NCBI GenBank assembly: GCA_946699065.1
Contig: CAMPDV010000713.1
Location: 124,001 to 188,000, forward strand
Reading direction: 5' to 3'
Length of the DNA: 64,000 nucleotides
Origin: Loxodes magnus
Lineage: Eukaryota; Ciliophora; Karyorelictea; Loxodida; Loxodidae
The notes beneath the pieces were generated by a model. It saw nothing but the letters and a program-made list of their open reading frames with translations. It did no database searches and was not told the origin of the DNA. A program made the position numbers and the translations under genes. This document shows positions 1 through 64,000 of the stretch, in pieces (position 1 is the stretch's first letter; every line of letters begins with the position of its first letter).

Positions 1-702
1 TATTTCAACGCCTTTTCCCTATAATTTTCTCTATTTAAGATTAAAAATTTAATCTCTTTCGTTAATAACTTTATTTATCTATGTTTTGTTTCGATTAGAA
101 GATATCAATATATTTATATTACAATAAAAGATTTTAATTCTCTTAATAGCTATAAAAATTTTATTGCTATTATACTAAAATTTTTATCTATAGATATTTT
201 AGATGTCTTTATAGGATTTAATTAGAGTGAATTTTAATTATTTGCAAATTAACTAAGAAGTTAATCTAAGCATTTTATTTAACTCTAATATTTATCAATT
301 ATAGTTTTTGTCTCTCCTCAATAAATCGATTTTTCAAATTCGTTTCCGTTTTATTACATTTTTCCTTAAAGTTCTTATTTCATATTCCTGTTTGTCTTAT
401 AAATGATTACTTTAATTTATCATCATGCAACTAATTTTTTCCTGATAAACTTTCATAAGCATTATGTTTAAGCTAATATTATGCATATTTCAATTTTTTA
501 TTTTCACTTGGAAAATATTTTAAGTTATCTTGCAATTACTTGACAAAAGTTATTTACAATCTGCTTAAAAAAAGGCAATTTTTTCAATTATTTATTTAAA
601 ATCTTCAAGGCTAAAATTTTATAATTCTAATAACTTTACATTTAAACGATACATTAACGTGGATTTAATTTATAAGCTTTTTTAGATTAATAAACCTATA
701 AA
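1..702. other. AT-rich flank, nothing recognised
   Basis: No open frame here resembles a protein under either the standard or the reassigned code, and no repeat shared with the rest of the window was seen. It ends at the TATAAAATG-type start of the first kelch-like gene copy. Confidence 0.5.
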
Positions 703-1660
703 ATGATTTAAGAAGAAAATTAAATTCTTAAAGTATTACTCCTTAGAAAAATAATTAGAAGTAAATTAGATTTAAGTAGAGAACTTATATTTTCCAAGTT
801 TGGCATTGGTGTAGTAAAATACGAAATATGTCCTAACTTAAAAAAATAGAAAGAGTTTAAGAATATTTCCACTGTGTTAATCTGTAAAGCTATTAAGTAA
901 AATTATTCGATAGAAAATTAAACTTTTTAACTGTAATAAATTGAAGTAAGTGAAACTGATAGCTTTTGTTCTTAAATAGAACAAATATATGATGATAGTT
1001 TGCTTATATCAGGAGGATTAGAAAAAGGTTAAAATAGGTTTATAATTCATCGTGAATATTAATAAACTAAAAACTATCAAATGTAATTTCAAAGAAGTTT
1101 TCATAGAACTTGCTTTGATAAGAAATACCAGATTTATATAATTTCAGGAGTTACATATTTGAATGATCAAGATGCTGATGTAGTAGAATGTGAAATTTTC
1201 GATTTTAGAACTAATCATTTTAAATCTATAAAATAGATCCAGTTTCCTGCTAATACTTTTGGATGTGCATAGAATAATAACAAAGTTTATATGTTTGGAG
1301 GAGATAGTAGAAATAATCATAAACTGATGGATATAATACAGTAATATGATGCTAAGAAAAACGAATGAATTTTATACGAGCAAAAACTGACTAAAGAAGC
1401 TATGACAACAGCGATTTGAATCTAGTACCTTAATCATTTTTTTATTTACTCAAATGGATCTTTGATAGAATCTTAAATTTTTGATTTAAAAGAAGTAATA
1501 ACAAAAGGAAATTAATATACTGAAGGATGCTTTGATTACACTTAACCAGTTTTAAGTAAGAATAAAGCTGTATTAGTATAACTGAGAATCTCGTTTGTTT
1601 TTTTATGATATTTTTACAGAAAGATGGGAGAAAAAATTAGATGATTAGAAGAGCAATTGA
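703..1660 (+). pseudogene. kelch-like protein, copy K1a (one frameshift)
   Basis: Read with TAA/TAG as Gln and TGA as Trp, this gives about 318 residues nearly collinear with the intact copy at 27862-28815; the first 276 codons have exactly the same spacing. Kelch-type features are a Gly-Gly doublet in VYMFGGDSRN, the motif QQYDAKKNEWILYE with Trp encoded by TGA, and a final YDIF-x-ERWE blade. Kelch repeats fold into beta-propellers used for protein binding; the specific role is unknown. One extra base near 1565-1572 (AATAAAGCTG against AATAGATTG in the sister copy) throws the last 30 codons out of frame. The TGA at 1658-1660 sits where the sister copies stop. The start ATG is preceded by CTATAAA, as in the other copies. 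It is either a recent pseudogene or carries a sequencing error. Confidence 0.68.
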
Positions 1661-1902
1661 AATTTTTAAATGAAGTTTAATTAACAACTAATAAAATTTT
1701 CAACTCTTAATTTTATATAATAATTTAATAATATAACTATAAATTTTTATTTCAGAAAAGGATTAAAAAATTAATCAAAAAGGTGGACAGGGGTATATGT
1801 TTGAATCATAGTTAAAAATCAATTATATCTTAACAAAAAATAATTATACAATATTCTTCCTATATTTTTTATGTTTTTTTATTTATTTTAAAAAAATTAT
1901 AT

Positions 1903-1943
1903 TATAGAGTGCGTAGCACCACAATGGTGCGCATCTCTTTTTA
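1903..1943 (-). repeat. shared terminal hairpin, isolated copy
   Basis: Imperfect inverted repeat (GAGTGCGTAGCACC ... GGTGCGCATCTC) of the type found at the end of families A, B and C. An AT-rich tail lies on its left, so the parent element would be on the minus strand. The body to its right is short and degraded before a family A-like fragment begins. Confidence 0.7.
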
Positions 1944-2011
1944 GAATGTTACTAGAATTAAAATAAATAAATTTATTACTATAGTACTCATATTTTTTAT
2001 TATTATAATAC

Positions 2012-2120
2012 TATATAAAATATGGATATTGTTCGTGGTCAGGAGAATTTATAGTAATTTGATATAGTATATATTGATTGCGACTAATCTCGCACCAGTT
2101 ACCACCCATAGTGCCACTTT
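2012..2120 (+). repeat. degraded family A fragment (5' part)
   Basis: The stretch TATGGATATTGTTCGTGGTC, then GTATATATTGATTGCGACTAATCTCGCACCAGTTACC-like sequence, matches the first ~100 bases of family A (6221, 34719) with many substitutions. The rest of the element is absent. Confidence 0.55.
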
Positions 2121-2939
2121 AAAATTAATATGTTAGTTATTTTTATCTTTTTCCTTTAATTAATTTTGAATATTTTAATAAAAATACAAAATTAATTGAT
2201 CTAAATAAATTGAAGTGTTTTATACAATACTTATAACGAAAATTTGTAGATAATTAGTCAAAGTAGATAGAGGATAATTACATTCAATTAATATTAACTA
2301 AAAATAAATTAAAAACATATAAAAAGAGTTCAAGAGAAATCATATAGACGGCGAAATATTATTTGGATTTTGTAATAAGAGAAGATTCGGATTAATAAAA
2401 ATTTATATATATCATAGAAAATTAAAGTTAGAGTCATTTCAAATTAAAAAAAGAAAATCAAATTTTAAGAATTTATTTCTAAATGAAGATTAAAAGATAA
2501 AACTTTTTAAATTAAGTTAAAGTAGATCAAAATATTTAAAATTTAAGGAACGTAGCAATTTTATAATTTTTGATTAGAATGAAATCAATAATAAAATTAA
2601 AGTTAATAAAAATAATATCTAATTAAGATAATAAATAAAATAACATGATAATCTGGCAAAATAAAAATTTTGAGATAATACGTGTGGTTAAGAGTGATAG
2701 TACATTTAAAAAAAGATTATTAAAGTAAGTATCATATTTAATAATTTCATTAAATATAAATAATCATCATTTTATACTTCGCATTAAAATAAAAAAAAAA
2801 TAAAAAAATCTTTCTATGAATCTAAATTGAGTATAGATTTATTTATGATGATTTATTTGTTCGTAGAAGAAAACTTATATATTATTATTACAGAAAGTAT
2901 TTAAAGATAATATTAAATAATAAAATTTATTAAAAAAGG
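2121..2939. other. AT-rich stretch, nothing recognised
   Basis: Purine-rich and very AT-rich. There are scattered Lys/Asn/Gln-coding frames but no motif I can name. Confidence 0.4.
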
Positions 2940-3085
2940 GTAAAATTAAGTTTATAATCTTAGAGAAGAGCTTCACTTTTAACTTCTATTTGTTCCCGTT
3001 CTCTTCAGTTAGATTAGATTATAATTCTTGCTTTTTGACAAAGGAGTCAAGAGAGAATCATTTCTTAGGTGCCATTTTTTTATCT
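2940..3085 (-). repeat. short deletion derivative of the ORF1-like element at 11.4-12.3 kb
   Basis: The left part (AAATTAAGTTTATAATCTTAG and the CCCGTTCTCT segment) resembles 11440-11510. The right part (GAGAATCATTTCTTAGGTGCC) resembles 12240-12270. The ~700 bases between them in the longer copy are missing, so this looks like both ends of the element joined by an internal deletion. Confidence 0.5.
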
Positions 3086-3110
3086 ATATATGTATTAATA
3101 TAATAGTTAC

Positions 3111-3237
3111 TAGATGTTAGTTATTTCTTTTAAAAATTTCACAAATGAAGTATTTACATTTTGCTATTTAAATGAAGTAATTTATTTATAGTTATCTAAA
3201 ATATTTACAATATAACTAAAGTAGCAACTAACATCTA
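3111..3237. mobile_element. MITE-like element with 12-bp perfect terminal inverted repeats
   Basis: TAGATGTTAGTT at 3111-3122 is exactly repeated in inverted form at 3226-3237 (AACTAACATCTA). The 127-bp unit is AT-rich and non-coding. No clear target duplication longer than two bases is visible. It could also be a transcribed stem. Confidence 0.45.
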
Positions 3238-3904
3238 ACTTAGTATTATTAAATTGTAAATTAAATTAAATTAAAATTAAAAATGATATTTGTTTCATTC
3301 TCCTGGCTTTTTTATTCTTCCCAATTTCTTAACAAAATATCATAATAAAAAAATACTCTTCATCAGTATAATAAAAGATAATTTCTGCTCCAAATTGGTT
3401 AGGTATATTCATAATCTCCTTGTTCTTATTTTCTCCTCTTAGAATAATTTCTTTTAAATCAAATATTTAGGTTTATATACTTGAACCGTTTGCATAAATA
3501 AAAAAAACAATTAAATTAAAGAATTCAAACGGCAGTTGTCTTAGCTTCTTATGCTAATTTCTGTTGATTAGATTAATTCCTTTCTTTTAACTTCATATTA
3601 CTATTCTATATCTTTATCTTTTTATTGTATCCAACTATGCCCTCTAAATGTGTAAGCTTTCTAAATTCTTTATGCACATCCAAAAACACCAATAGGATCT
3701 AAAATTTAATTATTTTTTAATTTTAAAGAATTTAAATCGAATACTTCAATTCTTCTACACATAACATCTGTTATATTTTGATGTATATCCTGAGATTATA
3801 TAAAATTTATTTCTTTTATTGAATCTAGTTATATGAAAGCATCTTGAAAATTATATTTAATATTTCCAAGTTTCTTAGTTTACATTATGTATAAATAAAT
3901 TGGA

Positions 3905-3943
3905 TTATAGAGCGCGTAGCACTCTCCTTGGTGCGCAGCTCTT
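3905..3943 (-). repeat. shared terminal hairpin, copy in family B
   Basis: GAGCGCGTAGCAC and GTGCGCAGCTC form an imperfect stem, with CTATAATCC and a TAAATAAA tail at its outer side. Confidence 0.8.
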
Positions 3944-4290
3944 TAAATTTATTTTATTTAATGTTGAAAAAATAAAATTTTATTGGTTTCTCTATCCTTG
4001 TTTTCTCTTCTTGCAGTACATCTCTTTAATTTTTCCTTCCAAAGCATAGGTTGCAATATGCAATTACGGGTACATTTCCCCGACTTATGATGAAGAAAGT
4101 TTCCTCCTGGCATTCAGAGTTTTCCAGGTTGTCACATCTTCCTTCTCTTGTTATTTGTTTCTCTTCCTCCGATTTATCCTCCGTCCGCGCTCATTTTTTA
4201 GTCGCCTTGCTGGGCCTCCAAACAGCATCCGAAGTAAAGAGCTTTTCACCCTATTTAAATTATTTTTATATAATAATAAATAAATATGAT

Positions 4291-4329
4291 TATAGAGCGC
4301 GTAGCACTCTCGTTGGTGCGCAGCTCTTT
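4291..4329 (-). repeat. shared terminal hairpin, second copy in family B
   Basis: Same hairpin as at 3905, with one base changed in the loop, preceded on the left by an AATAAATAAAT tail. Confidence 0.8.
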
Positions 4330-5140
4330 TAAAAAAAAATGTTTCATACTGACAAGAATGTTTGTTACTGATAAAATTATCAGATACTGGTAGATCTTGT
4401 TCAATACTGGTATAATTATTCAGTACTGATAAAAATGTTCAATACTGATATAATTTTAGAATACTCGTAATCTTTAATACTTGCTGGAGGTCCAAGGACA
4501 TGGCAGGATTGTGTCTCATTGCATCACCAAAGCAGAGGACGACATGTGTCAATTATGGGTACTTAAATTCCCCAACCTCTGATGAAGCTCGCAATATTAT
4601 TTCTTTTTCGTTCCAGTATTAAAAATAAACGAAACCAAGTCAAGCCAACGTCGAAGGTCTAAGAATCTTATGTCTCGAGGCCAAACCAAAGCAGAGGAAG
4701 ACATAAAGTCGATTATGGGTACTTAACTTCCCCAACCTCTGATGAAGATGACCTTGTTGTTCACCTTTGAACAACTATGGCGGTTTTAAAGAATATATAT
4801 AATAAATTAGCTTTGACCCTAAAGATTACTTCCTAATAAAACTAGACTATTCTTTTATTTTATTCAACTTATATGCCAAAATTGTCTTTTTCCCACTCTA
4901 AAATTTAGTTTTTCTTGAAATTATCATTTATTATCAAATAAGTTTACTTGGCATTTTCACTCATTAATATAGTAAAAATATTTTTAAACTCCTTATATTT
5001 CTTTAAATTAGGACTTATTTCAAATATTACTATCCCCATACTAGTTTTATCAATTAATCTTAATAAACTTTAGTTAAAAGAATTTCTAATCTTTTCCATA
5101 GGAACAAAATTTAAAAAAATTAGTTTTCTTCCCAAGTCAT

Positions 5141-6210
5141 TTTATAAAAAAATTCTTCCAAATTTGGGTAAATTTAAATCAAATAAATGCAGTATTGAAA
5201 TTACAATCATTGTAATTAAAAAAATAAAGGAGATTATATAATGAAAACTCTTAATTGAATAGCAGTAAATAAGAGAAAAAGGTACCTAGAACTATAACTA
5301 TAGATATAAAAATTTGCTATAAAGCTAGCTGTTTAAAATTATTTTAGAAGCTGTAATTTTATAAATCTATTACTAAAATAAGTATTTATACTTATTTAGC
5401 TTTTAATTAAATTTAAAATTTAATTTCCAGCAGAAGGAGTAAATAGTGAGAAATAAAGGAAGCATATTTAGAAAAATAGAATATTTATTATAATGAGATA
5501 AAATTAATATAAGTAAATAGAAGATAATAGGTAACTCAAAATACGTGTCATAATGATTTTTTATTACAGTAATTTTCTCTCTACTAATGAATTGAACTAA
5601 GATATATGTATACAAATAATTTAATTTATATTTATTAAACTTACTAGAATTATAAATTATTGTGATAAATATATCAATTTATTTCTTTCTGTAATCAAAT
5701 TAAAAAAGTAAATAGAAGTATCCAAATATAAAAGTAGTAATGAATGTTAAGATTTTAAATTACTTTATATTTGAATACTTATTTAACTAGGTTCAAATCT
5801 AGTTAAATATTTAATATTTTAGATTTTAAAATTATAAATAACTTTTTTTTTAACTGACTAAATAAAATAAATAATTTGATTAAAAAACGTATTATCAGTC
5901 TAATTTTATTTAAGTTCATTCTAATAAAAGAGTTAAATGCAACTATAAATTACTTATAGCAGTAACATTTTATTTTAGTTTTTTTATAAAAAATCTGAAT
6001 TTTGTTGATTTCAGTAATTTTTCTTTCTAGAAAATGAAATTTAATTTTAATAATTATTTAAATTATTGAAATATATAATAAGGATAACAGAAATCTCTAT
6101 TAAAATTAAATTAAGATACTTTTAAAATCTTAGTTGTAATTATTTTAACAGCAAGCTTTATTAATTTAGACGAAGTTAAATCTTTTAGTATCATGAAGTA
6201 AAAAATATTG
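5141..6210. other. AT-rich intergenic, nothing recognised
   Basis: More than 80% A+T by eye. Short open frames exist under the standard code, but none has protein-like composition or a motif. Confidence 0.45.
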
Positions 6211-6650
6211 ATTTTTATTATATTATAATATAAAATGGATGTTGGCCGCGTCAGAAAAACAAGTAGGTAATCTGGTGCAGTGTATATTGCATTGCGAGTA
6301 ATCTTGCATTAGATGCCATCACGGGGGAGGGTGGATAGCTCCGTTGAGACATACCTAACTTACCCCGAGGGTTCTCTCTGACAGTATGAAAGTTTGACTA
6401 ACGGGCCTTCTAATTACCGAATTAATAACTAATTCTTATTTGGACCTTATTCAAGAAGATTGAAGCATTTGACTCAAGATTTAAGAATAATTTTTAATAA
6501 GAAGATTCCCCATTTGGAGAAGCTGACATGACTCATCGGACCTCTAGAATTTAACAAGAAACATGAGAACATTTTTCTTAATATTAAATATTAATATTGA
6601 AAGAGCTGCGCATCAATGAGGTACTACACACTCTATAATCATTTTTATTA
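6211..6650 (+). mobile_element. family A retroposon, copy A1, with 10-bp target duplication
   Basis: The unit 6221-6640 (about 420 bp) begins TATTATAATATAAAATGGATG and ends with the shared hairpin and CTATAATC. It is flanked by ATTTTTATTA at 6211-6220 and 6641-6650. The first 200 bases are G+C-rich for this genome and contain short stems such as GCGAGTAATCTTGC. The second half carries ATTCTTATTTGGACC, GAAGCATTTGACTCAAG and GACATGACTCATCGGACC. Copies differ by single-base indels, so the element is probably not protein-coding. Structure, size and target duplication fit a SINE-like element, possibly derived from a structured RNA that I cannot name. Confidence 0.8.
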
Positions 6651-6759
6651 ATTAATTTATCTTAAAATTTGCATTAATAGAACAAACTCTGTTAATTAAA
6701 TTTCTTGTATTAAATATTTTCTATTTTTCTTTAATATAATAATTTTTTTATTTAGAAGA

Positions 6760-7710
6760 CATATTTAAGACAATGGTTTAGAGGAAAGGTATATCTTCAT
6801 CAGAAATAGGGGAAAAGAAATGCTCATAATCAACTGTTGTTTTCCTTTGCTTTTGTTTTGAATAGTGATATAACCTTTCATTGACCTTACGAAATCAAGA
6901 AGTGTTTAATTTTATCAGTATTGAACTCTTAAAGAACTGAGCATTATTTAAGGATTAAGTGCTCTATAATTTCAAATTATTTTTAGTCTTTAATTAAAAT
7001 TATTTATAGGGATGAGATAATCTTCTTCTCAAGGAAAAATAAACAACCTAGACATTAACTATTAAAAGAGATGCAACAAATTCACTAATTAAATAAGGAA
7101 ATTAGCAGCAAGTCGATACATAAGAGGTAAATTTGCAATTAAAACAAATAGAAAAGAGACTCGACCAATTTACCTTATATACATAATCAATAGTCCAATA
7201 GAATTATAGCAATTGAGATCTTATGGATATTGAAAAAGAGCAAACATTTATTTAAAATTATTATCTGAAAATATATATTAAGAATTTGATGCTGCAAGAG
7301 GTAGGCAATTTAAGACAATGTTAATAGTCCAACAAAAGTTAAGAAAAGAGGAAAAAAAACTTTGAAGCAATTGAATCGAATAGATTGCACCAAAGAAGGT
7401 AAAATTAGAAGAAAAACATATAAAGGAATGGAATTACATGAATCAATAACAGAAGTAAATGACATAATAATGAAGAAAATGCTAAAGGAGTTAAAGTAAG
7501 CAAAATTCTGAAAATTTAAAAAGATAACTATTATCAGAAGAAGATGAAAACAGAACTTAAGAGAAAGGATATAAAGAAATTTATCAACAAGTTCGGAAGC
7601 AGCACGAAGTTTTCATAGATAATAATACAATCACCCTTAAACTAAACCATGATAATCCTATTAAAGGAGGAATCACGTTAATCTATTATAATTATTATTA
7701 GTTAAAGTTA
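6760..7710 (+). mobile_element. retroelement-like unit with one protein-like frame
   Basis: 6790-6840 is a diverged version of the family B internal module (CTTCATCAGA, GGGGAA, CATAATCAACT). A frame from ATG 7012 then reads about 220 residues rich in Lys, Gln, Glu and Arg (for example RKEEKKLW, LLSEEDENRTQEKG), ending near LKLNHDNPIKGGITL. The last bases (ATCACGTTAATCTATTA) recur at the end of the unit at 36085-36605. I recognise no domain. The link to family B suggests a longer relative of that element. Confidence 0.4.
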
Positions 7711-7719
7711 AAAGTTAAA

Positions 7720-8479
7720 AAACTTTGTTAAAGCCTTAGTAATCAGCCATCTGACCTATTCTATCAGCTTGTCTCTATTAGTTTGTCTTGAAATCCTACT
7801 AGACTTAGTTAGGCGGTGTAGCACTTCATTAGCGCACCATCCTTTAATATTCTGAATATTTTTAGTCTTGCATGTAGCGTTCCTAATTGTTTCTCCAAGG
7901 ATTAAGATTTGAATTAAAGAATTTTTTTCTATAAATGTTTCCGCTTTATGTTGGATATATCCTAAATAGTTTTCTAAAAATATCTTATTTATTCTTTCTT
8001 TAAATTTCGCTTAGTTAGTAGCAGTATTTTCATTGGTGTTATTTATTGCACACGTAACATTTTATTCTTCTTTTAAACTATTATTCCTGTAACACTTATT
8101 TAATTTAAATTTACTACTTATTTTAAATAAACGTTTACTGTTTATTTTAAATTGAGGCTTCATTTTCTATTTCCATAGAATCTGATTAATTCAGTTAAAA
8201 CGAAAATGGCGTAACCTGAATTTATTATTAAATTTAAAGATTTCTTTGTTCCAGTTTGTCTTCTATTTCTTATGATTATTAATATTGTTTCTCAAGTAAA
8301 GACGTTATTAGTTTTTCTAATTTTTCTACTTTATTAGTGAGGTATCTATTTTTAAACATAAACTCTTTTAATGACTTAGATAATATTTCTATTTGAGTTT
8401 GTGCCGGAAGTTTTTTTAGTTCTGGATTTCCAAGTGGTTAATGTTCGTCATATCAATCATATTTCTCACTTTCACTCAT
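7720..8479 (-). mobile_element. ORF1-like retroelement unit a: coiled coil plus CCHC zinc knuckle
   Basis: Starting at ATG 8479 and read with the reassigned code, the frame runs over 200 residues. A Lys/Glu/Leu-rich segment (residues ~35-75; LTNKVEKLEKLITSLLEKQ) should form a coiled coil, followed by a Gln-rich stretch. Then comes CYVCNKQHQWKYC, a Cys-x2-Cys-x3-His-x4-Cys zinc knuckle of the kind found in Gag and in LINE ORF1 proteins, where it binds nucleic acid. A variant of the shared terminal hairpin lies at 7809-7848 on the 3' side. The same organisation recurs at 11.4-12.2 and 14.7-15.9 kb on the same strand. It is likely an ORF1/Gag-like part of a retroelement; no reverse transcriptase follows it. 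Confidence 0.6.
7809..7848 (-). repeat. diverged terminal hairpin of ORF1-like unit a
   Basis: GGCGGTGTAGCACTTCATTA then GCGCACCATCC resembles the hairpin of families A-C at the GTAGCAC and GCGCA positions. It lies on the 3' side of the zinc-knuckle frame. Confidence 0.5.
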
Positions 8480-8559
8480 TGTAATTATTTTGCTTTTTTA
8501 TTATTTAGAGAATTTTCCTGTTTAAATATTTGTTCAAAGTTCTGTTATTTCTTAAATCC

Positions 8560-8900
8560 ATTTTATTGGTAATAATATAATATAATAATATCCTTTAAGC
8601 AAGGACTAGGAAAATCATATACCAAATAGAGATTACTACCTTTAAAGAAAAGCCTAGGAAAGAGCTAAAAATATAATACCCTCAGAAATCTCTTATTTTA
8701 CCATCAAGTAGTAAATAAGTTATGGTTAACTGAATAAAGTGGTACTGAACCTCCTGAAAAAGGTCAAAATGCCGTAGATAGATAATAAGAAACTATTGAA
8801 AAAATTTTAAGTAGCATAGAAAATAGAATCAGAAATCATGATCTAAGAAAGCGATCTTGGCACCTTCTGAAATTTTAAAAACTGAACAGTCAGTCATAGC
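8560..8900 (+). other. short protein-like stretch, unrecognised
   Basis: One frame reads TEQSGTEPPEKGQNAVDRQQ followed by ETIEKILSSIENRIRNHD. The composition is protein-like and rich in G-starting codons, but there is no start, stop or motif. It is probably a retroelement fragment. Confidence 0.25.
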
Positions 8901-9158
8901 AAAATAAATTGTAATATAAATATTTCTTTTATCAATATTATATAAATTATTTCTCATATATTTCTTTACCTAATTATTAAAAGCCTTTTTACTTTAAAAT
9001 TTATGTAACTTTTTTAGTATTCAAACTTAATAAATCTAAAATTTGCTTAAAAATAAGATAAAATATAAAAAATCTTAAATTTTATAAATGATTTTAGTTA
9101 TAAAAATTATGAATTACAGTTAAGAAGAAATAAAACAGAAAATTGCTATTATTATATT

Positions 9159-9476
9159 TAAATAGGAAGGAACAATCTTCCAACTGAAATTTACTTAAAT
9201 TATGGTACCAGGAAAAAATCCATAGATGACGAAGAACCGAACAAGAATCTTGGTAGGAACTAAGAGAAGACAAGATTGAAGAGGTATCAAGTAACGTTAA
9301 TAATGAAGATGTAAGATACTAAGGTCTCTTAGGGAGAATTCCAATAACAGCCCTATAGAAGATACTACTCACAAAGAAATGCTAGCACAGTGGAAGACTT
9401 CAGAAAATAATTTTTTTAATTTTAAAAATCTTTATTAAAGAGTTGCGTGCCATTGATATGCTACGTGCTCTCTAAT
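9159..9476 (+). mobile_element. family C retroposon, copy C1
   Basis: It matches 21867-22172 in inverted orientation along its length: GGAAGGAACAATCTTCCAAC at the 5' end, GAAATGCTAGCACAGTGGAAG near the 3' end, then the shared hairpin (9437-9476) and a TTATTTATTTATTTATT tail. It is about 310 bp, non-coding and less AT-rich than its flanks, consistent with a SINE-like element. Confidence 0.7.
9437..9476 (+). repeat. shared terminal hairpin of C1
   Basis: AAAGAGTTGCGTGCC ... GCTACGTGCTCTCTAATC, an imperfect stem followed by a TTTA-repeat tail. Confidence 0.7.
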
Positions 9477-9499
9477 CTTATTTATTTATTTATTATCAT

Positions 9500-9917
9500 T
9501 ATATATAAAATGGATGTCGACTGCGTCAGATAAATTAGTAGGTAATCTGGTGCAGTGTATACTGCATTGCGAGTAATCTCGCACTAGATGCCACAACGGG
9601 AAAGGGTGGATAAGCTCAGTTGAGACATAACTAACTTACCCCGAAGTTCTCTCTAGCAATATGATAGTTTAACTGACAGACCTTCTAATTACCAATTTAA
9701 TAATTAATTTTTATTTGGACCTTATTCAAGAAGACTGAAGTATTTGACTCAAGATTTAAGAATAATTTTTAATAAGAATATTCCCAATTTGAAGAAGATG
9801 ACATGACTCATTGGACACTCTAGAATTTTAACAAGAAACATGGGAATATTTTTCTTAATATTAAATATTAATATTGAAAGAGCTGCGTTCCAATAAGGTG
9901 CTACATTCTCTATAATC
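9500..9917 (+). mobile_element. family A retroposon, copy A2
   Basis: Near full-length match to 6221-6640, starting ATATAAAATGGATGTCGACT and ending with the shared hairpin (9876-9917). It sits directly after the tail of C1, so its left target duplication cannot be separated from the tail repeats. Confidence 0.78.
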
Positions 9918-11429
9918 ATATTTATCCATTTTTATAATTATACCTTGAATCTAATCAGACAAATAAAAACAAAAAACTGGAAATATTGACTTAAAAATAG
10001 TTAAATAAATAGCAACATTTCAATCAATTAAATTTCTCTAGATTTTATAATACTCTATAAGTAAAATGAATAATAATATAAAAATATAAATACAGAATAA
10101 GGAAAATTAAACTATAAAGATAACTCAAATAAATAAATCTAAAAAGTGATAAAAAGCTATTTTAATTTATATATTCAAACAATAAATTTCAATTAAAAAT
10201 GTTATAATTTAAATATAGTCACTTTTAATTACTTAAATCCACAACTTTAAATCTTAATTTTATATTTTTTGTTAATTTTATCAATAATAAAAGTGATTAA
10301 ATAATTAAAATTAATACTTATAAAATATCTAAAAGATTTTAAATTTGATTAATGTATTGCAAAAATAAAAAGACTTATAAGAAAAATATTAAATAAGAAA
10401 ATAGTATAATTTACTTTATATAATGTTTTTTAATTTAGTTATTACTTAAATAGGTATTATTAATTTAATATTAATATAATGATATTAGTTGTTAAAGATC
10501 TGAAGTAAATATATTAAAGTCATGCTTTTATTATAGCATAAAATTAACTAACTAGGATTAGTTTATACTTATTACAAATGTATTTAAGTAGATTTTGTAA
10601 AAGTCATAAAATTTATAAATTTTTTCAATATCCAGTTTCTTGATTCAGTGTATGATCGTTCCTTAATATTAGAAAAAATAGAATGGAACATTTAACTTCT
10701 AAAAATGTATATAAGTAAAATAATTAATTATAAATATTTAAGCTAATAATATATCTAGCATTCATATTTTTTCTCATCTATTAATAAAAAAAGTGATTCC
10801 TTATATATAAGAGAGTATATTATATAATAAAATGACTGAAAGTATTAATTAACTTTCATATTTGAAGATTTTAAATATAGATTCTAGCAAAAATATATCT
10901 AAAAATAAAAAAAGATTAATTAAACTTAAGTACTAATATATCTTATAACTTACAATTATCTACTTTCATAAGTTATTGCTTAGATGCTTTTTTATAGAAT
11001 AAATTAGTTTAAATTATTACTTTCTACTGTAAATGAAACCTTAGAAAATTTAAATTGTATTAAATAATATATAAAAATTGTAAATAATCATAAGAATAAA
11101 CTTAGTAAATTAATATAAAATTTAAAAATATAAGATTTGACAAGATTTATGATGGTTGGTATAAATATTAACTAAAAAGAGATGGAATAAAATACTGCTT
11201 TAAAATTGAATCTTTATTTTGAAAGGTAGATAATTTAATATTAATAGAATAATGAACCTAATTTACGTACCAATTTTCCTCTATTTTGTAAAGTACCAAA
11301 CCTTAGTTAGTTAGAAATAATAGTTTAAGGAGCCAAGGATTTGGAATTAAAAAATATATTTAATTTTAATATGAATTATTTAAGATAATAATAAGATGAT
11401 ATGTGCTTAATGATTAAATTAAAAAACAA
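9918..11429. other. AT-rich intergenic, nothing recognised
   Basis: About 1.5 kb of very AT-rich DNA with no recognised gene or shared repeat. Confidence 0.45.
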
Positions 11430-12275
11430 TAAAAGATAAAATTAAGTTTATAGTCATAGAAGATAGTTTCACAGACATCTTCCATTTGATCCCATTCTCT
11501 CTCAAATTAAAGGACTGTGCAGGACTTAGTTAGCCAACTATTCTTATCTCCCCGAAATACATCTATCACTCTAGTTTCTTCTATAATTACTATTCTATTC
11601 ATTAGTTCTTGAGTTATTGAACTTCTTCCTTTATATTAACCCTGCCCTAGTTGATCGAAATCATAAAAATTATTCTATTATTTATTTCTTATTTATTCTT
11701 TCAATTTCTATTTTCTTTCAGCATTTTATCCATTGATGGTTCTTCTAGCATAAAAAGCGTAAAATCTCTCTTCAAGAAAATTTCATCTTTTTTGTATCTC
11801 ATTATTATTGTTCAGGTTTAATTTAAATTGGGATGCTTGCTTACTAACTTATTATTTTTAAATTACATCTTGCTATTATTCTTACTTAACTAAGAGTTAT
11901 TTTATTTGATATTAGAACTAAGAAAATTGAAATTAAAACATTTACAGTATTTGTTCTATTATTTATTTTACCAATTCATATCTTTATACTATTTATTATT
12001 ATGGTCTTTTAATAGCCTTATCTAGCATAGGAATATAATGTTCTATGCTTTGCAATATTATATCTAAAGCTTCCTCCAGTTTTTCTATTTTTTTTAATTC
12101 CTTTAGTTCATTTTATTTATTATTTATTCTTTGCTGGACGGATTGAGCAAAAGATTCTTGAGATTATTGTGTTGATTCGTTAAGGAAACTATTCCTTTGG
12201 TTCTCTTAATTATTCATATTTTTTATAAAAATTAGTTAAGAGAAATCTTTTATTTCTTAGGCGCCATTTTTCCAA
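11430..12275 (-). mobile_element. ORF1-like retroelement unit b: coiled coil, damaged zinc knuckle
   Basis: From ATG 12217 the minus strand reads ~190 residues: a Gln/Ser-rich start, then a long Lys/Glu/Leu-rich helix-like stretch (ELKELKKIEKLEEALDIILQ), then more Gln-rich sequence. In a neighbouring frame it reads FLCQKNHQWIKC. This aligns with the knuckle of unit a (CYVCNKQHQWKYC), but the first Cys codon TGC has become CGC (Arg) and a frame change is needed to reach it. The unit is therefore decayed. A short version with both ends but no middle lies at 2940-3085. Confidence 0.55.
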
Positions 12276-12754
12276 ATAATAAACAATCTCTTAAATAGTT
12301 TTATAATAATCCATGAAAATAATTCATACTTAAGTAACTGATAATTACTTGAGTTTAATTACTGAATAAGTTAAAGATAGAATATTTATTTAAAGTTTTA
12401 ATTAAGTTATAAAATTAATTAAAAAACTATATTTTAGTTAAATCATTATGCTTCTGCTAACTTATATCAATTAAAAGTATTTAGATTTATTATATTCTAG
12501 CTACCTAAATTAAAAGACAGGCTAATTACTTTTGACTAATCTTTTTGGACTTACTAATATTTTTATTCGTATATTTAAATATTCTTTTTAATCAGCTTTG
12601 AGATTATTCTCTACACTTTAGACTTTTTAAAGTTTTATAAAATATATGAGACTTTTTACAATTTTTGAAGCAGTTTTAAGCTTTGTTCAAAGTATATAAG
12701 AATGAAGGAATAGTTTGATATAATTTTATTTATTTAAATGCTTTAATTATATAT

Positions 12755-13667
12755 ATTTAAGTTCTCCCAGTGTCTTAGCTTAATATCATAGCAAACTAAT
12801 TCATTTTAAAACGTGAAAATATAAATCTTTAAGAATTCTCAATTGGTTTGCTGAATTAATGCTGTCCTACTAGATTTTTTAAGCAATGTGTTGTAATACT
12901 TTCAAAACCATATATTTCTACTTATTTAAGCCAGTTTCCTGCACCTCATATAAAACAATTGTTCAAACTCTTAACATATTCGGGGGTGCAAGAACCTATT
13001 TCAGGTAGTTTTTAGGGTTATTTTCTTCATCGGTTGCAAGTTAAATTTAAGGATAAAATCTATCTGATTATTTCAGCTCTTTAACCTCCAAAAATATACA
13101 CATTTCCTTTTTAATTGAATGATAAACCGAAAGTTTCGATAGACTATTAAAGATAAGCAATATCCATCCTGTGTTTCCAAGTATTTAAATCGAAGACTTC
13201 ATTATTTATTTATTTTTCACTTCCAATTATATAAATAAATCTCTTATTATCGAAAGAGTTCTAGAATACTTTCTAGAGTACTTAGCTTATCATTCTATTG
13301 TTTACTATTTGCTAAATAAGTCAAATCCGTTTTTTTGTTGCAATTTTTCTTCTCCGCCTACTATTGAAAGTTTATAGTCATAAAGTTACTCTACATAACT
13401 CTAAGCATCTACCTTTTTCTTATATTAAAGTAAAGTTACTGCCTTTTAAGCTCTGAAGTTATAGTTAACTAAACTATAAGCCTACTTTTAGAATATTGAA
13501 TAGCTTTGTTTCAGGTAAACTAGATTAGGTAAAATTTCGTATTAATAAACCATCAAAGGGATTTTGTAAGACAATAATGCAACTTTGAAGTTAGTATTTA
13601 CTCTTAGTAATTTTCTTAATTATAATATAGGGATTAAAAACTATTATTTAGATGTTTTTTCACTCAT
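12755..13667 (-). pseudogene. kelch-like protein pseudogene, subfamily K2, copy a
   Basis: ATG at 13667 opens a frame that reaches a GG doublet (LSIVGGEEKLQ). After a frame change near 13250 it continues as KRFIYIIGSEKQINN, EVFDLNTWKHRMD and GNVYIFGG, then CNRWRKQ, and after another change it ends as LVCYDIKLRHWENL. The Gly-Gly and Tyr...Trp spacing is that of kelch blades, and the order of segments parallels the K1 genes. At least two one-base frame breaks make it a pseudogene. The copy at 25140-26046 shares the first break, so the damage seems older than the duplication. Confidence 0.65.
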
Positions 13668-14340
13668 TTTATTTAAATCAAAGCTGACTTAAAATCAATC
13701 CACTAGACTTTAAATCTAGAATGCTATAATCAAGAGTGTGTTAAATGAATTAAGCTTTGATATATGTAATTACTTAATACCATAAATAAAACTGCCTTAG
13801 TTAATAGATTTTTAGCTCTAAATTAGTATTTAAATGTACCTGGTTAAATGCTAAAAGGTATTAATAAAGAAATAGGAATGCTTAAGTAATTTTATTAATA
13901 TAAGTTAGTATAATAGAAGATATACATAGTTAAATAAGACTTAAGATAAAGAATGTATTAAAGTATTAATAGATATTAATCATATTAAATTAAGAAATAA
14001 TCAAAGTATAATTCTAATAAACTAAACTAATTATAAGTATAATTAAGCTTCTTCATTCAAACCTCATTAATATTTTTAACATATTAGTCATTATTCTCTA
14101 AAGATCTTTATTTAAGCGATGCTTTTAGGGATAAATTTACTAAGAAAAATTTCTTTAGTAGAAAGAAGTGTGAGTAGATACTTTAAATTAAGCTATTTGC
14201 TTAAAATTTAGAATTTCTATAATTAGAAAGTTCTAATATATCAAAAAAAAAAAAAATAGCTTGCAATTTGTGTGTTATAGAAAAAAGCTTAAAAGATTAT
14301 ATAGCAATATATATATACTTGTCATACTTCTTAAATAATT
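13668..14340. repeat. upstream part of a segmental duplication (paired with 26047-26850)
   Basis: Patches such as CTTCATTCAAACCTCATT ... TCATTATTCT ... GCGATGCTTTTAGGGATAAA match 26600-26700 with the same spacing and orientation relative to the K2 pseudogenes. The duplicated block therefore extends at least ~650 bases upstream of K2. No coding signal. Confidence 0.5.
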
Positions 14341-14344
14341 TTAG

Positions 14345-14712
14345 AAATAAAATAAATAAATAATAAATAAATTTGATTATAGAGCGCGTAGCGCTCTCGT
14401 TGGTGCGCAGCTCTTTAAAAAAAAATGTTTCATACTGACAAGAATGTTTGTTACTGATAAAATTATCAGATACTGATAAACCTTGTTCAATACTGGTATA
14501 ATTATTCAGTACTGATAAAAATGTTCAATACTGATATAATTTTAGAATACTCGTAATCTTTTCTACTTACTGGAGTTCCAAGGACATGGCAGGAAGGTGT
14601 CTCATTGCATCACCAAAGCAGAGGACGACATGTGTCAACCTCTGATGAAAATGACCTTGTTGTTCACCTTCGAACAATTATGGCGGTTTTAAAAAATAAT
14701 ATATAAATAATA
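14345..14712 (-). mobile_element. family B retroposon, shorter copy B2
   Basis: It starts (3' side) with an AATAAATAA tail and the shared hairpin at 14377-14416. It then matches 4330-4560 almost base for base (TTTCATACTGACAAGAATG, CCAAGGACATGGCAGGA). It jumps to AACCTCTGATGAA...GGCGGTTTTAAA, skipping one internal repeat present in the 4.3-kb copy. This is a deletion between repeated GTGTCAA/CCTCTGATGAA units. Confidence 0.72.
14377..14416 (-). repeat. shared terminal hairpin of B2
   Basis: GAGCGCGTAGCGC ... GTGCGCAGCTC, nearly identical to the copy at 4291. Confidence 0.8.
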
Positions 14713-14718
14713 AAAATT

Positions 14719-14767
14719 GATTATAGTGGAAACACCTTCAATGGTTCTGCCACTGTTTGTTCTTTTA
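14719..14767 (-). repeat. variant terminal hairpin of ORF1-like unit c
   Basis: The position, the TTGATTATAG flank and the TTCTTTTA end match the shared hairpin, although the stem sequence has changed. Confidence 0.5.
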
Positions 14768-15950
14768 TATTATATGAGATTAAATTAACTTTTCCTTCGA
14801 TCTTCTTTATTTCCTTTAGATTTTTTTTATCTTTTTTTTTTTATTAATATCAAGTAAGCAATTGGATTAAATAACTCCAAATTATCTCTTTTTTTCATAT
14901 TTATTTATCTCTTTTTCGTTTATTTTTTTTAATCTGAGCTTAGTTAATTATCTATATCAAAATGAAATTCTTTAAAAATTTTAATTTTCTTATATCAATC
15001 TTTTGTTTCAAGACTCCACCTTTTAATTGAAGATTGAACATTTTAATTCACTTTTTAAATTTTATAATTTCCTATTTCTCTACATGGACTATTTAAAATA
15101 ATAATAATAATAATATACTTAAAGTTAGTAGAGTTTTGCATTCTCTGGAATTGCAACCAGTTTCTGCGGACAGTTTTTTTAACGTGGGTGTGATCCACAA
15201 CCTTTTTATTAAGTGGAAGGTTACCACTGTAACCGTTCAAGTGGTCTTGCAAAAAGCTTTTATTTGTAGATCCCTGTTGGAGTTATTCATAGTTTATTGA
15301 GTTGTCTCCACGTTCTTTTCTGCTCTTATTCGTTTATTTTCTTTCATTATCAACAGTTTTTTAAAATATGTTGATTTGATTTGCAACATCAACAAAGTTT
15401 GTATTATTGTCTTTATTTCGTTCTTTTTTATGATAATTTATTTTCTATATTTTCTAATCTTTTAATGAAACTTGTAGCAATCATTTCTTTTTCTGGATTC
15501 AATTCTGTTTTTAATTCTATTGATATTTTTTCTATTTCCATTTTCGTGTCGTATTTAAAATTTTATTATTATTAAGTTCAGAGTTATTCTTCCGTTATTA
15601 ATTTGCTACAAATAAGTTATCTTCTAAGTATTAGTAATTCGTTGTTCTAATCTTCTATGTTACTCATTAGTTCCCGTATTTTTTCGCCTAAGTTGTAAGT
15701 TGTTTCTTCATAATTTGAGATTATTTTTTACATTTGGTCTAATTAAATTTAAAGTTTTTGATTAGTTTCATTTTTAGGTTAACTTATCTCTATTTATCCT
15801 ACCATAACTTTACCTTCCGAAGAAGAGCTTGACTCCTCCTATTGTTATTATTTTTTCTAAATTTCTTTTGCTGCTTTTCTCTTTAGGTTTCTAAGTTAAT
15901 TTTTTGAGAGTCGAAGAGATTAATCCATTTTTTTTAAATATGGACTATTT
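14719..15950 (-). mobile_element. ORF1-like retroelement unit c: coiled coil and zinc knuckles
   Basis: ATG at 15928 opens a frame, under the reassigned code, of about 290 residues. It has a basic start, Ser-rich SSSSSEGK, and a long heptad-like stretch (residues ~55-190 with YNLGEKIRELMSNIEDQNNE). Then comes CWCCKSNQHILKNC, a perfect Cys-x2-Cys-x4-His-x4-Cys knuckle (one Trp encoded by TGA). A second knuckle-like GCGSHPRQKNCP follows ~60 residues later. The 3' end at 14719-14767 is a hairpin (GTGGAAACACC ... TGCCACTG) with TATAATCAA and an AT tail like that of families A-C. It is likely an ORF1/Gag-like retroelement protein; no catalytic domain is present. Confidence 0.6.
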
Positions 15951-16250
15951 AAAATAATACTAGGTTACTAAATATAGTAATAGGTGATTATATTAATACT
16001 AAACACATTTATCTGATTTGAATTGAGTTTGCAACTTTATAGCATGGAAATAATTATTGCTATCTTTTACTGAAATAAGTAATTTACTTATATATACTTT
16101 TTCCTTCGTCTTAATTTTTAATCCTAATTGAGATTTATGAAGAGCACTAAGTGAATTTACATTAATTATTTGATTCCTATAACTAATAATAGAAATATAT
16201 ACTTATATTCAAATTATTTTTTAATTAATTTTAATTAAATTTTAAACTTA

Positions 16251-16535
16251 AAGAGTTTTTAGAAGGCAACTTCTTGCAGTTTAACGACCCCAGCACTCCC
16301 TTCATGGAATAACGGGGATATCCTGTTGCTTTCGAAAAACAGCTGCCAGGGAGCTCCATCGCTATAGGCAGCCAGGTTTCAAGCCTCTACCAGGAGTGGA
16401 TAATCAAAAGAAAGGTGTTCCCTTGCAAAGGTTGACTTTGACCAGGGACTTTCACAGCGACAGGAAAGGAACTTGTTCCTAGCCATAAAACCAGAAAGTA
16501 TGATTCAGAAGGTCAATCTTACCTCCCACCATCTT
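16251..16535 (+). mobile_element. family E retroposon, copy E1
   Basis: A ~285-bp block that is about half G+C, in strong contrast to its flanks. It matches 33397-33711 in inverted orientation (AATAACGGGGATATC, GGGAGCTCCAT, GGAAAGGAACTTGTTCC, TAGCCATAAAACCAGAAAG, TCCCACCATCTTTT). Copies differ by indels, so it is not protein-coding. GGTTTCAAGCC is vaguely like a Pol III B box. Flanking low-complexity DNA hides any target duplication. Confidence 0.72.
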
Positions 16536-18876
16536 TTTAATTATATTTTTTTTAATTAATATTCATAGAAAAATTATCTTAGAAAATATCTAGTTTTAGG
16601 TTTGTAATTTCATTAGATTTAGACAAGTAAGCATACATGAAATTGATATTGAATGCATGAGACTATCTTTATTTAAATTCCATTATCATTCTTAATCTTT
16701 TGCTTATTAATAAATAATTAAGCAATCCTGAATAAAATTTAATATTTCTATCATTCATTAATGATACTTATTGGCTAAGCATAATCTTTAAAAATATACC
16801 TGATATATGGATTTTAAATAAGATAATTTAAATTATTAAAAACTTTAATTTTTTAAAATTATTTCCTAAGTAACGATAAAGCTTATTAATGTTCTTTGTA
16901 GTAAGCTTAGGATATTCTTTATTAAAGGATTGATATCATACCAAATGTTAAGCTATTACAATATTTATAGTTTTAATTATGATATAATTAGAGTATTTTA
17001 GTCTTTCCTAAAATAGGTTTAATTCAAAGTTATTTTAGAATACTAATTTTAGCTTATAGAGATAGTTATATATTAAGCTCTTTTATGCTTAAGTTGCATG
17101 CTTTAAATAAGAAATCTCTTGATTTATTTAAATTCTGTCAAATGATAAAAAGTATTTTTTATGTATTTTTGGTAAACTTAGCAAAGATATTCTAGCTTTT
17201 AGACTTATTTCGAAACTCATTAGAAAGAACTAACAAATCATTAAAAGTATATTTCTATTATTTTTGATTGTCATCTAGAAGAGAAACTTAACCTAAGATT
17301 TTAGTTTACTTTTTTAATTTTTTTTGGACAAAACAGGAATAAAAAATTATCAAAAAGAGAAAAATAGTTTTTAGAAATCCTTTGATTTAAAAAGCCAAAG
17401 GAAATTTCAAAATTATTAAGCTAAATCTTAGTATCTCTTCATTATTAAGTAGCTAAGAAGATACGAATTCATAAAAGAAACGAAGGCAGAGGTATTTAAA
17501 ATCCAAAATTGTTTGGTCGAAACACTATAATTTAAATAAAATAAATGATTGCTTAATTTTTAAGGCTTTTAGTAAAAAATATAAAATCATAATTTTTTGG
17601 AAATCTTAGAATAAAGTGAAACAACTGGTATAATTTATTGAAAAGAACATCAGTTAAAATGCCTTTGAAAATCATGGATACTGTTTTAAATAACTTTATA
17701 TTTAAGCCTGCAATTTCCAGCAAAATATCTAAGGGATGATTTTTGTAAAAACAATCATTACAAGAAAATAATATAATAGTTAAAAAAATAAATCATTGAA
17801 TCTTTTATCTATTGAACTTAAACAATTAGATTTTGCAACATTCAACTCGAACTTAGTATAATAGAATTAACTAAAAATTAAATTCTAAAAAATGATTATT
17901 TGCAAATATATTGATCAATGAATTATAAATTTAATTAGAATTTTTAATGAATACAATTTCAAAAATATAGAGTTACTAGTTGTAATTAAGGCTTTGAGGA
18001 TATATTGGAATTATTTAAAATAGTTTCTTCCAAATAGATTTAAAGCTAAAAATTTCATATTTAGCAAAGTTATTTCCTTATATATCTTTATGTAATTTTT
18101 TTATTTGACATACTTGAATAAATCAATCTAAATTCTAAATTTTAAGTTTCTCATATAAATACTTCAGAACAGCATCTAAAAAGAGATTCTCTATTTATAA
18201 TAATGCTAAAGTTTATTTTCATTCATTTAGATGATAAAATGATTTTTAAATATAAAAAGCACTTATTTATTATATAAGTTATGTGTTTTCACTAGTAGTC
18301 ATTTAAAATTGCACTATTAATTAAAAGTCTTGCTAAAAAGGTAATTTCTTCATTGCAATTTGCGCATAGTCTAAAAAGAAATAACAATTTAGTATCTTAG
18401 TAATATTTCTAGTACTTAAAGAGAAAAACTAATTATCATACACTATTAATCTTGCAAATGTGAATTTAAAATTTTTAATTCTAATGATTTAAAGTTAAGC
18501 AGAAGCATAAAATATTAATTTATAGTACTAAATAACTAAATCAGTTCACAATCTTCAAAACTTACAATTTATACAAATTTTGTTTACAATTTACGAAATA
18601 AAAAAGCCAAATAACCCTTTTCTATTTTCCTTTTATTTTATCTGATATAATTTCAAACAAATTATATCTTAGTAAGAAATACAAAATATATAAAAATAAA
18701 ATTTCTAAGATTTAGTCTTGTATTTTAAACTAAATCAAAGTTATATAATTTCTCTTATTATTTAGCTTTTTAATTTTAATAAATAAATGTTTATTTCATT
18801 TTTAGTCCTATAAGCATAAAATATTCCTTTATAATTAATAAAGTTCTTTGATTCCATCTAAAATTTAATTTTAATA
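16536..18876. other. AT-rich intergenic, nothing recognised
   Basis: About 2.3 kb without a recognised gene. Lys/Asn-rich open stretches occur in several frames, as expected when only TGA terminates. Confidence 0.4.
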
Positions 18877-19560
18877 ATGTATATCTGAGAGTTTTATATT
18901 CTAAGTATTAAAGGAATCAAAGAAGGGCTTGTTGAGTTTAAAAAACTTCATCCTGAAAAAAATGCTCTTTGAGAGGATAACTAAGCTTTTAGAATTGATT
19001 TTAAATAAAGAATTTCAAATCTAAATAAATTTTATCTTGCTTAGTATTTTGAACTTTAAAAAGGATTTATTTCTAAATAATCTTCTGTTAATTAGTCAAA
19101 AATAGATAATTCTAAAGCTACTACAGAAAATGCAAATGCCAATTCTTTTTGGTTAGCAAGATTTAATTTTCTGGATTTCCTTTTTCTCCTTTCAACTCTC
19201 AAATTCTTACAGCAAATTTTTAGTGTAATTGAATTAAGTTTTTTTATTAAATAAATGAAGAAATAAGTTTTCAAAGGCTATATTAATATAAAGATAAGAT
19301 TTGCCTTCTATTTCCAAAAATAAAGTTATACATATTTAATAGCTTTTGCAATAAAAAAAAACTCTAGACTTATAAAAATTAAAGCTATCCGATTTATAGT
19401 AATCAAGTTCTCTGATAGTTACAATTATCAGCAATTTAATTATTTTAATAATGCTGAGGTATTAGAGGTATCAAAGTTATAGTAACTAAATTAAATAAAT
19501 TAGATGAAAAAGTGAGAATTAAAAGATAAAGTTATTGATAAAGTTTTACAGTTTGACTAA
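18877..19560 (+). CDS. possible SPX-domain-like fragment
   Basis: From ATG 18877, with TGA as Trp, the frame reads EGLVEFKKLHPEKNALWEDN, then FRIDFKQRISNLNKFYLAQY and FELQKGF. The second part resembles the C-terminal half of SPX domains (an acidic/basic helix followed by N-x-FY and a Glu-Leu helix), which sense inositol polyphosphates in phosphate homeostasis. Codon composition is coding-like to about 19280 and then fades. The frame stays open to the small gene at 20827, and near 20555 it contains SISWDIG, faintly like the EXS region of XPR1-type transporters. The N-terminal half of SPX is missing. It may be a decayed gene; the assignment is tentative. Confidence 0.33.
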
Positions 19561-20826
19561 TAATTAGATTGCATAAGCTATCTAGTTAATTTTTAATTAT
19601 TTTCGCTAATTTAAAAAATTTAAGGCAAACTCAGAACCAAAAAAATCATAACTGTGCTAAATGATTCATATTGAATACGCTATTTTCCTTAATTGATTGG
19701 AAATATTAGCTTAAATTTGGTGAATTAGATAACTTTCCTTAATATTTGTTGTGATTTTAAGCAATTTATAATAGCTTAGATAAACAAATTGCTATAATTA
19801 ATAAAAGCATATAATAACAAAATAATTTAAAATGTAAGTCTTTATTAAATCAATTTTTATAGCCATTTATTTTTACTAAGCTTGTATATAACTAAATACA
19901 TCACTAAGCTACAATAATTTAGTAAGTTTTTTATTTCATAACTATTTAATATAAACTTTCCAAACTAGTGGCTAGTTAATCTTTAGTAGTTTATTTATTA
20001 TTTTAATTTGCTTAGTTGCTATAATTTATTAATTCTACAACCATAAAATGAAACGAATCTTATTTTTTTATTAGCCTATTTAAATCTTAGCAAATTAATT
20101 TAATTTGCATGCTCCTTTTTTTATATCTCATATTAATTTAAAAATTAATAAATAAACTCCTAGACAAATAATTATTCTCCAGTTACTTATTTTTAAGTCT
20201 TCTTGCAAAAAAATAAATAGTCAAGGTTATTATATTGAGATTTTTTATGCTGATAGTAGCTTTTTTAAGGTTTAGCCTATTTAAAGTTAAATCTATTTGT
20301 AAGGTTTAAATTTAAAGAAATGTATTTTCAAAGCAAATTTTATTAAAACTAATGCAAAATAATTTCTACATCTTTGAAAGTTTTAGCTTAGTGTAATGAT
20401 ACACATATACTTATTATAACTATTTACTTAAAACAATTATGTATTTAAGTAAAATAAATATAACTACTTGCTACTATTCTAACACCTTTGTATTAATTAT
20501 TAACTAATATATCAAGCATTATAAATGCCTTATGCATTGGTATAAGCATTAGCTGGGATATTGGTACTATGATTAACTTTAGTTATAATTAGCCTATTTA
20601 AAAATGTATTTATTTATTGGTATTAAGATTATTAATTTATTATCTACTCTAAAAGTGCTCTTAATGAAGTTAATAATTACTAGCTTCTTAAGCTTTACTA
20701 TTATTTAGAGACTTAAGTACCATATTTAATTTAAGCAATGCTTATTACATTTTACCTTAGATCTATTATCCTTATTTAACTCTATTTATTGCTTAAAATC
20801 ATATTTCTTTATAAATCCTTTCAAAT
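19561..20826. other. AT-rich, hydrophobic open frame, uncertain
   Basis: The frame of the SPX-like stretch remains open here, with only TGA-Trp codons interrupting it, and is rich in Leu/Ile/Tyr. It could be the membrane half of an XPR1-like protein, but its base composition is also that of non-coding DNA in this window. Parts of 20200-20826 have a diverged copy at 29460-30231. Confidence 0.3.
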
Positions 20827-21387
20827 ATGGGTCAATTGCATCCAACTAAATCTAAAAAAATCAATCCTACTGAGGGGTAACGCTTAGTGCTAAATTTTAA
20901 AGGATAAGCTTGCTGTGCCTAATCGAATGGATTTGAAGACCAGGATTTGTAGTAAATGCCACAATAATTGAGAGAAAAAGGAATATCAGAATAGCAATGA
21001 AAGTAATGGATATAACTTTACGATAGAGATGTAAAGCCTCATAGTAATATCTGCTTTTGTGTATTTTGCTTAGTTCTTGGATATGCCTTCGTTATTACAG
21101 CTTTAATCATTCATTGTTGTCCCTGAGGCAAATGCAATAGCTATCATTAAGGAATGAAAAAGTGAATGCAAACAATTAATGAAGAACTTCCTCAAGGAAT
21201 GTATGTTAAAGCTTAAACAATGGTATCAAATAGAGATAATGTCACTTTAGAAGTTTCTACTCTTTCATTTGCTTTAACTCCTGAGGAATCTGAAAAGTTA
21301 AGAAGGGAACCTATAAGAGTAAACGATTGCTCTTGTTGCGATTGTTGTCATACAACCTGTCCATCGGAAAAATATCTAGTGATTTGA
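20827..21387 (+). CDS. small single-pass membrane protein, unknown family
   Basis: ATG 20827 to TGA 21385-21387 gives 186 residues under the reassigned code. It starts MGQLHPTKSKK; Gly at position 2 would permit N-myristoylation. A Gln-rich cytoplasmic-like part (QQMPQQLREKG) follows, then one hydrophobic helix (residues ~80-102, CFCVFCLVLGYAFVITALII) ending in a Cys-rich boundary. The last ~75 residues are polar and end with a Cys cluster (NDCSCCDCCHTTC). Codon use is coding-like (many G-starting codons), and several Gln codons are TAA/TAG and Trp codons TGA. A decayed copy of the first third is at 30232-30400. The clustered Cys residues could bind metal or be palmitoylated. I do not recognise the family. 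Confidence 0.65.
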
Positions 21388-21866
21388 AAAAATTTTATAA
21401 GAAAAATACTATTTAAACAAGCTATCTTAAAATTAAAATAAAGCTATACTACTAATATCTCAAAATACCAAAATAGATAAAACATATTCTAATATAAACT
21501 AAATATGTTTTAAATTACAAGATTATCAGGATATTAATTAAATACCATGATAGTTATAACTATTATTTAAAATTGATTAATTAAATATTAAACTAAGAAC
21601 CAAATTTAAAGATTTAAAGTTTTACTTAATTATACATTCATAAAAGATTAAATAAAGTATAAAAAAGAAACAGAAAAGTAAATATAAAAAATAGAATTTA
21701 TTCATGTTTAAAAAATAGATTATCTTAACTAAAAAAAGAGAACATTTTTTAAATAATAAAATATTTTCTGCTTTTAACTAATATTTTTTAACTATTTATT
21801 CATGCATTTAAAATATTGCTTAAATTTAGTATATTAAATAATATAATTAAAATAAATTAATTAAAT
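21388..21866. other. AT-rich intergenic, nothing recognised
   Basis: Downstream flank of the small membrane-protein gene up to the tail of C2. Confidence 0.45.
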
Positions 21867-21904
21867 TATAGAGCGTGTGGCACCTCAATGCTGCGCAGCT
21901 CTTT
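21867..21904 (-). repeat. shared terminal hairpin of C2
   Basis: GAGCGTGTGGCACC ... GCTGCGCAGCTC with an ATTAAATT tail on the left. Confidence 0.72.
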
Positions 21905-22172
21905 AATAAAGATTTTTAAAGTTAAAATATTCCTTGCTGAAGTCCTTCCACAGTGCTAGCATTCCCTTGTGAGTTTTGTCTTCTATAGGGCCGCGATCGG
22001 AATGCTACCCTAACAGACCTTAGTATCTGGCATTTTTCGTCATTAATGCTACTTGATGTCACTTCGATCTTGTCTTCTCTTCTCTTCTCTTCTCTTGGCT
22101 GGTCCTTCGCCTATGGAGTACATCCACGTACCAGAATTTAAGTGAGTTTCAGTTGGAGTATTGTTCCTCCTT
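21867..22172 (-). mobile_element. family C retroposon, copy C2
   Basis: Inverted match to 9159-9476 across its whole length, with the shared hairpin at 21867-21904 on the left. It contains a TCTTC microsatellite (22072-22096) where C1 has only two units, so the repeat has expanded in this copy. Confidence 0.7.
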
Positions 22173-23486
22173 ATTTTATAATAAATATAATAAATAGCTA
22201 TTAAAATGAATAAAGATATAAAATATGATATATTATATATATACTGTATTAATCCTAGAAAATAAATAAATCTCTTATTTCCTGATAAATATAAAGCAGC
22301 TTTTATAAATAATTTAACTTAAACTAATATTATATTAATAGATATTAAAAATATTTACTATTATTCTAAACGCAGCTTCATTATAATGGAACTATATAAA
22401 ACACACAAAAACTAAAGGCTAGAAGTATATAACAGTAGAATTAAATTAAATAAGCAAATATAAAAGAAGGCATTTAGATGAAATGTTTTATATTTACTTA
22501 TATAAATTTAAATAAATAAATAAACTAGCAAATAGATAATTATATTTATCACTATTAAATTTTAAGATATATATTTAATACTTTTAACTATAAGTAACTA
22601 AATATTAATTCATTTTATTTATACTTAAAATTTAAAATAGTTATAACTGTATATATTTTAAATTTCATAACATCTTAAAAATTAAACTATAAGAGCTTTT
22701 TATTAAATTAATAATTAAAGTATTGATTAGTCTCAATTAAGTTAACTATAAGATATCTTATAAAATAGAATTTATCATTTTAATATAATTTAAAGTTTAT
22801 TATAAGATTGATTGATAAATTAAACTGAAATTTAAAAGATTGAAACTTTTAAATGAAAATAGTATAGCAAATGGAAGGTAAAAGTATAAAGAAATTAAAT
22901 TAAATTGTATTTATTATTTTAGAATTTATCATTTAATGGCAAACTTAGTGTTTAGTTTTATTTCATAATTAAGTTGAAAAAGTTTGATAAACTGAATATA
23001 GAGAATTAAAATTTAATATAGCTGAGTTATTGTTTTGTTATATATTAAGTCAAACTACTAAGCATGCTTATATTTTAAAAGCATATAATTATAAAAAATG
23101 TAATAAATATAATAAAGCTTAAAATAATTAAGCTTTTAAAATAACTTCAGTATAATTAAAGGCTAATAAATCTTCATTTTTAAATAATAAAACATAATAT
23201 CATATTGAGATACTTGTTCGGTTTTAATAATTATATGTTCTGAGTATATCTAGAATTAATATAAAAAATGGTATTCTAAGCAATCCAACTAGATTAATCT
23301 GGAATCATTCTCTATTAATAATCGAAAATTTAATAAATTTTAATGCCTCAAGTTTAGGTTTGCATGATAATAATTAGTATGAAAAACGTGATTAATGATA
23401 ACAAGATAATTGTAAGCTCATTTTTCATTTAATTTTGTAATTATTATTTAATGAAAAATAATATAATTAAATAATAAATAAATATG
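22173..23486. other. AT-rich intergenic, nothing recognised
   Basis: About 1.3 kb of very AT-rich DNA without recognised features. Confidence 0.45.
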
Positions 23487-23862
23487 ATTATAGAGCGCAT
23501 AGCATCTCATTGGAACGTAGTTCTTTCAATATTAATATTCAATATTAAAAAATGTTTACATACTTATTGTTAAATTTCTAGCTGTCCAATAAGTCACGTC
23601 AGCTTCTCCAAATGAGGAATCTACTTATTAAAGATTATTATCGAATCTTGAACCAAATGCTCCAATCTTCAATAAAATCCAAATAAGAGATAGTAATTAA
23701 GTAATTAGTAGGCCCGTCAGTCAAATGTTCATATTGCTAGCAAGAATGCTCGGGCAAGTTAGGCTTGTTACTTTCGAACTTACCCACCCTTCCCCATTGT
23801 TGCATCTAGTACGAGATTACCTACTAGTTCTCCTGATCGAGGCCGATATCCATTTTTTAAAT
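23487..23862 (-). mobile_element. family A retroposon, copy A4
   Basis: Inverted, diverged but near full-length copy of family A. It runs from CCATTTTTTAAATATA (5' end at ~23862) through CGAGATTACC, TTACCCACCCTTCCCC and CACGTCAGCTTCTCCAAATG to the shared hairpin at 23487-23527. Confidence 0.75.
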
Positions 23863-25139
23863 ATATAAAAAAAGAAGAAAATTTATATTTTCAGTAGCAT
23901 ATATAGTTATGATTAAATTGATGATGTCAACATTATTTCTAATATATCAAAGTTAAAAAAATAGATTGAGAATTCTACTTATAATAACTAATGATGATTG
24001 ACATAAAAAATTTTAAAAATAGTCATAAAGTTATCAATATATACTCAAAAATATAATTGAAACATTCTGTGATTTTACTAATTGCTAAATATAACTTAAA
24101 TTAATTATTACAATAGATACATCAAAAGTAAGTAGTTATAATGAATTTAATAACATCTACAGTCATTATATTTTGACTATCACATTTCAAAAGTAAGTTA
24201 TTAAAACTTCATTCATTCTTTTAAGGAGATAATTACAAAAAATCTTTCTAAATGAATTTAGATAGCTATATCAAATAAAATATATTCTAGGTAATTATAA
24301 ACTAAAATATTTAAAATATCAATAAGTGCAAATACAAAATCCTACTATTGGAATATATAACTAGCTTTTTATCTTATTCTATTTAAATTTTTTTAAGATT
24401 AATAATAAAATTAAGAGTAAGATAAAAATTAATATAACCAAGAAGTAATGAATGATTCAATAATAATTTCCATATTAAGATTTTGATAAATAATAAGTAT
24501 TAAATGAAGAAATCTCTTTAATTAAATTTCTAATCTCATATTATATTATATGAAATTAATTAAATAGCTAATTTATAAATAAATTCATATGAAACTATTT
24601 AATTATAAAGAATGAAACAATAAATATTAAGAATATTTCATAAATTATTTTAGTCATTTAGAAATAAAAGCTTTAATGCAAGACTGCAAATGGTAATTAA
24701 AAGAAAAACTGCGCTAAATAAAAATAAATCTTCATTATTATATTAGAGAAATAGGATTAGTAATAATATAAAAATAAATAGTAATAAATATAATATTTTT
24801 ATAATTTGATTTGAGAGTTTCACTTTCATGCAACTGTTTTATATGCAATTTATTTATAAAATCAGACATAAACTAAAAATTCTAATTTTTTTTTTTAAAT
24901 TACTTGAATATCTAGTAAGTATTTCTCTACGAATTGTTACTAAAACTTAGATTTATATTTTTAAATCTAACAAAAACTCGTATCTTTCTATAATAATTTT
25001 AAGCTTATTAATAAAGAAAATTTATGTGAAGTAATTTAATAATCTAAATCTTAGAAATTTTAATGAATCTTCTATAATTATTAAAAATTAAAAAAAATCA
25101 GTTTACTTTTCTTATTTCATCTATATACTTTATTGTATT
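23863..25139. other. AT-rich intergenic, nothing recognised
   Basis: Extremely AT-rich; no recognised gene or shared repeat. Confidence 0.45.
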
Positions 25140-26046
25140 TTATAGTTCTCCCAGTGTCTTAGCTTAATACCATAGTAAATTATTTTATTTTTCAAGCGTG
25201 AATCTATAAATATTTAGAAAGTTCTCAATTGGTTTGATAAATAATGCTATCTTACTAGATTTTGTGAGCAACTTGTTGTGATATTTCAAAGCCATATACC
25301 TCTTCTTAATGAAGAAGCCTAATACACCTCATATAAAGCAATTGTTCAAATTTTTAACATTCTCTAAGGAACAAGAATCTGATTTAGATAGTTCTTAAAA
25401 CTATTTTTCTTATTAAATGTGATTTAAATTCAAAAATAAAATATATCTGCTTGATCCAGCACTATAACATCCAAAAATATACAAATTTTCACTTTAATTG
25501 AATGATAATTCAAAAATTATGATAGACAACTTAGTCCAGCTATATTTCTTCTCTGATTCTAAGAATTTAAATCAAAGACTTTTTAATTTTTTAATTTTCA
25601 CCTCCAATAATATAAATATAACTTTACTTTCGAAATGAGTTCTAGATATTATCTAGAGTATTTATTTTATCATTTCATTGCTAAAATTATTTACTTAATA
25701 ACTCAAATCTGTTTGCTAGCTTTAATTTTCATATCCGCCTACTTTTGAAAATTTTTAATCGTAAAGTTATTCTAAATAAATCTATTATCTATCTTTTTTA
25801 TATTAAGGTTAAATTTCTTTCTTTTAAACTCTAAAGTTATAGGTAATTAGATTATAAGCATCTTTTTAGAGCATTGAAAATTTATATTTCAGATAAACTA
25901 GATTAGGTAAAATTTCATATTTATAAACCATAAGGAATCTTTGAAAATAGTAAAGTGATGTAAATATTTGTATTTACCCTTAGCAATTTTTATAAATATA
26001 CTACACTGATTAAAATTTTAGTTTTGATGTTTTTTAATTCGTTTTA
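25140..26046 (-). pseudogene. kelch-like protein pseudogene, subfamily K2, copy b
   Basis: It aligns with 12755-13667 along its length. The start codon equivalent is ACG (26044 region) rather than ATG. Kelch pieces YIYIIGGEN and VFDLNS are in different frames, separated by a one-base loss in AATTAAAAAATTAAAAAG. The C-terminal Y-D-I-K/L-R-H-W-E blade is still visible at 25145-25165. It shares the upstream frame break of K2a and adds new ones. Confidence 0.62.
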
Positions 26047-27299
26047 ATTATTTTAAAACTAACTAAAAATAATAATTAACGCTTTAAATGAAAAGCTCTG
26101 ATAAAGACTGCTGAATTTAACTAATCATTGACAAATTAAACTATTTTAATATCATAGATAAGACAGGTTAGATGGAAAACCATAAAACTCTATTTTAGAA
26201 TGTAAATGCACTTGCTAAATGTTTAAAGATATGAATAGAGAAATAGTAATATTTAAGTTATTTAAATAATATAAGTTCACTAGAAGATATAAAGAGTTAA
26301 ATAAGATTTAGAAAAAAATTAAAGTATATACAATCTTTATTTATTTAGTACTTCATTAATCAATAACTCATATATCTGTTTCTATTTATCATCTCTAAAT
26401 TTCTTTAAATCTATTTAAGTTTATCAATCTATAAAGATCATATGGAGTTTCTAATGAGATAGATAAGTTTGTTTACTATATAACATAATCTAAGAATTTA
26501 AATATACCTAATTGTGTAATATTCTTTTATGTGAGATTATAGATAAATATTAATTTATATGTTAAATAAACTAAAGAATTAAATATTATAAATATTAAGC
26601 TACTTCATTTAACCTCATTGGTATTGTGAACGCAATGATCATTATTCTTTAAAAGTTTACTTATTAAAGTGATGCTTTATTGGATAAAACTGCTAAATAA
26701 TTATTTATTTATTATAAAAAGAGAGGAAATACTTCAAGTAACATAATCTGTTTTAAAACAATCATTTTTTATTTTATAAATTCTACTATAATCAATAAAA
26801 TTAGCAAATAGTTTGTAAGATTTGATGGTAATAAAAAGACTTGATAGATTAAGTAGGCAATATTCATATTTGCCATTTTCCTTAACTTATTTAAAATCTT
26901 ATAAAAATGAAAATATGATATTATAAAATTTCTTTATTAAAAGATATATATTTAATGAGGAATAGATAAACCTTTACATGTATTATAAACATTAATCACA
27001 AAGAGATACCTTATTAAATAAATGTTTTTTGCTTAATTATTCTTTATATGTTTTATACTTATCTTTTTAATTAGGTTTTATTTTTAAAAACTATTAATGA
27101 ATTATATCAACATGAATCATACTTATATACATATAAATAATGTAAATACTGCTTTATCTTTTATATTTTTGTTAATTAGTGAATCTAATATATCATTATG
27201 TATAAAATAAATAATATAGCATATTTTTAATTAATTAATTATTCCTTTTTTATACTTTTTTCTATATAATTAGCTGCTTTTAATTCCTTTTAATAAAAG
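26047..27299. repeat. AT-rich; first ~800 bases pair with 13668-14340
   Basis: 26600-26700 matches 14050-14150 in order and orientation, marking the second copy of the K2 duplication block. Beyond 26850 nothing is recognised. Confidence 0.4.
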
Positions 27300-27535
27300 A
27301 GTTACGTATGAAGCTTCTGATTTATATTTGATATTTCATTTTTATAAGTTTAAGTTTATTATGTCAAACCTCTTTTTTTCATTTGTTTCTTACATCTTCT
27401 TGTTGTTCTTCATCGCTCCTAAAGCTTTCTTTTTGATTTACCTAAAGCTCCGGTTGATTTTATTTACTTTGTTCAAATATTTCATTCTTCTTCTCAGTAA
27501 ATTCTTAACTAATTGCTTTAAAGAATTCTATTAAT
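27300..27535 (-). other. protein-like stretch on the minus strand
   Basis: Reads EFTEKKNEIFEQSKQNQPEL, then QVNQKESFRSDEEQQEDV: charged, Gln/Glu-rich and coding-like, but without a start, stop or known motif. It may be a fragment of a retroelement ORF1. Confidence 0.3.
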
Positions 27536-27861
27536 ATTTTTATAAATTTAATGATATAGCCAAATATATAAAAGCTTATGATTAAATATTAATATCTTTA
27601 GCTATTTTTAATGATATAAATCTAAATTTTAAATATAGGAAGTCTAAACTAAATTAAATTTAGTTCAATTTCCTTTTTTCATAAGATAAATCTCTAAAAT
27701 TATTTTGTAATTAGCTAATTTTGATTATGCTCAATCTATTAAAACCCTTAAATATTTAACTCTTCTCAATTTAGTTTTCTATTTAATTAGCTATATATTT
27801 GAAAACGGTCTACAATACTTATATTAGTCTATAAGGTTTCTAAGATTAACTACTTTATAAA

Positions 27862-28815
27862 ATGAATTAAGAAGATAATTAAATTCTTAAAATTTTATTC
27901 CTTAGAAAAATAATTAGAAGCAAATTAGATTTGAGTAAAGAACAAATATTTTCCAAGTTTGGCATTGGTGTAGTAAAATATGAAGTATGTCCTAGCTTAA
28001 AAAAGTAGAAAGAGTTTAAGAATATTTCCACTATAATAGTCAATTAAGATTATAAGCAAAATTATTCTATAGAAAATTAAAGTTTCTAACAGCAGTAAAT
28101 CGAAACTAGTGAAACTGATAGCTTTTGTACTTAAGTAGAACAAATATATGATGATGGTCTGCTTATATCGGGAGGATTTAAAAAAGGTTAAAAAAGATTT
28201 ATTGTTCATTAAGAGGATTAAAAAATTAAGAACTTTTAAATGTAGTTTAAAAGAAGTTTTCATAGAACTTGCTTTAATAAAAAAAATCTAATATATATAA
28301 TTTCTGGAATTACAAAGTTTAATACTCAAGATGCTGATGTAGTAGAATGTGAAACTTTTGATATTAGAAATAATCATTTTAAAACTATAAAATCTATATT
28401 AACTCCTGCAAATACTTTTGGATGCTCATTAAACAATGACAAAGTTTTTATGTTTGGAGGAGATAATAGAAATAATCAGAAGCTGTTGGATATAATATAG
28501 TAATATGACAGCAAGAAAAATGAATGAATTTTGTATGAGCAAAAGCTAACTAAAGAAGCTATGATAACTGCAATTTGAATTTACCCTCTAAATCATTTTT
28601 TTATTTACTCAAATGGAACTTAAGTAGACTCTTAAATATTTGATTTAAAGGAAATAACAATTTGAGGAGATAGATATACTAAAGGATTCTTTGATTACAC
28701 TTAACCAGTTTTAAGTAGGAATAGATTGTATTAGTATAACTGAAAATCTAATTTATTCATCTATGATATTTTTACTGGAAGATGGGAGACAATATTAGAG
28801 AAGTAAAGCAAATGA
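27862..28815 (+). CDS. kelch-like protein, intact copy K1b
   Basis: ATG 27862 (after TTATAAA) to TGA 28813-28815 gives 317 residues with no frame break. Visible blades: LLISGGFKKGQKRF (~residue 110), IYIISGITKFN (~147), VFMFGGDNRNN (~198) with QQYDSKKNEWILYE, IFIYSNGT-type and QIFDLKE segments, and a last LFIYDIFTGRWE. These have the Gly-Gly and Tyr/Trp spacing of kelch repeats (about five), so a beta-propeller used for protein interaction is expected. Four Trp are encoded by TGA and one by TGG; many Gln are TAA/TAG; the stop is TGA. The first ~60 residues carry no known domain. The substrate or partner is unknown. Closest relatives are K1a (703) and K1c (38298). Confidence 0.78.
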
Positions 28816-30231
28816 AAATTTAAAGTTCTTAAATTAAATTAAATTAAATTAAGTTAAGTTAAATTAACTTATATATAGATATTTAAATTTTAAATACCTA
28901 ATTCTGATTAAATAAGCATAGCAATATATTTTAAAATATAATTCCTCCGTTTAAATCTCCAAAGCGCTTATTTTTTTTAATAATTTTAGTTTTATTTAAA
29001 TACTTCAATCAACTATTATAATTAACTCCTCTTATACATTAAACTTCATATCATTTTTGTAATATTAATTAATATGCTTTTATCTAGCAAAGAATATTAC
29101 AGTGATATATATTTTTAAGTATAAAGCTAATTTAAAGAAATTTTCCTTTTTAAGAATAGCTGAATTATAAGAGTTTATTACTACTATAAAAAATCTAAGA
29201 TTTTAAATATACGAATTATTTGCTTTTTTCCCGATGACGGATAATTTAAATATGAATACCCAATAAAAATAATAAGAAATATCTGATAGTTTGTTTAGTG
29301 GAACCTAAAATAAACTTATCATATTAAATTTTTCATACTTCTATCAAACAAATTATGAAAATTATTTAAATAGAAAATAAAAGTAAAATAGAATATAACT
29401 AAATATTAGTAGAGTAAAATAAGAGAGAGCTATATAATAAGTATTTTATATTAGCAATAATTAGATAAATAAACCTTGATGCTTTATTTTCAAGCTTTAG
29501 GTTTCTTTTATATCTTAAAAAGCTAAAGATTAATTTTAGAAATAGTTTAAAGCCAAATCTATTTAATGTTAGATATAACTAGATATAAAATATTGCTATA
29601 GTAACTCGTTTTAAATAATATTAGAAATTTATTAACAAAGATAAGGTTATATTAATATAAATTATTAATCCATATTTATCTTTGAGTTGTCTTTATATAT
29701 AACCAAAAACTATATTAAAATAATATATTTTTGGCTACTTTTTAAAAGATAAAAGGAAATTAAATTCAATTAAATACATTCTTAGATTTATTAATTAACT
29801 AGGTTATGAAATTCATATAGTACCTATTTTCTATTCCAACTGTAATATATAAATATCTAATACATGTACTTCCTATTATTATAATATTTTTATGATTTTT
29901 ATAAATTATTAATAATAGCATTTTAAATGGTCTTATTTATAGATATACCATTAATAAATTTAAGATACTATTACAATAGCAAACTTTTGCTATCATTTAC
30001 TATTTAAAATTTAATGCTTACCTTTAAGATTATTAGTTAGTTTATATTTTCTCTAGCTATATATAAGATATAGATTTATTAAGTTTATATAGTTATATAT
30101 TTTACATGCTTAAGTTTATCTTCATTTAGACATATATTAATTAAGCAAAGCTTATTACCTTTTAACTTAATTCTATTATCGTTATTTTTTTATAACTTAA
30201 AAACCTTTTCCTTTATAAATCAGTTTAAATA
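28816..30231. other. AT-rich; second half is a diverged copy of 20200-20826
   Basis: No gene recognised. 29480-29600 and 30100-30231 show patches shared with the region upstream of the small membrane-protein gene, for example the AAGCAA...TTATTACCTTTTA...ATTATC segment just before ATGGGT. Confidence 0.4.
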
Positions 30232-30400
30232 TGGGTCTACCACATCCTTCCAAATCAAAAAAAATCAAACTTACTGAAGGTAATGCTTAGTGCTAAATTT
30301 TAACGGAAAAATTGTTGTGGTAAAATGAATAGGTTTTTCGATAGAGATTTGTAGTAAATTCCTCAATAATTAAAAGAAAAAGAGATAGAGAAATTTTATT
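30232..30400 (+). pseudogene. decayed 5' copy of the small membrane-protein gene
   Basis: It begins MGLPHPSKSKKIKLTEGN, clearly related to MGQLHPTKSKKINPTEGQ at 20827. One base is then lost (GGTAATGCTTAG for GGGGTAACGCTTAG) and the similarity fades within about 150 bases. No transmembrane part follows. Confidence 0.6.
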
Positions 30401-30734
30401 ATAAATAGTTATCATAGAATCATTTTAAACTATTTTTAAACTAAGTTATTTAATAAAAAGGATAGAGAATATATTAGATTTAGTTTAAGGAATAAGGAGC
30501 TTCTAATGTAATAATCACTTAATATTATTAGGAAAATAGTTTTAAAGTTTTGAATCCTAAATAAATCTAACACTTGCTAGTAATTAAAGATAAATTATGC
30601 TTTATTTTACTTTATAAAAAGTTACTTTTTAAAGAAGAAATCACTTCAATAGAAATTTAATGAAATGAAGTTATTGACATGAATTAGTTATTTCATTTAA
30701 ATTATGTTCATAAAGTTCAACCATCGTTCTTTTT

Positions 30735-33090
30735 TCATCTTCCAACTTTACTTTGTTGCTTCTTGTACTTTCTTGCTGTTCCTTTTTAGGCTCCAATTAT
30801 TTATTTTTATTTTATCCTAAAATCACAATTCTTTTTAGTACTTACTGTGAAAATTTTTATTTGAAGGCTTGAATCGATTTATTTTTTAGAGGTGAACTAT
30901 TAGTTTATGTAGATTTGATCATAATTTATTAGTTTTTCCAGTTTTTTTTCTAGGAAATTCATCAGAAAGATTTCTAAGTTAGTCCAAATAGTAGACACAT
31001 TCGAAGATATGTTTAAATAAATCTTTTCTTCCTCAAGGGCTTAGTACATTTTCACATGATAATGAAATTTATATAAATCATATAGAAAATTAAAAGGTTA
31101 AGTGCGCAACTTAAAGATCGAAATTATTTCTTTCCTATATTCCTTGTTAAATTTAGTATAACTTAACATGAAATTTCTGAAATCCTTCAAGTTGCTCTCT
31201 GAATATCTATGTAGTTGGCATATCTCTATAGCGTTTAGTTGCCTCTTAATAAAATTTGCTTCTTATTATATCTATGATAAATTTCTCAAATATAAAGTTA
31301 GTTAGAAAGTATAATTTGATTGCCATTATTAATTCCATAAAACTGAAGCATCTTTTTTACTTACTAAAAGTTCAAAAATTTTAGTTTCTATTACATTCAA
31401 AGAGTCTTTCTTTATCGAATTCTGGATAAATCCTTGTTCTTTCCATATTCAAAAGTAGAATCGGAAAAAGCGTTTTGACATTATATGCACAAATTGATGT
31501 CAGTTAAGGTCTATGTAGCATACCTCATTAAAGACAATGATAGGTTACTTTAAAGCCTTCCTCACCATAATACGCATAATTTTGTTTATCTTCTCTTTCA
31601 AATTTTATGATCCTCTCATTACAATTCAAAGAACCAGCTTCTAATCATATTCAGCCTTAATCAGTTTAATCATGCGACAAAGCACTTTGAAATGTCAGGA
31701 ATAACATTCTTGCATCTACTGAGAGTATAAATGCATTCTTTACCGATCTTAAATAATTTAAAGTCCTTTATTTACAGTGGCTGATTTAATGTCCATTTTC
31801 TTGTATTATGACTCCAAATTAAGTCATTTGGTTCTTCTATTTGATACGCTAACTTTCCAGTTTCAAATTATTTCAATTTTTTAGCTTTTTTTTAGTAAAT
31901 TGGATTGCTTCATATTTACTAGTGTTTATTAACAGAAAAATCCATTGAAAAACTCTGTTGCATTAATCTATAAGTTAATACATCCTTTAAATTGAGCAAG
32001 AAAGGAGTATAAAGTCATCTGCCCATTCTCTGCATACGAAGTTCATATTGAACAGATTAATGTCTAGTTGTATGTTTCTTTCCTGCAAATGCTTTTACTA
32101 TATCATAATATAGGAGTGAGGGTGCAGGACCATGTGAGCTCTCTTGCATAACTCCATTGTTGTAATGAAATCTGCGAGTAGTTTATCTATCGATTTGAAA
32201 AAAGAAATTCAAATTATTGTAAAAAGACTCTGGTACCAGTATCAATCCCAGCAATAGTTTTAATCTCCTAAGGTGTTGAAAAAATGTTTGACTTTCAATA
32301 CTGTTAAACATCTTATCAACATCAATAAGAGTATCAAACATCTTTTTTGAGCTTTTTCCTTCACTCTAATAGAGGTCAATTATCTGCTGCAATAATCATA
32401 TTTAGTTAGCTGTATGTCTCTTCTTAAGGAATCTCATTTATGCTGAACGTATGAAGTTGCGTTCTTAAAGAATTTTGTAAATCTTTCTGTTAAAGCCTTG
32501 TCTTAGATCTTCAGTATAGTATTAATAAGCGAAATTGTTTCGGCTTTTCCAATCTCTCTTACTACCTTTCTTGAAAATAGGAATGATGATGGAGGTATTC
32601 AGCTTTTTTGGAATTCTTTAGAGTTTTATCATATTACTGATAAAACAGTGCATTATTAATTGTATCACTTATCCAGCAAACTTGATGAGTTCATCCTTGA
32701 TACCATTTGACACAGCTGCTTTGCCATTTGAAATATGTTCAATGATTTCTTGAATTTTTAAAATTACAAAATTTTTTAAATGAGAAAAGGGATAATTGAT
32801 AAGTTAAGGCCCTTTTAGATGAGATCTACTTATCGTTTACTGAACTCAAGCAGCTTCTAAGTAATATTTTTATGTTTGTTAAACGCAAAAGTTTCTCAAT
32901 TATCAATAAAGAATCCTATAGTTCTTTGTTAAAATTCATTTAGTTCCTTATTTTAGGTTTTATAATCTTTTTCGCTTTAAAGAACATCTTCTACTAGCTT
33001 CCATCTAGCCTAAGAAGTTTACCTTTATCCTGAAGCTTTTTGTACTTCAAAGAAGATTTTATATTCGTTAAATTTTATTTGGAATTTATA
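30735..33090 (-). pseudogene. non-LTR retrotransposon reverse transcriptase, decayed (LINE ORF2-like)
   Basis: Minus-strand translation under the reassigned code shows the order of reverse-transcriptase motifs of LINEs: KAAVSNGIKDELIK (~32720), TSIIIPIFKKGSKRDW (~32590), ISLINTILKI (~32540), DVDKMFNSIESQ (~32310), NGVMQESSHGPAPSLLYYDI (~32130), then WADDFILL (~31960), the catalytic Asp-Asp box, and INTSKYEAIQFT. A thumb/C-terminal part follows with TGA-encoded Trp and runs to TGA at 30735-30737. At least three one-base frame breaks (about 32550, 32370 and 32095) inactivate it. No endonuclease domain is seen on the 5' side. It is the only catalytic retroelement gene in the window. It may be a relative of the element that moves families A-C and E, but it does not itself carry the shared hairpin. 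Confidence 0.75.
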
Positions 33091-33099
33091 TTTAAAGCC

Positions 33100-34112
33100 A
33101 TTCCTAATATATTATTAGTGAAGCTTAAATGTATTGCTAAATATAAATGTAATAATGCTTTATAAAATAGAAATTAAGCCTTAAATACTTTATAAAGAGC
33201 TTAAAACTAATATAATTATAAACTATCAATAAATCTAGAATAATAGTAGTTTGAACCAATATTAAAGAGATTTATTTAGCATTGGTTAAGAGTGGCTAAA
33301 AGAAAGTGATCTAAGTCGAAAATAATTAAAATTTTGAAATAAAAATAATTATAATAATTAATTAACTTGGTTCAACCATTAATAGGAATAACTCGAATAA
33401 TCGAAAAGATGGTGGGAGCTGAGAATGACCTTCGTGACAACACTTTCTGGTTTTATGGCTAGGAACAAGTTCCTTTCCTGTCGCTGAGAAAGTCCCTGAT
33501 CAGAGTCATTTTCTGAAGGGAACACTGTCTTTGAGATTATCCGCTCTTGGTAGGGGCTTGAAGCCTGGCTGCTCATAGCAATGGAGCTCCCTAGCATCTG
33601 TGCCTGGAGCACAACAAGATATCCCCGTTATTACATAAAAAGAGAGCGTCGGGTCGTGCAATCGGAAAGGAGTTTCCGGTCCAAAAACTTTTTTAGTTGA
33701 AATTAACTAATTAGGAATAACTCGATTAAAGAGTTCAATTTTTAAATAAAGTATAACTTTGAATTTGCTTGGATCTTCAATTTTTTGAATTTTGATTATT
33801 TTATAAATGCTTTTCTTGATTTATTCCTATAGGTCTAATCCCAATCATTTGCTATTGAAGATATTAATTTCTTGTTAGATAAGGCAAACTTCTTTATTTA
33901 CTTGTAGCATTTTTTTGTTGAAAAGCAAGTAATCTTAATTGCAATAAATCCTGAATAAGTATTCCCATTATTTTTCGTTTATTCTTTTTTTTTCGTCTAA
34001 ATTGATAGCATCTTCCCATTTTATTTACTGATCGTTTACAATATCAGCACATTATTAGGCTATTATAAAAAATGGTTTGACTTATATTTTAATATGATAC
34101 CTTTTTAGACAT
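33100..34112 (-). pseudogene. unrecognised protein-coding stretch interrupted by retroposon E2
   Basis: From ATG 34112 the minus strand reads MSKKVSYQNISQ and, after a frame change, NLDEKKRINEKQWEYLFRIY, KEVCLIQQEINIFNSKW and IYKIIKIQKIEDPSKFKV up to ELFNRVIP. There element E2 is inserted, and RVIPING resumes on the other side thanks to the target duplication. Composition is coding-like to the insertion and weaker after it. It may be the 5' part of the adjacent LINE or an unrelated gene. No domain recognised. Confidence 0.38.
33383..33725 (-). mobile_element. family E retroposon, copy E2, with 14-bp target duplication
   Basis: The 315-bp insert 33397-33711 is flanked by perfect TAGGAATAACTCGA at 33383-33396 and 33712-33725. 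It matches E1 (16251-16535) throughout and is close to half G+C. The 14-bp duplication is typical of target-primed insertion by a LINE enzyme. A short standard-code open frame across 33379-33612 is only a consequence of its base composition. Confidence 0.82.
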
Positions 34113-34718
34113 TACTAAAAATAAGAGATTAAGAATATAAGATAATATTTATAATTATAAATAACTTTTGTACAAATATTAAGTTAAAGCATAAAGTTAT
34201 TATTCTACTAAGGTAAGAAATATAATTAACATATGAAAAAATAAAAATATAATCTTAATTAAAAATAAAATGTCTCATTTAGATAAAATAGCTAAGTACA
34301 AATATACTTATTAAAAATTAAATTCCTTAAATAATTAAAACTTCTTTAATTTAATTTTAATAATTTATACATTAGTTCTATTTTATTATAATTTTTAGTA
34401 TGAAACTGAAATTATTTTTCGTTATTTTTTAAAGAAAAAATAGCAAAAAATTAAAGAATTTTAATTTTAAGAATACTAGGAAATATTAAATTAGAGGTAT
34501 TTTTATTTGAAACTATCTTAATTATATAAATGATAAATACAGACATTAATTAAAATATTAATAGATAGATCATTGTTTTATTATGTTTTATTTTAATAAC
34601 AGTAATTTAATTTGGAAATATCACTTGCTTATTAAAAATTAAAATTTTAAGTACATATTTAAATTTACATTTTTTTAGAATCTAAGCATAAAATAGATAA
34701 AAGAAAGTTTATTATAAG
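34113..34718. other. AT-rich intergenic, nothing recognised
   Basis: No recognised content between the minus-strand ATG at 34112 and copy A3. Confidence 0.45.
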
Positions 34719-35133
34719 ATATATAAAATGGATGTCGGCCGCGTCAGAAAAACAAGTAGGTAATCTGGTGCAGTGTATATTGCATTGCGAGTAATCTCGC
34801 ACTAGATGCCCCCACGGGGAAGGGTGGATAAGCTCTGTTGAGACGTACCTAACTTACCCCGAGGGTTCTCTCTAGCAGTATGAAAGTTTGACTGACGGGT
34901 CTTCTAATTACCGACTTAATAACTATCTCTTATTTGGACCTAATTCAAGAAAACTGAAGCATTTGACTCAAGATTTTAGAATAATTTTTAATAAGAAGAT
35001 TCCCCATTTGGAGAAGCTGACATGACTCATCGGACCACTAGAATTTAACAAGAAACATGAGAACATTTTTTGATATTAAATATTAATATTGAAAGAGCTG
35101 CGCGCCAATGAAGTGCTAAGTGCTCTATAATAA
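34719..35133 (+). mobile_element. family A retroposon, copy A3
   Basis: Best-preserved match to A1: TATAAAATGGATGTCGGCCG at the start, GCGAGTAATCTCGC stem, GGGGAAGGGTGGATAAGC, CTTACCCCGAGGG, and the shared hairpin at 35092-35130. Similarity to A1 is above 90% by eye, so both are fairly recent insertions. Confidence 0.82.
35092..35130 (+). repeat. shared terminal hairpin of A3
   Basis: GAGCTGCGCGCC ... GTGCTAAGTGCTC followed by TATAATAATTTTTATTTATT. Confidence 0.75.
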
Positions 35134-36084
35134 TTTTTATTTATTTATATTAAAATAAATAAATTTAAAATAAACTATTTAAGATTTAAATAATTTAGTG
35201 TTATTTTATTTTTCATTAATAAAAGTATAACATTTATTAAAAATACTTTATAAATAGAAAAAGTCTACATATAATTTAATTAAATGAATATTATATCTTA
35301 TTTAATAAATATTTAAAGATAAACTAAGAAATTTTATTGATGTATCTTTACTTTTTATCTCTTTAGATAAACTAATTTAAATTTTAAAGTTTTAGTTAAT
35401 AAATTCATATTGATACTAACCTATTTTCGAGAAGTTAAATGATAAAATTTTTGATTCAAGATAAAATTAAAAGCTTTAAGCATTCGGTGGTAGCATTTAA
35501 GATTAAAAAAATAATAATATTTGAAATCAAAAATTATAAAAGTTTAGCTCAACATTTTATACTACATAATTTATTTTTGAACTGAAGAATTGAAAAAAAA
35601 TTTTGAAAAGAAGAGCAATAGATAGAATTAATAATTAAATTTTTAAGCACTGGATATACAAAAAGTGAACAGATGTTTTAAAGTGGTGAGTTGGAAAAAA
35701 TTGAAAAAACATTAATTTTAATGCATTTATACCAAGAAATTTATATAGTCAATAAATACTTAGAAAATTAATATTATGCTGAGTGTAAAAATTTTTAACA
35801 AAAGGAACTATGTATTATTATCTAATAAATATTTTTAAGTTTGTGGGAGCATAATTAAAATTTTTATTTTTATTTTTTTCTCTGCGTTTTACTTTAGTAT
35901 GGAGAATTTGATTCCTCTTGTAATTGAAATTTTTCTATATTTCTTTCAGCGCTTTTCTCCTTTAGTTCTAATTTAGTTTTTTAAGAGCCGATTAGATTAC
36001 TCTATTTTTATCAGCCTAATATATGTAATAATTCTTTGTATTAGTTACAGTTATCCTAATTATTTTTATTATATTCATTTTTTA
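35134..36084. other. AT-rich intergenic, nothing recognised
   Basis: Purine-rich stretches but no motif or shared repeat. Confidence 0.4.
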
Positions 36085-36605
36085 AATGGATATCGTGCTC
36101 TAGCCAGCCGAGTAGATAATCCGTTGTAATGTAGATTGTGTTACATATACTCTTGTAATAGATGCCACCACAAATAAGTAAGAATGTATCCTCGTGTGAT
36201 AAGCCTTACTTATTTGAGAGTTCTTTCTATCAGTATGAGAATCTAACTAGAATGCTGAAGTTCAGATCTCAGAATTTATCCTCCATTACATATCATTAAC
36301 TGGTTGGGAATTGAAAAAACCTAAAACATGGCTGAGAAAATGATATTTTTAAGCAGAAAAATTTAATTTGGTTGTGACATTTGACGAAAGAATTGGAATT
36401 TATTCTAATTTTCTAATTTCAGCCTTCAGAAAGAAACACATTATTTTGAGAGTGAAGGTAATAAATTTTTAATTCAAAAACGGAGAAAGAAATGTTCAAA
36501 AAAATTAGAGGAAGCTAGAAATATTTCTGGGCTATTTAAGCAATTAAATTTAGTTTATTTTATTAATCATGGTGAATCTAATAAAGGTCTAATCACGTTA
36601 ATTTA
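36085..36605 (+). mobile_element. chimeric element: family A-like head, different tail
   Basis: 36085-36260 is a diverged family A head (AAATGGATATCGTGCTCTAG, AATAGATGCCACCAC, GAGAGTTCTTTCTATCAG). The rest differs from family A and ends CTAATCACGTTAATTTATTA. That is almost the same as the end of the unit at 6760-7710 (GGAATCACGTTAATCTATTA). Heads and tails of elements have therefore been exchanged. Confidence 0.5.
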
Positions 36606-36779
36606 TTAAATAAATTTTTTTATTTTAATAATTCTTTTTATTTTAAGCATTAACTAACAATACTGAAAAAAATAAACTTTAGCTATTTAAATAATCTTAG
36701 AAATAAGTAAATTAATTAAATTTATAGATATTTATTTATATTTTCCCTTTAAAATTATATCAAACTTTTTTAATTTTTA

Positions 36780-37010
36780 GTCACTGATAGAAAAAAATTA
36801 GAAAGATATTGCTGGAGAAGGATTAGAAAAACTAATGAAAAGCTTTATTGCAATTACTTAGGATAAATTGATTAAAAAAAGAAAGGAATAAACATAAAGG
36901 GAAGCTAAATATCAAGAAAGCTAAATTATATTTGAAAATAAAGTAAAAGACGTTGGAAAGTAGTAATCAGTGGGAATGGAGCTGAAAATACCCCAAGAAC
37001 ATTAAACATT
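36780..37010 (+). other. protein-like stretch, unrecognised
   Basis: One frame reads LIEKNQKDIAGEGLEKLMKS, then REAKYQESQIIFENKVKDVG: charged and coding-like, without start or motif. Probably a retroelement ORF fragment. Confidence 0.28.
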
Positions 37011-38297
37011 TCTTTATTTATATTTATACTTATACTTATATAAAATATTTATTGTTAATAGAGAAATAAGTTTTTCTACTTATAATATTTTTAAAAATCT
37101 ATTAATTAGAAAATAAGGTAAAAACATTAAATATAAAAATGAAATAATAAAAATAAGCATTAAAAGCAAATTAAATAGATTTTATAATAATCATCCTATT
37201 AAGCCACTATAAATTAAAAACCATCTTTTCCTAAAAAGAATAAAGATTGTTAAAATAAAATAATGTTTTTAAAATAAAGCATTTTAGATTTAATTTATAT
37301 CATAATTTAATTAATTAATAACAAGATACTACTATTATTAGTATCATCACGAATATAATAATTTTTATTTAGCATTAAAAGAAGCAAACTATTTAAATTT
37401 GAAAAATATAAAATAATTAGAAAAATAAAAAAATATAATATAATTAAATGCTAAATTGCCTTTCTAAAATGATTACATAGATTTATTAAGTATATATATT
37501 TATAAAAATAAGAATTTATTAAATTATTTTTAATTAATTGATTTTATAAAAAATCAGTCGAAAAAAATAAATTTTAATTTAAATTAAATTTTAAAAAGAA
37601 AAAGTTTAATAAACATTTTTATTATTTTTTGAATAAAGATTTTTTAGTTATTTTAATAACAATATATTAAAAAATTAATATTTAGGAATTTCGAAGTTTA
37701 AGTTTATATTATTAAATCTAATTTCATCGATGCTATCTTATAATTTAATTTCTAGATTATAAATGAAGTGATATTTCATTTAACAAATTATAAACTGATA
37801 TGAGTTTAATATCTATATAAATAGAGTATACTAACATACTTCCAACAACTATGATTGAACCAACATTCAAGGCATTAATTTACTCTAATTATTAAATATT
37901 TGGAATCAATTAAAGTTATTTTTATTTTTGAAAAGCTTCTGTATGTAAAACACTAAATACCTTTGATGTTTATAAAATTAAATTAAAATTATAGTCAAAA
38001 TTAGTAATTTCTAGTCTTTCATTAACAGGAACATTTGTTCTTAATAGACAAAAGCAAGTCCTTATCACTAAAAATCATGATATATGCATCTTTAAGCTGA
38101 AAAAAGGGACTTTACTCTAATAAATAAATTACCCTTCCAAATTTTTTTTATTAACCACTTAAAATGTTTAACTTGGGTATAAACTACCTTTTCATATAAG
38201 TATGCTAGGTCAATCCATTTTTGAATAAATTTAAATAAAATAGCTTTGCTTTATTTAGGCTATCTAATAAATAAAGTTTAAAGCCCTAAATTATAAA
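37011..38297. other. AT-rich upstream region of the K1c gene
   Basis: No recognised gene. The last bases before the ATG are AAATTATAAA, as in the other kelch-like genes. Confidence 0.45.
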
Positions 38298-39233
38298 ATG
38301 TAGTCACAAAAATAAAGACCTATTGTTAAAGTTATATACTTAAGGAAAATTCTAAAAAGTGCTAACTAGTATAAAGGAGTTAGAATATTTGGCAGATTTG
38401 GAATAGGAGTTACTAAGTATGAAATTTGCCCTAATTTGAAGTAATAATTCTAAGTAGCTTCTACTGTAATAATGAATTCAAAGACCAAAAAATCTATTTC
38501 ATTAACAAGTTAAAATTGCATAGAATAAAAAATTAGTCTTGCAAGAGAAATTACAGCAGGAACACAAGTTGAGTAGATTGATGATGAAAGTTTGATTATA
38601 TCAGGAGGTAAAGAAAAGAATAGAAAATTATTCACCATTAATTTTAAAAATAAGCAAGCTTAAGTCTAAGAACTTACCTTAGAGAGAAGTAATCACAAGA
38701 CTAGTTATGATAAAAAGAACATAATATATATTATCTCAGGAAAGTAAATTCAAGATTAATTGGAAATAGACGTATAGGAATGTGAAATATATAACATGAA
38801 CTAAAAAAGATTTTCTTTAATAAAATAAATATAAATTCCTATAAATACCTTTGGATGTGGTTAAGTAAATAAAATGGTTTATACATTTGGAGGAAATTAT
38901 TAGCAATAGAATAGATTTTTGAGTATTATTCAGCAGTATGATAGTATTAGAAACGATTGATTTTTATAATCTTAAAAATTGATGTAAAAAGGATAAACGT
39001 CAGCAATATGAATTCCTCATAATAAGTCTTTTCTCATATATGCAAATAAATCAAAAATAGAAACTTAAATATTTGATTTAAAAGAAATAAAATTTCAAGG
39101 ATAAAAGTTCAGTAATAGCTACTTTGATTACACCTAACCAATTTGATCAGACAGATATGTGTATTAGTTTAATGGACAAAGCATTTTATATGCCTATGAT
39201 TTTATAAAAGGAATATGGATAAAATAGTGCTGA
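38298..39233 (+). CDS. kelch-like protein, intact diverged copy K1c
   Basis: ATG 38298 to TGA 39231-39233 gives 311 residues with no frame break. Blades seen: LIISGGKEKNRKLFTI (~95), IIYIISGKQIQDQ (~150), MVYTFGGNYQQQNRF (~193) with QQYDSIRNDWFL (Trp as TGA), a SFLIYANKSK-type strand with QIFDLKE, and the last VYQFNGQSILYAYDFIKGIW. Kelch repeats are thus conserved, while overall identity to K1b is modest, which implies selection on the fold. Three Trp are TGA and one is TGG (GIW). Like K1b it should form a beta-propeller for protein interaction; no catalytic or targeting domain is attached. The start is chosen by the shared TATAAAATG context and alignment with K1b. Confidence 0.78.
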
Positions 39234-41194
39234 ATTTAGGATTTATAACGATACTTTTATATCTTTATTAAAGCTTAAATTAAATCTAATTTATCTTTAT
39301 TTTATACATTGATAAGTTTATTTATCCTTTTTAAAAATATCTCAAACCATTAAAAAGAATTTCATACAGTTTTAGTATAATTCATAAGACACAGTATTAA
39401 AGCAAATGAGAGTTTAAGAAACTATTATAAAAATATAAATAACTCTTATTTAGTAAAATTAGCTACTTTGTCAAACTAGAGAAGGTAGGTATATTAATAT
39501 TCATTTGCAAAAATAATCATTATGATAGAACTAAAAAATATAAAAGCTAAAATAATAATTGGATTTACTTATTTAAAGTATTTATCTTAATAGACAAAAT
39601 CATTTTATTTTAGTAGTAGTAAAATGCATGTTTCGTTTAGCTAAAATGAAGATATAATTAACTAATTCAAATTATAAAAAAGTTCTTCTATAGTTAACTA
39701 ATATAAAACACTAAATCAGGAATGAAAAATTATCTTAATATTCTTTTTAATTAAATGTTTCCTAATTTTTGTTAAATAATTATAGTAAAATACTCAGCGA
39801 AAGGGTAATAAACAATTTACTAGTATCATAACTTTTTTAATTTAGTTTAAAGTGGAAAAAGTAAATTAATGTGATAATCTTAGAATTCATAAAAAATCCA
39901 AATTATTAAATTTATTTATTTCTATTTACTTGAAGTTTTTATAGTCATGAAATGATATAAACTTAATTTAATGATATAATAGCACTAAAATATTAGAGTT
40001 AATTATATATTTTGAGTAGAAGATAATTCTGATTACAACTTTAGGTATTAGTGCATATTATCTAGTTAACACTTTGAAAACAATTACTAGAAATCTAAAT
40101 TTTCTTATCTTCTGTTTATTATTTAACATTGTAAAATACCGAGTAAGTATTTTTATAGTTATAAAGCTAAGATAGTTATTATAAAATAGTTTTTATTTTA
40201 AAAGTTTCTATATAAGAAACTTATAGCATTGATACTTTAAAATTTATTTTATAAAGTCTCTTTTTTAAAATTGGAAAAAGTAACAATACTCTTAATAAAT
40301 AGGTTAAAATTCTTTATTTTTAATAATTGAATGCAACAATTAAGGAAATCAACCCTTCGAAAATTTGAAGTTATTGTTCCACAATTTTTAATTACTTCTT
40401 GTCACTTGATGGTTAAATGAAATCTGTAAGAATTTTAGCATTTAATATTTTTAGTTTAGACTAGTCAGAAGATAAAGGCTATTATTACAAATAGCTTACT
40501 TGCTAAAATCTTAGTAGATACAGAGCATTAGTTCTAATTTAAATTATAAAAAGTGTTTTAAAGCATTAAAAGATAAAACATATTCCCTACATTCCTCTAT
40601 AATATCATTGATAATTAATACTTATATCTAAATGGCAGAAATCAAAATATATCTATGATATTATATCTATTATTAAATAGTGATATGCTTTTAATGATAG
40701 ATACTATATAAGCATTTTAGGAATATTAACTTTAAAATATCTATTGATAATTAAAAAAATAAAAGCTTAGTATACTTAAATGCAACATTACACTTAGTAA
40801 AATCTTTATAATATACTAAAGAACTTTATAACTTTAGATATATGTTTTGCTAGTTACTTTTATGAAATTTAAATATTTCTATATTAATACTAAAATTAAA
40901 TTAAGTTACTATTATTGTAATTTTATCTAAAATTTGACCAAGGAATGTCAAACCATTTAATTAATAAAGAAAAGAAATTAAAATTTTCTAGTTTGCTTTA
41001 GGAAATAATTAGGAGATATATTCAATCACTCTGAATGGAGTAAAAAGGTGAAAATTAGTAAGGCACATTTAAATATTTATATATGGAAAAAATAAGAGAT
41101 TATATACAATTGAGATATATCCTAAAAATCAATATAGTTTCTAATTATAAAATGATTAAGATACAACTTGTAAAAAAAATATCTAGGACCTCTT
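39234..41194. other. AT-rich intergenic, nothing recognised
   Basis: About 2 kb between two convergent genes, with no recognised content. Confidence 0.45.
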
Positions 41195-44100
41195 TCATAT
41201 TTCTACTATCTCTATACTATTTTTTTCATCATTATTTCTCTTTGACTCCATATCTTCACTATATAAACTCTTACTTTATTAATGTAATTTCTCTTGCTTT
41301 TATGCAAGTAGTTAAGAATGCTTACATCTGCTGCTTTACTTTAAAGTTAATTTTAAGCATTATTCTCTTAAATAGCAGAATTCTATTATTAGGTATTTTT
41401 CTTTTTATTTATCTATTCTTGAAGTTTACTCTTCAAGTGTTTATTTGACTTACCACGAACTCAGGTTCAAATTTTGCATTATCTTCTTCGTCTTCTTCTA
41501 TCCATTTAGTTTTTTAAGCATATAATGGACTCGCAGGACCTAGAAACCCTAGATAACTCTTTTGCTAATCACTTCAAAGTTGCTAAATTCTTTCCTTTTA
41601 GGAGCTTAAATGAGTGTCTAGCATTTCTATACTTGATCCTACTCTGAATGCGAATCTGAATAACTGAACAGTGTCAATTTTAACCCTTTACAAAAGCTTA
41701 GGATACCTCTTTTAATGGCAATAAAACAGGATAAAGATAACAACTCAGGATATACTCATACTTACTACTAACTAATACAGGTAATCCTTATAAGCAATGC
41801 TTAATGTAGTAGATATATAGAATGCTAAACTAGCTAGAAGTAAATAAAACTGTAAGCAGTTAATTTTATTATAGTTACAAGGTCATAGAAAACAGAAGGA
41901 AAGACTATAGAAGAATAAAATAGAAGTGCAGACTATTCCAAACTCAAACTCATATTCTTACTTCAATACTCTATTTGAATAAATCAGCATTAGAAATATT
42001 AAGCTTTCTAACATAAGAGCTTTAGGTTTTATCTATATGTGAATATAGGGATATTTTATATCTTAATAATGAGGTTTTACTAGTATTGAAATAGGAATCA
42101 AGAGGATTAATATCAAAGAGGTACAAATAAGTAGAACTATATACTCTTCAGACCCACAACTTATGTAACAATCAATAAGTAAAAAAGATTCTTTGAAGGA
42201 TATTTTCAGATCTAGGTTTTAATCTCCACCCTTTTCACATTAATATATTCTAGTAAAAGCAAAAATAGCTGGTATTAAGAATATATCTCCAATATAAGGA
42301 AGTAAGGTAAAGAAAAAAGACCCTGCCTTGTTTAAAAATCAATCCTGCTTATGAATAATTTCGATTCTTTTGAAAAAGAAATAAAGAAATAAAGAGATAA
42401 GAAATATATAAATGCTATAGATAAACTTATGTAATACAAAACTCAGAAGTTTGCTCTACCTTAAATCTCAAAAACAAATATATGAGTGAAAATATCAACT
42501 TCATATAAAAAAAAACCAATTTCAGGACCTAAAGCTAGTTGCTAGAGGAATTTCACAGCTGTAATTACGTAAAAAAAGTCGTCTTAAAATGTTTGATACT
42601 TTTACTAGTTCATTTTTTTAATTATTCTCTTTTTTCATAGACTCAAACCGTGCAAAAAACTAGAATAGATACTAATGCAAAGAAAAAAAAGACACCTGCC
42701 TTAATAAATAAAATATCTGAATATTAGTTAATAAATCTATCACTAAAAGGACAATCTTAATATTAACTAAAATGATCAAGAGATGTTTAGTTAGTTCCAT
42801 GATAAATAATAGGATTTTAGAAATCTCATACTATTGCACAACCTGGACAGTATTTACCGTTATATACGAAATCAAATACATCCTTTTTAGTTTCTTATAA
42901 AGTTCTAAAAAGGAATAAAGTATAAGCTCTAAAGCTGTTTTTGTTGAACTAAACTCTTCCACTACAACCTATAAAGTTTGAGTCTTTTATTTATTACAGC
43001 ATAAGATCAGGATCATTGTAATTTTTACCTTCTTTTATTAATCCTTACAAAGCATAAGCAATTATATAAGCTTCATCTCAGTAATAGCATTATAGATCGG
43101 GAATAAAAATAGTTGCACATTTTTTATATTATTCAAACATATCTTATCCAGCCTCTGATTGCCAGGCTATTGGATGAAATAAAACAAAACTATTTACATA
43201 CAACTTTTAAAGGAATTCAGCTCCATTTTGCTTAAAATTATCGCTATCAACGATATAAGTTCCAGAGTTATGACCAATAAATATAAAATCTCCCTATTTT
43301 GCTCCTGCATTTCATAACTATATCCCAAGCTCAACTTAAGTTTCCACCCAAGATAAGAGAATAATAATTCTGATTTATTTTATTAAAATATCTCTTGCTA
43401 TTTACTAATACTTTTTCTGTCTTTCTTCCACATCTTCACTTAAATACCAAGGAATGATTTATAGATCATAATTACTTGATATTTATATCTAAAATGTATC
43501 TGCCTTTTCCAGGATATATTTCCCTATTATTTATACTCTGAAATGTTTTCTACATATATTCCTATTCTTTTTCAATGGCTCTTTTCTATGAATTTTAGTA
43601 CTGTATTTCCAAACTCTGAATAGTGAGCAAAATTGAAAATTTGTCATTTGAAGTCAGCATCTGAAAAATCTTAATTTACCGATAAGAAAGGAAGTTAAAC
43701 TCCATATTCAGCTAATAGATCCGAAGTTGGTTTCATTGATTCTGTAAACTTCACACAGTGAGCTACTCCTAATTTATCTATATTAGGGATTAAATGCTAA
43801 ATTTAGTATTCTCTATTAAACCAACTTTAGCCATAATCCACACCCTCTATTTCAAAATCGTAATTGTCAAGTAATCCTTCTCTTCTATTAGCATCTTCTG
43901 CTCCACACTTAATAGTATCTTACATAGCTGAGCTTATCTAATTCTTTTCTCCATCAGGTGTTAAAATATTCATTTCATAAGAGAAATAAAGAGTTATTCT
44001 ATTCTAGGGAATCTTCTTTGTATTTCCTGGCCATATTGGTTGCTTTATTTACAAGAATTGTAATCCTTTTTGACTGATATGTGTAACAACGTTAGTCCAG

Positions 44101-45037
44101 TTTTACCTATTAATGACTTAGAAATTTAGTAAATAGTTATGTTAATAATTAGAGGTAAATGATCTGATTTGCTCCTTTAAGTTTTTATTCTAATTGGCTG
44201 TTATAAAAGAGACTAAGCTATCTAAATAAAGTTTCAAGTATATCCAATTTATTTATTTTTCATCTTCTATTCTTTCTTAGAAGGTCTAAATACCCAGTAA
44301 ACCGTTTTCAAAAAGGCTATCATTGAAGTTTGATTCCTCTTTCATGATAAAACTTCCATATAAAGGAAGAATCCAAGCGAAGTTTTAAGTTTAGTATTTA
44401 ATTCTCTAAGCACATTTTAGTACTTAAAGTGTTAAAGTTTAGTTAGCTGATAGTATAAAAACAGGAGTACCAGCAGACATTATTTAAGTAGCTAAATGTT
44501 CAGCTATTTATTCTTTTATAGTAATAGACTATTTAATTCTAAAATTATCTAAATATTGCAAAGGCTTGTAGTATTTTTCCTTATCCTACTAGATTATCAT
44601 TATGTTCTAGAAGTTATAATATCTAAGCTATTCAAAAACTATCCTTCCAACTCATAAGAAGCAATTATTTATACCACATTTTAGGAAATTTTTATTGAAT
44701 CTTCATCTTATCTTAAGCATTTAATATAAGGCAAGTTAAGCATAACAGCTTTTTATAATAGCAAAGATTCAAATTATCTATGCTTTAGTATATCAAGTAA
44801 CAGTAGCTCTTCTTATTAATCTTCAATACCTAAATACTAAAAGTCTTAAATCTTATTAATTTTAACAAGCTAATACTCAACCTAAATATCTTACACTTGG
44901 AGTTTTGAATAAATTGATTATAGTTCTTATTGAAAATAGCTAGCTAACTCCTTGAATTACTAAGAATAAAACACATAAAGCTTCAAAGACATAACATTAA
45001 GCTGAAGAAGCATCCATAAGAATAAAATAGTATTCAT
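41195..45037 (-). CDS. receptor-like protein: tandem ANF-receptor (PBP1) domains plus multi-pass membrane region
   Basis: ATG 45037 opens with a hydrophobic signal peptide (MNTILFLWMLLQLNVMSLKL). A first periplasmic-binding-protein-type segment follows (RIVFEQLRYYNFQNIMI, AEHLATQIMSAGTPVFILSA, FAWILPLYGSF). Next is a second, complete one, from RITLYFSYEMN through DTIKCGAEDANRR, FLSVNQDFSDADF, YWDEAYIIAYALQGLIKEG and FIGCSGRVQFNKNS; the last two are hallmark stretches of ANF-receptor ligand domains. Around 42620-42690 lies a membrane helix, followed by several more to about 41690 (e.g. YIVLLICTSLILILLIPISI). The tail is polar and Asn/Gln-rich after a 23-nt intron (41431-41453). It is presumably a surface receptor for a small ligand. 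One-base frame breaks near 44655, 43525, 42560, 42350 and in the tail need explanation, so the model is approximate. The end is taken at TGA 41195; without the intron it would be TGA 41433. Confidence 0.62.
41431..41453 (-). other. predicted 23-nt intron in the ANF-receptor-like gene
   Basis: It begins GTAAGT and ends GAAG. Removing it joins PEFV to SKLQEQINKKKNTQQQ in frame, replacing an immediate TGA. Same donor consensus as the 17-nt intron at 47915. Confidence 0.5.
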
Positions 45038-46544
45038 TATAATTATTAAATAATAGAAATCCTGCTTCTAATACTTGCTTAAGCTAATTAATTAACTTAA
45101 CTATCAACTTACAGTATATAATAACTACGCATAGATTTATATATTAAGCTAGTTATTTATAAGTTTAGCCAAACTTAATTCTACTACATTCTTTAGTAAT
45201 ACAAGCTAAACATAATAGCATTTTTATTAGACTTGTATATAAGGAATCAAAGAGATAATAACTTTGAATTGATTCTAATACTTATTGAAAATCTGGGATA
45301 TAAGAGCAAAGGAAACTATCTTAATAGTTAAGGAAATAAATAATTATAATTTATTAATTTAGTTTAGTTGTAAGGTTACTCATTACTGCTTATTTTGGTA
45401 TTTTTATTTAATTATTTAAATAAATAATTTATAACTAATTTGATGTATTTAATATACCTAACTTATTTAGGTGATGCTTTAGACAATACTTTTGTATAGA
45501 ATATTTAAATGTTGGGGGCTGAATGCTTTAAATAAATATATAAAATGAAGGTATGAGGATCTAGGTCTCTCTTGTATTTATAACTAAATTGCCTTTAAAA
45601 AGCTAATATCAAAGAAGCAAGGTAAGAATCAAGTTAATATATCTCCTTATAGTTAACCAATTAACTACATCTAGTATGGTTATCTAGATTTATCAGCTTT
45701 ATTATTATTTTACTTTAACTTATACCTTTTGATAGTTATTTATTTATTTTTAATTTGGAAATGTTTTATTAGTAACTATGCTTCAGATTTCCTTAATTCT
45801 ATATATGAAAGATGGAAAAATAGCACTTAGTTAGGATTATAAAATTTGTTATTTAGCTAGCAAAGATAATTTTCTAGTTTTTCTTCCATGAAAAAGAACT
45901 CTCTTTTTTAAGTTTCTTAACTAAAGTTTAAACTTTTCAAACTTTTAAAATTTATAGTCACTTAATTTTTCTATTTGGTTCAATGCAAAAATGATTTAGG
46001 ATTGATATGATAAATTAAATACATTTTACAAGAGAAAACTTTAACTTTATCTAAAAGCATCTTTACAATATCTGCTTATAGTTATAAAAACGACAACTAT
46101 GGCTATGAATTAAACTGGTATATAAATTTGTTTAGCATAATATGAGACTTTTACCTTCTAAGTTTAGCTTATTTTTGAAAATGTTTTAACAAACTAAATG
46201 CAATTATTTTTATAATCCCTTAGCTTTATTTCTTTAATGGCTATTTTGTCTTCTAATGAACCTTTAAGCTTTTATTTATATAATGAGTAATTTTTAGGAT
46301 GCTTAGCTTTATGCATTATACTAAATTAAAAAGGTGAATACCTCTAAATTCTGTATAATTAATATCACTACATCTAGGAAATAGTTAACACTGTAATAAA
46401 CTCTAGCTGTAGCATAATAAGCATATGTAAAATATAAAAGGATAAGGGAAACTATAAGAATGGTATAGCAGAATTGGCTTACTCAAGCTTATTTTATATT
46501 AGCAAGATAGAATAAAATATGATAATTACTTTTAATACAATAAA
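45038..46544. other. intergenic between two divergent genes
   Basis: Holds the 5' flanks of the receptor gene and of the RBR gene. A TATAAAATG context occurs at 45541-45547, with a short hydrophobic frame behind it (MKVWGSRSLLYL), but nothing supports it as a gene. Confidence 0.4.
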
Positions 46545-48160
46545 ATGGATATTATCACTAATTAAATTTTAAGTACCTTTAATTATTTAGAACTCATGGT
46601 TAAGACAGAAAATCCTCTATCACACACTGAGACTTGTGAAATTATGAAGCATTTAGGATTAAAACTCAAAAGTAGAAAGTTTAAGGCTAAAATAGATTAA
46701 ATAGTAGCGTCTCCAAGTTGTTGTGAGTGTAATAAAACTAGCTTAAATACAAATATTATAGAGTTAAATTGTTAGTAGATCCATTCTTATTGTCATGAAC
46801 ATTTAAGGGTAAAAGCATTAAAAGATACTAACTAGACTTTAGAAATATTTAGCAATTCTATTAAGTGTCCTTGCGGCTAAAAAATATGGGAATAGCATAT
46901 AATAGATGCTTTTGGAGGTTATCAGAATTTTAAGATCGAGCAGTAGCGAATCCAAAAATGCTAGTATTGTAATGCAAACTAGAATTAAATGATTAGATTT
47001 AACTGCAAAAGATGTTTCAGTTGCTATTAGTGTCTCAAATAAAAAGTAATGCAAGATACTTTTTAGACCTTTGAGATAAGAGATTTTTCTATCAAATGCA
47101 AATGTGGAGTTATCATAGATTCAAGGCAGATAGCAGAAGCATTTAATGGAGAAGAACAGCTATAGCAAGTAAAATTGATTAACTAAAAATGCAAAGAATG
47201 CTAGTAGAATAGAACTAACGTGTAGCTTTTGCTTAAAATGAACTGCAAGAAATGCTTTTGATGCAGCAACTGTTTATAGGCTAAGGCATATAAAGATACT
47301 AAAAATTCCCTCGCGTATTGAGAATATGAAAACATTAAGTGTAGCTGTGGGATAAAAATAGATATTAGCTTAGTTTAAGAAGCTTTTGGAGGATAGAAAA
47401 CTTATACCTAAAAATAATAAGATGCTTAAAATCTTTTATTCAAGAATCAAAATATTATTGAGCAAGATATTTTTGAAAAAAAATTTGATTGTCCTGTATG
47501 TGGTGAATAAAAGCCAGTAGATAGAGCATATAAATGTGTGTCTTAAACTTGTGATATGATTCAATGCCATGTATGTTATGGCGCCTTCTTAACCAATTAA
47601 ATTACAAGAGGCTTAATTCTTAATGATTAGCTATGTTGCTATACTTGCAAAACTCCTGTACCTCCTCATGCAATTAAGGAACTATGCACTACAGAAGTAT
47701 ACGAAAAATATAACTACCTTTAAATAAGAGACTTTCCAGAAGCTTAGTAATGCTTTACTCCTGACTGTCCTAATATTTTATTAATGGATGAAAGAAATAT
47801 ATTCGAATGCAATATTTGCTAAAAGGTCTATTGCATTCTTTGTAAAGCAGAGCATAAAGACATTACTTGTGAGGAATATAAGTAAAAAATAGAAAACGAC
47901 TAGTAAGCATTATAGTAAGTTTCTATATTAGGTTCTAGGAATGGAAGAAAAAAAATAAGACTTAATAATGTCCAGTTTGTAAAGCAGATACTCTTAAGGT
48001 GGAAGGATGCAATTTTGTGACTTGCTTGAACATTTGCAAAGGAAAAAATTATTTTTGCTATTTGTGTGGTAAACAACTGCAGTATAGTCAAAGATCAACA
48101 CATTTTAAGGGAAAACCTTATGGAAATAATTGCAATACCTTGGATGGAACTGGTGATTGA
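46545..48160 (+). CDS. RBR-type E3 ubiquitin ligase-like protein with N-terminal Cys-rich repeats
   Basis: Two exons (46545-47914 and 47932-48160) give 532 residues. RING1 starts at CPVCGEQKPVDRAY (residue ~316). The IBR domain spans CFTPDCPNILLMDE to FECNICQKVYCILCKAEH (~403-440). RING2 is CPVCKADTLKVEGCNFVTC (~470), with Cys483 of the EGCN motif at the position of the catalytic thioester Cys in RBR ligases. Such enzymes take ubiquitin from an E2 onto this Cys and then onto a substrate. Ahead of RING1 are three Cys-rich modules (from residues ~59, ~140 and ~210), each with C-x2-C, C-x2-C-x2-C and KCxCG motifs. Trp in CFWCSNC is TGA. ATG 46545 is chosen for its AATAAAATG context; ATG 46596 is the in-frame alternative. 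TGA 48158 is taken as stop; reading through as Trp is possible. Confidence 0.8.
47915..47931 (+). other. predicted 17-nt spliceosomal intron
   Basis: GTAAGTTTCTATATTAG lies between the IBR and RING2 domains. Its removal restores one frame (QALQ-F-QEWKKKNKTQQCPVC); leaving it in shifts RING2 out of frame. Donor GTAAGT and acceptor TAG are canonical, and the length is within the range of very short ciliate introns. Confidence 0.75.
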
Positions 48161-50753
48161 TTAAAATTTTTGATTTATAATATCTTCTTCAATGGCTTAT
48201 ATAACTGAAAAGCTATTAAAATATAAATGATAGAAAATTTAAATCTTCTATATTCGATCTTAGTATGAAGATTAAACAATTAAAATATAAACTTTTAATA
48301 ATCTTATGTATTATAATAGAAACACCGAAGATATATGGTTTAAATGAAAAATTTAGATTTTATTAAATTATTAAAATTTCATCAATTTAAAGAAAAACTA
48401 AGTTATAGTCATTTTAATGAGTACTTAGTCCTATAATAGCTTTTATAATATGAAAAAGAGATTTATTGAAGAGATTTACTAAATTTAAAGCTATAGATGT
48501 TTTTATATATTTAAGCAAGGAGTTGAAGGTATAAAAGTGACTGAAATTGTAGTTTTTTAATTTGAATATAGATGGAGAATCTGATTTTATATTTTATAGA
48601 AGGGAATAATTTTATCTTAAGGTTTATTTTATTTATATATCTCAGCTTTTTACTCTCTATCTTTGTATTATCTTCTACCTTTTGTTCTATCTTCCTATTT
48701 ATTTAAAATGGATTTTTATAGAATTCAATTATTTATAATGTTTTCTCTTCTTAATAAACTTAATAATCATATTCCTTAATTTTGTTAGAGTTATTGCTTT
48801 TAACTATAATTTTTAAACTTTACAGAGAATGATAAAAGCTAAGCTTGTTACTAAGATAACAAGTTTTTCACACATATTTTGGTTTTCTTTTTCTTTGTAA
48901 AATTAGCTTAAATTATGCGTTATTACCTCTATTTAATTGTAATAATTCCTTATGATTAATTTACATTTCTACGTGAAAAGCACTAGGGAGAATAAAATAT
49001 CTCCATAAAATTAAAAAGTCCTAATATTTATTCGACAAATAAACTTTAAACTAAAGGAATTGGAATAAAGTAGTTTGGCAATTATTTTAGATATAACATT
49101 TCTTTAACTAGCATATTAAAATAAAATTATCGTATAAGGTTTATTTTAAAGGTATAGTACTATAAATTAATAAAATGAAGGAACTTTTTTAATTTTGATA
49201 TAAATATCAGAAGTTAGCTTCATTTCATTCCTCTTATACTTATATAAAGAAAGAAAAATTAAGATAAGCTTATTATATTAAAAAATTTAAAAGCTTCTAA
49301 TTTCCTTGTGAAAATATTTTTAAGATTTTATATTTAAAAGATTAGAATTTTTATCTCTTTCCTCCTGGATAAATCTTTCCTTTTATAATTATATAGTTTA
49401 TTACATCTTAACTATAATGCAGTTTTTTCTTTAATAAGAAGTTAGTTGCAACTTAATTGATTTGTATTTATTGACTAGGAAGTTTTTCTTTTATTGACTA
49501 ATAATATTTTCACTTAAAATTCATTGCTTTATTATTTTTCTTTTATTTTAGTTTTTTTCTGTTAGATTCTTATTTTATCTAAAACTTTAGCTTTCTTAGT
49601 TTTAAAATTTACTATTCTCTATCTAATGAATTTAAATTATCTAGCTTAAACATATTTTAGGGCTTCTATATGATAAATTTTCTACTTCTATTTCTTTTTG
49701 ATAGATTTTTTCTAAATAAATCTAATTTTTAACTTTTATTAATGTAGAAAAATTTTAACATTCTAGCTTGATTATATCCTTACTTCTTATATGATAGAAT
49801 CTATGAATCTGCTAATAGAATAATTTGCATTTGCCCTAAATTTTTTTAATTTTAATAAAATAATTTTATACCAATCTAACTAAAAAGATATATATCCTCC
49901 TCTTTAAGAAAATTTATTAATCAAAGCTAAGACAATTATTAGTTCCTAATTTGGAATCTATAAATTTTAGCTGTTGGGTTTTATTTTCTTTAGATGAGTT
50001 CTAGTTTTAAACAGAGTATATTCTTCAATTTATTTAAAATAGTTATCCTCACTTATAAATCAGGCCTTTATCTCATTTAAGGATTTTAGGAATATTCCCT
50101 TTTTAAATAAGGAACTTGCTAAATTATTTCCTACTAAATCCCTCATTAAAAAAGAGAACATTTAATCACTTTCTTTAAGGAAAAATCCTTATTAATTCTT
50201 TAAAATAGTTACTACTATTAGCAAAAATAGAAACATAGCTATTGTACTGCTTCTACTTTTTAATAGCTAACCTTAAAACTATCAAATGTTCTACATTTAA
50301 AATAGAAGTATTTTAAATAATTTAGCTCTTAAAGATTAAGGACTCTCTATTATACAGGGATATTAGTTCTGTATACTAGAGGAAATATATTTATAGTCTT
50401 ATTCTTAATGAGAGTATTTAGAAGCTAAGTTTAGGATTTAACTCCTTTTTAAAGTTTATTATTCAAGATTCATGAAGATAGCCAAACTTATTTAGCTATA
50501 ATAATCCTTACTTTATCTTAAAAAGTGTTGAGTATATTAGTATGTTCATATGATATCTTTTACCTTATAAATCTAAAATAAGTAGAATTAGATAAATAAT
50601 TATTATAAAATAAGTATATAAAGGCTATTATTTTAAGCTTTTAGTTGTATTTTATATAATAAAGGAATAGGATTGTGATATAGGATATTATATGAGAAGA
50701 TAATAATTAAACTAATAAATTTACTTTTTTACTTATTTAATATATTATAAGGT
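48161..50753. other. AT-rich intergenic, nothing recognised
   Basis: About 2.6 kb with pyrimidine-rich, Leu/Phe-coding frames on both strands but no motif or conserved start. Confidence 0.4.
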
Positions 50754-51410
50754 ATGGATATGGATGCTTTCATTTATTCAGGTAGACAGATTACAAATCT
50801 AAAAGTTTGGTGGTAAAAAGCATTAGTAGATGATAAAGAAAATAATAAGCACTTTAAATCATTTTTTTCTAGTTGTTGATGCTTTATATATTTGATGTAG
50901 CAAACTTTTTTAATTTGAAGAAATTGATCTAATATACATGGAAAAAATAAAAAAGAAGCTTAATAAGATTTTATGAATGAAACTAGTGATGATATTATCG
51001 AAAATTAGCACTTATAGTTTGAAGTTAATAAAATAGATTTGTAACTGGAAGAGAAAAATTTGGTGGTAAGATATGAGTCACCAAACTAGGAGTTACATAT
51101 ACGATGGACTTGTATTTTCAATAGACCAAAATTTGAAATATATATTCTCTTAATATATCTATTTAATCATAATTTTAGTTCTGTATTATATTCAATGTTC
51201 TTCTAGTAAGGAAATTAACTCTATGATAAATCCAAAATATTTTATAATCTGGATTTGCATTTAAAAAAGTATTTTCATGCCTTAAACTAAAATTAGATAC
51301 CTTCAATTAACTTTAAATAAGATATTTATAGCATCAAGAATCTCATTCAGGTTATCGAATATTTTGAAACTAATTAAAGACTCTCTGGATTTTAGTAAAA
51401 GATACAGCTA
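50754..51410 (+). CDS. hypothetical protein
   Basis: From ATG 50754 the frame reads MDMDAFIYSGRQITNLKVWW, then NETSDDIIENQHLQFEVNKI, VVRYESPNQELHIRWT and LIQVIEYFETNQRLSGFQ: about 220 residues of coding-like composition under the reassigned code, with early Trp codons as TGA. There is no recognised domain and no certain end; the frame stays open to a TGA near 51700, but composition turns non-coding after 51410. A hydrophobic stretch near residue 125-145 could be a membrane helix. Confidence 0.38.
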
Positions 51411-52257
51411 ATATAATTTTTTTAACTAAGAAAATTGTTTATTTTTTTAGTTTTAAAGCATATAATAAATTTTTAAAAATAGCAAAAGCATATCGATAAT
51501 CACAAATAGAGAACTTAAAATATTTCTAACAATGAAAATTATTAAATTTAAAGAGTTCTAATCTAATACTTCTTTTTAAATTTACATTCTTTTCTTATTA
51601 TTTAAATAATAGTTAAGGCTAGATAATTTAAACCTCTTATAAAATTCCAGCTCTATTGTTCAGTTCAATTTTAATAGATTTTTCTTTTATCTATAAAATG
51701 AAATTTTTCAAATTATGTATATTCCTATAATCTAGAATCCTTTAATAAACTAATATCTATTAATATAATAGTAACTAGATATCATATTATATCCTTCTAA
51801 TTTTTATCTTTCATTAGCTAAAATCTTACAAAAGCCGATTCAACTCTTATAGAAAAAGCCTGCTTTATTCCTTTTCATGATATAATGATTGATTATAATA
51901 AAAGCATTAATATTATAACTTAAAAGTCTTAAATTTAACTCTAGACTTTTTTAAAATTATTCATCTAAAAATCAAAGTAACTATTTTCGCTTTGAGTATG
52001 ATGATTTAGGTATTAGATTAGCGAAATAAACTGTTTTCTATACCTAATAGATTCTTATAGATATTTCTTAGAGTTAAATTAAATGTTTATTTGAGAAGTA
52101 TTAGCTTTATATTTAGCAATTTGCTATGCTAAATTTTGATATGTTAGTATATTAATGTAATGAACTATTATAAAATCATATTAATAGTTCTATTTTATAT
52201 TCTTCTAAATATATCTTTGAATAGTATATTTACCGATGAAGTCATTAGTTATAACAG
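51411..52257. other. AT-rich intergenic upstream of the tRNA gene
   Basis: Nothing recognised apart from the tRNA gene that follows. Confidence 0.45.
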
Positions 52258-52329
52258 GGCTGCTTAGCATAGTGGTAGTGCGTTTGATTTGTAATCAAAA
52301 GGTCGAGGGTTCGATCCCCTCAGTAGCCT
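52258..52329 (+). tRNA. tRNA-Thr, anticodon UGU
   Basis: A 72-nt cloverleaf with no intron. Acceptor stem GGCTGCT pairs with AGTAGCC (one G-U); D stem GCA/TGC; anticodon stem TTTGA/TCAAA with loop TTTGTAA (anticodon TGT, reads ACA); variable loop AGGTC; T stem GAGGG/CCCTC with loop TTCGATC; discriminator T. The internal promoters are canonical: box A TAGCATAGTGG and box B GGTTCGATCCC. TTTT follows at 52331 as a Pol III terminator. CCA is not encoded, as expected for a nuclear gene. Confidence 0.93.
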
Positions 52330-52330
52330 G

Positions 52331-52334
52331 TTTT
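52331..52334 (+). terminator. Pol III T-run terminator of tRNA-Thr
   Basis: Four T residues directly after the tRNA, within G-TTTT-A. Confidence 0.7.
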
Positions 52335-52509
52335 ACTGGCTTTATTAATTAGATTTATATTTACGAATATTAAGGATTTAAAAAGTAGTTAATATTATAC
52401 TAAAATAAAAGCTTATATTAAATTCATAATTATAACAATTATAAGTAGGAATACAGAGCATTAGATATATATCTAGTACTAACAAAGATTATCATCAAAT
52501 TATTTAACT

Positions 52510-52770
52510 ATGCTATTTATAACCCTTTTGGTAGTAATAGATAAGGTATTTTCGATAAATTATTCAAATTTTAACTAAAAGCCCAAGAGTCATAATTATA
52601 TTCATAGGTAAGCTAATAAATTTGGGGAATTTGAGAATCATTTTAAATTAATAAAGACTGAAACAGAAATGGGAAAAGCCATAACCACATAAATAAATTA
52701 GATAATATCAAATGCGCTGTATTACATAGATTTAGAAGATGATGCCTAGTAAATAAGCCTTACTAAAGCA
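52510..52770 (+). other. possible start of an unrecognised gene
   Basis: ATG 52510 opens with a signal-peptide-like start (MLFITLLVVIDKVFSINYSN) and a coding-like stretch (TETEMGKAITTQINQIISNA, IDLEDDAQQ) with ~30% G-starting codons. Beyond ~52770 the frame stays open for nearly 3 kb, but composition drops to that of non-coding DNA. No domain is recognised. Confidence 0.3.
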
Positions 52771-55700
52771 TATATATATATATTCAAAAGCCTTAATGAT
52801 AGTTAAGATAGAAACCTATGCTTTATACTAAAATCCTTTATTTATATCTCTTAAAATTAAGTTTATTAAGGTTATGTGAGTCTTTTTTTCTCCTAATAAT
52901 CTAAACTTAGAAGTAATAAATTAGCTAGATTTAAATTTTATTATTGAACAGGGAATTTAGTAAGTGACTTATTAAAAAATCAAGTAAATTGGAGAAAATA
53001 AAATAAAATTGGATTAAGTCTTCGGAAAATTTAACTAAGACATATGTAAAGTCACACATTAAAAATTTCAGAGCATAAAACGAATGAAATTAAAGATTTA
53101 TCTAACCTGACTTAATAAAGTAGTTCAAATATATTTAAAAATGATGCTTAGTTTACTTTATTTGAAGACTGAGAAAAAGAAATAATTTTAGTTTATTAAA
53201 TTAATTCTTTAATAAAGTCTAGTTACTAGTATAGTAGTCAACAAAAATTAAATTATGGCGATTCTTTATAGTTGATAAAATAAAATTATAATTGAAATAA
53301 CTTAAGCAATCATTTATATAAACTCATCGTCTTTGGATACTCATAGTGATTAAATTTACTTTTGAATATAAAATTCCTAACTTTTACCTATCATTTTGAA
53401 ATAATGAATAAAGTATCTTCATATAAACAATCGATAGGATATTTAAAGTTAAGATTGAACTTAAATTTCTAGACTCGTTAATAATAATCTTAATTCATAC
53501 TCTTTTTTAACTTAATATATTCATAAGAGTTATCTCTTACTATAGATGTATAACTCAATTTATAAATAATAACTATACACCTTTTTAATGTATATCTGAT
53601 ATTATCAGCTATCTTTATGCTTAATATTTAAAGTCAAAAAATCACTAAATATATTTTCTTTTCTAAGCCTAAGCTTGATTTATATTATTATAGCTCTTTT
53701 ATTTCTATTTTAAAACTATTATCTAAAATTTAGTTCTTTTCTGTGAAAAATTAAGTTTTATCTTTTCTACAATAAATATCTTAATTTTCTTATTCAATTC
53801 ATCCTAAAATATAAATATAGCTCTGTAGTAAATGTAGTGAAATTATAAATCCTAAATTTTATTCTAAACTTATTATTTCTTTCATAGCTATAACTAATAT
53901 TCTAATTAGCTCAGGTTATACAAAGTGTTATTAGACACTAAAATAACGAAATTGTTCATTATACTAGTAAGAGTTGCTTCTTATTTATACTTCTAGCTTA
54001 CTATTCATATAATTAAATCTATTTACTCCAAATACTCTAAGATTTGCCTAACTCATGCTTTTGTAGTTAAATTTTATTTTTGCTTAATTTTTCTTTTTTA
54101 CTTATACTACGTGATTGCTCATTTCTCTTAATATATCTTAAATAAGCTATTTGACTTATATTTGCTATACTTATTAATGGTAATTTTCATCCATATATTA
54201 TGTAGCTCTTTTAGAGATAATTAATAGTAGTTGCTATTTTACCTTCTACTAATATTAATTAACTAATACCAAATTCTCTCTAAGGAGACATGCAAAATGC
54301 ATCTAAGATTTTTATTTATTTTACTTAAATTTAGAAAAACTAAACAGGTAGAAATGAGCACATATTAGCCTTTTAGCTGTATAGCTTATAGTTACTATAA
54401 AATAGCTAATATAATAGGTTTGAATAACTATCATTAGACAACTATCATTAACACTCTTAGTATCAGTTATGGTTATAATATTCGTAAATATAGCTTTAAG
54501 CTAGTTGTTCCTATATAATCTTATTTATTCATTTTATTACTAAATCTTTAGAAAATGCTTTAAGCCTAAAAATTCTAAATGCTGCAGCATATGGAAATAA
54601 ACATAGAGGATAAAGCATGTTACTACTAGTAATTCTAACAAGTAAACTGCTTCATTATAGCAATATTCCTCTTTAGAGTATGATAAGAACTTAATATTAC
54701 AGATGATATATTGGGAGTTATATAGGATATATTACTATATAGAGAGAACAAATTACTAAATTAAGTACCACAGTAATCTAATGTAAGAGGCTTTATTTCC
54801 TCAGTAATCATTTGCTTTAATTTTATAAGAAACACTACATAACTATTTTTTAAAGGACCAGTTAGGTATTATAACTATATAAAAGAGAATAGACAAACAT
54901 TAATTAATTTGCACCAATGTTAAAAGTATCTTCTATAGAAACTTTTACTTATAAACTCTTTTTAAAATCACAATATCTGCCTTATGAGATATGACAAAAG
55001 GATATCAGAATTGTAGAAATCTAAATGATAAACAGAAATAACTGTAAATTACAACTACAGACTCTTATCTTAAGATCTATTTGAATTGCACAAACTTCTA
55101 CCAAATCTAGTTATAGATTCAGTTTCCCTGAAAGCATTTAGTTTTATTTATAACTTTAGATTTTAAACAAATTTAGTTGTATAAATTTAAATTATCAGGA
55201 TGATAAATTATTTTCAAAAGCTAATTAAATAAATTAGAAACTTTTAGAATTAAAGCAAATATAACTATATAAGGCTTAGATTATATTAATCTAATGATCA
55301 CCCTAAATTTATATAACTAAAGCAACTAGCTCTTAATTTTAAAGTCTTTAGAAGAAACAAAATTGGTATTTATTTAAAAGTAGTAGAAATGTCATGGCAA
55401 TAAGATAGCTCATTTATTGATAAGCTTAGGTAAGTAAATTTAGTAAATAATTTAAGGTAAATCTTTAGTATTTTATGCTTGGCTTATTATCTAAATAAAT
55501 CTTTTTAATAAGATCAAATTAATATATTTGAGATACTTTAATATTTCCTTCATTTTTAAGCCTGGAATTAGAGTAAATAATTGTATAATTTAAAGTATTA
55601 GGCTCCTAAGTTTTTTTATTTGAAATACATAGTTAATCTTAAAATGAGACACTTAAGACTTTGTTGTTATGTTTAGAAAAAAACAATAGTTGGCTAAAAA

Positions 55701-55788
55701 ACCTTTCTCTTGATGTATAATTATTAGAGATAAATAATAAAAAAATTAAAATATGAAAAATTGCTTCATTTGGTTTAGGAAGTTTCCC
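52771..55788. other. AT-rich, open frame without coding signature
   Basis: The frame from 52510 remains open with few TGA codons, but codon composition is not gene-like. I cannot tell a diverged gene from chance openness in AT-rich DNA. Confidence 0.3.
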
Positions 55789-58700
55789 TCAAGCCTACTA
55801 AAAGTTATTTTAATTGTTTGATTGGATATTCTTATCATTTTATTATTATTGACTATTATTTTCTTCTTGCTAAGGAATATTTTCATTTTCTATCTAACTT
55901 GTGTTCTCATTTTTTAAGAATATAAAATGTTCACTCTCTAATCTGACAATGTCTATAGTTCCTATCTAAGAAAATTTATCATTCTATAACTAAGTTTATT
56001 TCTCATATTTCTATTCTATTACTTTCTCACTTCCAGATAAGTTGCCAATATCTTTCTCTTACTTTAGAAAGCTTACACTTTCTAATCTTACAAAGTCTTT
56101 ATTAGCTAATTTTTCATTTTAGACTTGTGAAATTTATTTGCTTTTCTTGAATAATTTCCAATTTTCTTACTGGTGAGTATCAATATTTTCTGTCTATGCT
56201 GGATTCTCATTTTAAACTTCGAAGCTTTAATTTAATTAAGATAGAGGATTGTTATTTTTTTCCAATTAGAGGAAATTCCTCTCTCCTTATTAGCTATATT
56301 TCTTATTTTTAACTTAAACAAATTTATCACTTTCTATCTGCAGAAATTCCATACTTCCAATTTAGCTTAGTTTTTTCGACTTAAGATTCTACATTTATAT
56401 CATTTTAAATCTAAGGTACTATTTAATTTTCTAAATAAAGACTACTCAAACTCTCTAGCTAACTAAACTTTTCGCTTTCAAACGAAACAAAATTATCACT
56501 TGTCTTTCTAAAGAAATTCCATACTATCGAATGCCACTATTTTTTCAGTTTAAATCTTATTTATTTTAAAGCTTTCTTTCTATATTGTTTTTGTGTCTTA
56601 CAACTACATAAATTTCTTAAGTTTTAATGCTTGAAATTTCTAATTTTGTTGCTTGGCATTTTCTTCCACTTCAGGTTATTAATTTTCTTAGTGCTTTTCT
56701 TTCTCTTAGATACGTTCTTCTTTAGATTAGAAAAGTATCACTTATTTCTTATTTGAGTCTTCTGAACTATTATCACCTATTTTAGATCTAAAAGTCTCGC
56801 TATTAATGATATCTAACGCTGTTTAGTTCTATTCATTTTAGGATATTTGCTCTAGCCTTTTCATATCTTTCTCATCTTACTTACATTCTTAAAGTTCTTC
56901 TCTCTTTTCTCCTCTAGCTTTTAGTTTTCTTAACTTAAGATAAATGTAGAAATTATAGAGAATAATAGATAAGGCAAGCAGGTAGTTTCCAAACACAATA
57001 AGGAAAGTAAATAAAACTACTACAAAAGCAAAGTTTTCACACTTATCAGGATCTTGGGTGATGTAGATAGAATGCTGCAAGAATAGGAAGAAAATCCAAG
57101 TTTCATTTATTATTAGGACTGTTAATTCAAGCCTATCCTTAAGTGGTCTAAACTTGCATAAGTATAAGATATAGCTGAATGAAATTATGCAACTTAGAGA
57201 TATTTAAAGTTCTGGTTGTTCTTGTCCAAAAATAATGACGAAGGACTGTAATATTCTCCTAAGTAAGAAGACAGTGTAAAACTAAAGGCAGTACTAATTA
57301 TCTGACTCCTTTAGCTCACTTAGCAGGCTTCTATAATTTTACTTGATTTAAACATGGAAGAAAGTATCCTTTGCATTAGGATTCTCCTAGGATTAAGCTA
57401 AAGATAAAGACTACTAGAATTTTCTAAGCTTAAAATAAATTAGACATTAGAAAGCTAGCATCAGTAACTAAATTAGCAAACTTACTAGTATAATATACGA
57501 GAATACACTATTAAAAGCAACCCAGGAATCGCTTACGCTAGTGAATCTAATTTAAATTAGTGCATAAGTCACAGTTCCTAAAGACATATTTAAGATAAGT
57601 CTAATAAAGGTGGAATATTTATAATTTATGTAGACTTATTGCATATATTACTTGAATCGAAATTTCCAGTCTCTAGCTAATCAAATAAATATAAATAAGA
57701 AACTGCAAAGCAGAAAGTTAAGAATTTCTACCAATCCATTTGATAAGAATGTTGCTGAGTTCATTCCTTAGACTTGTAAGTTGTATCAAATGTCTCTTTA
57801 TGACTTTTAGTTTGAGTTTAGATCTAGGCCTATAGCATCGAGGGTCAATTATTGTAAATCCTAATTAACTAAATATAAGGCTTGGAATATTTTCGGCATC
57901 ATAATTGAAACCATGCCTGTGCAGACAATCATTTCATCTAGACAATAAGCAATCCAGAGTTATCAGCAAGTGGAGGATGAGCCAGAGCTTGCAATTAAAG
58001 CTATCATTCCAGCTGAAATAGTTATGGGAATAACAACCTAACGAAAGTTTTAAATAAAATAGGCTAATTGTTCTTTATAACTTGTTAAATTCAAATCTTT
58101 AATAGATTTGGGAGGTATTACTTTAGAGCTCTCTTCGTTTTCTTTTATCGTACTTAGATTTTAGATGCATGATTTGAATTAAGGAAAATACATATAATCA
58201 TTAGAGCACTTTTTGCATTTAAATTCTTCTTTATCGCATTTTTCACAAAATGGGATACTTTAGTTGCATAGTTTACAATATCCTTTTCCAGCGTAATCTT
58301 GATAAGCTACTGGACATTTAAGAAAGCATTTGCTAGCTGATTCTAATAGTTTATAGGGTTTCTAACATTTAGTGCATAAATTATTAGAACACTCTTCACA
58401 ATTAAGATAAAGGGAAGAGCAAGCTACGCATTTATTATTCTCTAAGTAGAACTTATTTTCGCATAACTTGCACTATGTTCCTTGGTCGCTACATTCTTCG
58501 CAATTAATGATATTCTACCTGCATTCTACACATTTATCTTTAGCTTAGAATGTACTCTTAGGACATTTTTCTAGGCATTAATTTCTAAATAAAACTAGAA
58601 GAGCGTCGCATTTAACACAGCTTTCAGATTCACATTCTAGACAGTTAGGAAAAATCTAACTACACTGAACACATTTACCATTTGATAATACCATATCTTT

Positions 58701-61700
58701 TTAACACTTGAAGCATTTTTCTCCTTTTTCATTGCATTCTAAACATGAAGGAATCTGACTCTAGCAAGATTTGCATATGGAATCTCCATCAGAATCTTAT
58801 TAATCAGCTGGACATTATACTACACACTGATTATTAGCCAGCTTTAAAGGATTTCTACAATAAAGACATTTGGACTAATCAAGGCACTTGACACAATCTT
58901 TATTTACTAGCGAGCAAGATTCGCAAATTTGTTTCTACTAATTCCAGTAATATTCATCCTAGCATCTCAAGCACTTACTACCAGAACTATCACACTAGTC
59001 GCAATATTACATCTTGCATAAGCATTCGTTGTTTTATATATACAAACTATTAGCACATTAAGTGCAAATCGTGTCTTAGTTGGCATTCTAGATGCATTAG
59101 GAACATTGGCTAATATAATTGCTACATGGCTTGCATAAACCTGTATTTTTATCTAAAATAAGACCTTAATCACATACCTCACATGTTATCTTTCCATTGC
59201 TTTCACTACATTATTTGCAGTTCTAGATTTAGCTTTAGCATGGCTAGCAAGTGGATGACGATTATTATAAATAGAACCCATTATAACAACTTGAGCACTA
59301 GTTTTGATTCTTTCCAAAGCAAGTAGCACAACTTTAATGACAGATTAAAAGGCAGTTACTTATATGAGGACCATTACAAGTGCTTAGCTTGCAGTTTTTC
59401 CAGCATTCATTATTATCAAACAAATCTTATGTGTCTGATTATTAAAGAAAAGTCTCATAAGTATAAAACTTAAACTGATATAACTCTCCTATAAAGTTAT
59501 ATTATTTTTGACTAGCTCCTAGTATTATTCAGCTATCTGCACTGAATTATAGAAAAGTAGCTGAATAAGAATCGCAGTTCACTAATGAGTTTTAAATAAA
59601 CTCTGATAAGCATATTTAAACTGTTGGGTTTTCCGAGTTGATTGCAAAAGAAAACAAGGTTCATTTCATATTCGAAACTGTATAACTATACGACTCTTTA
59701 GATGAGAATGAAGCTAGTACTATTTATATTGTTGACCGTTATAAATCTAAGCCTTTTATTTATATAGTAATTGACTATTAGATTGGTTATGTTATTTGAC
59801 AAATTATTCTTCAAACTGAAACTAATAGATTTCTACTTTATCTGATTAGTCTGTTTTTTCAAATCCTTATTTTAGAATCAGAATGAAAGACTGTAACTTT
59901 AGATAGAATATTTTGAAGGATCATAAGCTATTTCTGCAAACATGTAATTTAAGGCATCTTATTAATCACTGCTTTCTATTATTTGCTCATCTTAGATAGC
60001 TCTTAAGTAAGGTAGCTTTTCGTTTTCATATATATTAGGAGAGGTGCAATTAGATTCCCCTGCAAATACGCATGAATTTTCTTTTTTGACTATTTAAATT
60101 CAATCTTATTTTGTTAGATTTTTATTGTTAGTATAAAATTGTGGCTGAAGAACACTTCCATTGAATTCTGGAAATCCAAAAACATAATCATTTCAAAGTA
60201 ATTCGAAGTTACTATAAAAATCATATCAGTCTCATTAAAAATCCTAGCACTATAATTCTTAAGAATCAACCTAATCAGTTTAGCAAGCAAATCCTTAGCC
60301 ATCAATATTGATTTAGAAGGATAAAAAGAATCATTTATTCTTTTCGGTTTTTTGATTGAGATTAAGTTCATTTTAAGGACTAGTAATTTCTATCATTTAT
60401 TAGTTTAAGATAGAATCATACTTTATTTATATTTTGAAGTAGTTAATGTAAAACAAAACTCTTTTTTCTTTTAAAATATCACCACCTTTTGATACATATG
60501 CAATCATAAAAAGAAATTTTATTTAATCGTCAGTTCCATTGTTTTTAATTCAAAAGCTGACAGCTCATCTTTCGTTTGAATTTCGATTTGGATCATATTT
60601 GTATTATGAGAAATTTTTATTTTAAAGATCTGTATTTGATTATGGTTTTAAGGGAATATCAGAAAGTTCGAAATAGTTATAGAGAAAGCAACTTCTAACT
60701 TCAGGAGAGGAACATTCGGTACAATACGACCCTCGATGACAAGGAGTTTCAAACTTAGCTATTTAAAAAAATTAATCTAGACTGAGATAAGAATTAAATA
60801 GATAAATTCTAGATTAAAGAACATATCCACTAAAATAATTTCCATCAGATAGGGATATTTATTAGTCTTCCGTTCAATCAATTAGAGTGTTAATACTGGT
60901 CTTATGCATCGAGTTATCTCCAGCACTAGGAATATAGACATACAGATCTATTATTTGATTAATCTTATCGAAAGAATTTCCTATAAAAATCCAAGCTTTG
61001 CAATTTATTTCCCTTTAGTCATAAAAAGTAACCTCAGAACTATCTTAATAATTATATCCTATTATTTGAAAAGAGTAAACTGTATCTTGAACTTCATATT
61101 GCTTAAAATTCACTTAGTATCTATAACTTAGTGACTAAATATTCTGTTGATTGTTTCATGAGCTACAGCTGTTCTAAATTCAAGCTGAGAAGCTTAAATA
61201 GTTAGGGGAGTATTTTAACATATAAATATATTCTTCGAAAGTTAATAAAATTCATAAGTTTTGATTATCTGGATCTTATTCATAAGGAATGCTTTCTGAA
61301 TATAAACTGTAAAACTAAAAATCTTAGCAATCAGAAATTTCAGGTCCTTTGCAATACCCTCCACAGTATTAGTCGCATGGCATTTTTAAAATAGCTTCTT
61401 TAAAATTTTCTGAGATTCATTATGAATTTTAATATCAAAATAAAGCTATAAAATTCTCCCTTCCACGCTTTTGCTGTTTAGACTTCCTATGTACATCACT
61501 AAATCATCTCCAAAGTATTAAAACATATATGTCTATAAATTCTTAGTTTCGCAGTCTTAACTAAATCCGTTTTATATCTAAGTAAGGCAAAGCACCACGC
61601 TACCTTCTTGATTCTCTATTTGCTTATATTTCAAGCCAACAAAAATTCATTACCTGCAAGTATTATTAAGGCTGAACTCAGCACATTCCTAAATATTTTC

Positions 61701-62045
61701 ATTTTCATCCTTGTAACAAAACTTTAGCTAATGCTACTAGTTTTAATTCTACTAGAGAGTAATGGTTATCTGATGCTAATATTAGTCACTAAAAGAAATG
61801 AGATCTCTCTATTCCAAGTCTATACAACTATTCTATATTCAAAACGTTAGAGAAAGAGACTCAAAGCTATTGTAAGGGCTATAGCCTAAATCATTTGAAA
61901 ACGAGATTTCTTTTAAATACTTCTTGTCTAATTCTTACGTACTAAAAAGGTCAGTTATTTATGCATACTACTAAGCAGATATAAGTACATCCTTCTAAGT
62001 AAAAATAAAGAAAAGCAGCACATAAATGTAGTTTAAAGCTTTCAT
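55789..62045 (-). CDS. large surface receptor-like protein: LamG-like repeats, furin-like Cys-rich region, multi-pass membrane domain
   Basis: About 2,080 residues from ATG 62045 (signal peptide NYIYVLLFFIFTQKDVLISA) to TGA 55789-55791. Residues ~50-870 hold four concanavalin/LamG-like units marked by SLSLTFWIQNS, YLSFSAWIQNS, WAVSFWIKNNG and SYSLSFWFQNK, with K/C-x-WIF-type strands between. From ~883 to 1281 there is a long array of C-x2-C, C-x4-C units (e.g. CQSQIPSCLECNEKGEKCFK) like furin-like/growth-factor-receptor repeats. Next come about seven hydrophobic helices (58080-56890; e.g. FAFVVVLFTFLIVFGNYLLA). A ~360-residue cytoplasmic tail follows, Gln/Asn/Glu-rich with four degenerate copies of an F/V-x-L-E-S-x-x-F unit. 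Similar architectures are common in ciliate surface proteins of unknown ligand. One-base frame breaks near 61413 and 59750 are unexplained. Confidence 0.7.
58195..59400 (-). repeat. furin-like Cys-rich repeat array within the large receptor
   Basis: About 400 residues with a Cys every 3-9 positions and a recurring pattern C-x2-C-(x8-14)-C-x2-C. It is continuous in one frame, which fixes the reading frame of the gene and the sense meaning of TAA/TAG (Gln) here. Confidence 0.8.
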
Positions 62046-63219
62046 TGTATGAATTATAATTAAATAGTAAATGCAAGAGCTGCTTAAATAAGCTAAACTT
62101 GTTTATTCTACTTTAAAATGATTTAATTAAAGAGAAACCAGGTATAATTGTTCCTACATAATTGAGATATAAAAGAGAATAATATACCTTGGAGAAAAAA
62201 AAATTCCTAAGTATTAAAACAGATACAAACTTCAACTATCTCCCAACCATACAATAAACGCTTTTAAGTAATATCCAATAAAAATCCTAAGAATTAAAAG
62301 GTGAGAGATTAAAAGGAAAGTTCGAATAAATAAATAACTTTGTATGAGCTAGATTTCTATTTAAAATGCTAAGCTTATTTGATATTTTATTCAAATAAAT
62401 AAATAATAAGCAATGAATAATACCTAATATTAGTTACCTATAGCTTCTATTTTGTTTTCCTCGCTTTATTTAATAATTATATAATATAAATATAACCTAA
62501 AATACCTTTGTGCTTTAGCAACTCTAATATCAGTTAAATTTGTAGTAAGATAGTAATAGAGGAGGTTGTATAATATAATTATACAAAATAAAACTTTAAA
62601 AACTATAATAGAGTAGAGTAATTATACTTCTATATAACTCATACCATTGTTATAATTGCCATACTTTAGAATTATATATTAAGAAGATTAATCGTTAGCT
62701 CTTTATCATTCTGACTTAATTTATTGATAAAACTTTGTGAAATTAAATATCTCTTTAAAGTCTTAATTATCCTTAACCTTATTCTTATTTATATAATCTA
62801 CTTTCATTTTGGAATTATGCTATATATCTTCTTACCCTGCTATTTCTTTTTACTATCTATCTCAAGATTATTAAATCGCCACCTTTTTAAATGTTTCATT
62901 GGTAAAAGGATCTAAGATTTATTACTTAGTTCTCTTTTATCAAGTTAAAATGCAAAATGCACTTGTTTAATAATGAAATGGTAGGTGTTTCATAATAGCC
63001 AGCATAATAAAGCCTTCTTATATTGGTTTAAATAAGCTATCTCTATTAAGAATTATTACTTGCCTTTATAATTAAGATTTAGTAGGTTAATACTTTATTA
63101 AATGGCTTCTAGCATACTTTTAAGCTTATAGTAGTCATTTAGTTTAAATACCCAAGCTAGTTATAATCTCATTTCAGAAGATCAATTAATAAATGATTTT
63201 CCTTTTCTCTAAATTTTCA
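62046..63219. other. AT-rich 5' flank of the large receptor gene
   Basis: No recognised content. A hydrophobic 63-codon standard-code frame at 62724-62915 lacks support. Confidence 0.45.
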
Positions 63220-64000
63220 AATATAATCTAAAAAGTTGAATGGGATAAAAGAAAAAATTGAAATGACAAATGGAAAAGTAAATGAAGGAAGAACTTTGGA
63301 TTAGCTTTAAATTTAATACTCCTCTATAGAGCAAACTGAGAAGATAAATGCTATTAGTTTGTTAAAAGAAACAAGCTAAATATCTTACTTAAGCTTGAGG
63401 TTTCCAACTTCAATTTAATTTAGTAGATAGCTAAAAGAAAGTTAGCTTAATTTACTTATCCAAGAATTAAAATATTGATAAATCTAAGCATATGAAATAA
63501 AATAATGCCTGTTAATAAAAATAAAGTGCAAGATAAACTTAATTGAGTTTCATTATGCATATAATTAATATCTAAGGTATCATAGATAGAAACTTTTATT
63601 CTCTTAATTATAAAGCTACCAATAATTAATAAATATAGGTACCTTAAGTTAGTTTAATTGAAAATAAAGATGCTTATTTTATTAGGAGAAAGCTCAACGA
63701 TTTATTGGAAATATAATAATAGTGCTTAACGATAGATATCAATTAGAATCAATTTCACTTCATTAGCTAACAATCACTTGATGAAATGCTTTAAATAAGT
63801 CCGCATTAAACTAATCTCTCTAATTTAAATAAAAGCTTAGTTATCTTACAATTAAAGATAAAAATATCATAGAGTCAATCAAATAAGTAATGAGACATTT
63901 TCTTATATAATAAAAGATAATAGTTTGTTATATCTATAAAAGATATTAAGAACTACTTAAATACAATTAATTAATTATAAAAACTTAGATTTTTAATGAA
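63220..64000 (+). other. possible coding stretch running off the window
   Basis: One frame reads KINAISLLKETSQISYLSLR, FPTSIQFSRQLKESQLNLLI and later GNIIIVLNDRYQLESISLHQ, open to the window end. Start and family are unknown. Confidence 0.28.

Follow-up and report, generated by a model that had tools for sequence, protein, structure and literature searches.

What does a hairpin of about 40 nt do at the 3' ends of repeats whose bodies differ, and how did those repeats come by it? The question arises from a 64-kb stretch of Loxodes magnus DNA (64,000 nt, hereafter the window). The original prediction named ten copies of such a hairpin there, assigned them to at least three non-autonomous families (A, B and C), placed variants at the ends of zinc-knuckle units, and proposed convergent capture of one priming signal, which a LINE should also carry.

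Hairpin copies and the bodies before them

A search of the window with the 3' arm of the hairpin (GCTACGCGCTCTATAATC, up to three mismatches) returned ten copies, four on the forward and six on the reverse strand, against 0.01 expected from 100 shuffles. These were the ten predicted copies, none lay elsewhere at this threshold, and each was followed by an AT-rich tail. By alignment, nine could be assigned to a body, namely A (4), B (2), C (2) and a fourth family, E (1); for the remaining one, alignment gave no body partner beyond a weak match (Table 1). A hairpin-like stretch at 6931-6970 (+), which is 70% identical to the copy at 6600 and ends in CTATAATT, is perhaps a decayed copy. Sequence resembling the head of family A, with no hairpin close downstream, was also seen at 2020-2110 and, by eye, at 36080-36230 (+).

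Table 1 Hairpins and hairpin-terminated elements in the window.
Feature	Position	Strand	Remarks
Hairpin copy	1900-1940	-	Loop ATTGT, as in LINE2
Family E SINE-like element	3890-4252 (tail end approximate)	-	Hairpin 3903-3944
Family B element (long form)	4262-4790	-	Hairpin 4288-4329; E head 35 nt on
Family A element	6229-6660	+	Hairpin 6600-6640
Family C element	9164-9500	+	Hairpin 9437-9477; A head 26 nt on
Family A element	9504-9930	+	Hairpin 9877-9917
Family B element (short)	14345-14693	-	Hairpin 14375-14416
Hairpin of another sequence (AGTGG..CCACT; ATAATC and an AT tail follow)	14719-14754	-	Directly precedes B element
Family C element	21850-22172	-	Hairpin 21864-21904
Family A element	23456-23859	-	Hairpin 23486-23526
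Family A element	34722-35150	+	Hairpin 35092-35132

Two repeats of about 850 nt encoding a CCHC knuckle were located at 7700-8589 and 15098-15935 (-), with partial copies, 95-98% identical, at L056, L051, L031 and L033. Judged by eye, they end in an ACTTTAA-like sequence and an AAT-like tail, not in a hairpin. The variants expected to close these units do not do so. At 7809 the motif is internal, the repeat running on to 7700 in L056 (95% identical), and the 14719 hairpin lies outside the repeat, since the latter already stops at about 15098 in L031 and L033. The zinc-knuckle repeats were therefore rejected as hairpin-ended ORF1 units, although the LINE described below does have an ORF1 containing a CCHC knuckle. 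The window also holds another dispersed repeat, an inverted-repeat pair at 16293-16544 and 33397-33647 (79-88%), also present in L041 (80% and 93%), and one block in three diverged copies (665-1641, 27824-28799 and 39003-39232; 60-85%), possibly gene paralogues.

The genome searched comprised 705.7 Mb in 7,843 contigs; for the Loxodes magnus MAC assembly, a size of 706 Mbp has been described, along with about 2,700 RVT_1 copies and codons whose reading as sense or stop depends on context (PMC11441545). An 18-nt hairpin arm, with up to one mismatch, matched at 11,895 positions, and its reversed control at none. The sequence before the hairpin was assigned for the first 30 exact arm matches listed, on contigs C1-C3. 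Fourteen carried B, six A, three C and three E, and two (L040 and L043) were truncated LINE1 copies, so that 26 of the 30 end a member of A, B, C or E and 28 have a recognised body; none was recognised at L050 and L059. In two of the six A copies (L031 and L057) the match spans only the last 42-79 nt of the body, and two of the three C copies are divergent (62-69%). The reuse of one stem-loop by at least three non-autonomous families thus extends to at least four in the genome sample. In-register similarity among the 30 copies was found upstream of the hairpin in 25 and downstream in two, which belong to one duplicated locus, and this sharing of upstream but hardly any downstream sequence bears out the predicted 3'-terminal position of the hairpin.

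Family-specific patterns, at up to three mismatches, gave 3,588 matches for A, 5,524 for B, 544 for C, 2,010 for E and 761 for the LINE1 3' end, with zero for every reversed control. The A, E and LINE1 patterns reach into the hairpin, that of B lies just before it and that of C in the body; duplicated contigs are among the sequences counted, as is at least one tandem array (C45), and the cut-off of these counts differs from that of the arm count (up to one mismatch), so that the two are not convertible into fractions. In the array (G000 C45:1095308-1125035), successive 3' ends of family A are spaced ~1.4 kb apart, all on the same strand, so that here a SINE-like element is part of a tandemly repeated unit.

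Rfam, run over the whole window at E 1, returned one unrelated tRNA and matched no element at gathering score; narrower searches, limited to the A and the B+E stretches, produced five matches, all below gathering scores and judged to be chance, C being covered by the window-wide search. One of the five (E 0.16) overlaps the hairpin of B, but on the opposite strand. Pol III A and B boxes, scored in one representative per family, were no better than in shuffles. For these reasons the elements are called SINE-like. A self-cleaving module in B and E was considered by eye; two of three module copies fold into a three-way junction, but with z scores of only -0.5 to -0.8, and the idea was dropped.

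LINE partners and the predicted fold

A LINE ending in the hairpin was sought among reverse transcriptase (RT) loci. Profile PF00078 gave 3,403 candidates, of which the best 150 were scored and 48 of these examined, several being duplicated loci. Their 3' ends carried the main hairpin in 38 cases, a LINE2 variant in two and a LINE3 hairpin in five, and none was seen in three. The main hairpin was present in 29 of the 30 best loci, the exception (L005) diverging just before it; in these 29 it follows the RT match on the same strand at a distance of ~1,330-1,360 nt, and AAATTTATTT-like sequence comes next. Five additional loci comprised two of the main type (L064 and L066), one LINE2 (L062), one LINE3 (L063) and one without a hairpin (L065), and 13 further loci comprised seven of the main type, four LINE3, one LINE2 and one with none. 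The RT reading frames contain TAA, TAG and TGA, which fits the context-dependent codons of Loxodes magnus.

The element behind the main type, LINE1, is about 5.46 kb long, with two ORFs, and is of the APE type. One copy (L061, the same locus as L001) combines an APE-like endonuclease and an RT in ORF2 (Exo_endo_phos_2, 6e-11; RVT_1, 1.4e-35). Of four loci compared at the 5' end, C97 and C222 start no more than a few bases apart, and the C80 and C413 pieces were unmatched. The closest PDB matches by sequence were L1 ORF2p (3e-22) and R2 (3.1e-20). With a full-length LINE ending in the hairpin in hand, the objection that no LINE carries it fails.

Over aligned parts, residue identity is 64% between LINE1 and LINE2 and 40-44% between LINE1 and LINE3. 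LINE3 ends in a different stem followed by ATAATT and an AT tail, a terminus fixed by two unrelated 3' flanks; judged by flanks, its five RT loci represent two insertions. The LINE3 arm matched 912 times in the genome against 23 in the reversed control. Of eight such arms inspected, seven have a LINE3 body (some being duplicates); the body at L084 is a different one, which may point to a LINE3 partner.

The main hairpin has a predicted fold of 12 pairs (-16.1 kcal/mol, z -3.4) with a U bulged out of the 5' strand and three nucleotides bulged out of the 3' strand. These three are UAC in the minimum-energy fold and, in the equivalent register that served for counting, CUA. Other hairpins that were folded (LINE2, LINE3, A, B/E, and the 7809 and 14719 motifs) had z scores of -1.9 to -2.6. 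From predicted folds and a descriptor scan, the terminal stem-loop is kept in both LINE and SINE-like elements. TATAATC stands directly 3' of the stem, followed by a simple tail, which is (ATTT)n-like after LINE1 and most of the A, B, C and E copies shown and a T run after LINE2-type copies.

Relative to the main hairpin, that of LINE2 has one stem pair swapped (A-U to U-A), and two LINE2 copies differ by an additional paired change (C-G to U-A). Covariation in a first alignment of 16 hairpins, decayed copies included, was not above shuffles (88.0% against 87.0%). In a set of seven representatives, picked after that null result by keeping six rows, dropping ten (the B/E form and divergent C copies among them) and adding one LINE2 copy, 97.6% of cells were paired against 91.8% in shuffles. 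Neither this value nor the covariation score of the set was reached by any of 500 shuffles; for the remaining measures the observed value was reached by 5, 19 and 124 of 500.

Solo hairpins and insertion sites

The objection that the hairpins might occur mostly alone does not hold for the main type (28 of 30 with a body) and nearly holds for the LINE2 type. A sample of 28 exact 20-mer LINE2-type arms, all on the forward strand of contigs, reduced to 21 distinct sites once duplicated flanks were merged. Ten of these are solo, seven have LINE2 sequence upstream and four another shared body (L098, L108, L114 and L116, of which L116 has a damaged 5' arm). Among the seven, L106 has no intact 5' arm, and L112 has some 25-30 nt of LINE2 sequence only, the sole site breaking off there. 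A count of the LINE2-type arm at two mismatches (6,049) was not used, as it overlaps the main type. The main-type hairpins L050 and L059 may be solos too.

At the ten solo sites the 5' junction falls at the base of the hairpin, give or take a few nucleotides. TTATTA or TATTAT, a motif picked after the flanks had been inspected, occurs in the 22 nt before the hairpin at eight of the ten, compared with 7% of control positions. Downstream flanks were compared by eye. A 33-nt upstream match between L093 and L097 speaks against full independence of the sites, as does L110, which has 39 nt of C body at 118-156 nt upstream and so may have inserted into a C tail. Random 5' truncation would be expected to give scattered junctions, unlike those seen; a 5' end so nearly fixed points to either a small, discrete hairpin RNA copied by a LINE or an RT stop, with the RT halting at the hairpin base and integration still completed. 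Tentatively, and with somewhat more doubt than confidence, the hairpin plus its tail (about 50-60 nt) may itself be a minimal retroposon. Sharing of tails between LINEs and SINEs is already known, and on a thin literature search the solo hairpins are the more novel point.

Exact TTATTATA lies no more than 35 nt upstream of 16 of 30 elements, with A, B, C and E all represented; the control rates were 0.7% for window positions and 5.3% for shuffled flanks. When one mismatch was allowed, the figures were 28 of 30, 14% and 43%, respectively. Two B copies whose starts were not clear are left out of these numbers. Target-site duplications were not detected in 34 SINE-like copies, the longest shared word averaging 7.35 nt against 7.99 nt in mismatched controls, in a test that used exact words in AT-rich flanks and in which reliance on the motif put three starts (L031, L044 and L047) in the wrong place.

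The head of another family begins 25-35 nt after the hairpin in 3 of 40 hairpin copies, against 0 of 4,000 control stretches, and in none of 29 LINE1 hairpins. Two of the three nested cases are B followed by E, which could be one composite. The 14719 and L084 hairpins both precede B. Retroposons stand head to tail in one orientation at 3890-4790, 9164-9930 and 14345-14754 of the window, at L036/L037 and at L084, as if the AT tail itself were a target.

Role and origin of the shared terminus

In our view the hairpin most probably serves a LINE group of this ciliate as its 3'-terminal signal for recognition and priming. LINE1 ends in the ~41-nt hairpin, TATAATC and an (ATTT)n-like tail, and A, B, C and E, which bear the LINE 3' end on other bodies, could be copied by the LINE machinery through target-primed reverse transcription. 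The presence of one LINE hairpin on different bodies suggests that they borrow that machinery via the hairpin. ORF2p would then bind and need the hairpin, and the SINE-like RNAs would be mobilised in trans.

Independent capture of the LINE tail by each family is a possible history, although we lean against it. It agrees with the body representatives of A, B and C, which gave no match to one another at E 0.01 and short, weak ones to LINE1 (for C and E, 29-77 nt, E-value 0.002-0.005), and with loops that differ by family (AATGA in A, ATTGA in C_L035, AACGA in LINE1). B and E, the one pair of bodies with similarity at E 0.01, however, have in common a longer-loop form of the hairpin and a 62-nt module (76%), which the long form of B carries twice; their tails are thus probably not independent, and replacement of bodies by template switching on one ancestral tail would look alike. 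The predicted convergent capture is therefore partly supported, being weakened by what B and E share.

It is unlikely that the hairpin is instead a signal for 3'-end formation or stability of Loxodes transcripts, comparable to the histone stem-loop, with the RT using only the AT tail or a free 3' end and the common hairpin a result of common RNA processing. TATAATC and a simple tail directly after the stem would allow a processing role, and the SINE-like bodies have no recognisable Pol III boxes. Yet wherever a body was recognised (28 of 30 copies) it was a repeat, either LINE1 or a member of A, B, C or E, and three LINE lineages each have a terminal hairpin sequence of their own, as RT co-evolution would give. 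That the short families are merely 5'-truncated or internally deleted LINE copies can be dismissed as extremely improbable, since this describes two of the 30 sampled copies whereas 26 have A, B, C or E bodies, the LINE1 matches of C and E are those noted above, and the 5' ends of the SINE-like families recur at fixed places.

If recognition through the hairpin is correct, a single small RNA signal would be used in a ciliate by a LINE, by several families of short elements and perhaps by bare hairpins. This would supply a LINE/SINE system to a ciliate whose interspersed repeats were mostly unclassified, and the co-occurrence in one genome of three LINE lineages, each with its own terminal hairpin, would offer natural tests of co-evolution between RT and tail and of the least RNA needed by target-primed reverse transcription.

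An earlier description of Loxodes repeats includes LINE-type elements of 5-6 kb with RVT_1 and Exo_endo_phos_2 and about 3,000 copies each, like LINE1, which, by description rather than by consensus comparison, may be one of them. The main text of that description does not contain the term 'SINE' and leaves most interspersed repeats unclassified, and the parts consulted describe no hairpin or sharing of tails. No such LINE/SINE arrangement in ciliates was found among the papers listed on ciliate and protist SINEs and Loxodes retrotransposons, nor, in a thin search, a paper on several SINE families on one LINE; in one ciliate genome, SINEs are listed at 0.10% among repeats (PMC8790277). Stem-loop-dependent LINE/SINE pairs are established elsewhere (PMC4176376, PMC3747384). 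In the accessible text of a survey of 58 SINE/LINE pairs, Entamoeba SINEs are cited and 'ciliate' and 'alveolat-' are absent; a plant L1 lineage is reported there to have hairpins with compensatory changes (PMC3747384). As in those pairs, the SINE-like 3' ends in Loxodes are LINE-derived; most SINE rows seen in the survey have tRNA promoters, unlike the Loxodes families, in which the tRNA-, 5S- or 7SL-related head with A and B boxes of Pol III SINEs was not found.

In the terms of known systems, the Loxodes arrangement corresponds to the 'stringent' LINE/SINE type, binding by the RT being presumed from sequence: the SINE-like 3' ends are homologous to the 3' end of a LINE of the same genome, and a short repeat tail follows the conserved 3' region. 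The closest known stringent pairs, with stem-loops not compared base by base, are those of eel UnaL2 and of zebrafish ZfL2-1 and ZfL2-2; the partner SINE of UnaL2 is UnaSINE1. Loxodes differs from them in having bodies with neither an Rfam tRNA match nor a Pol III box, in its host, probably a karyorelict ciliate, and in the at least four SINE-like families that are carried on one tail.
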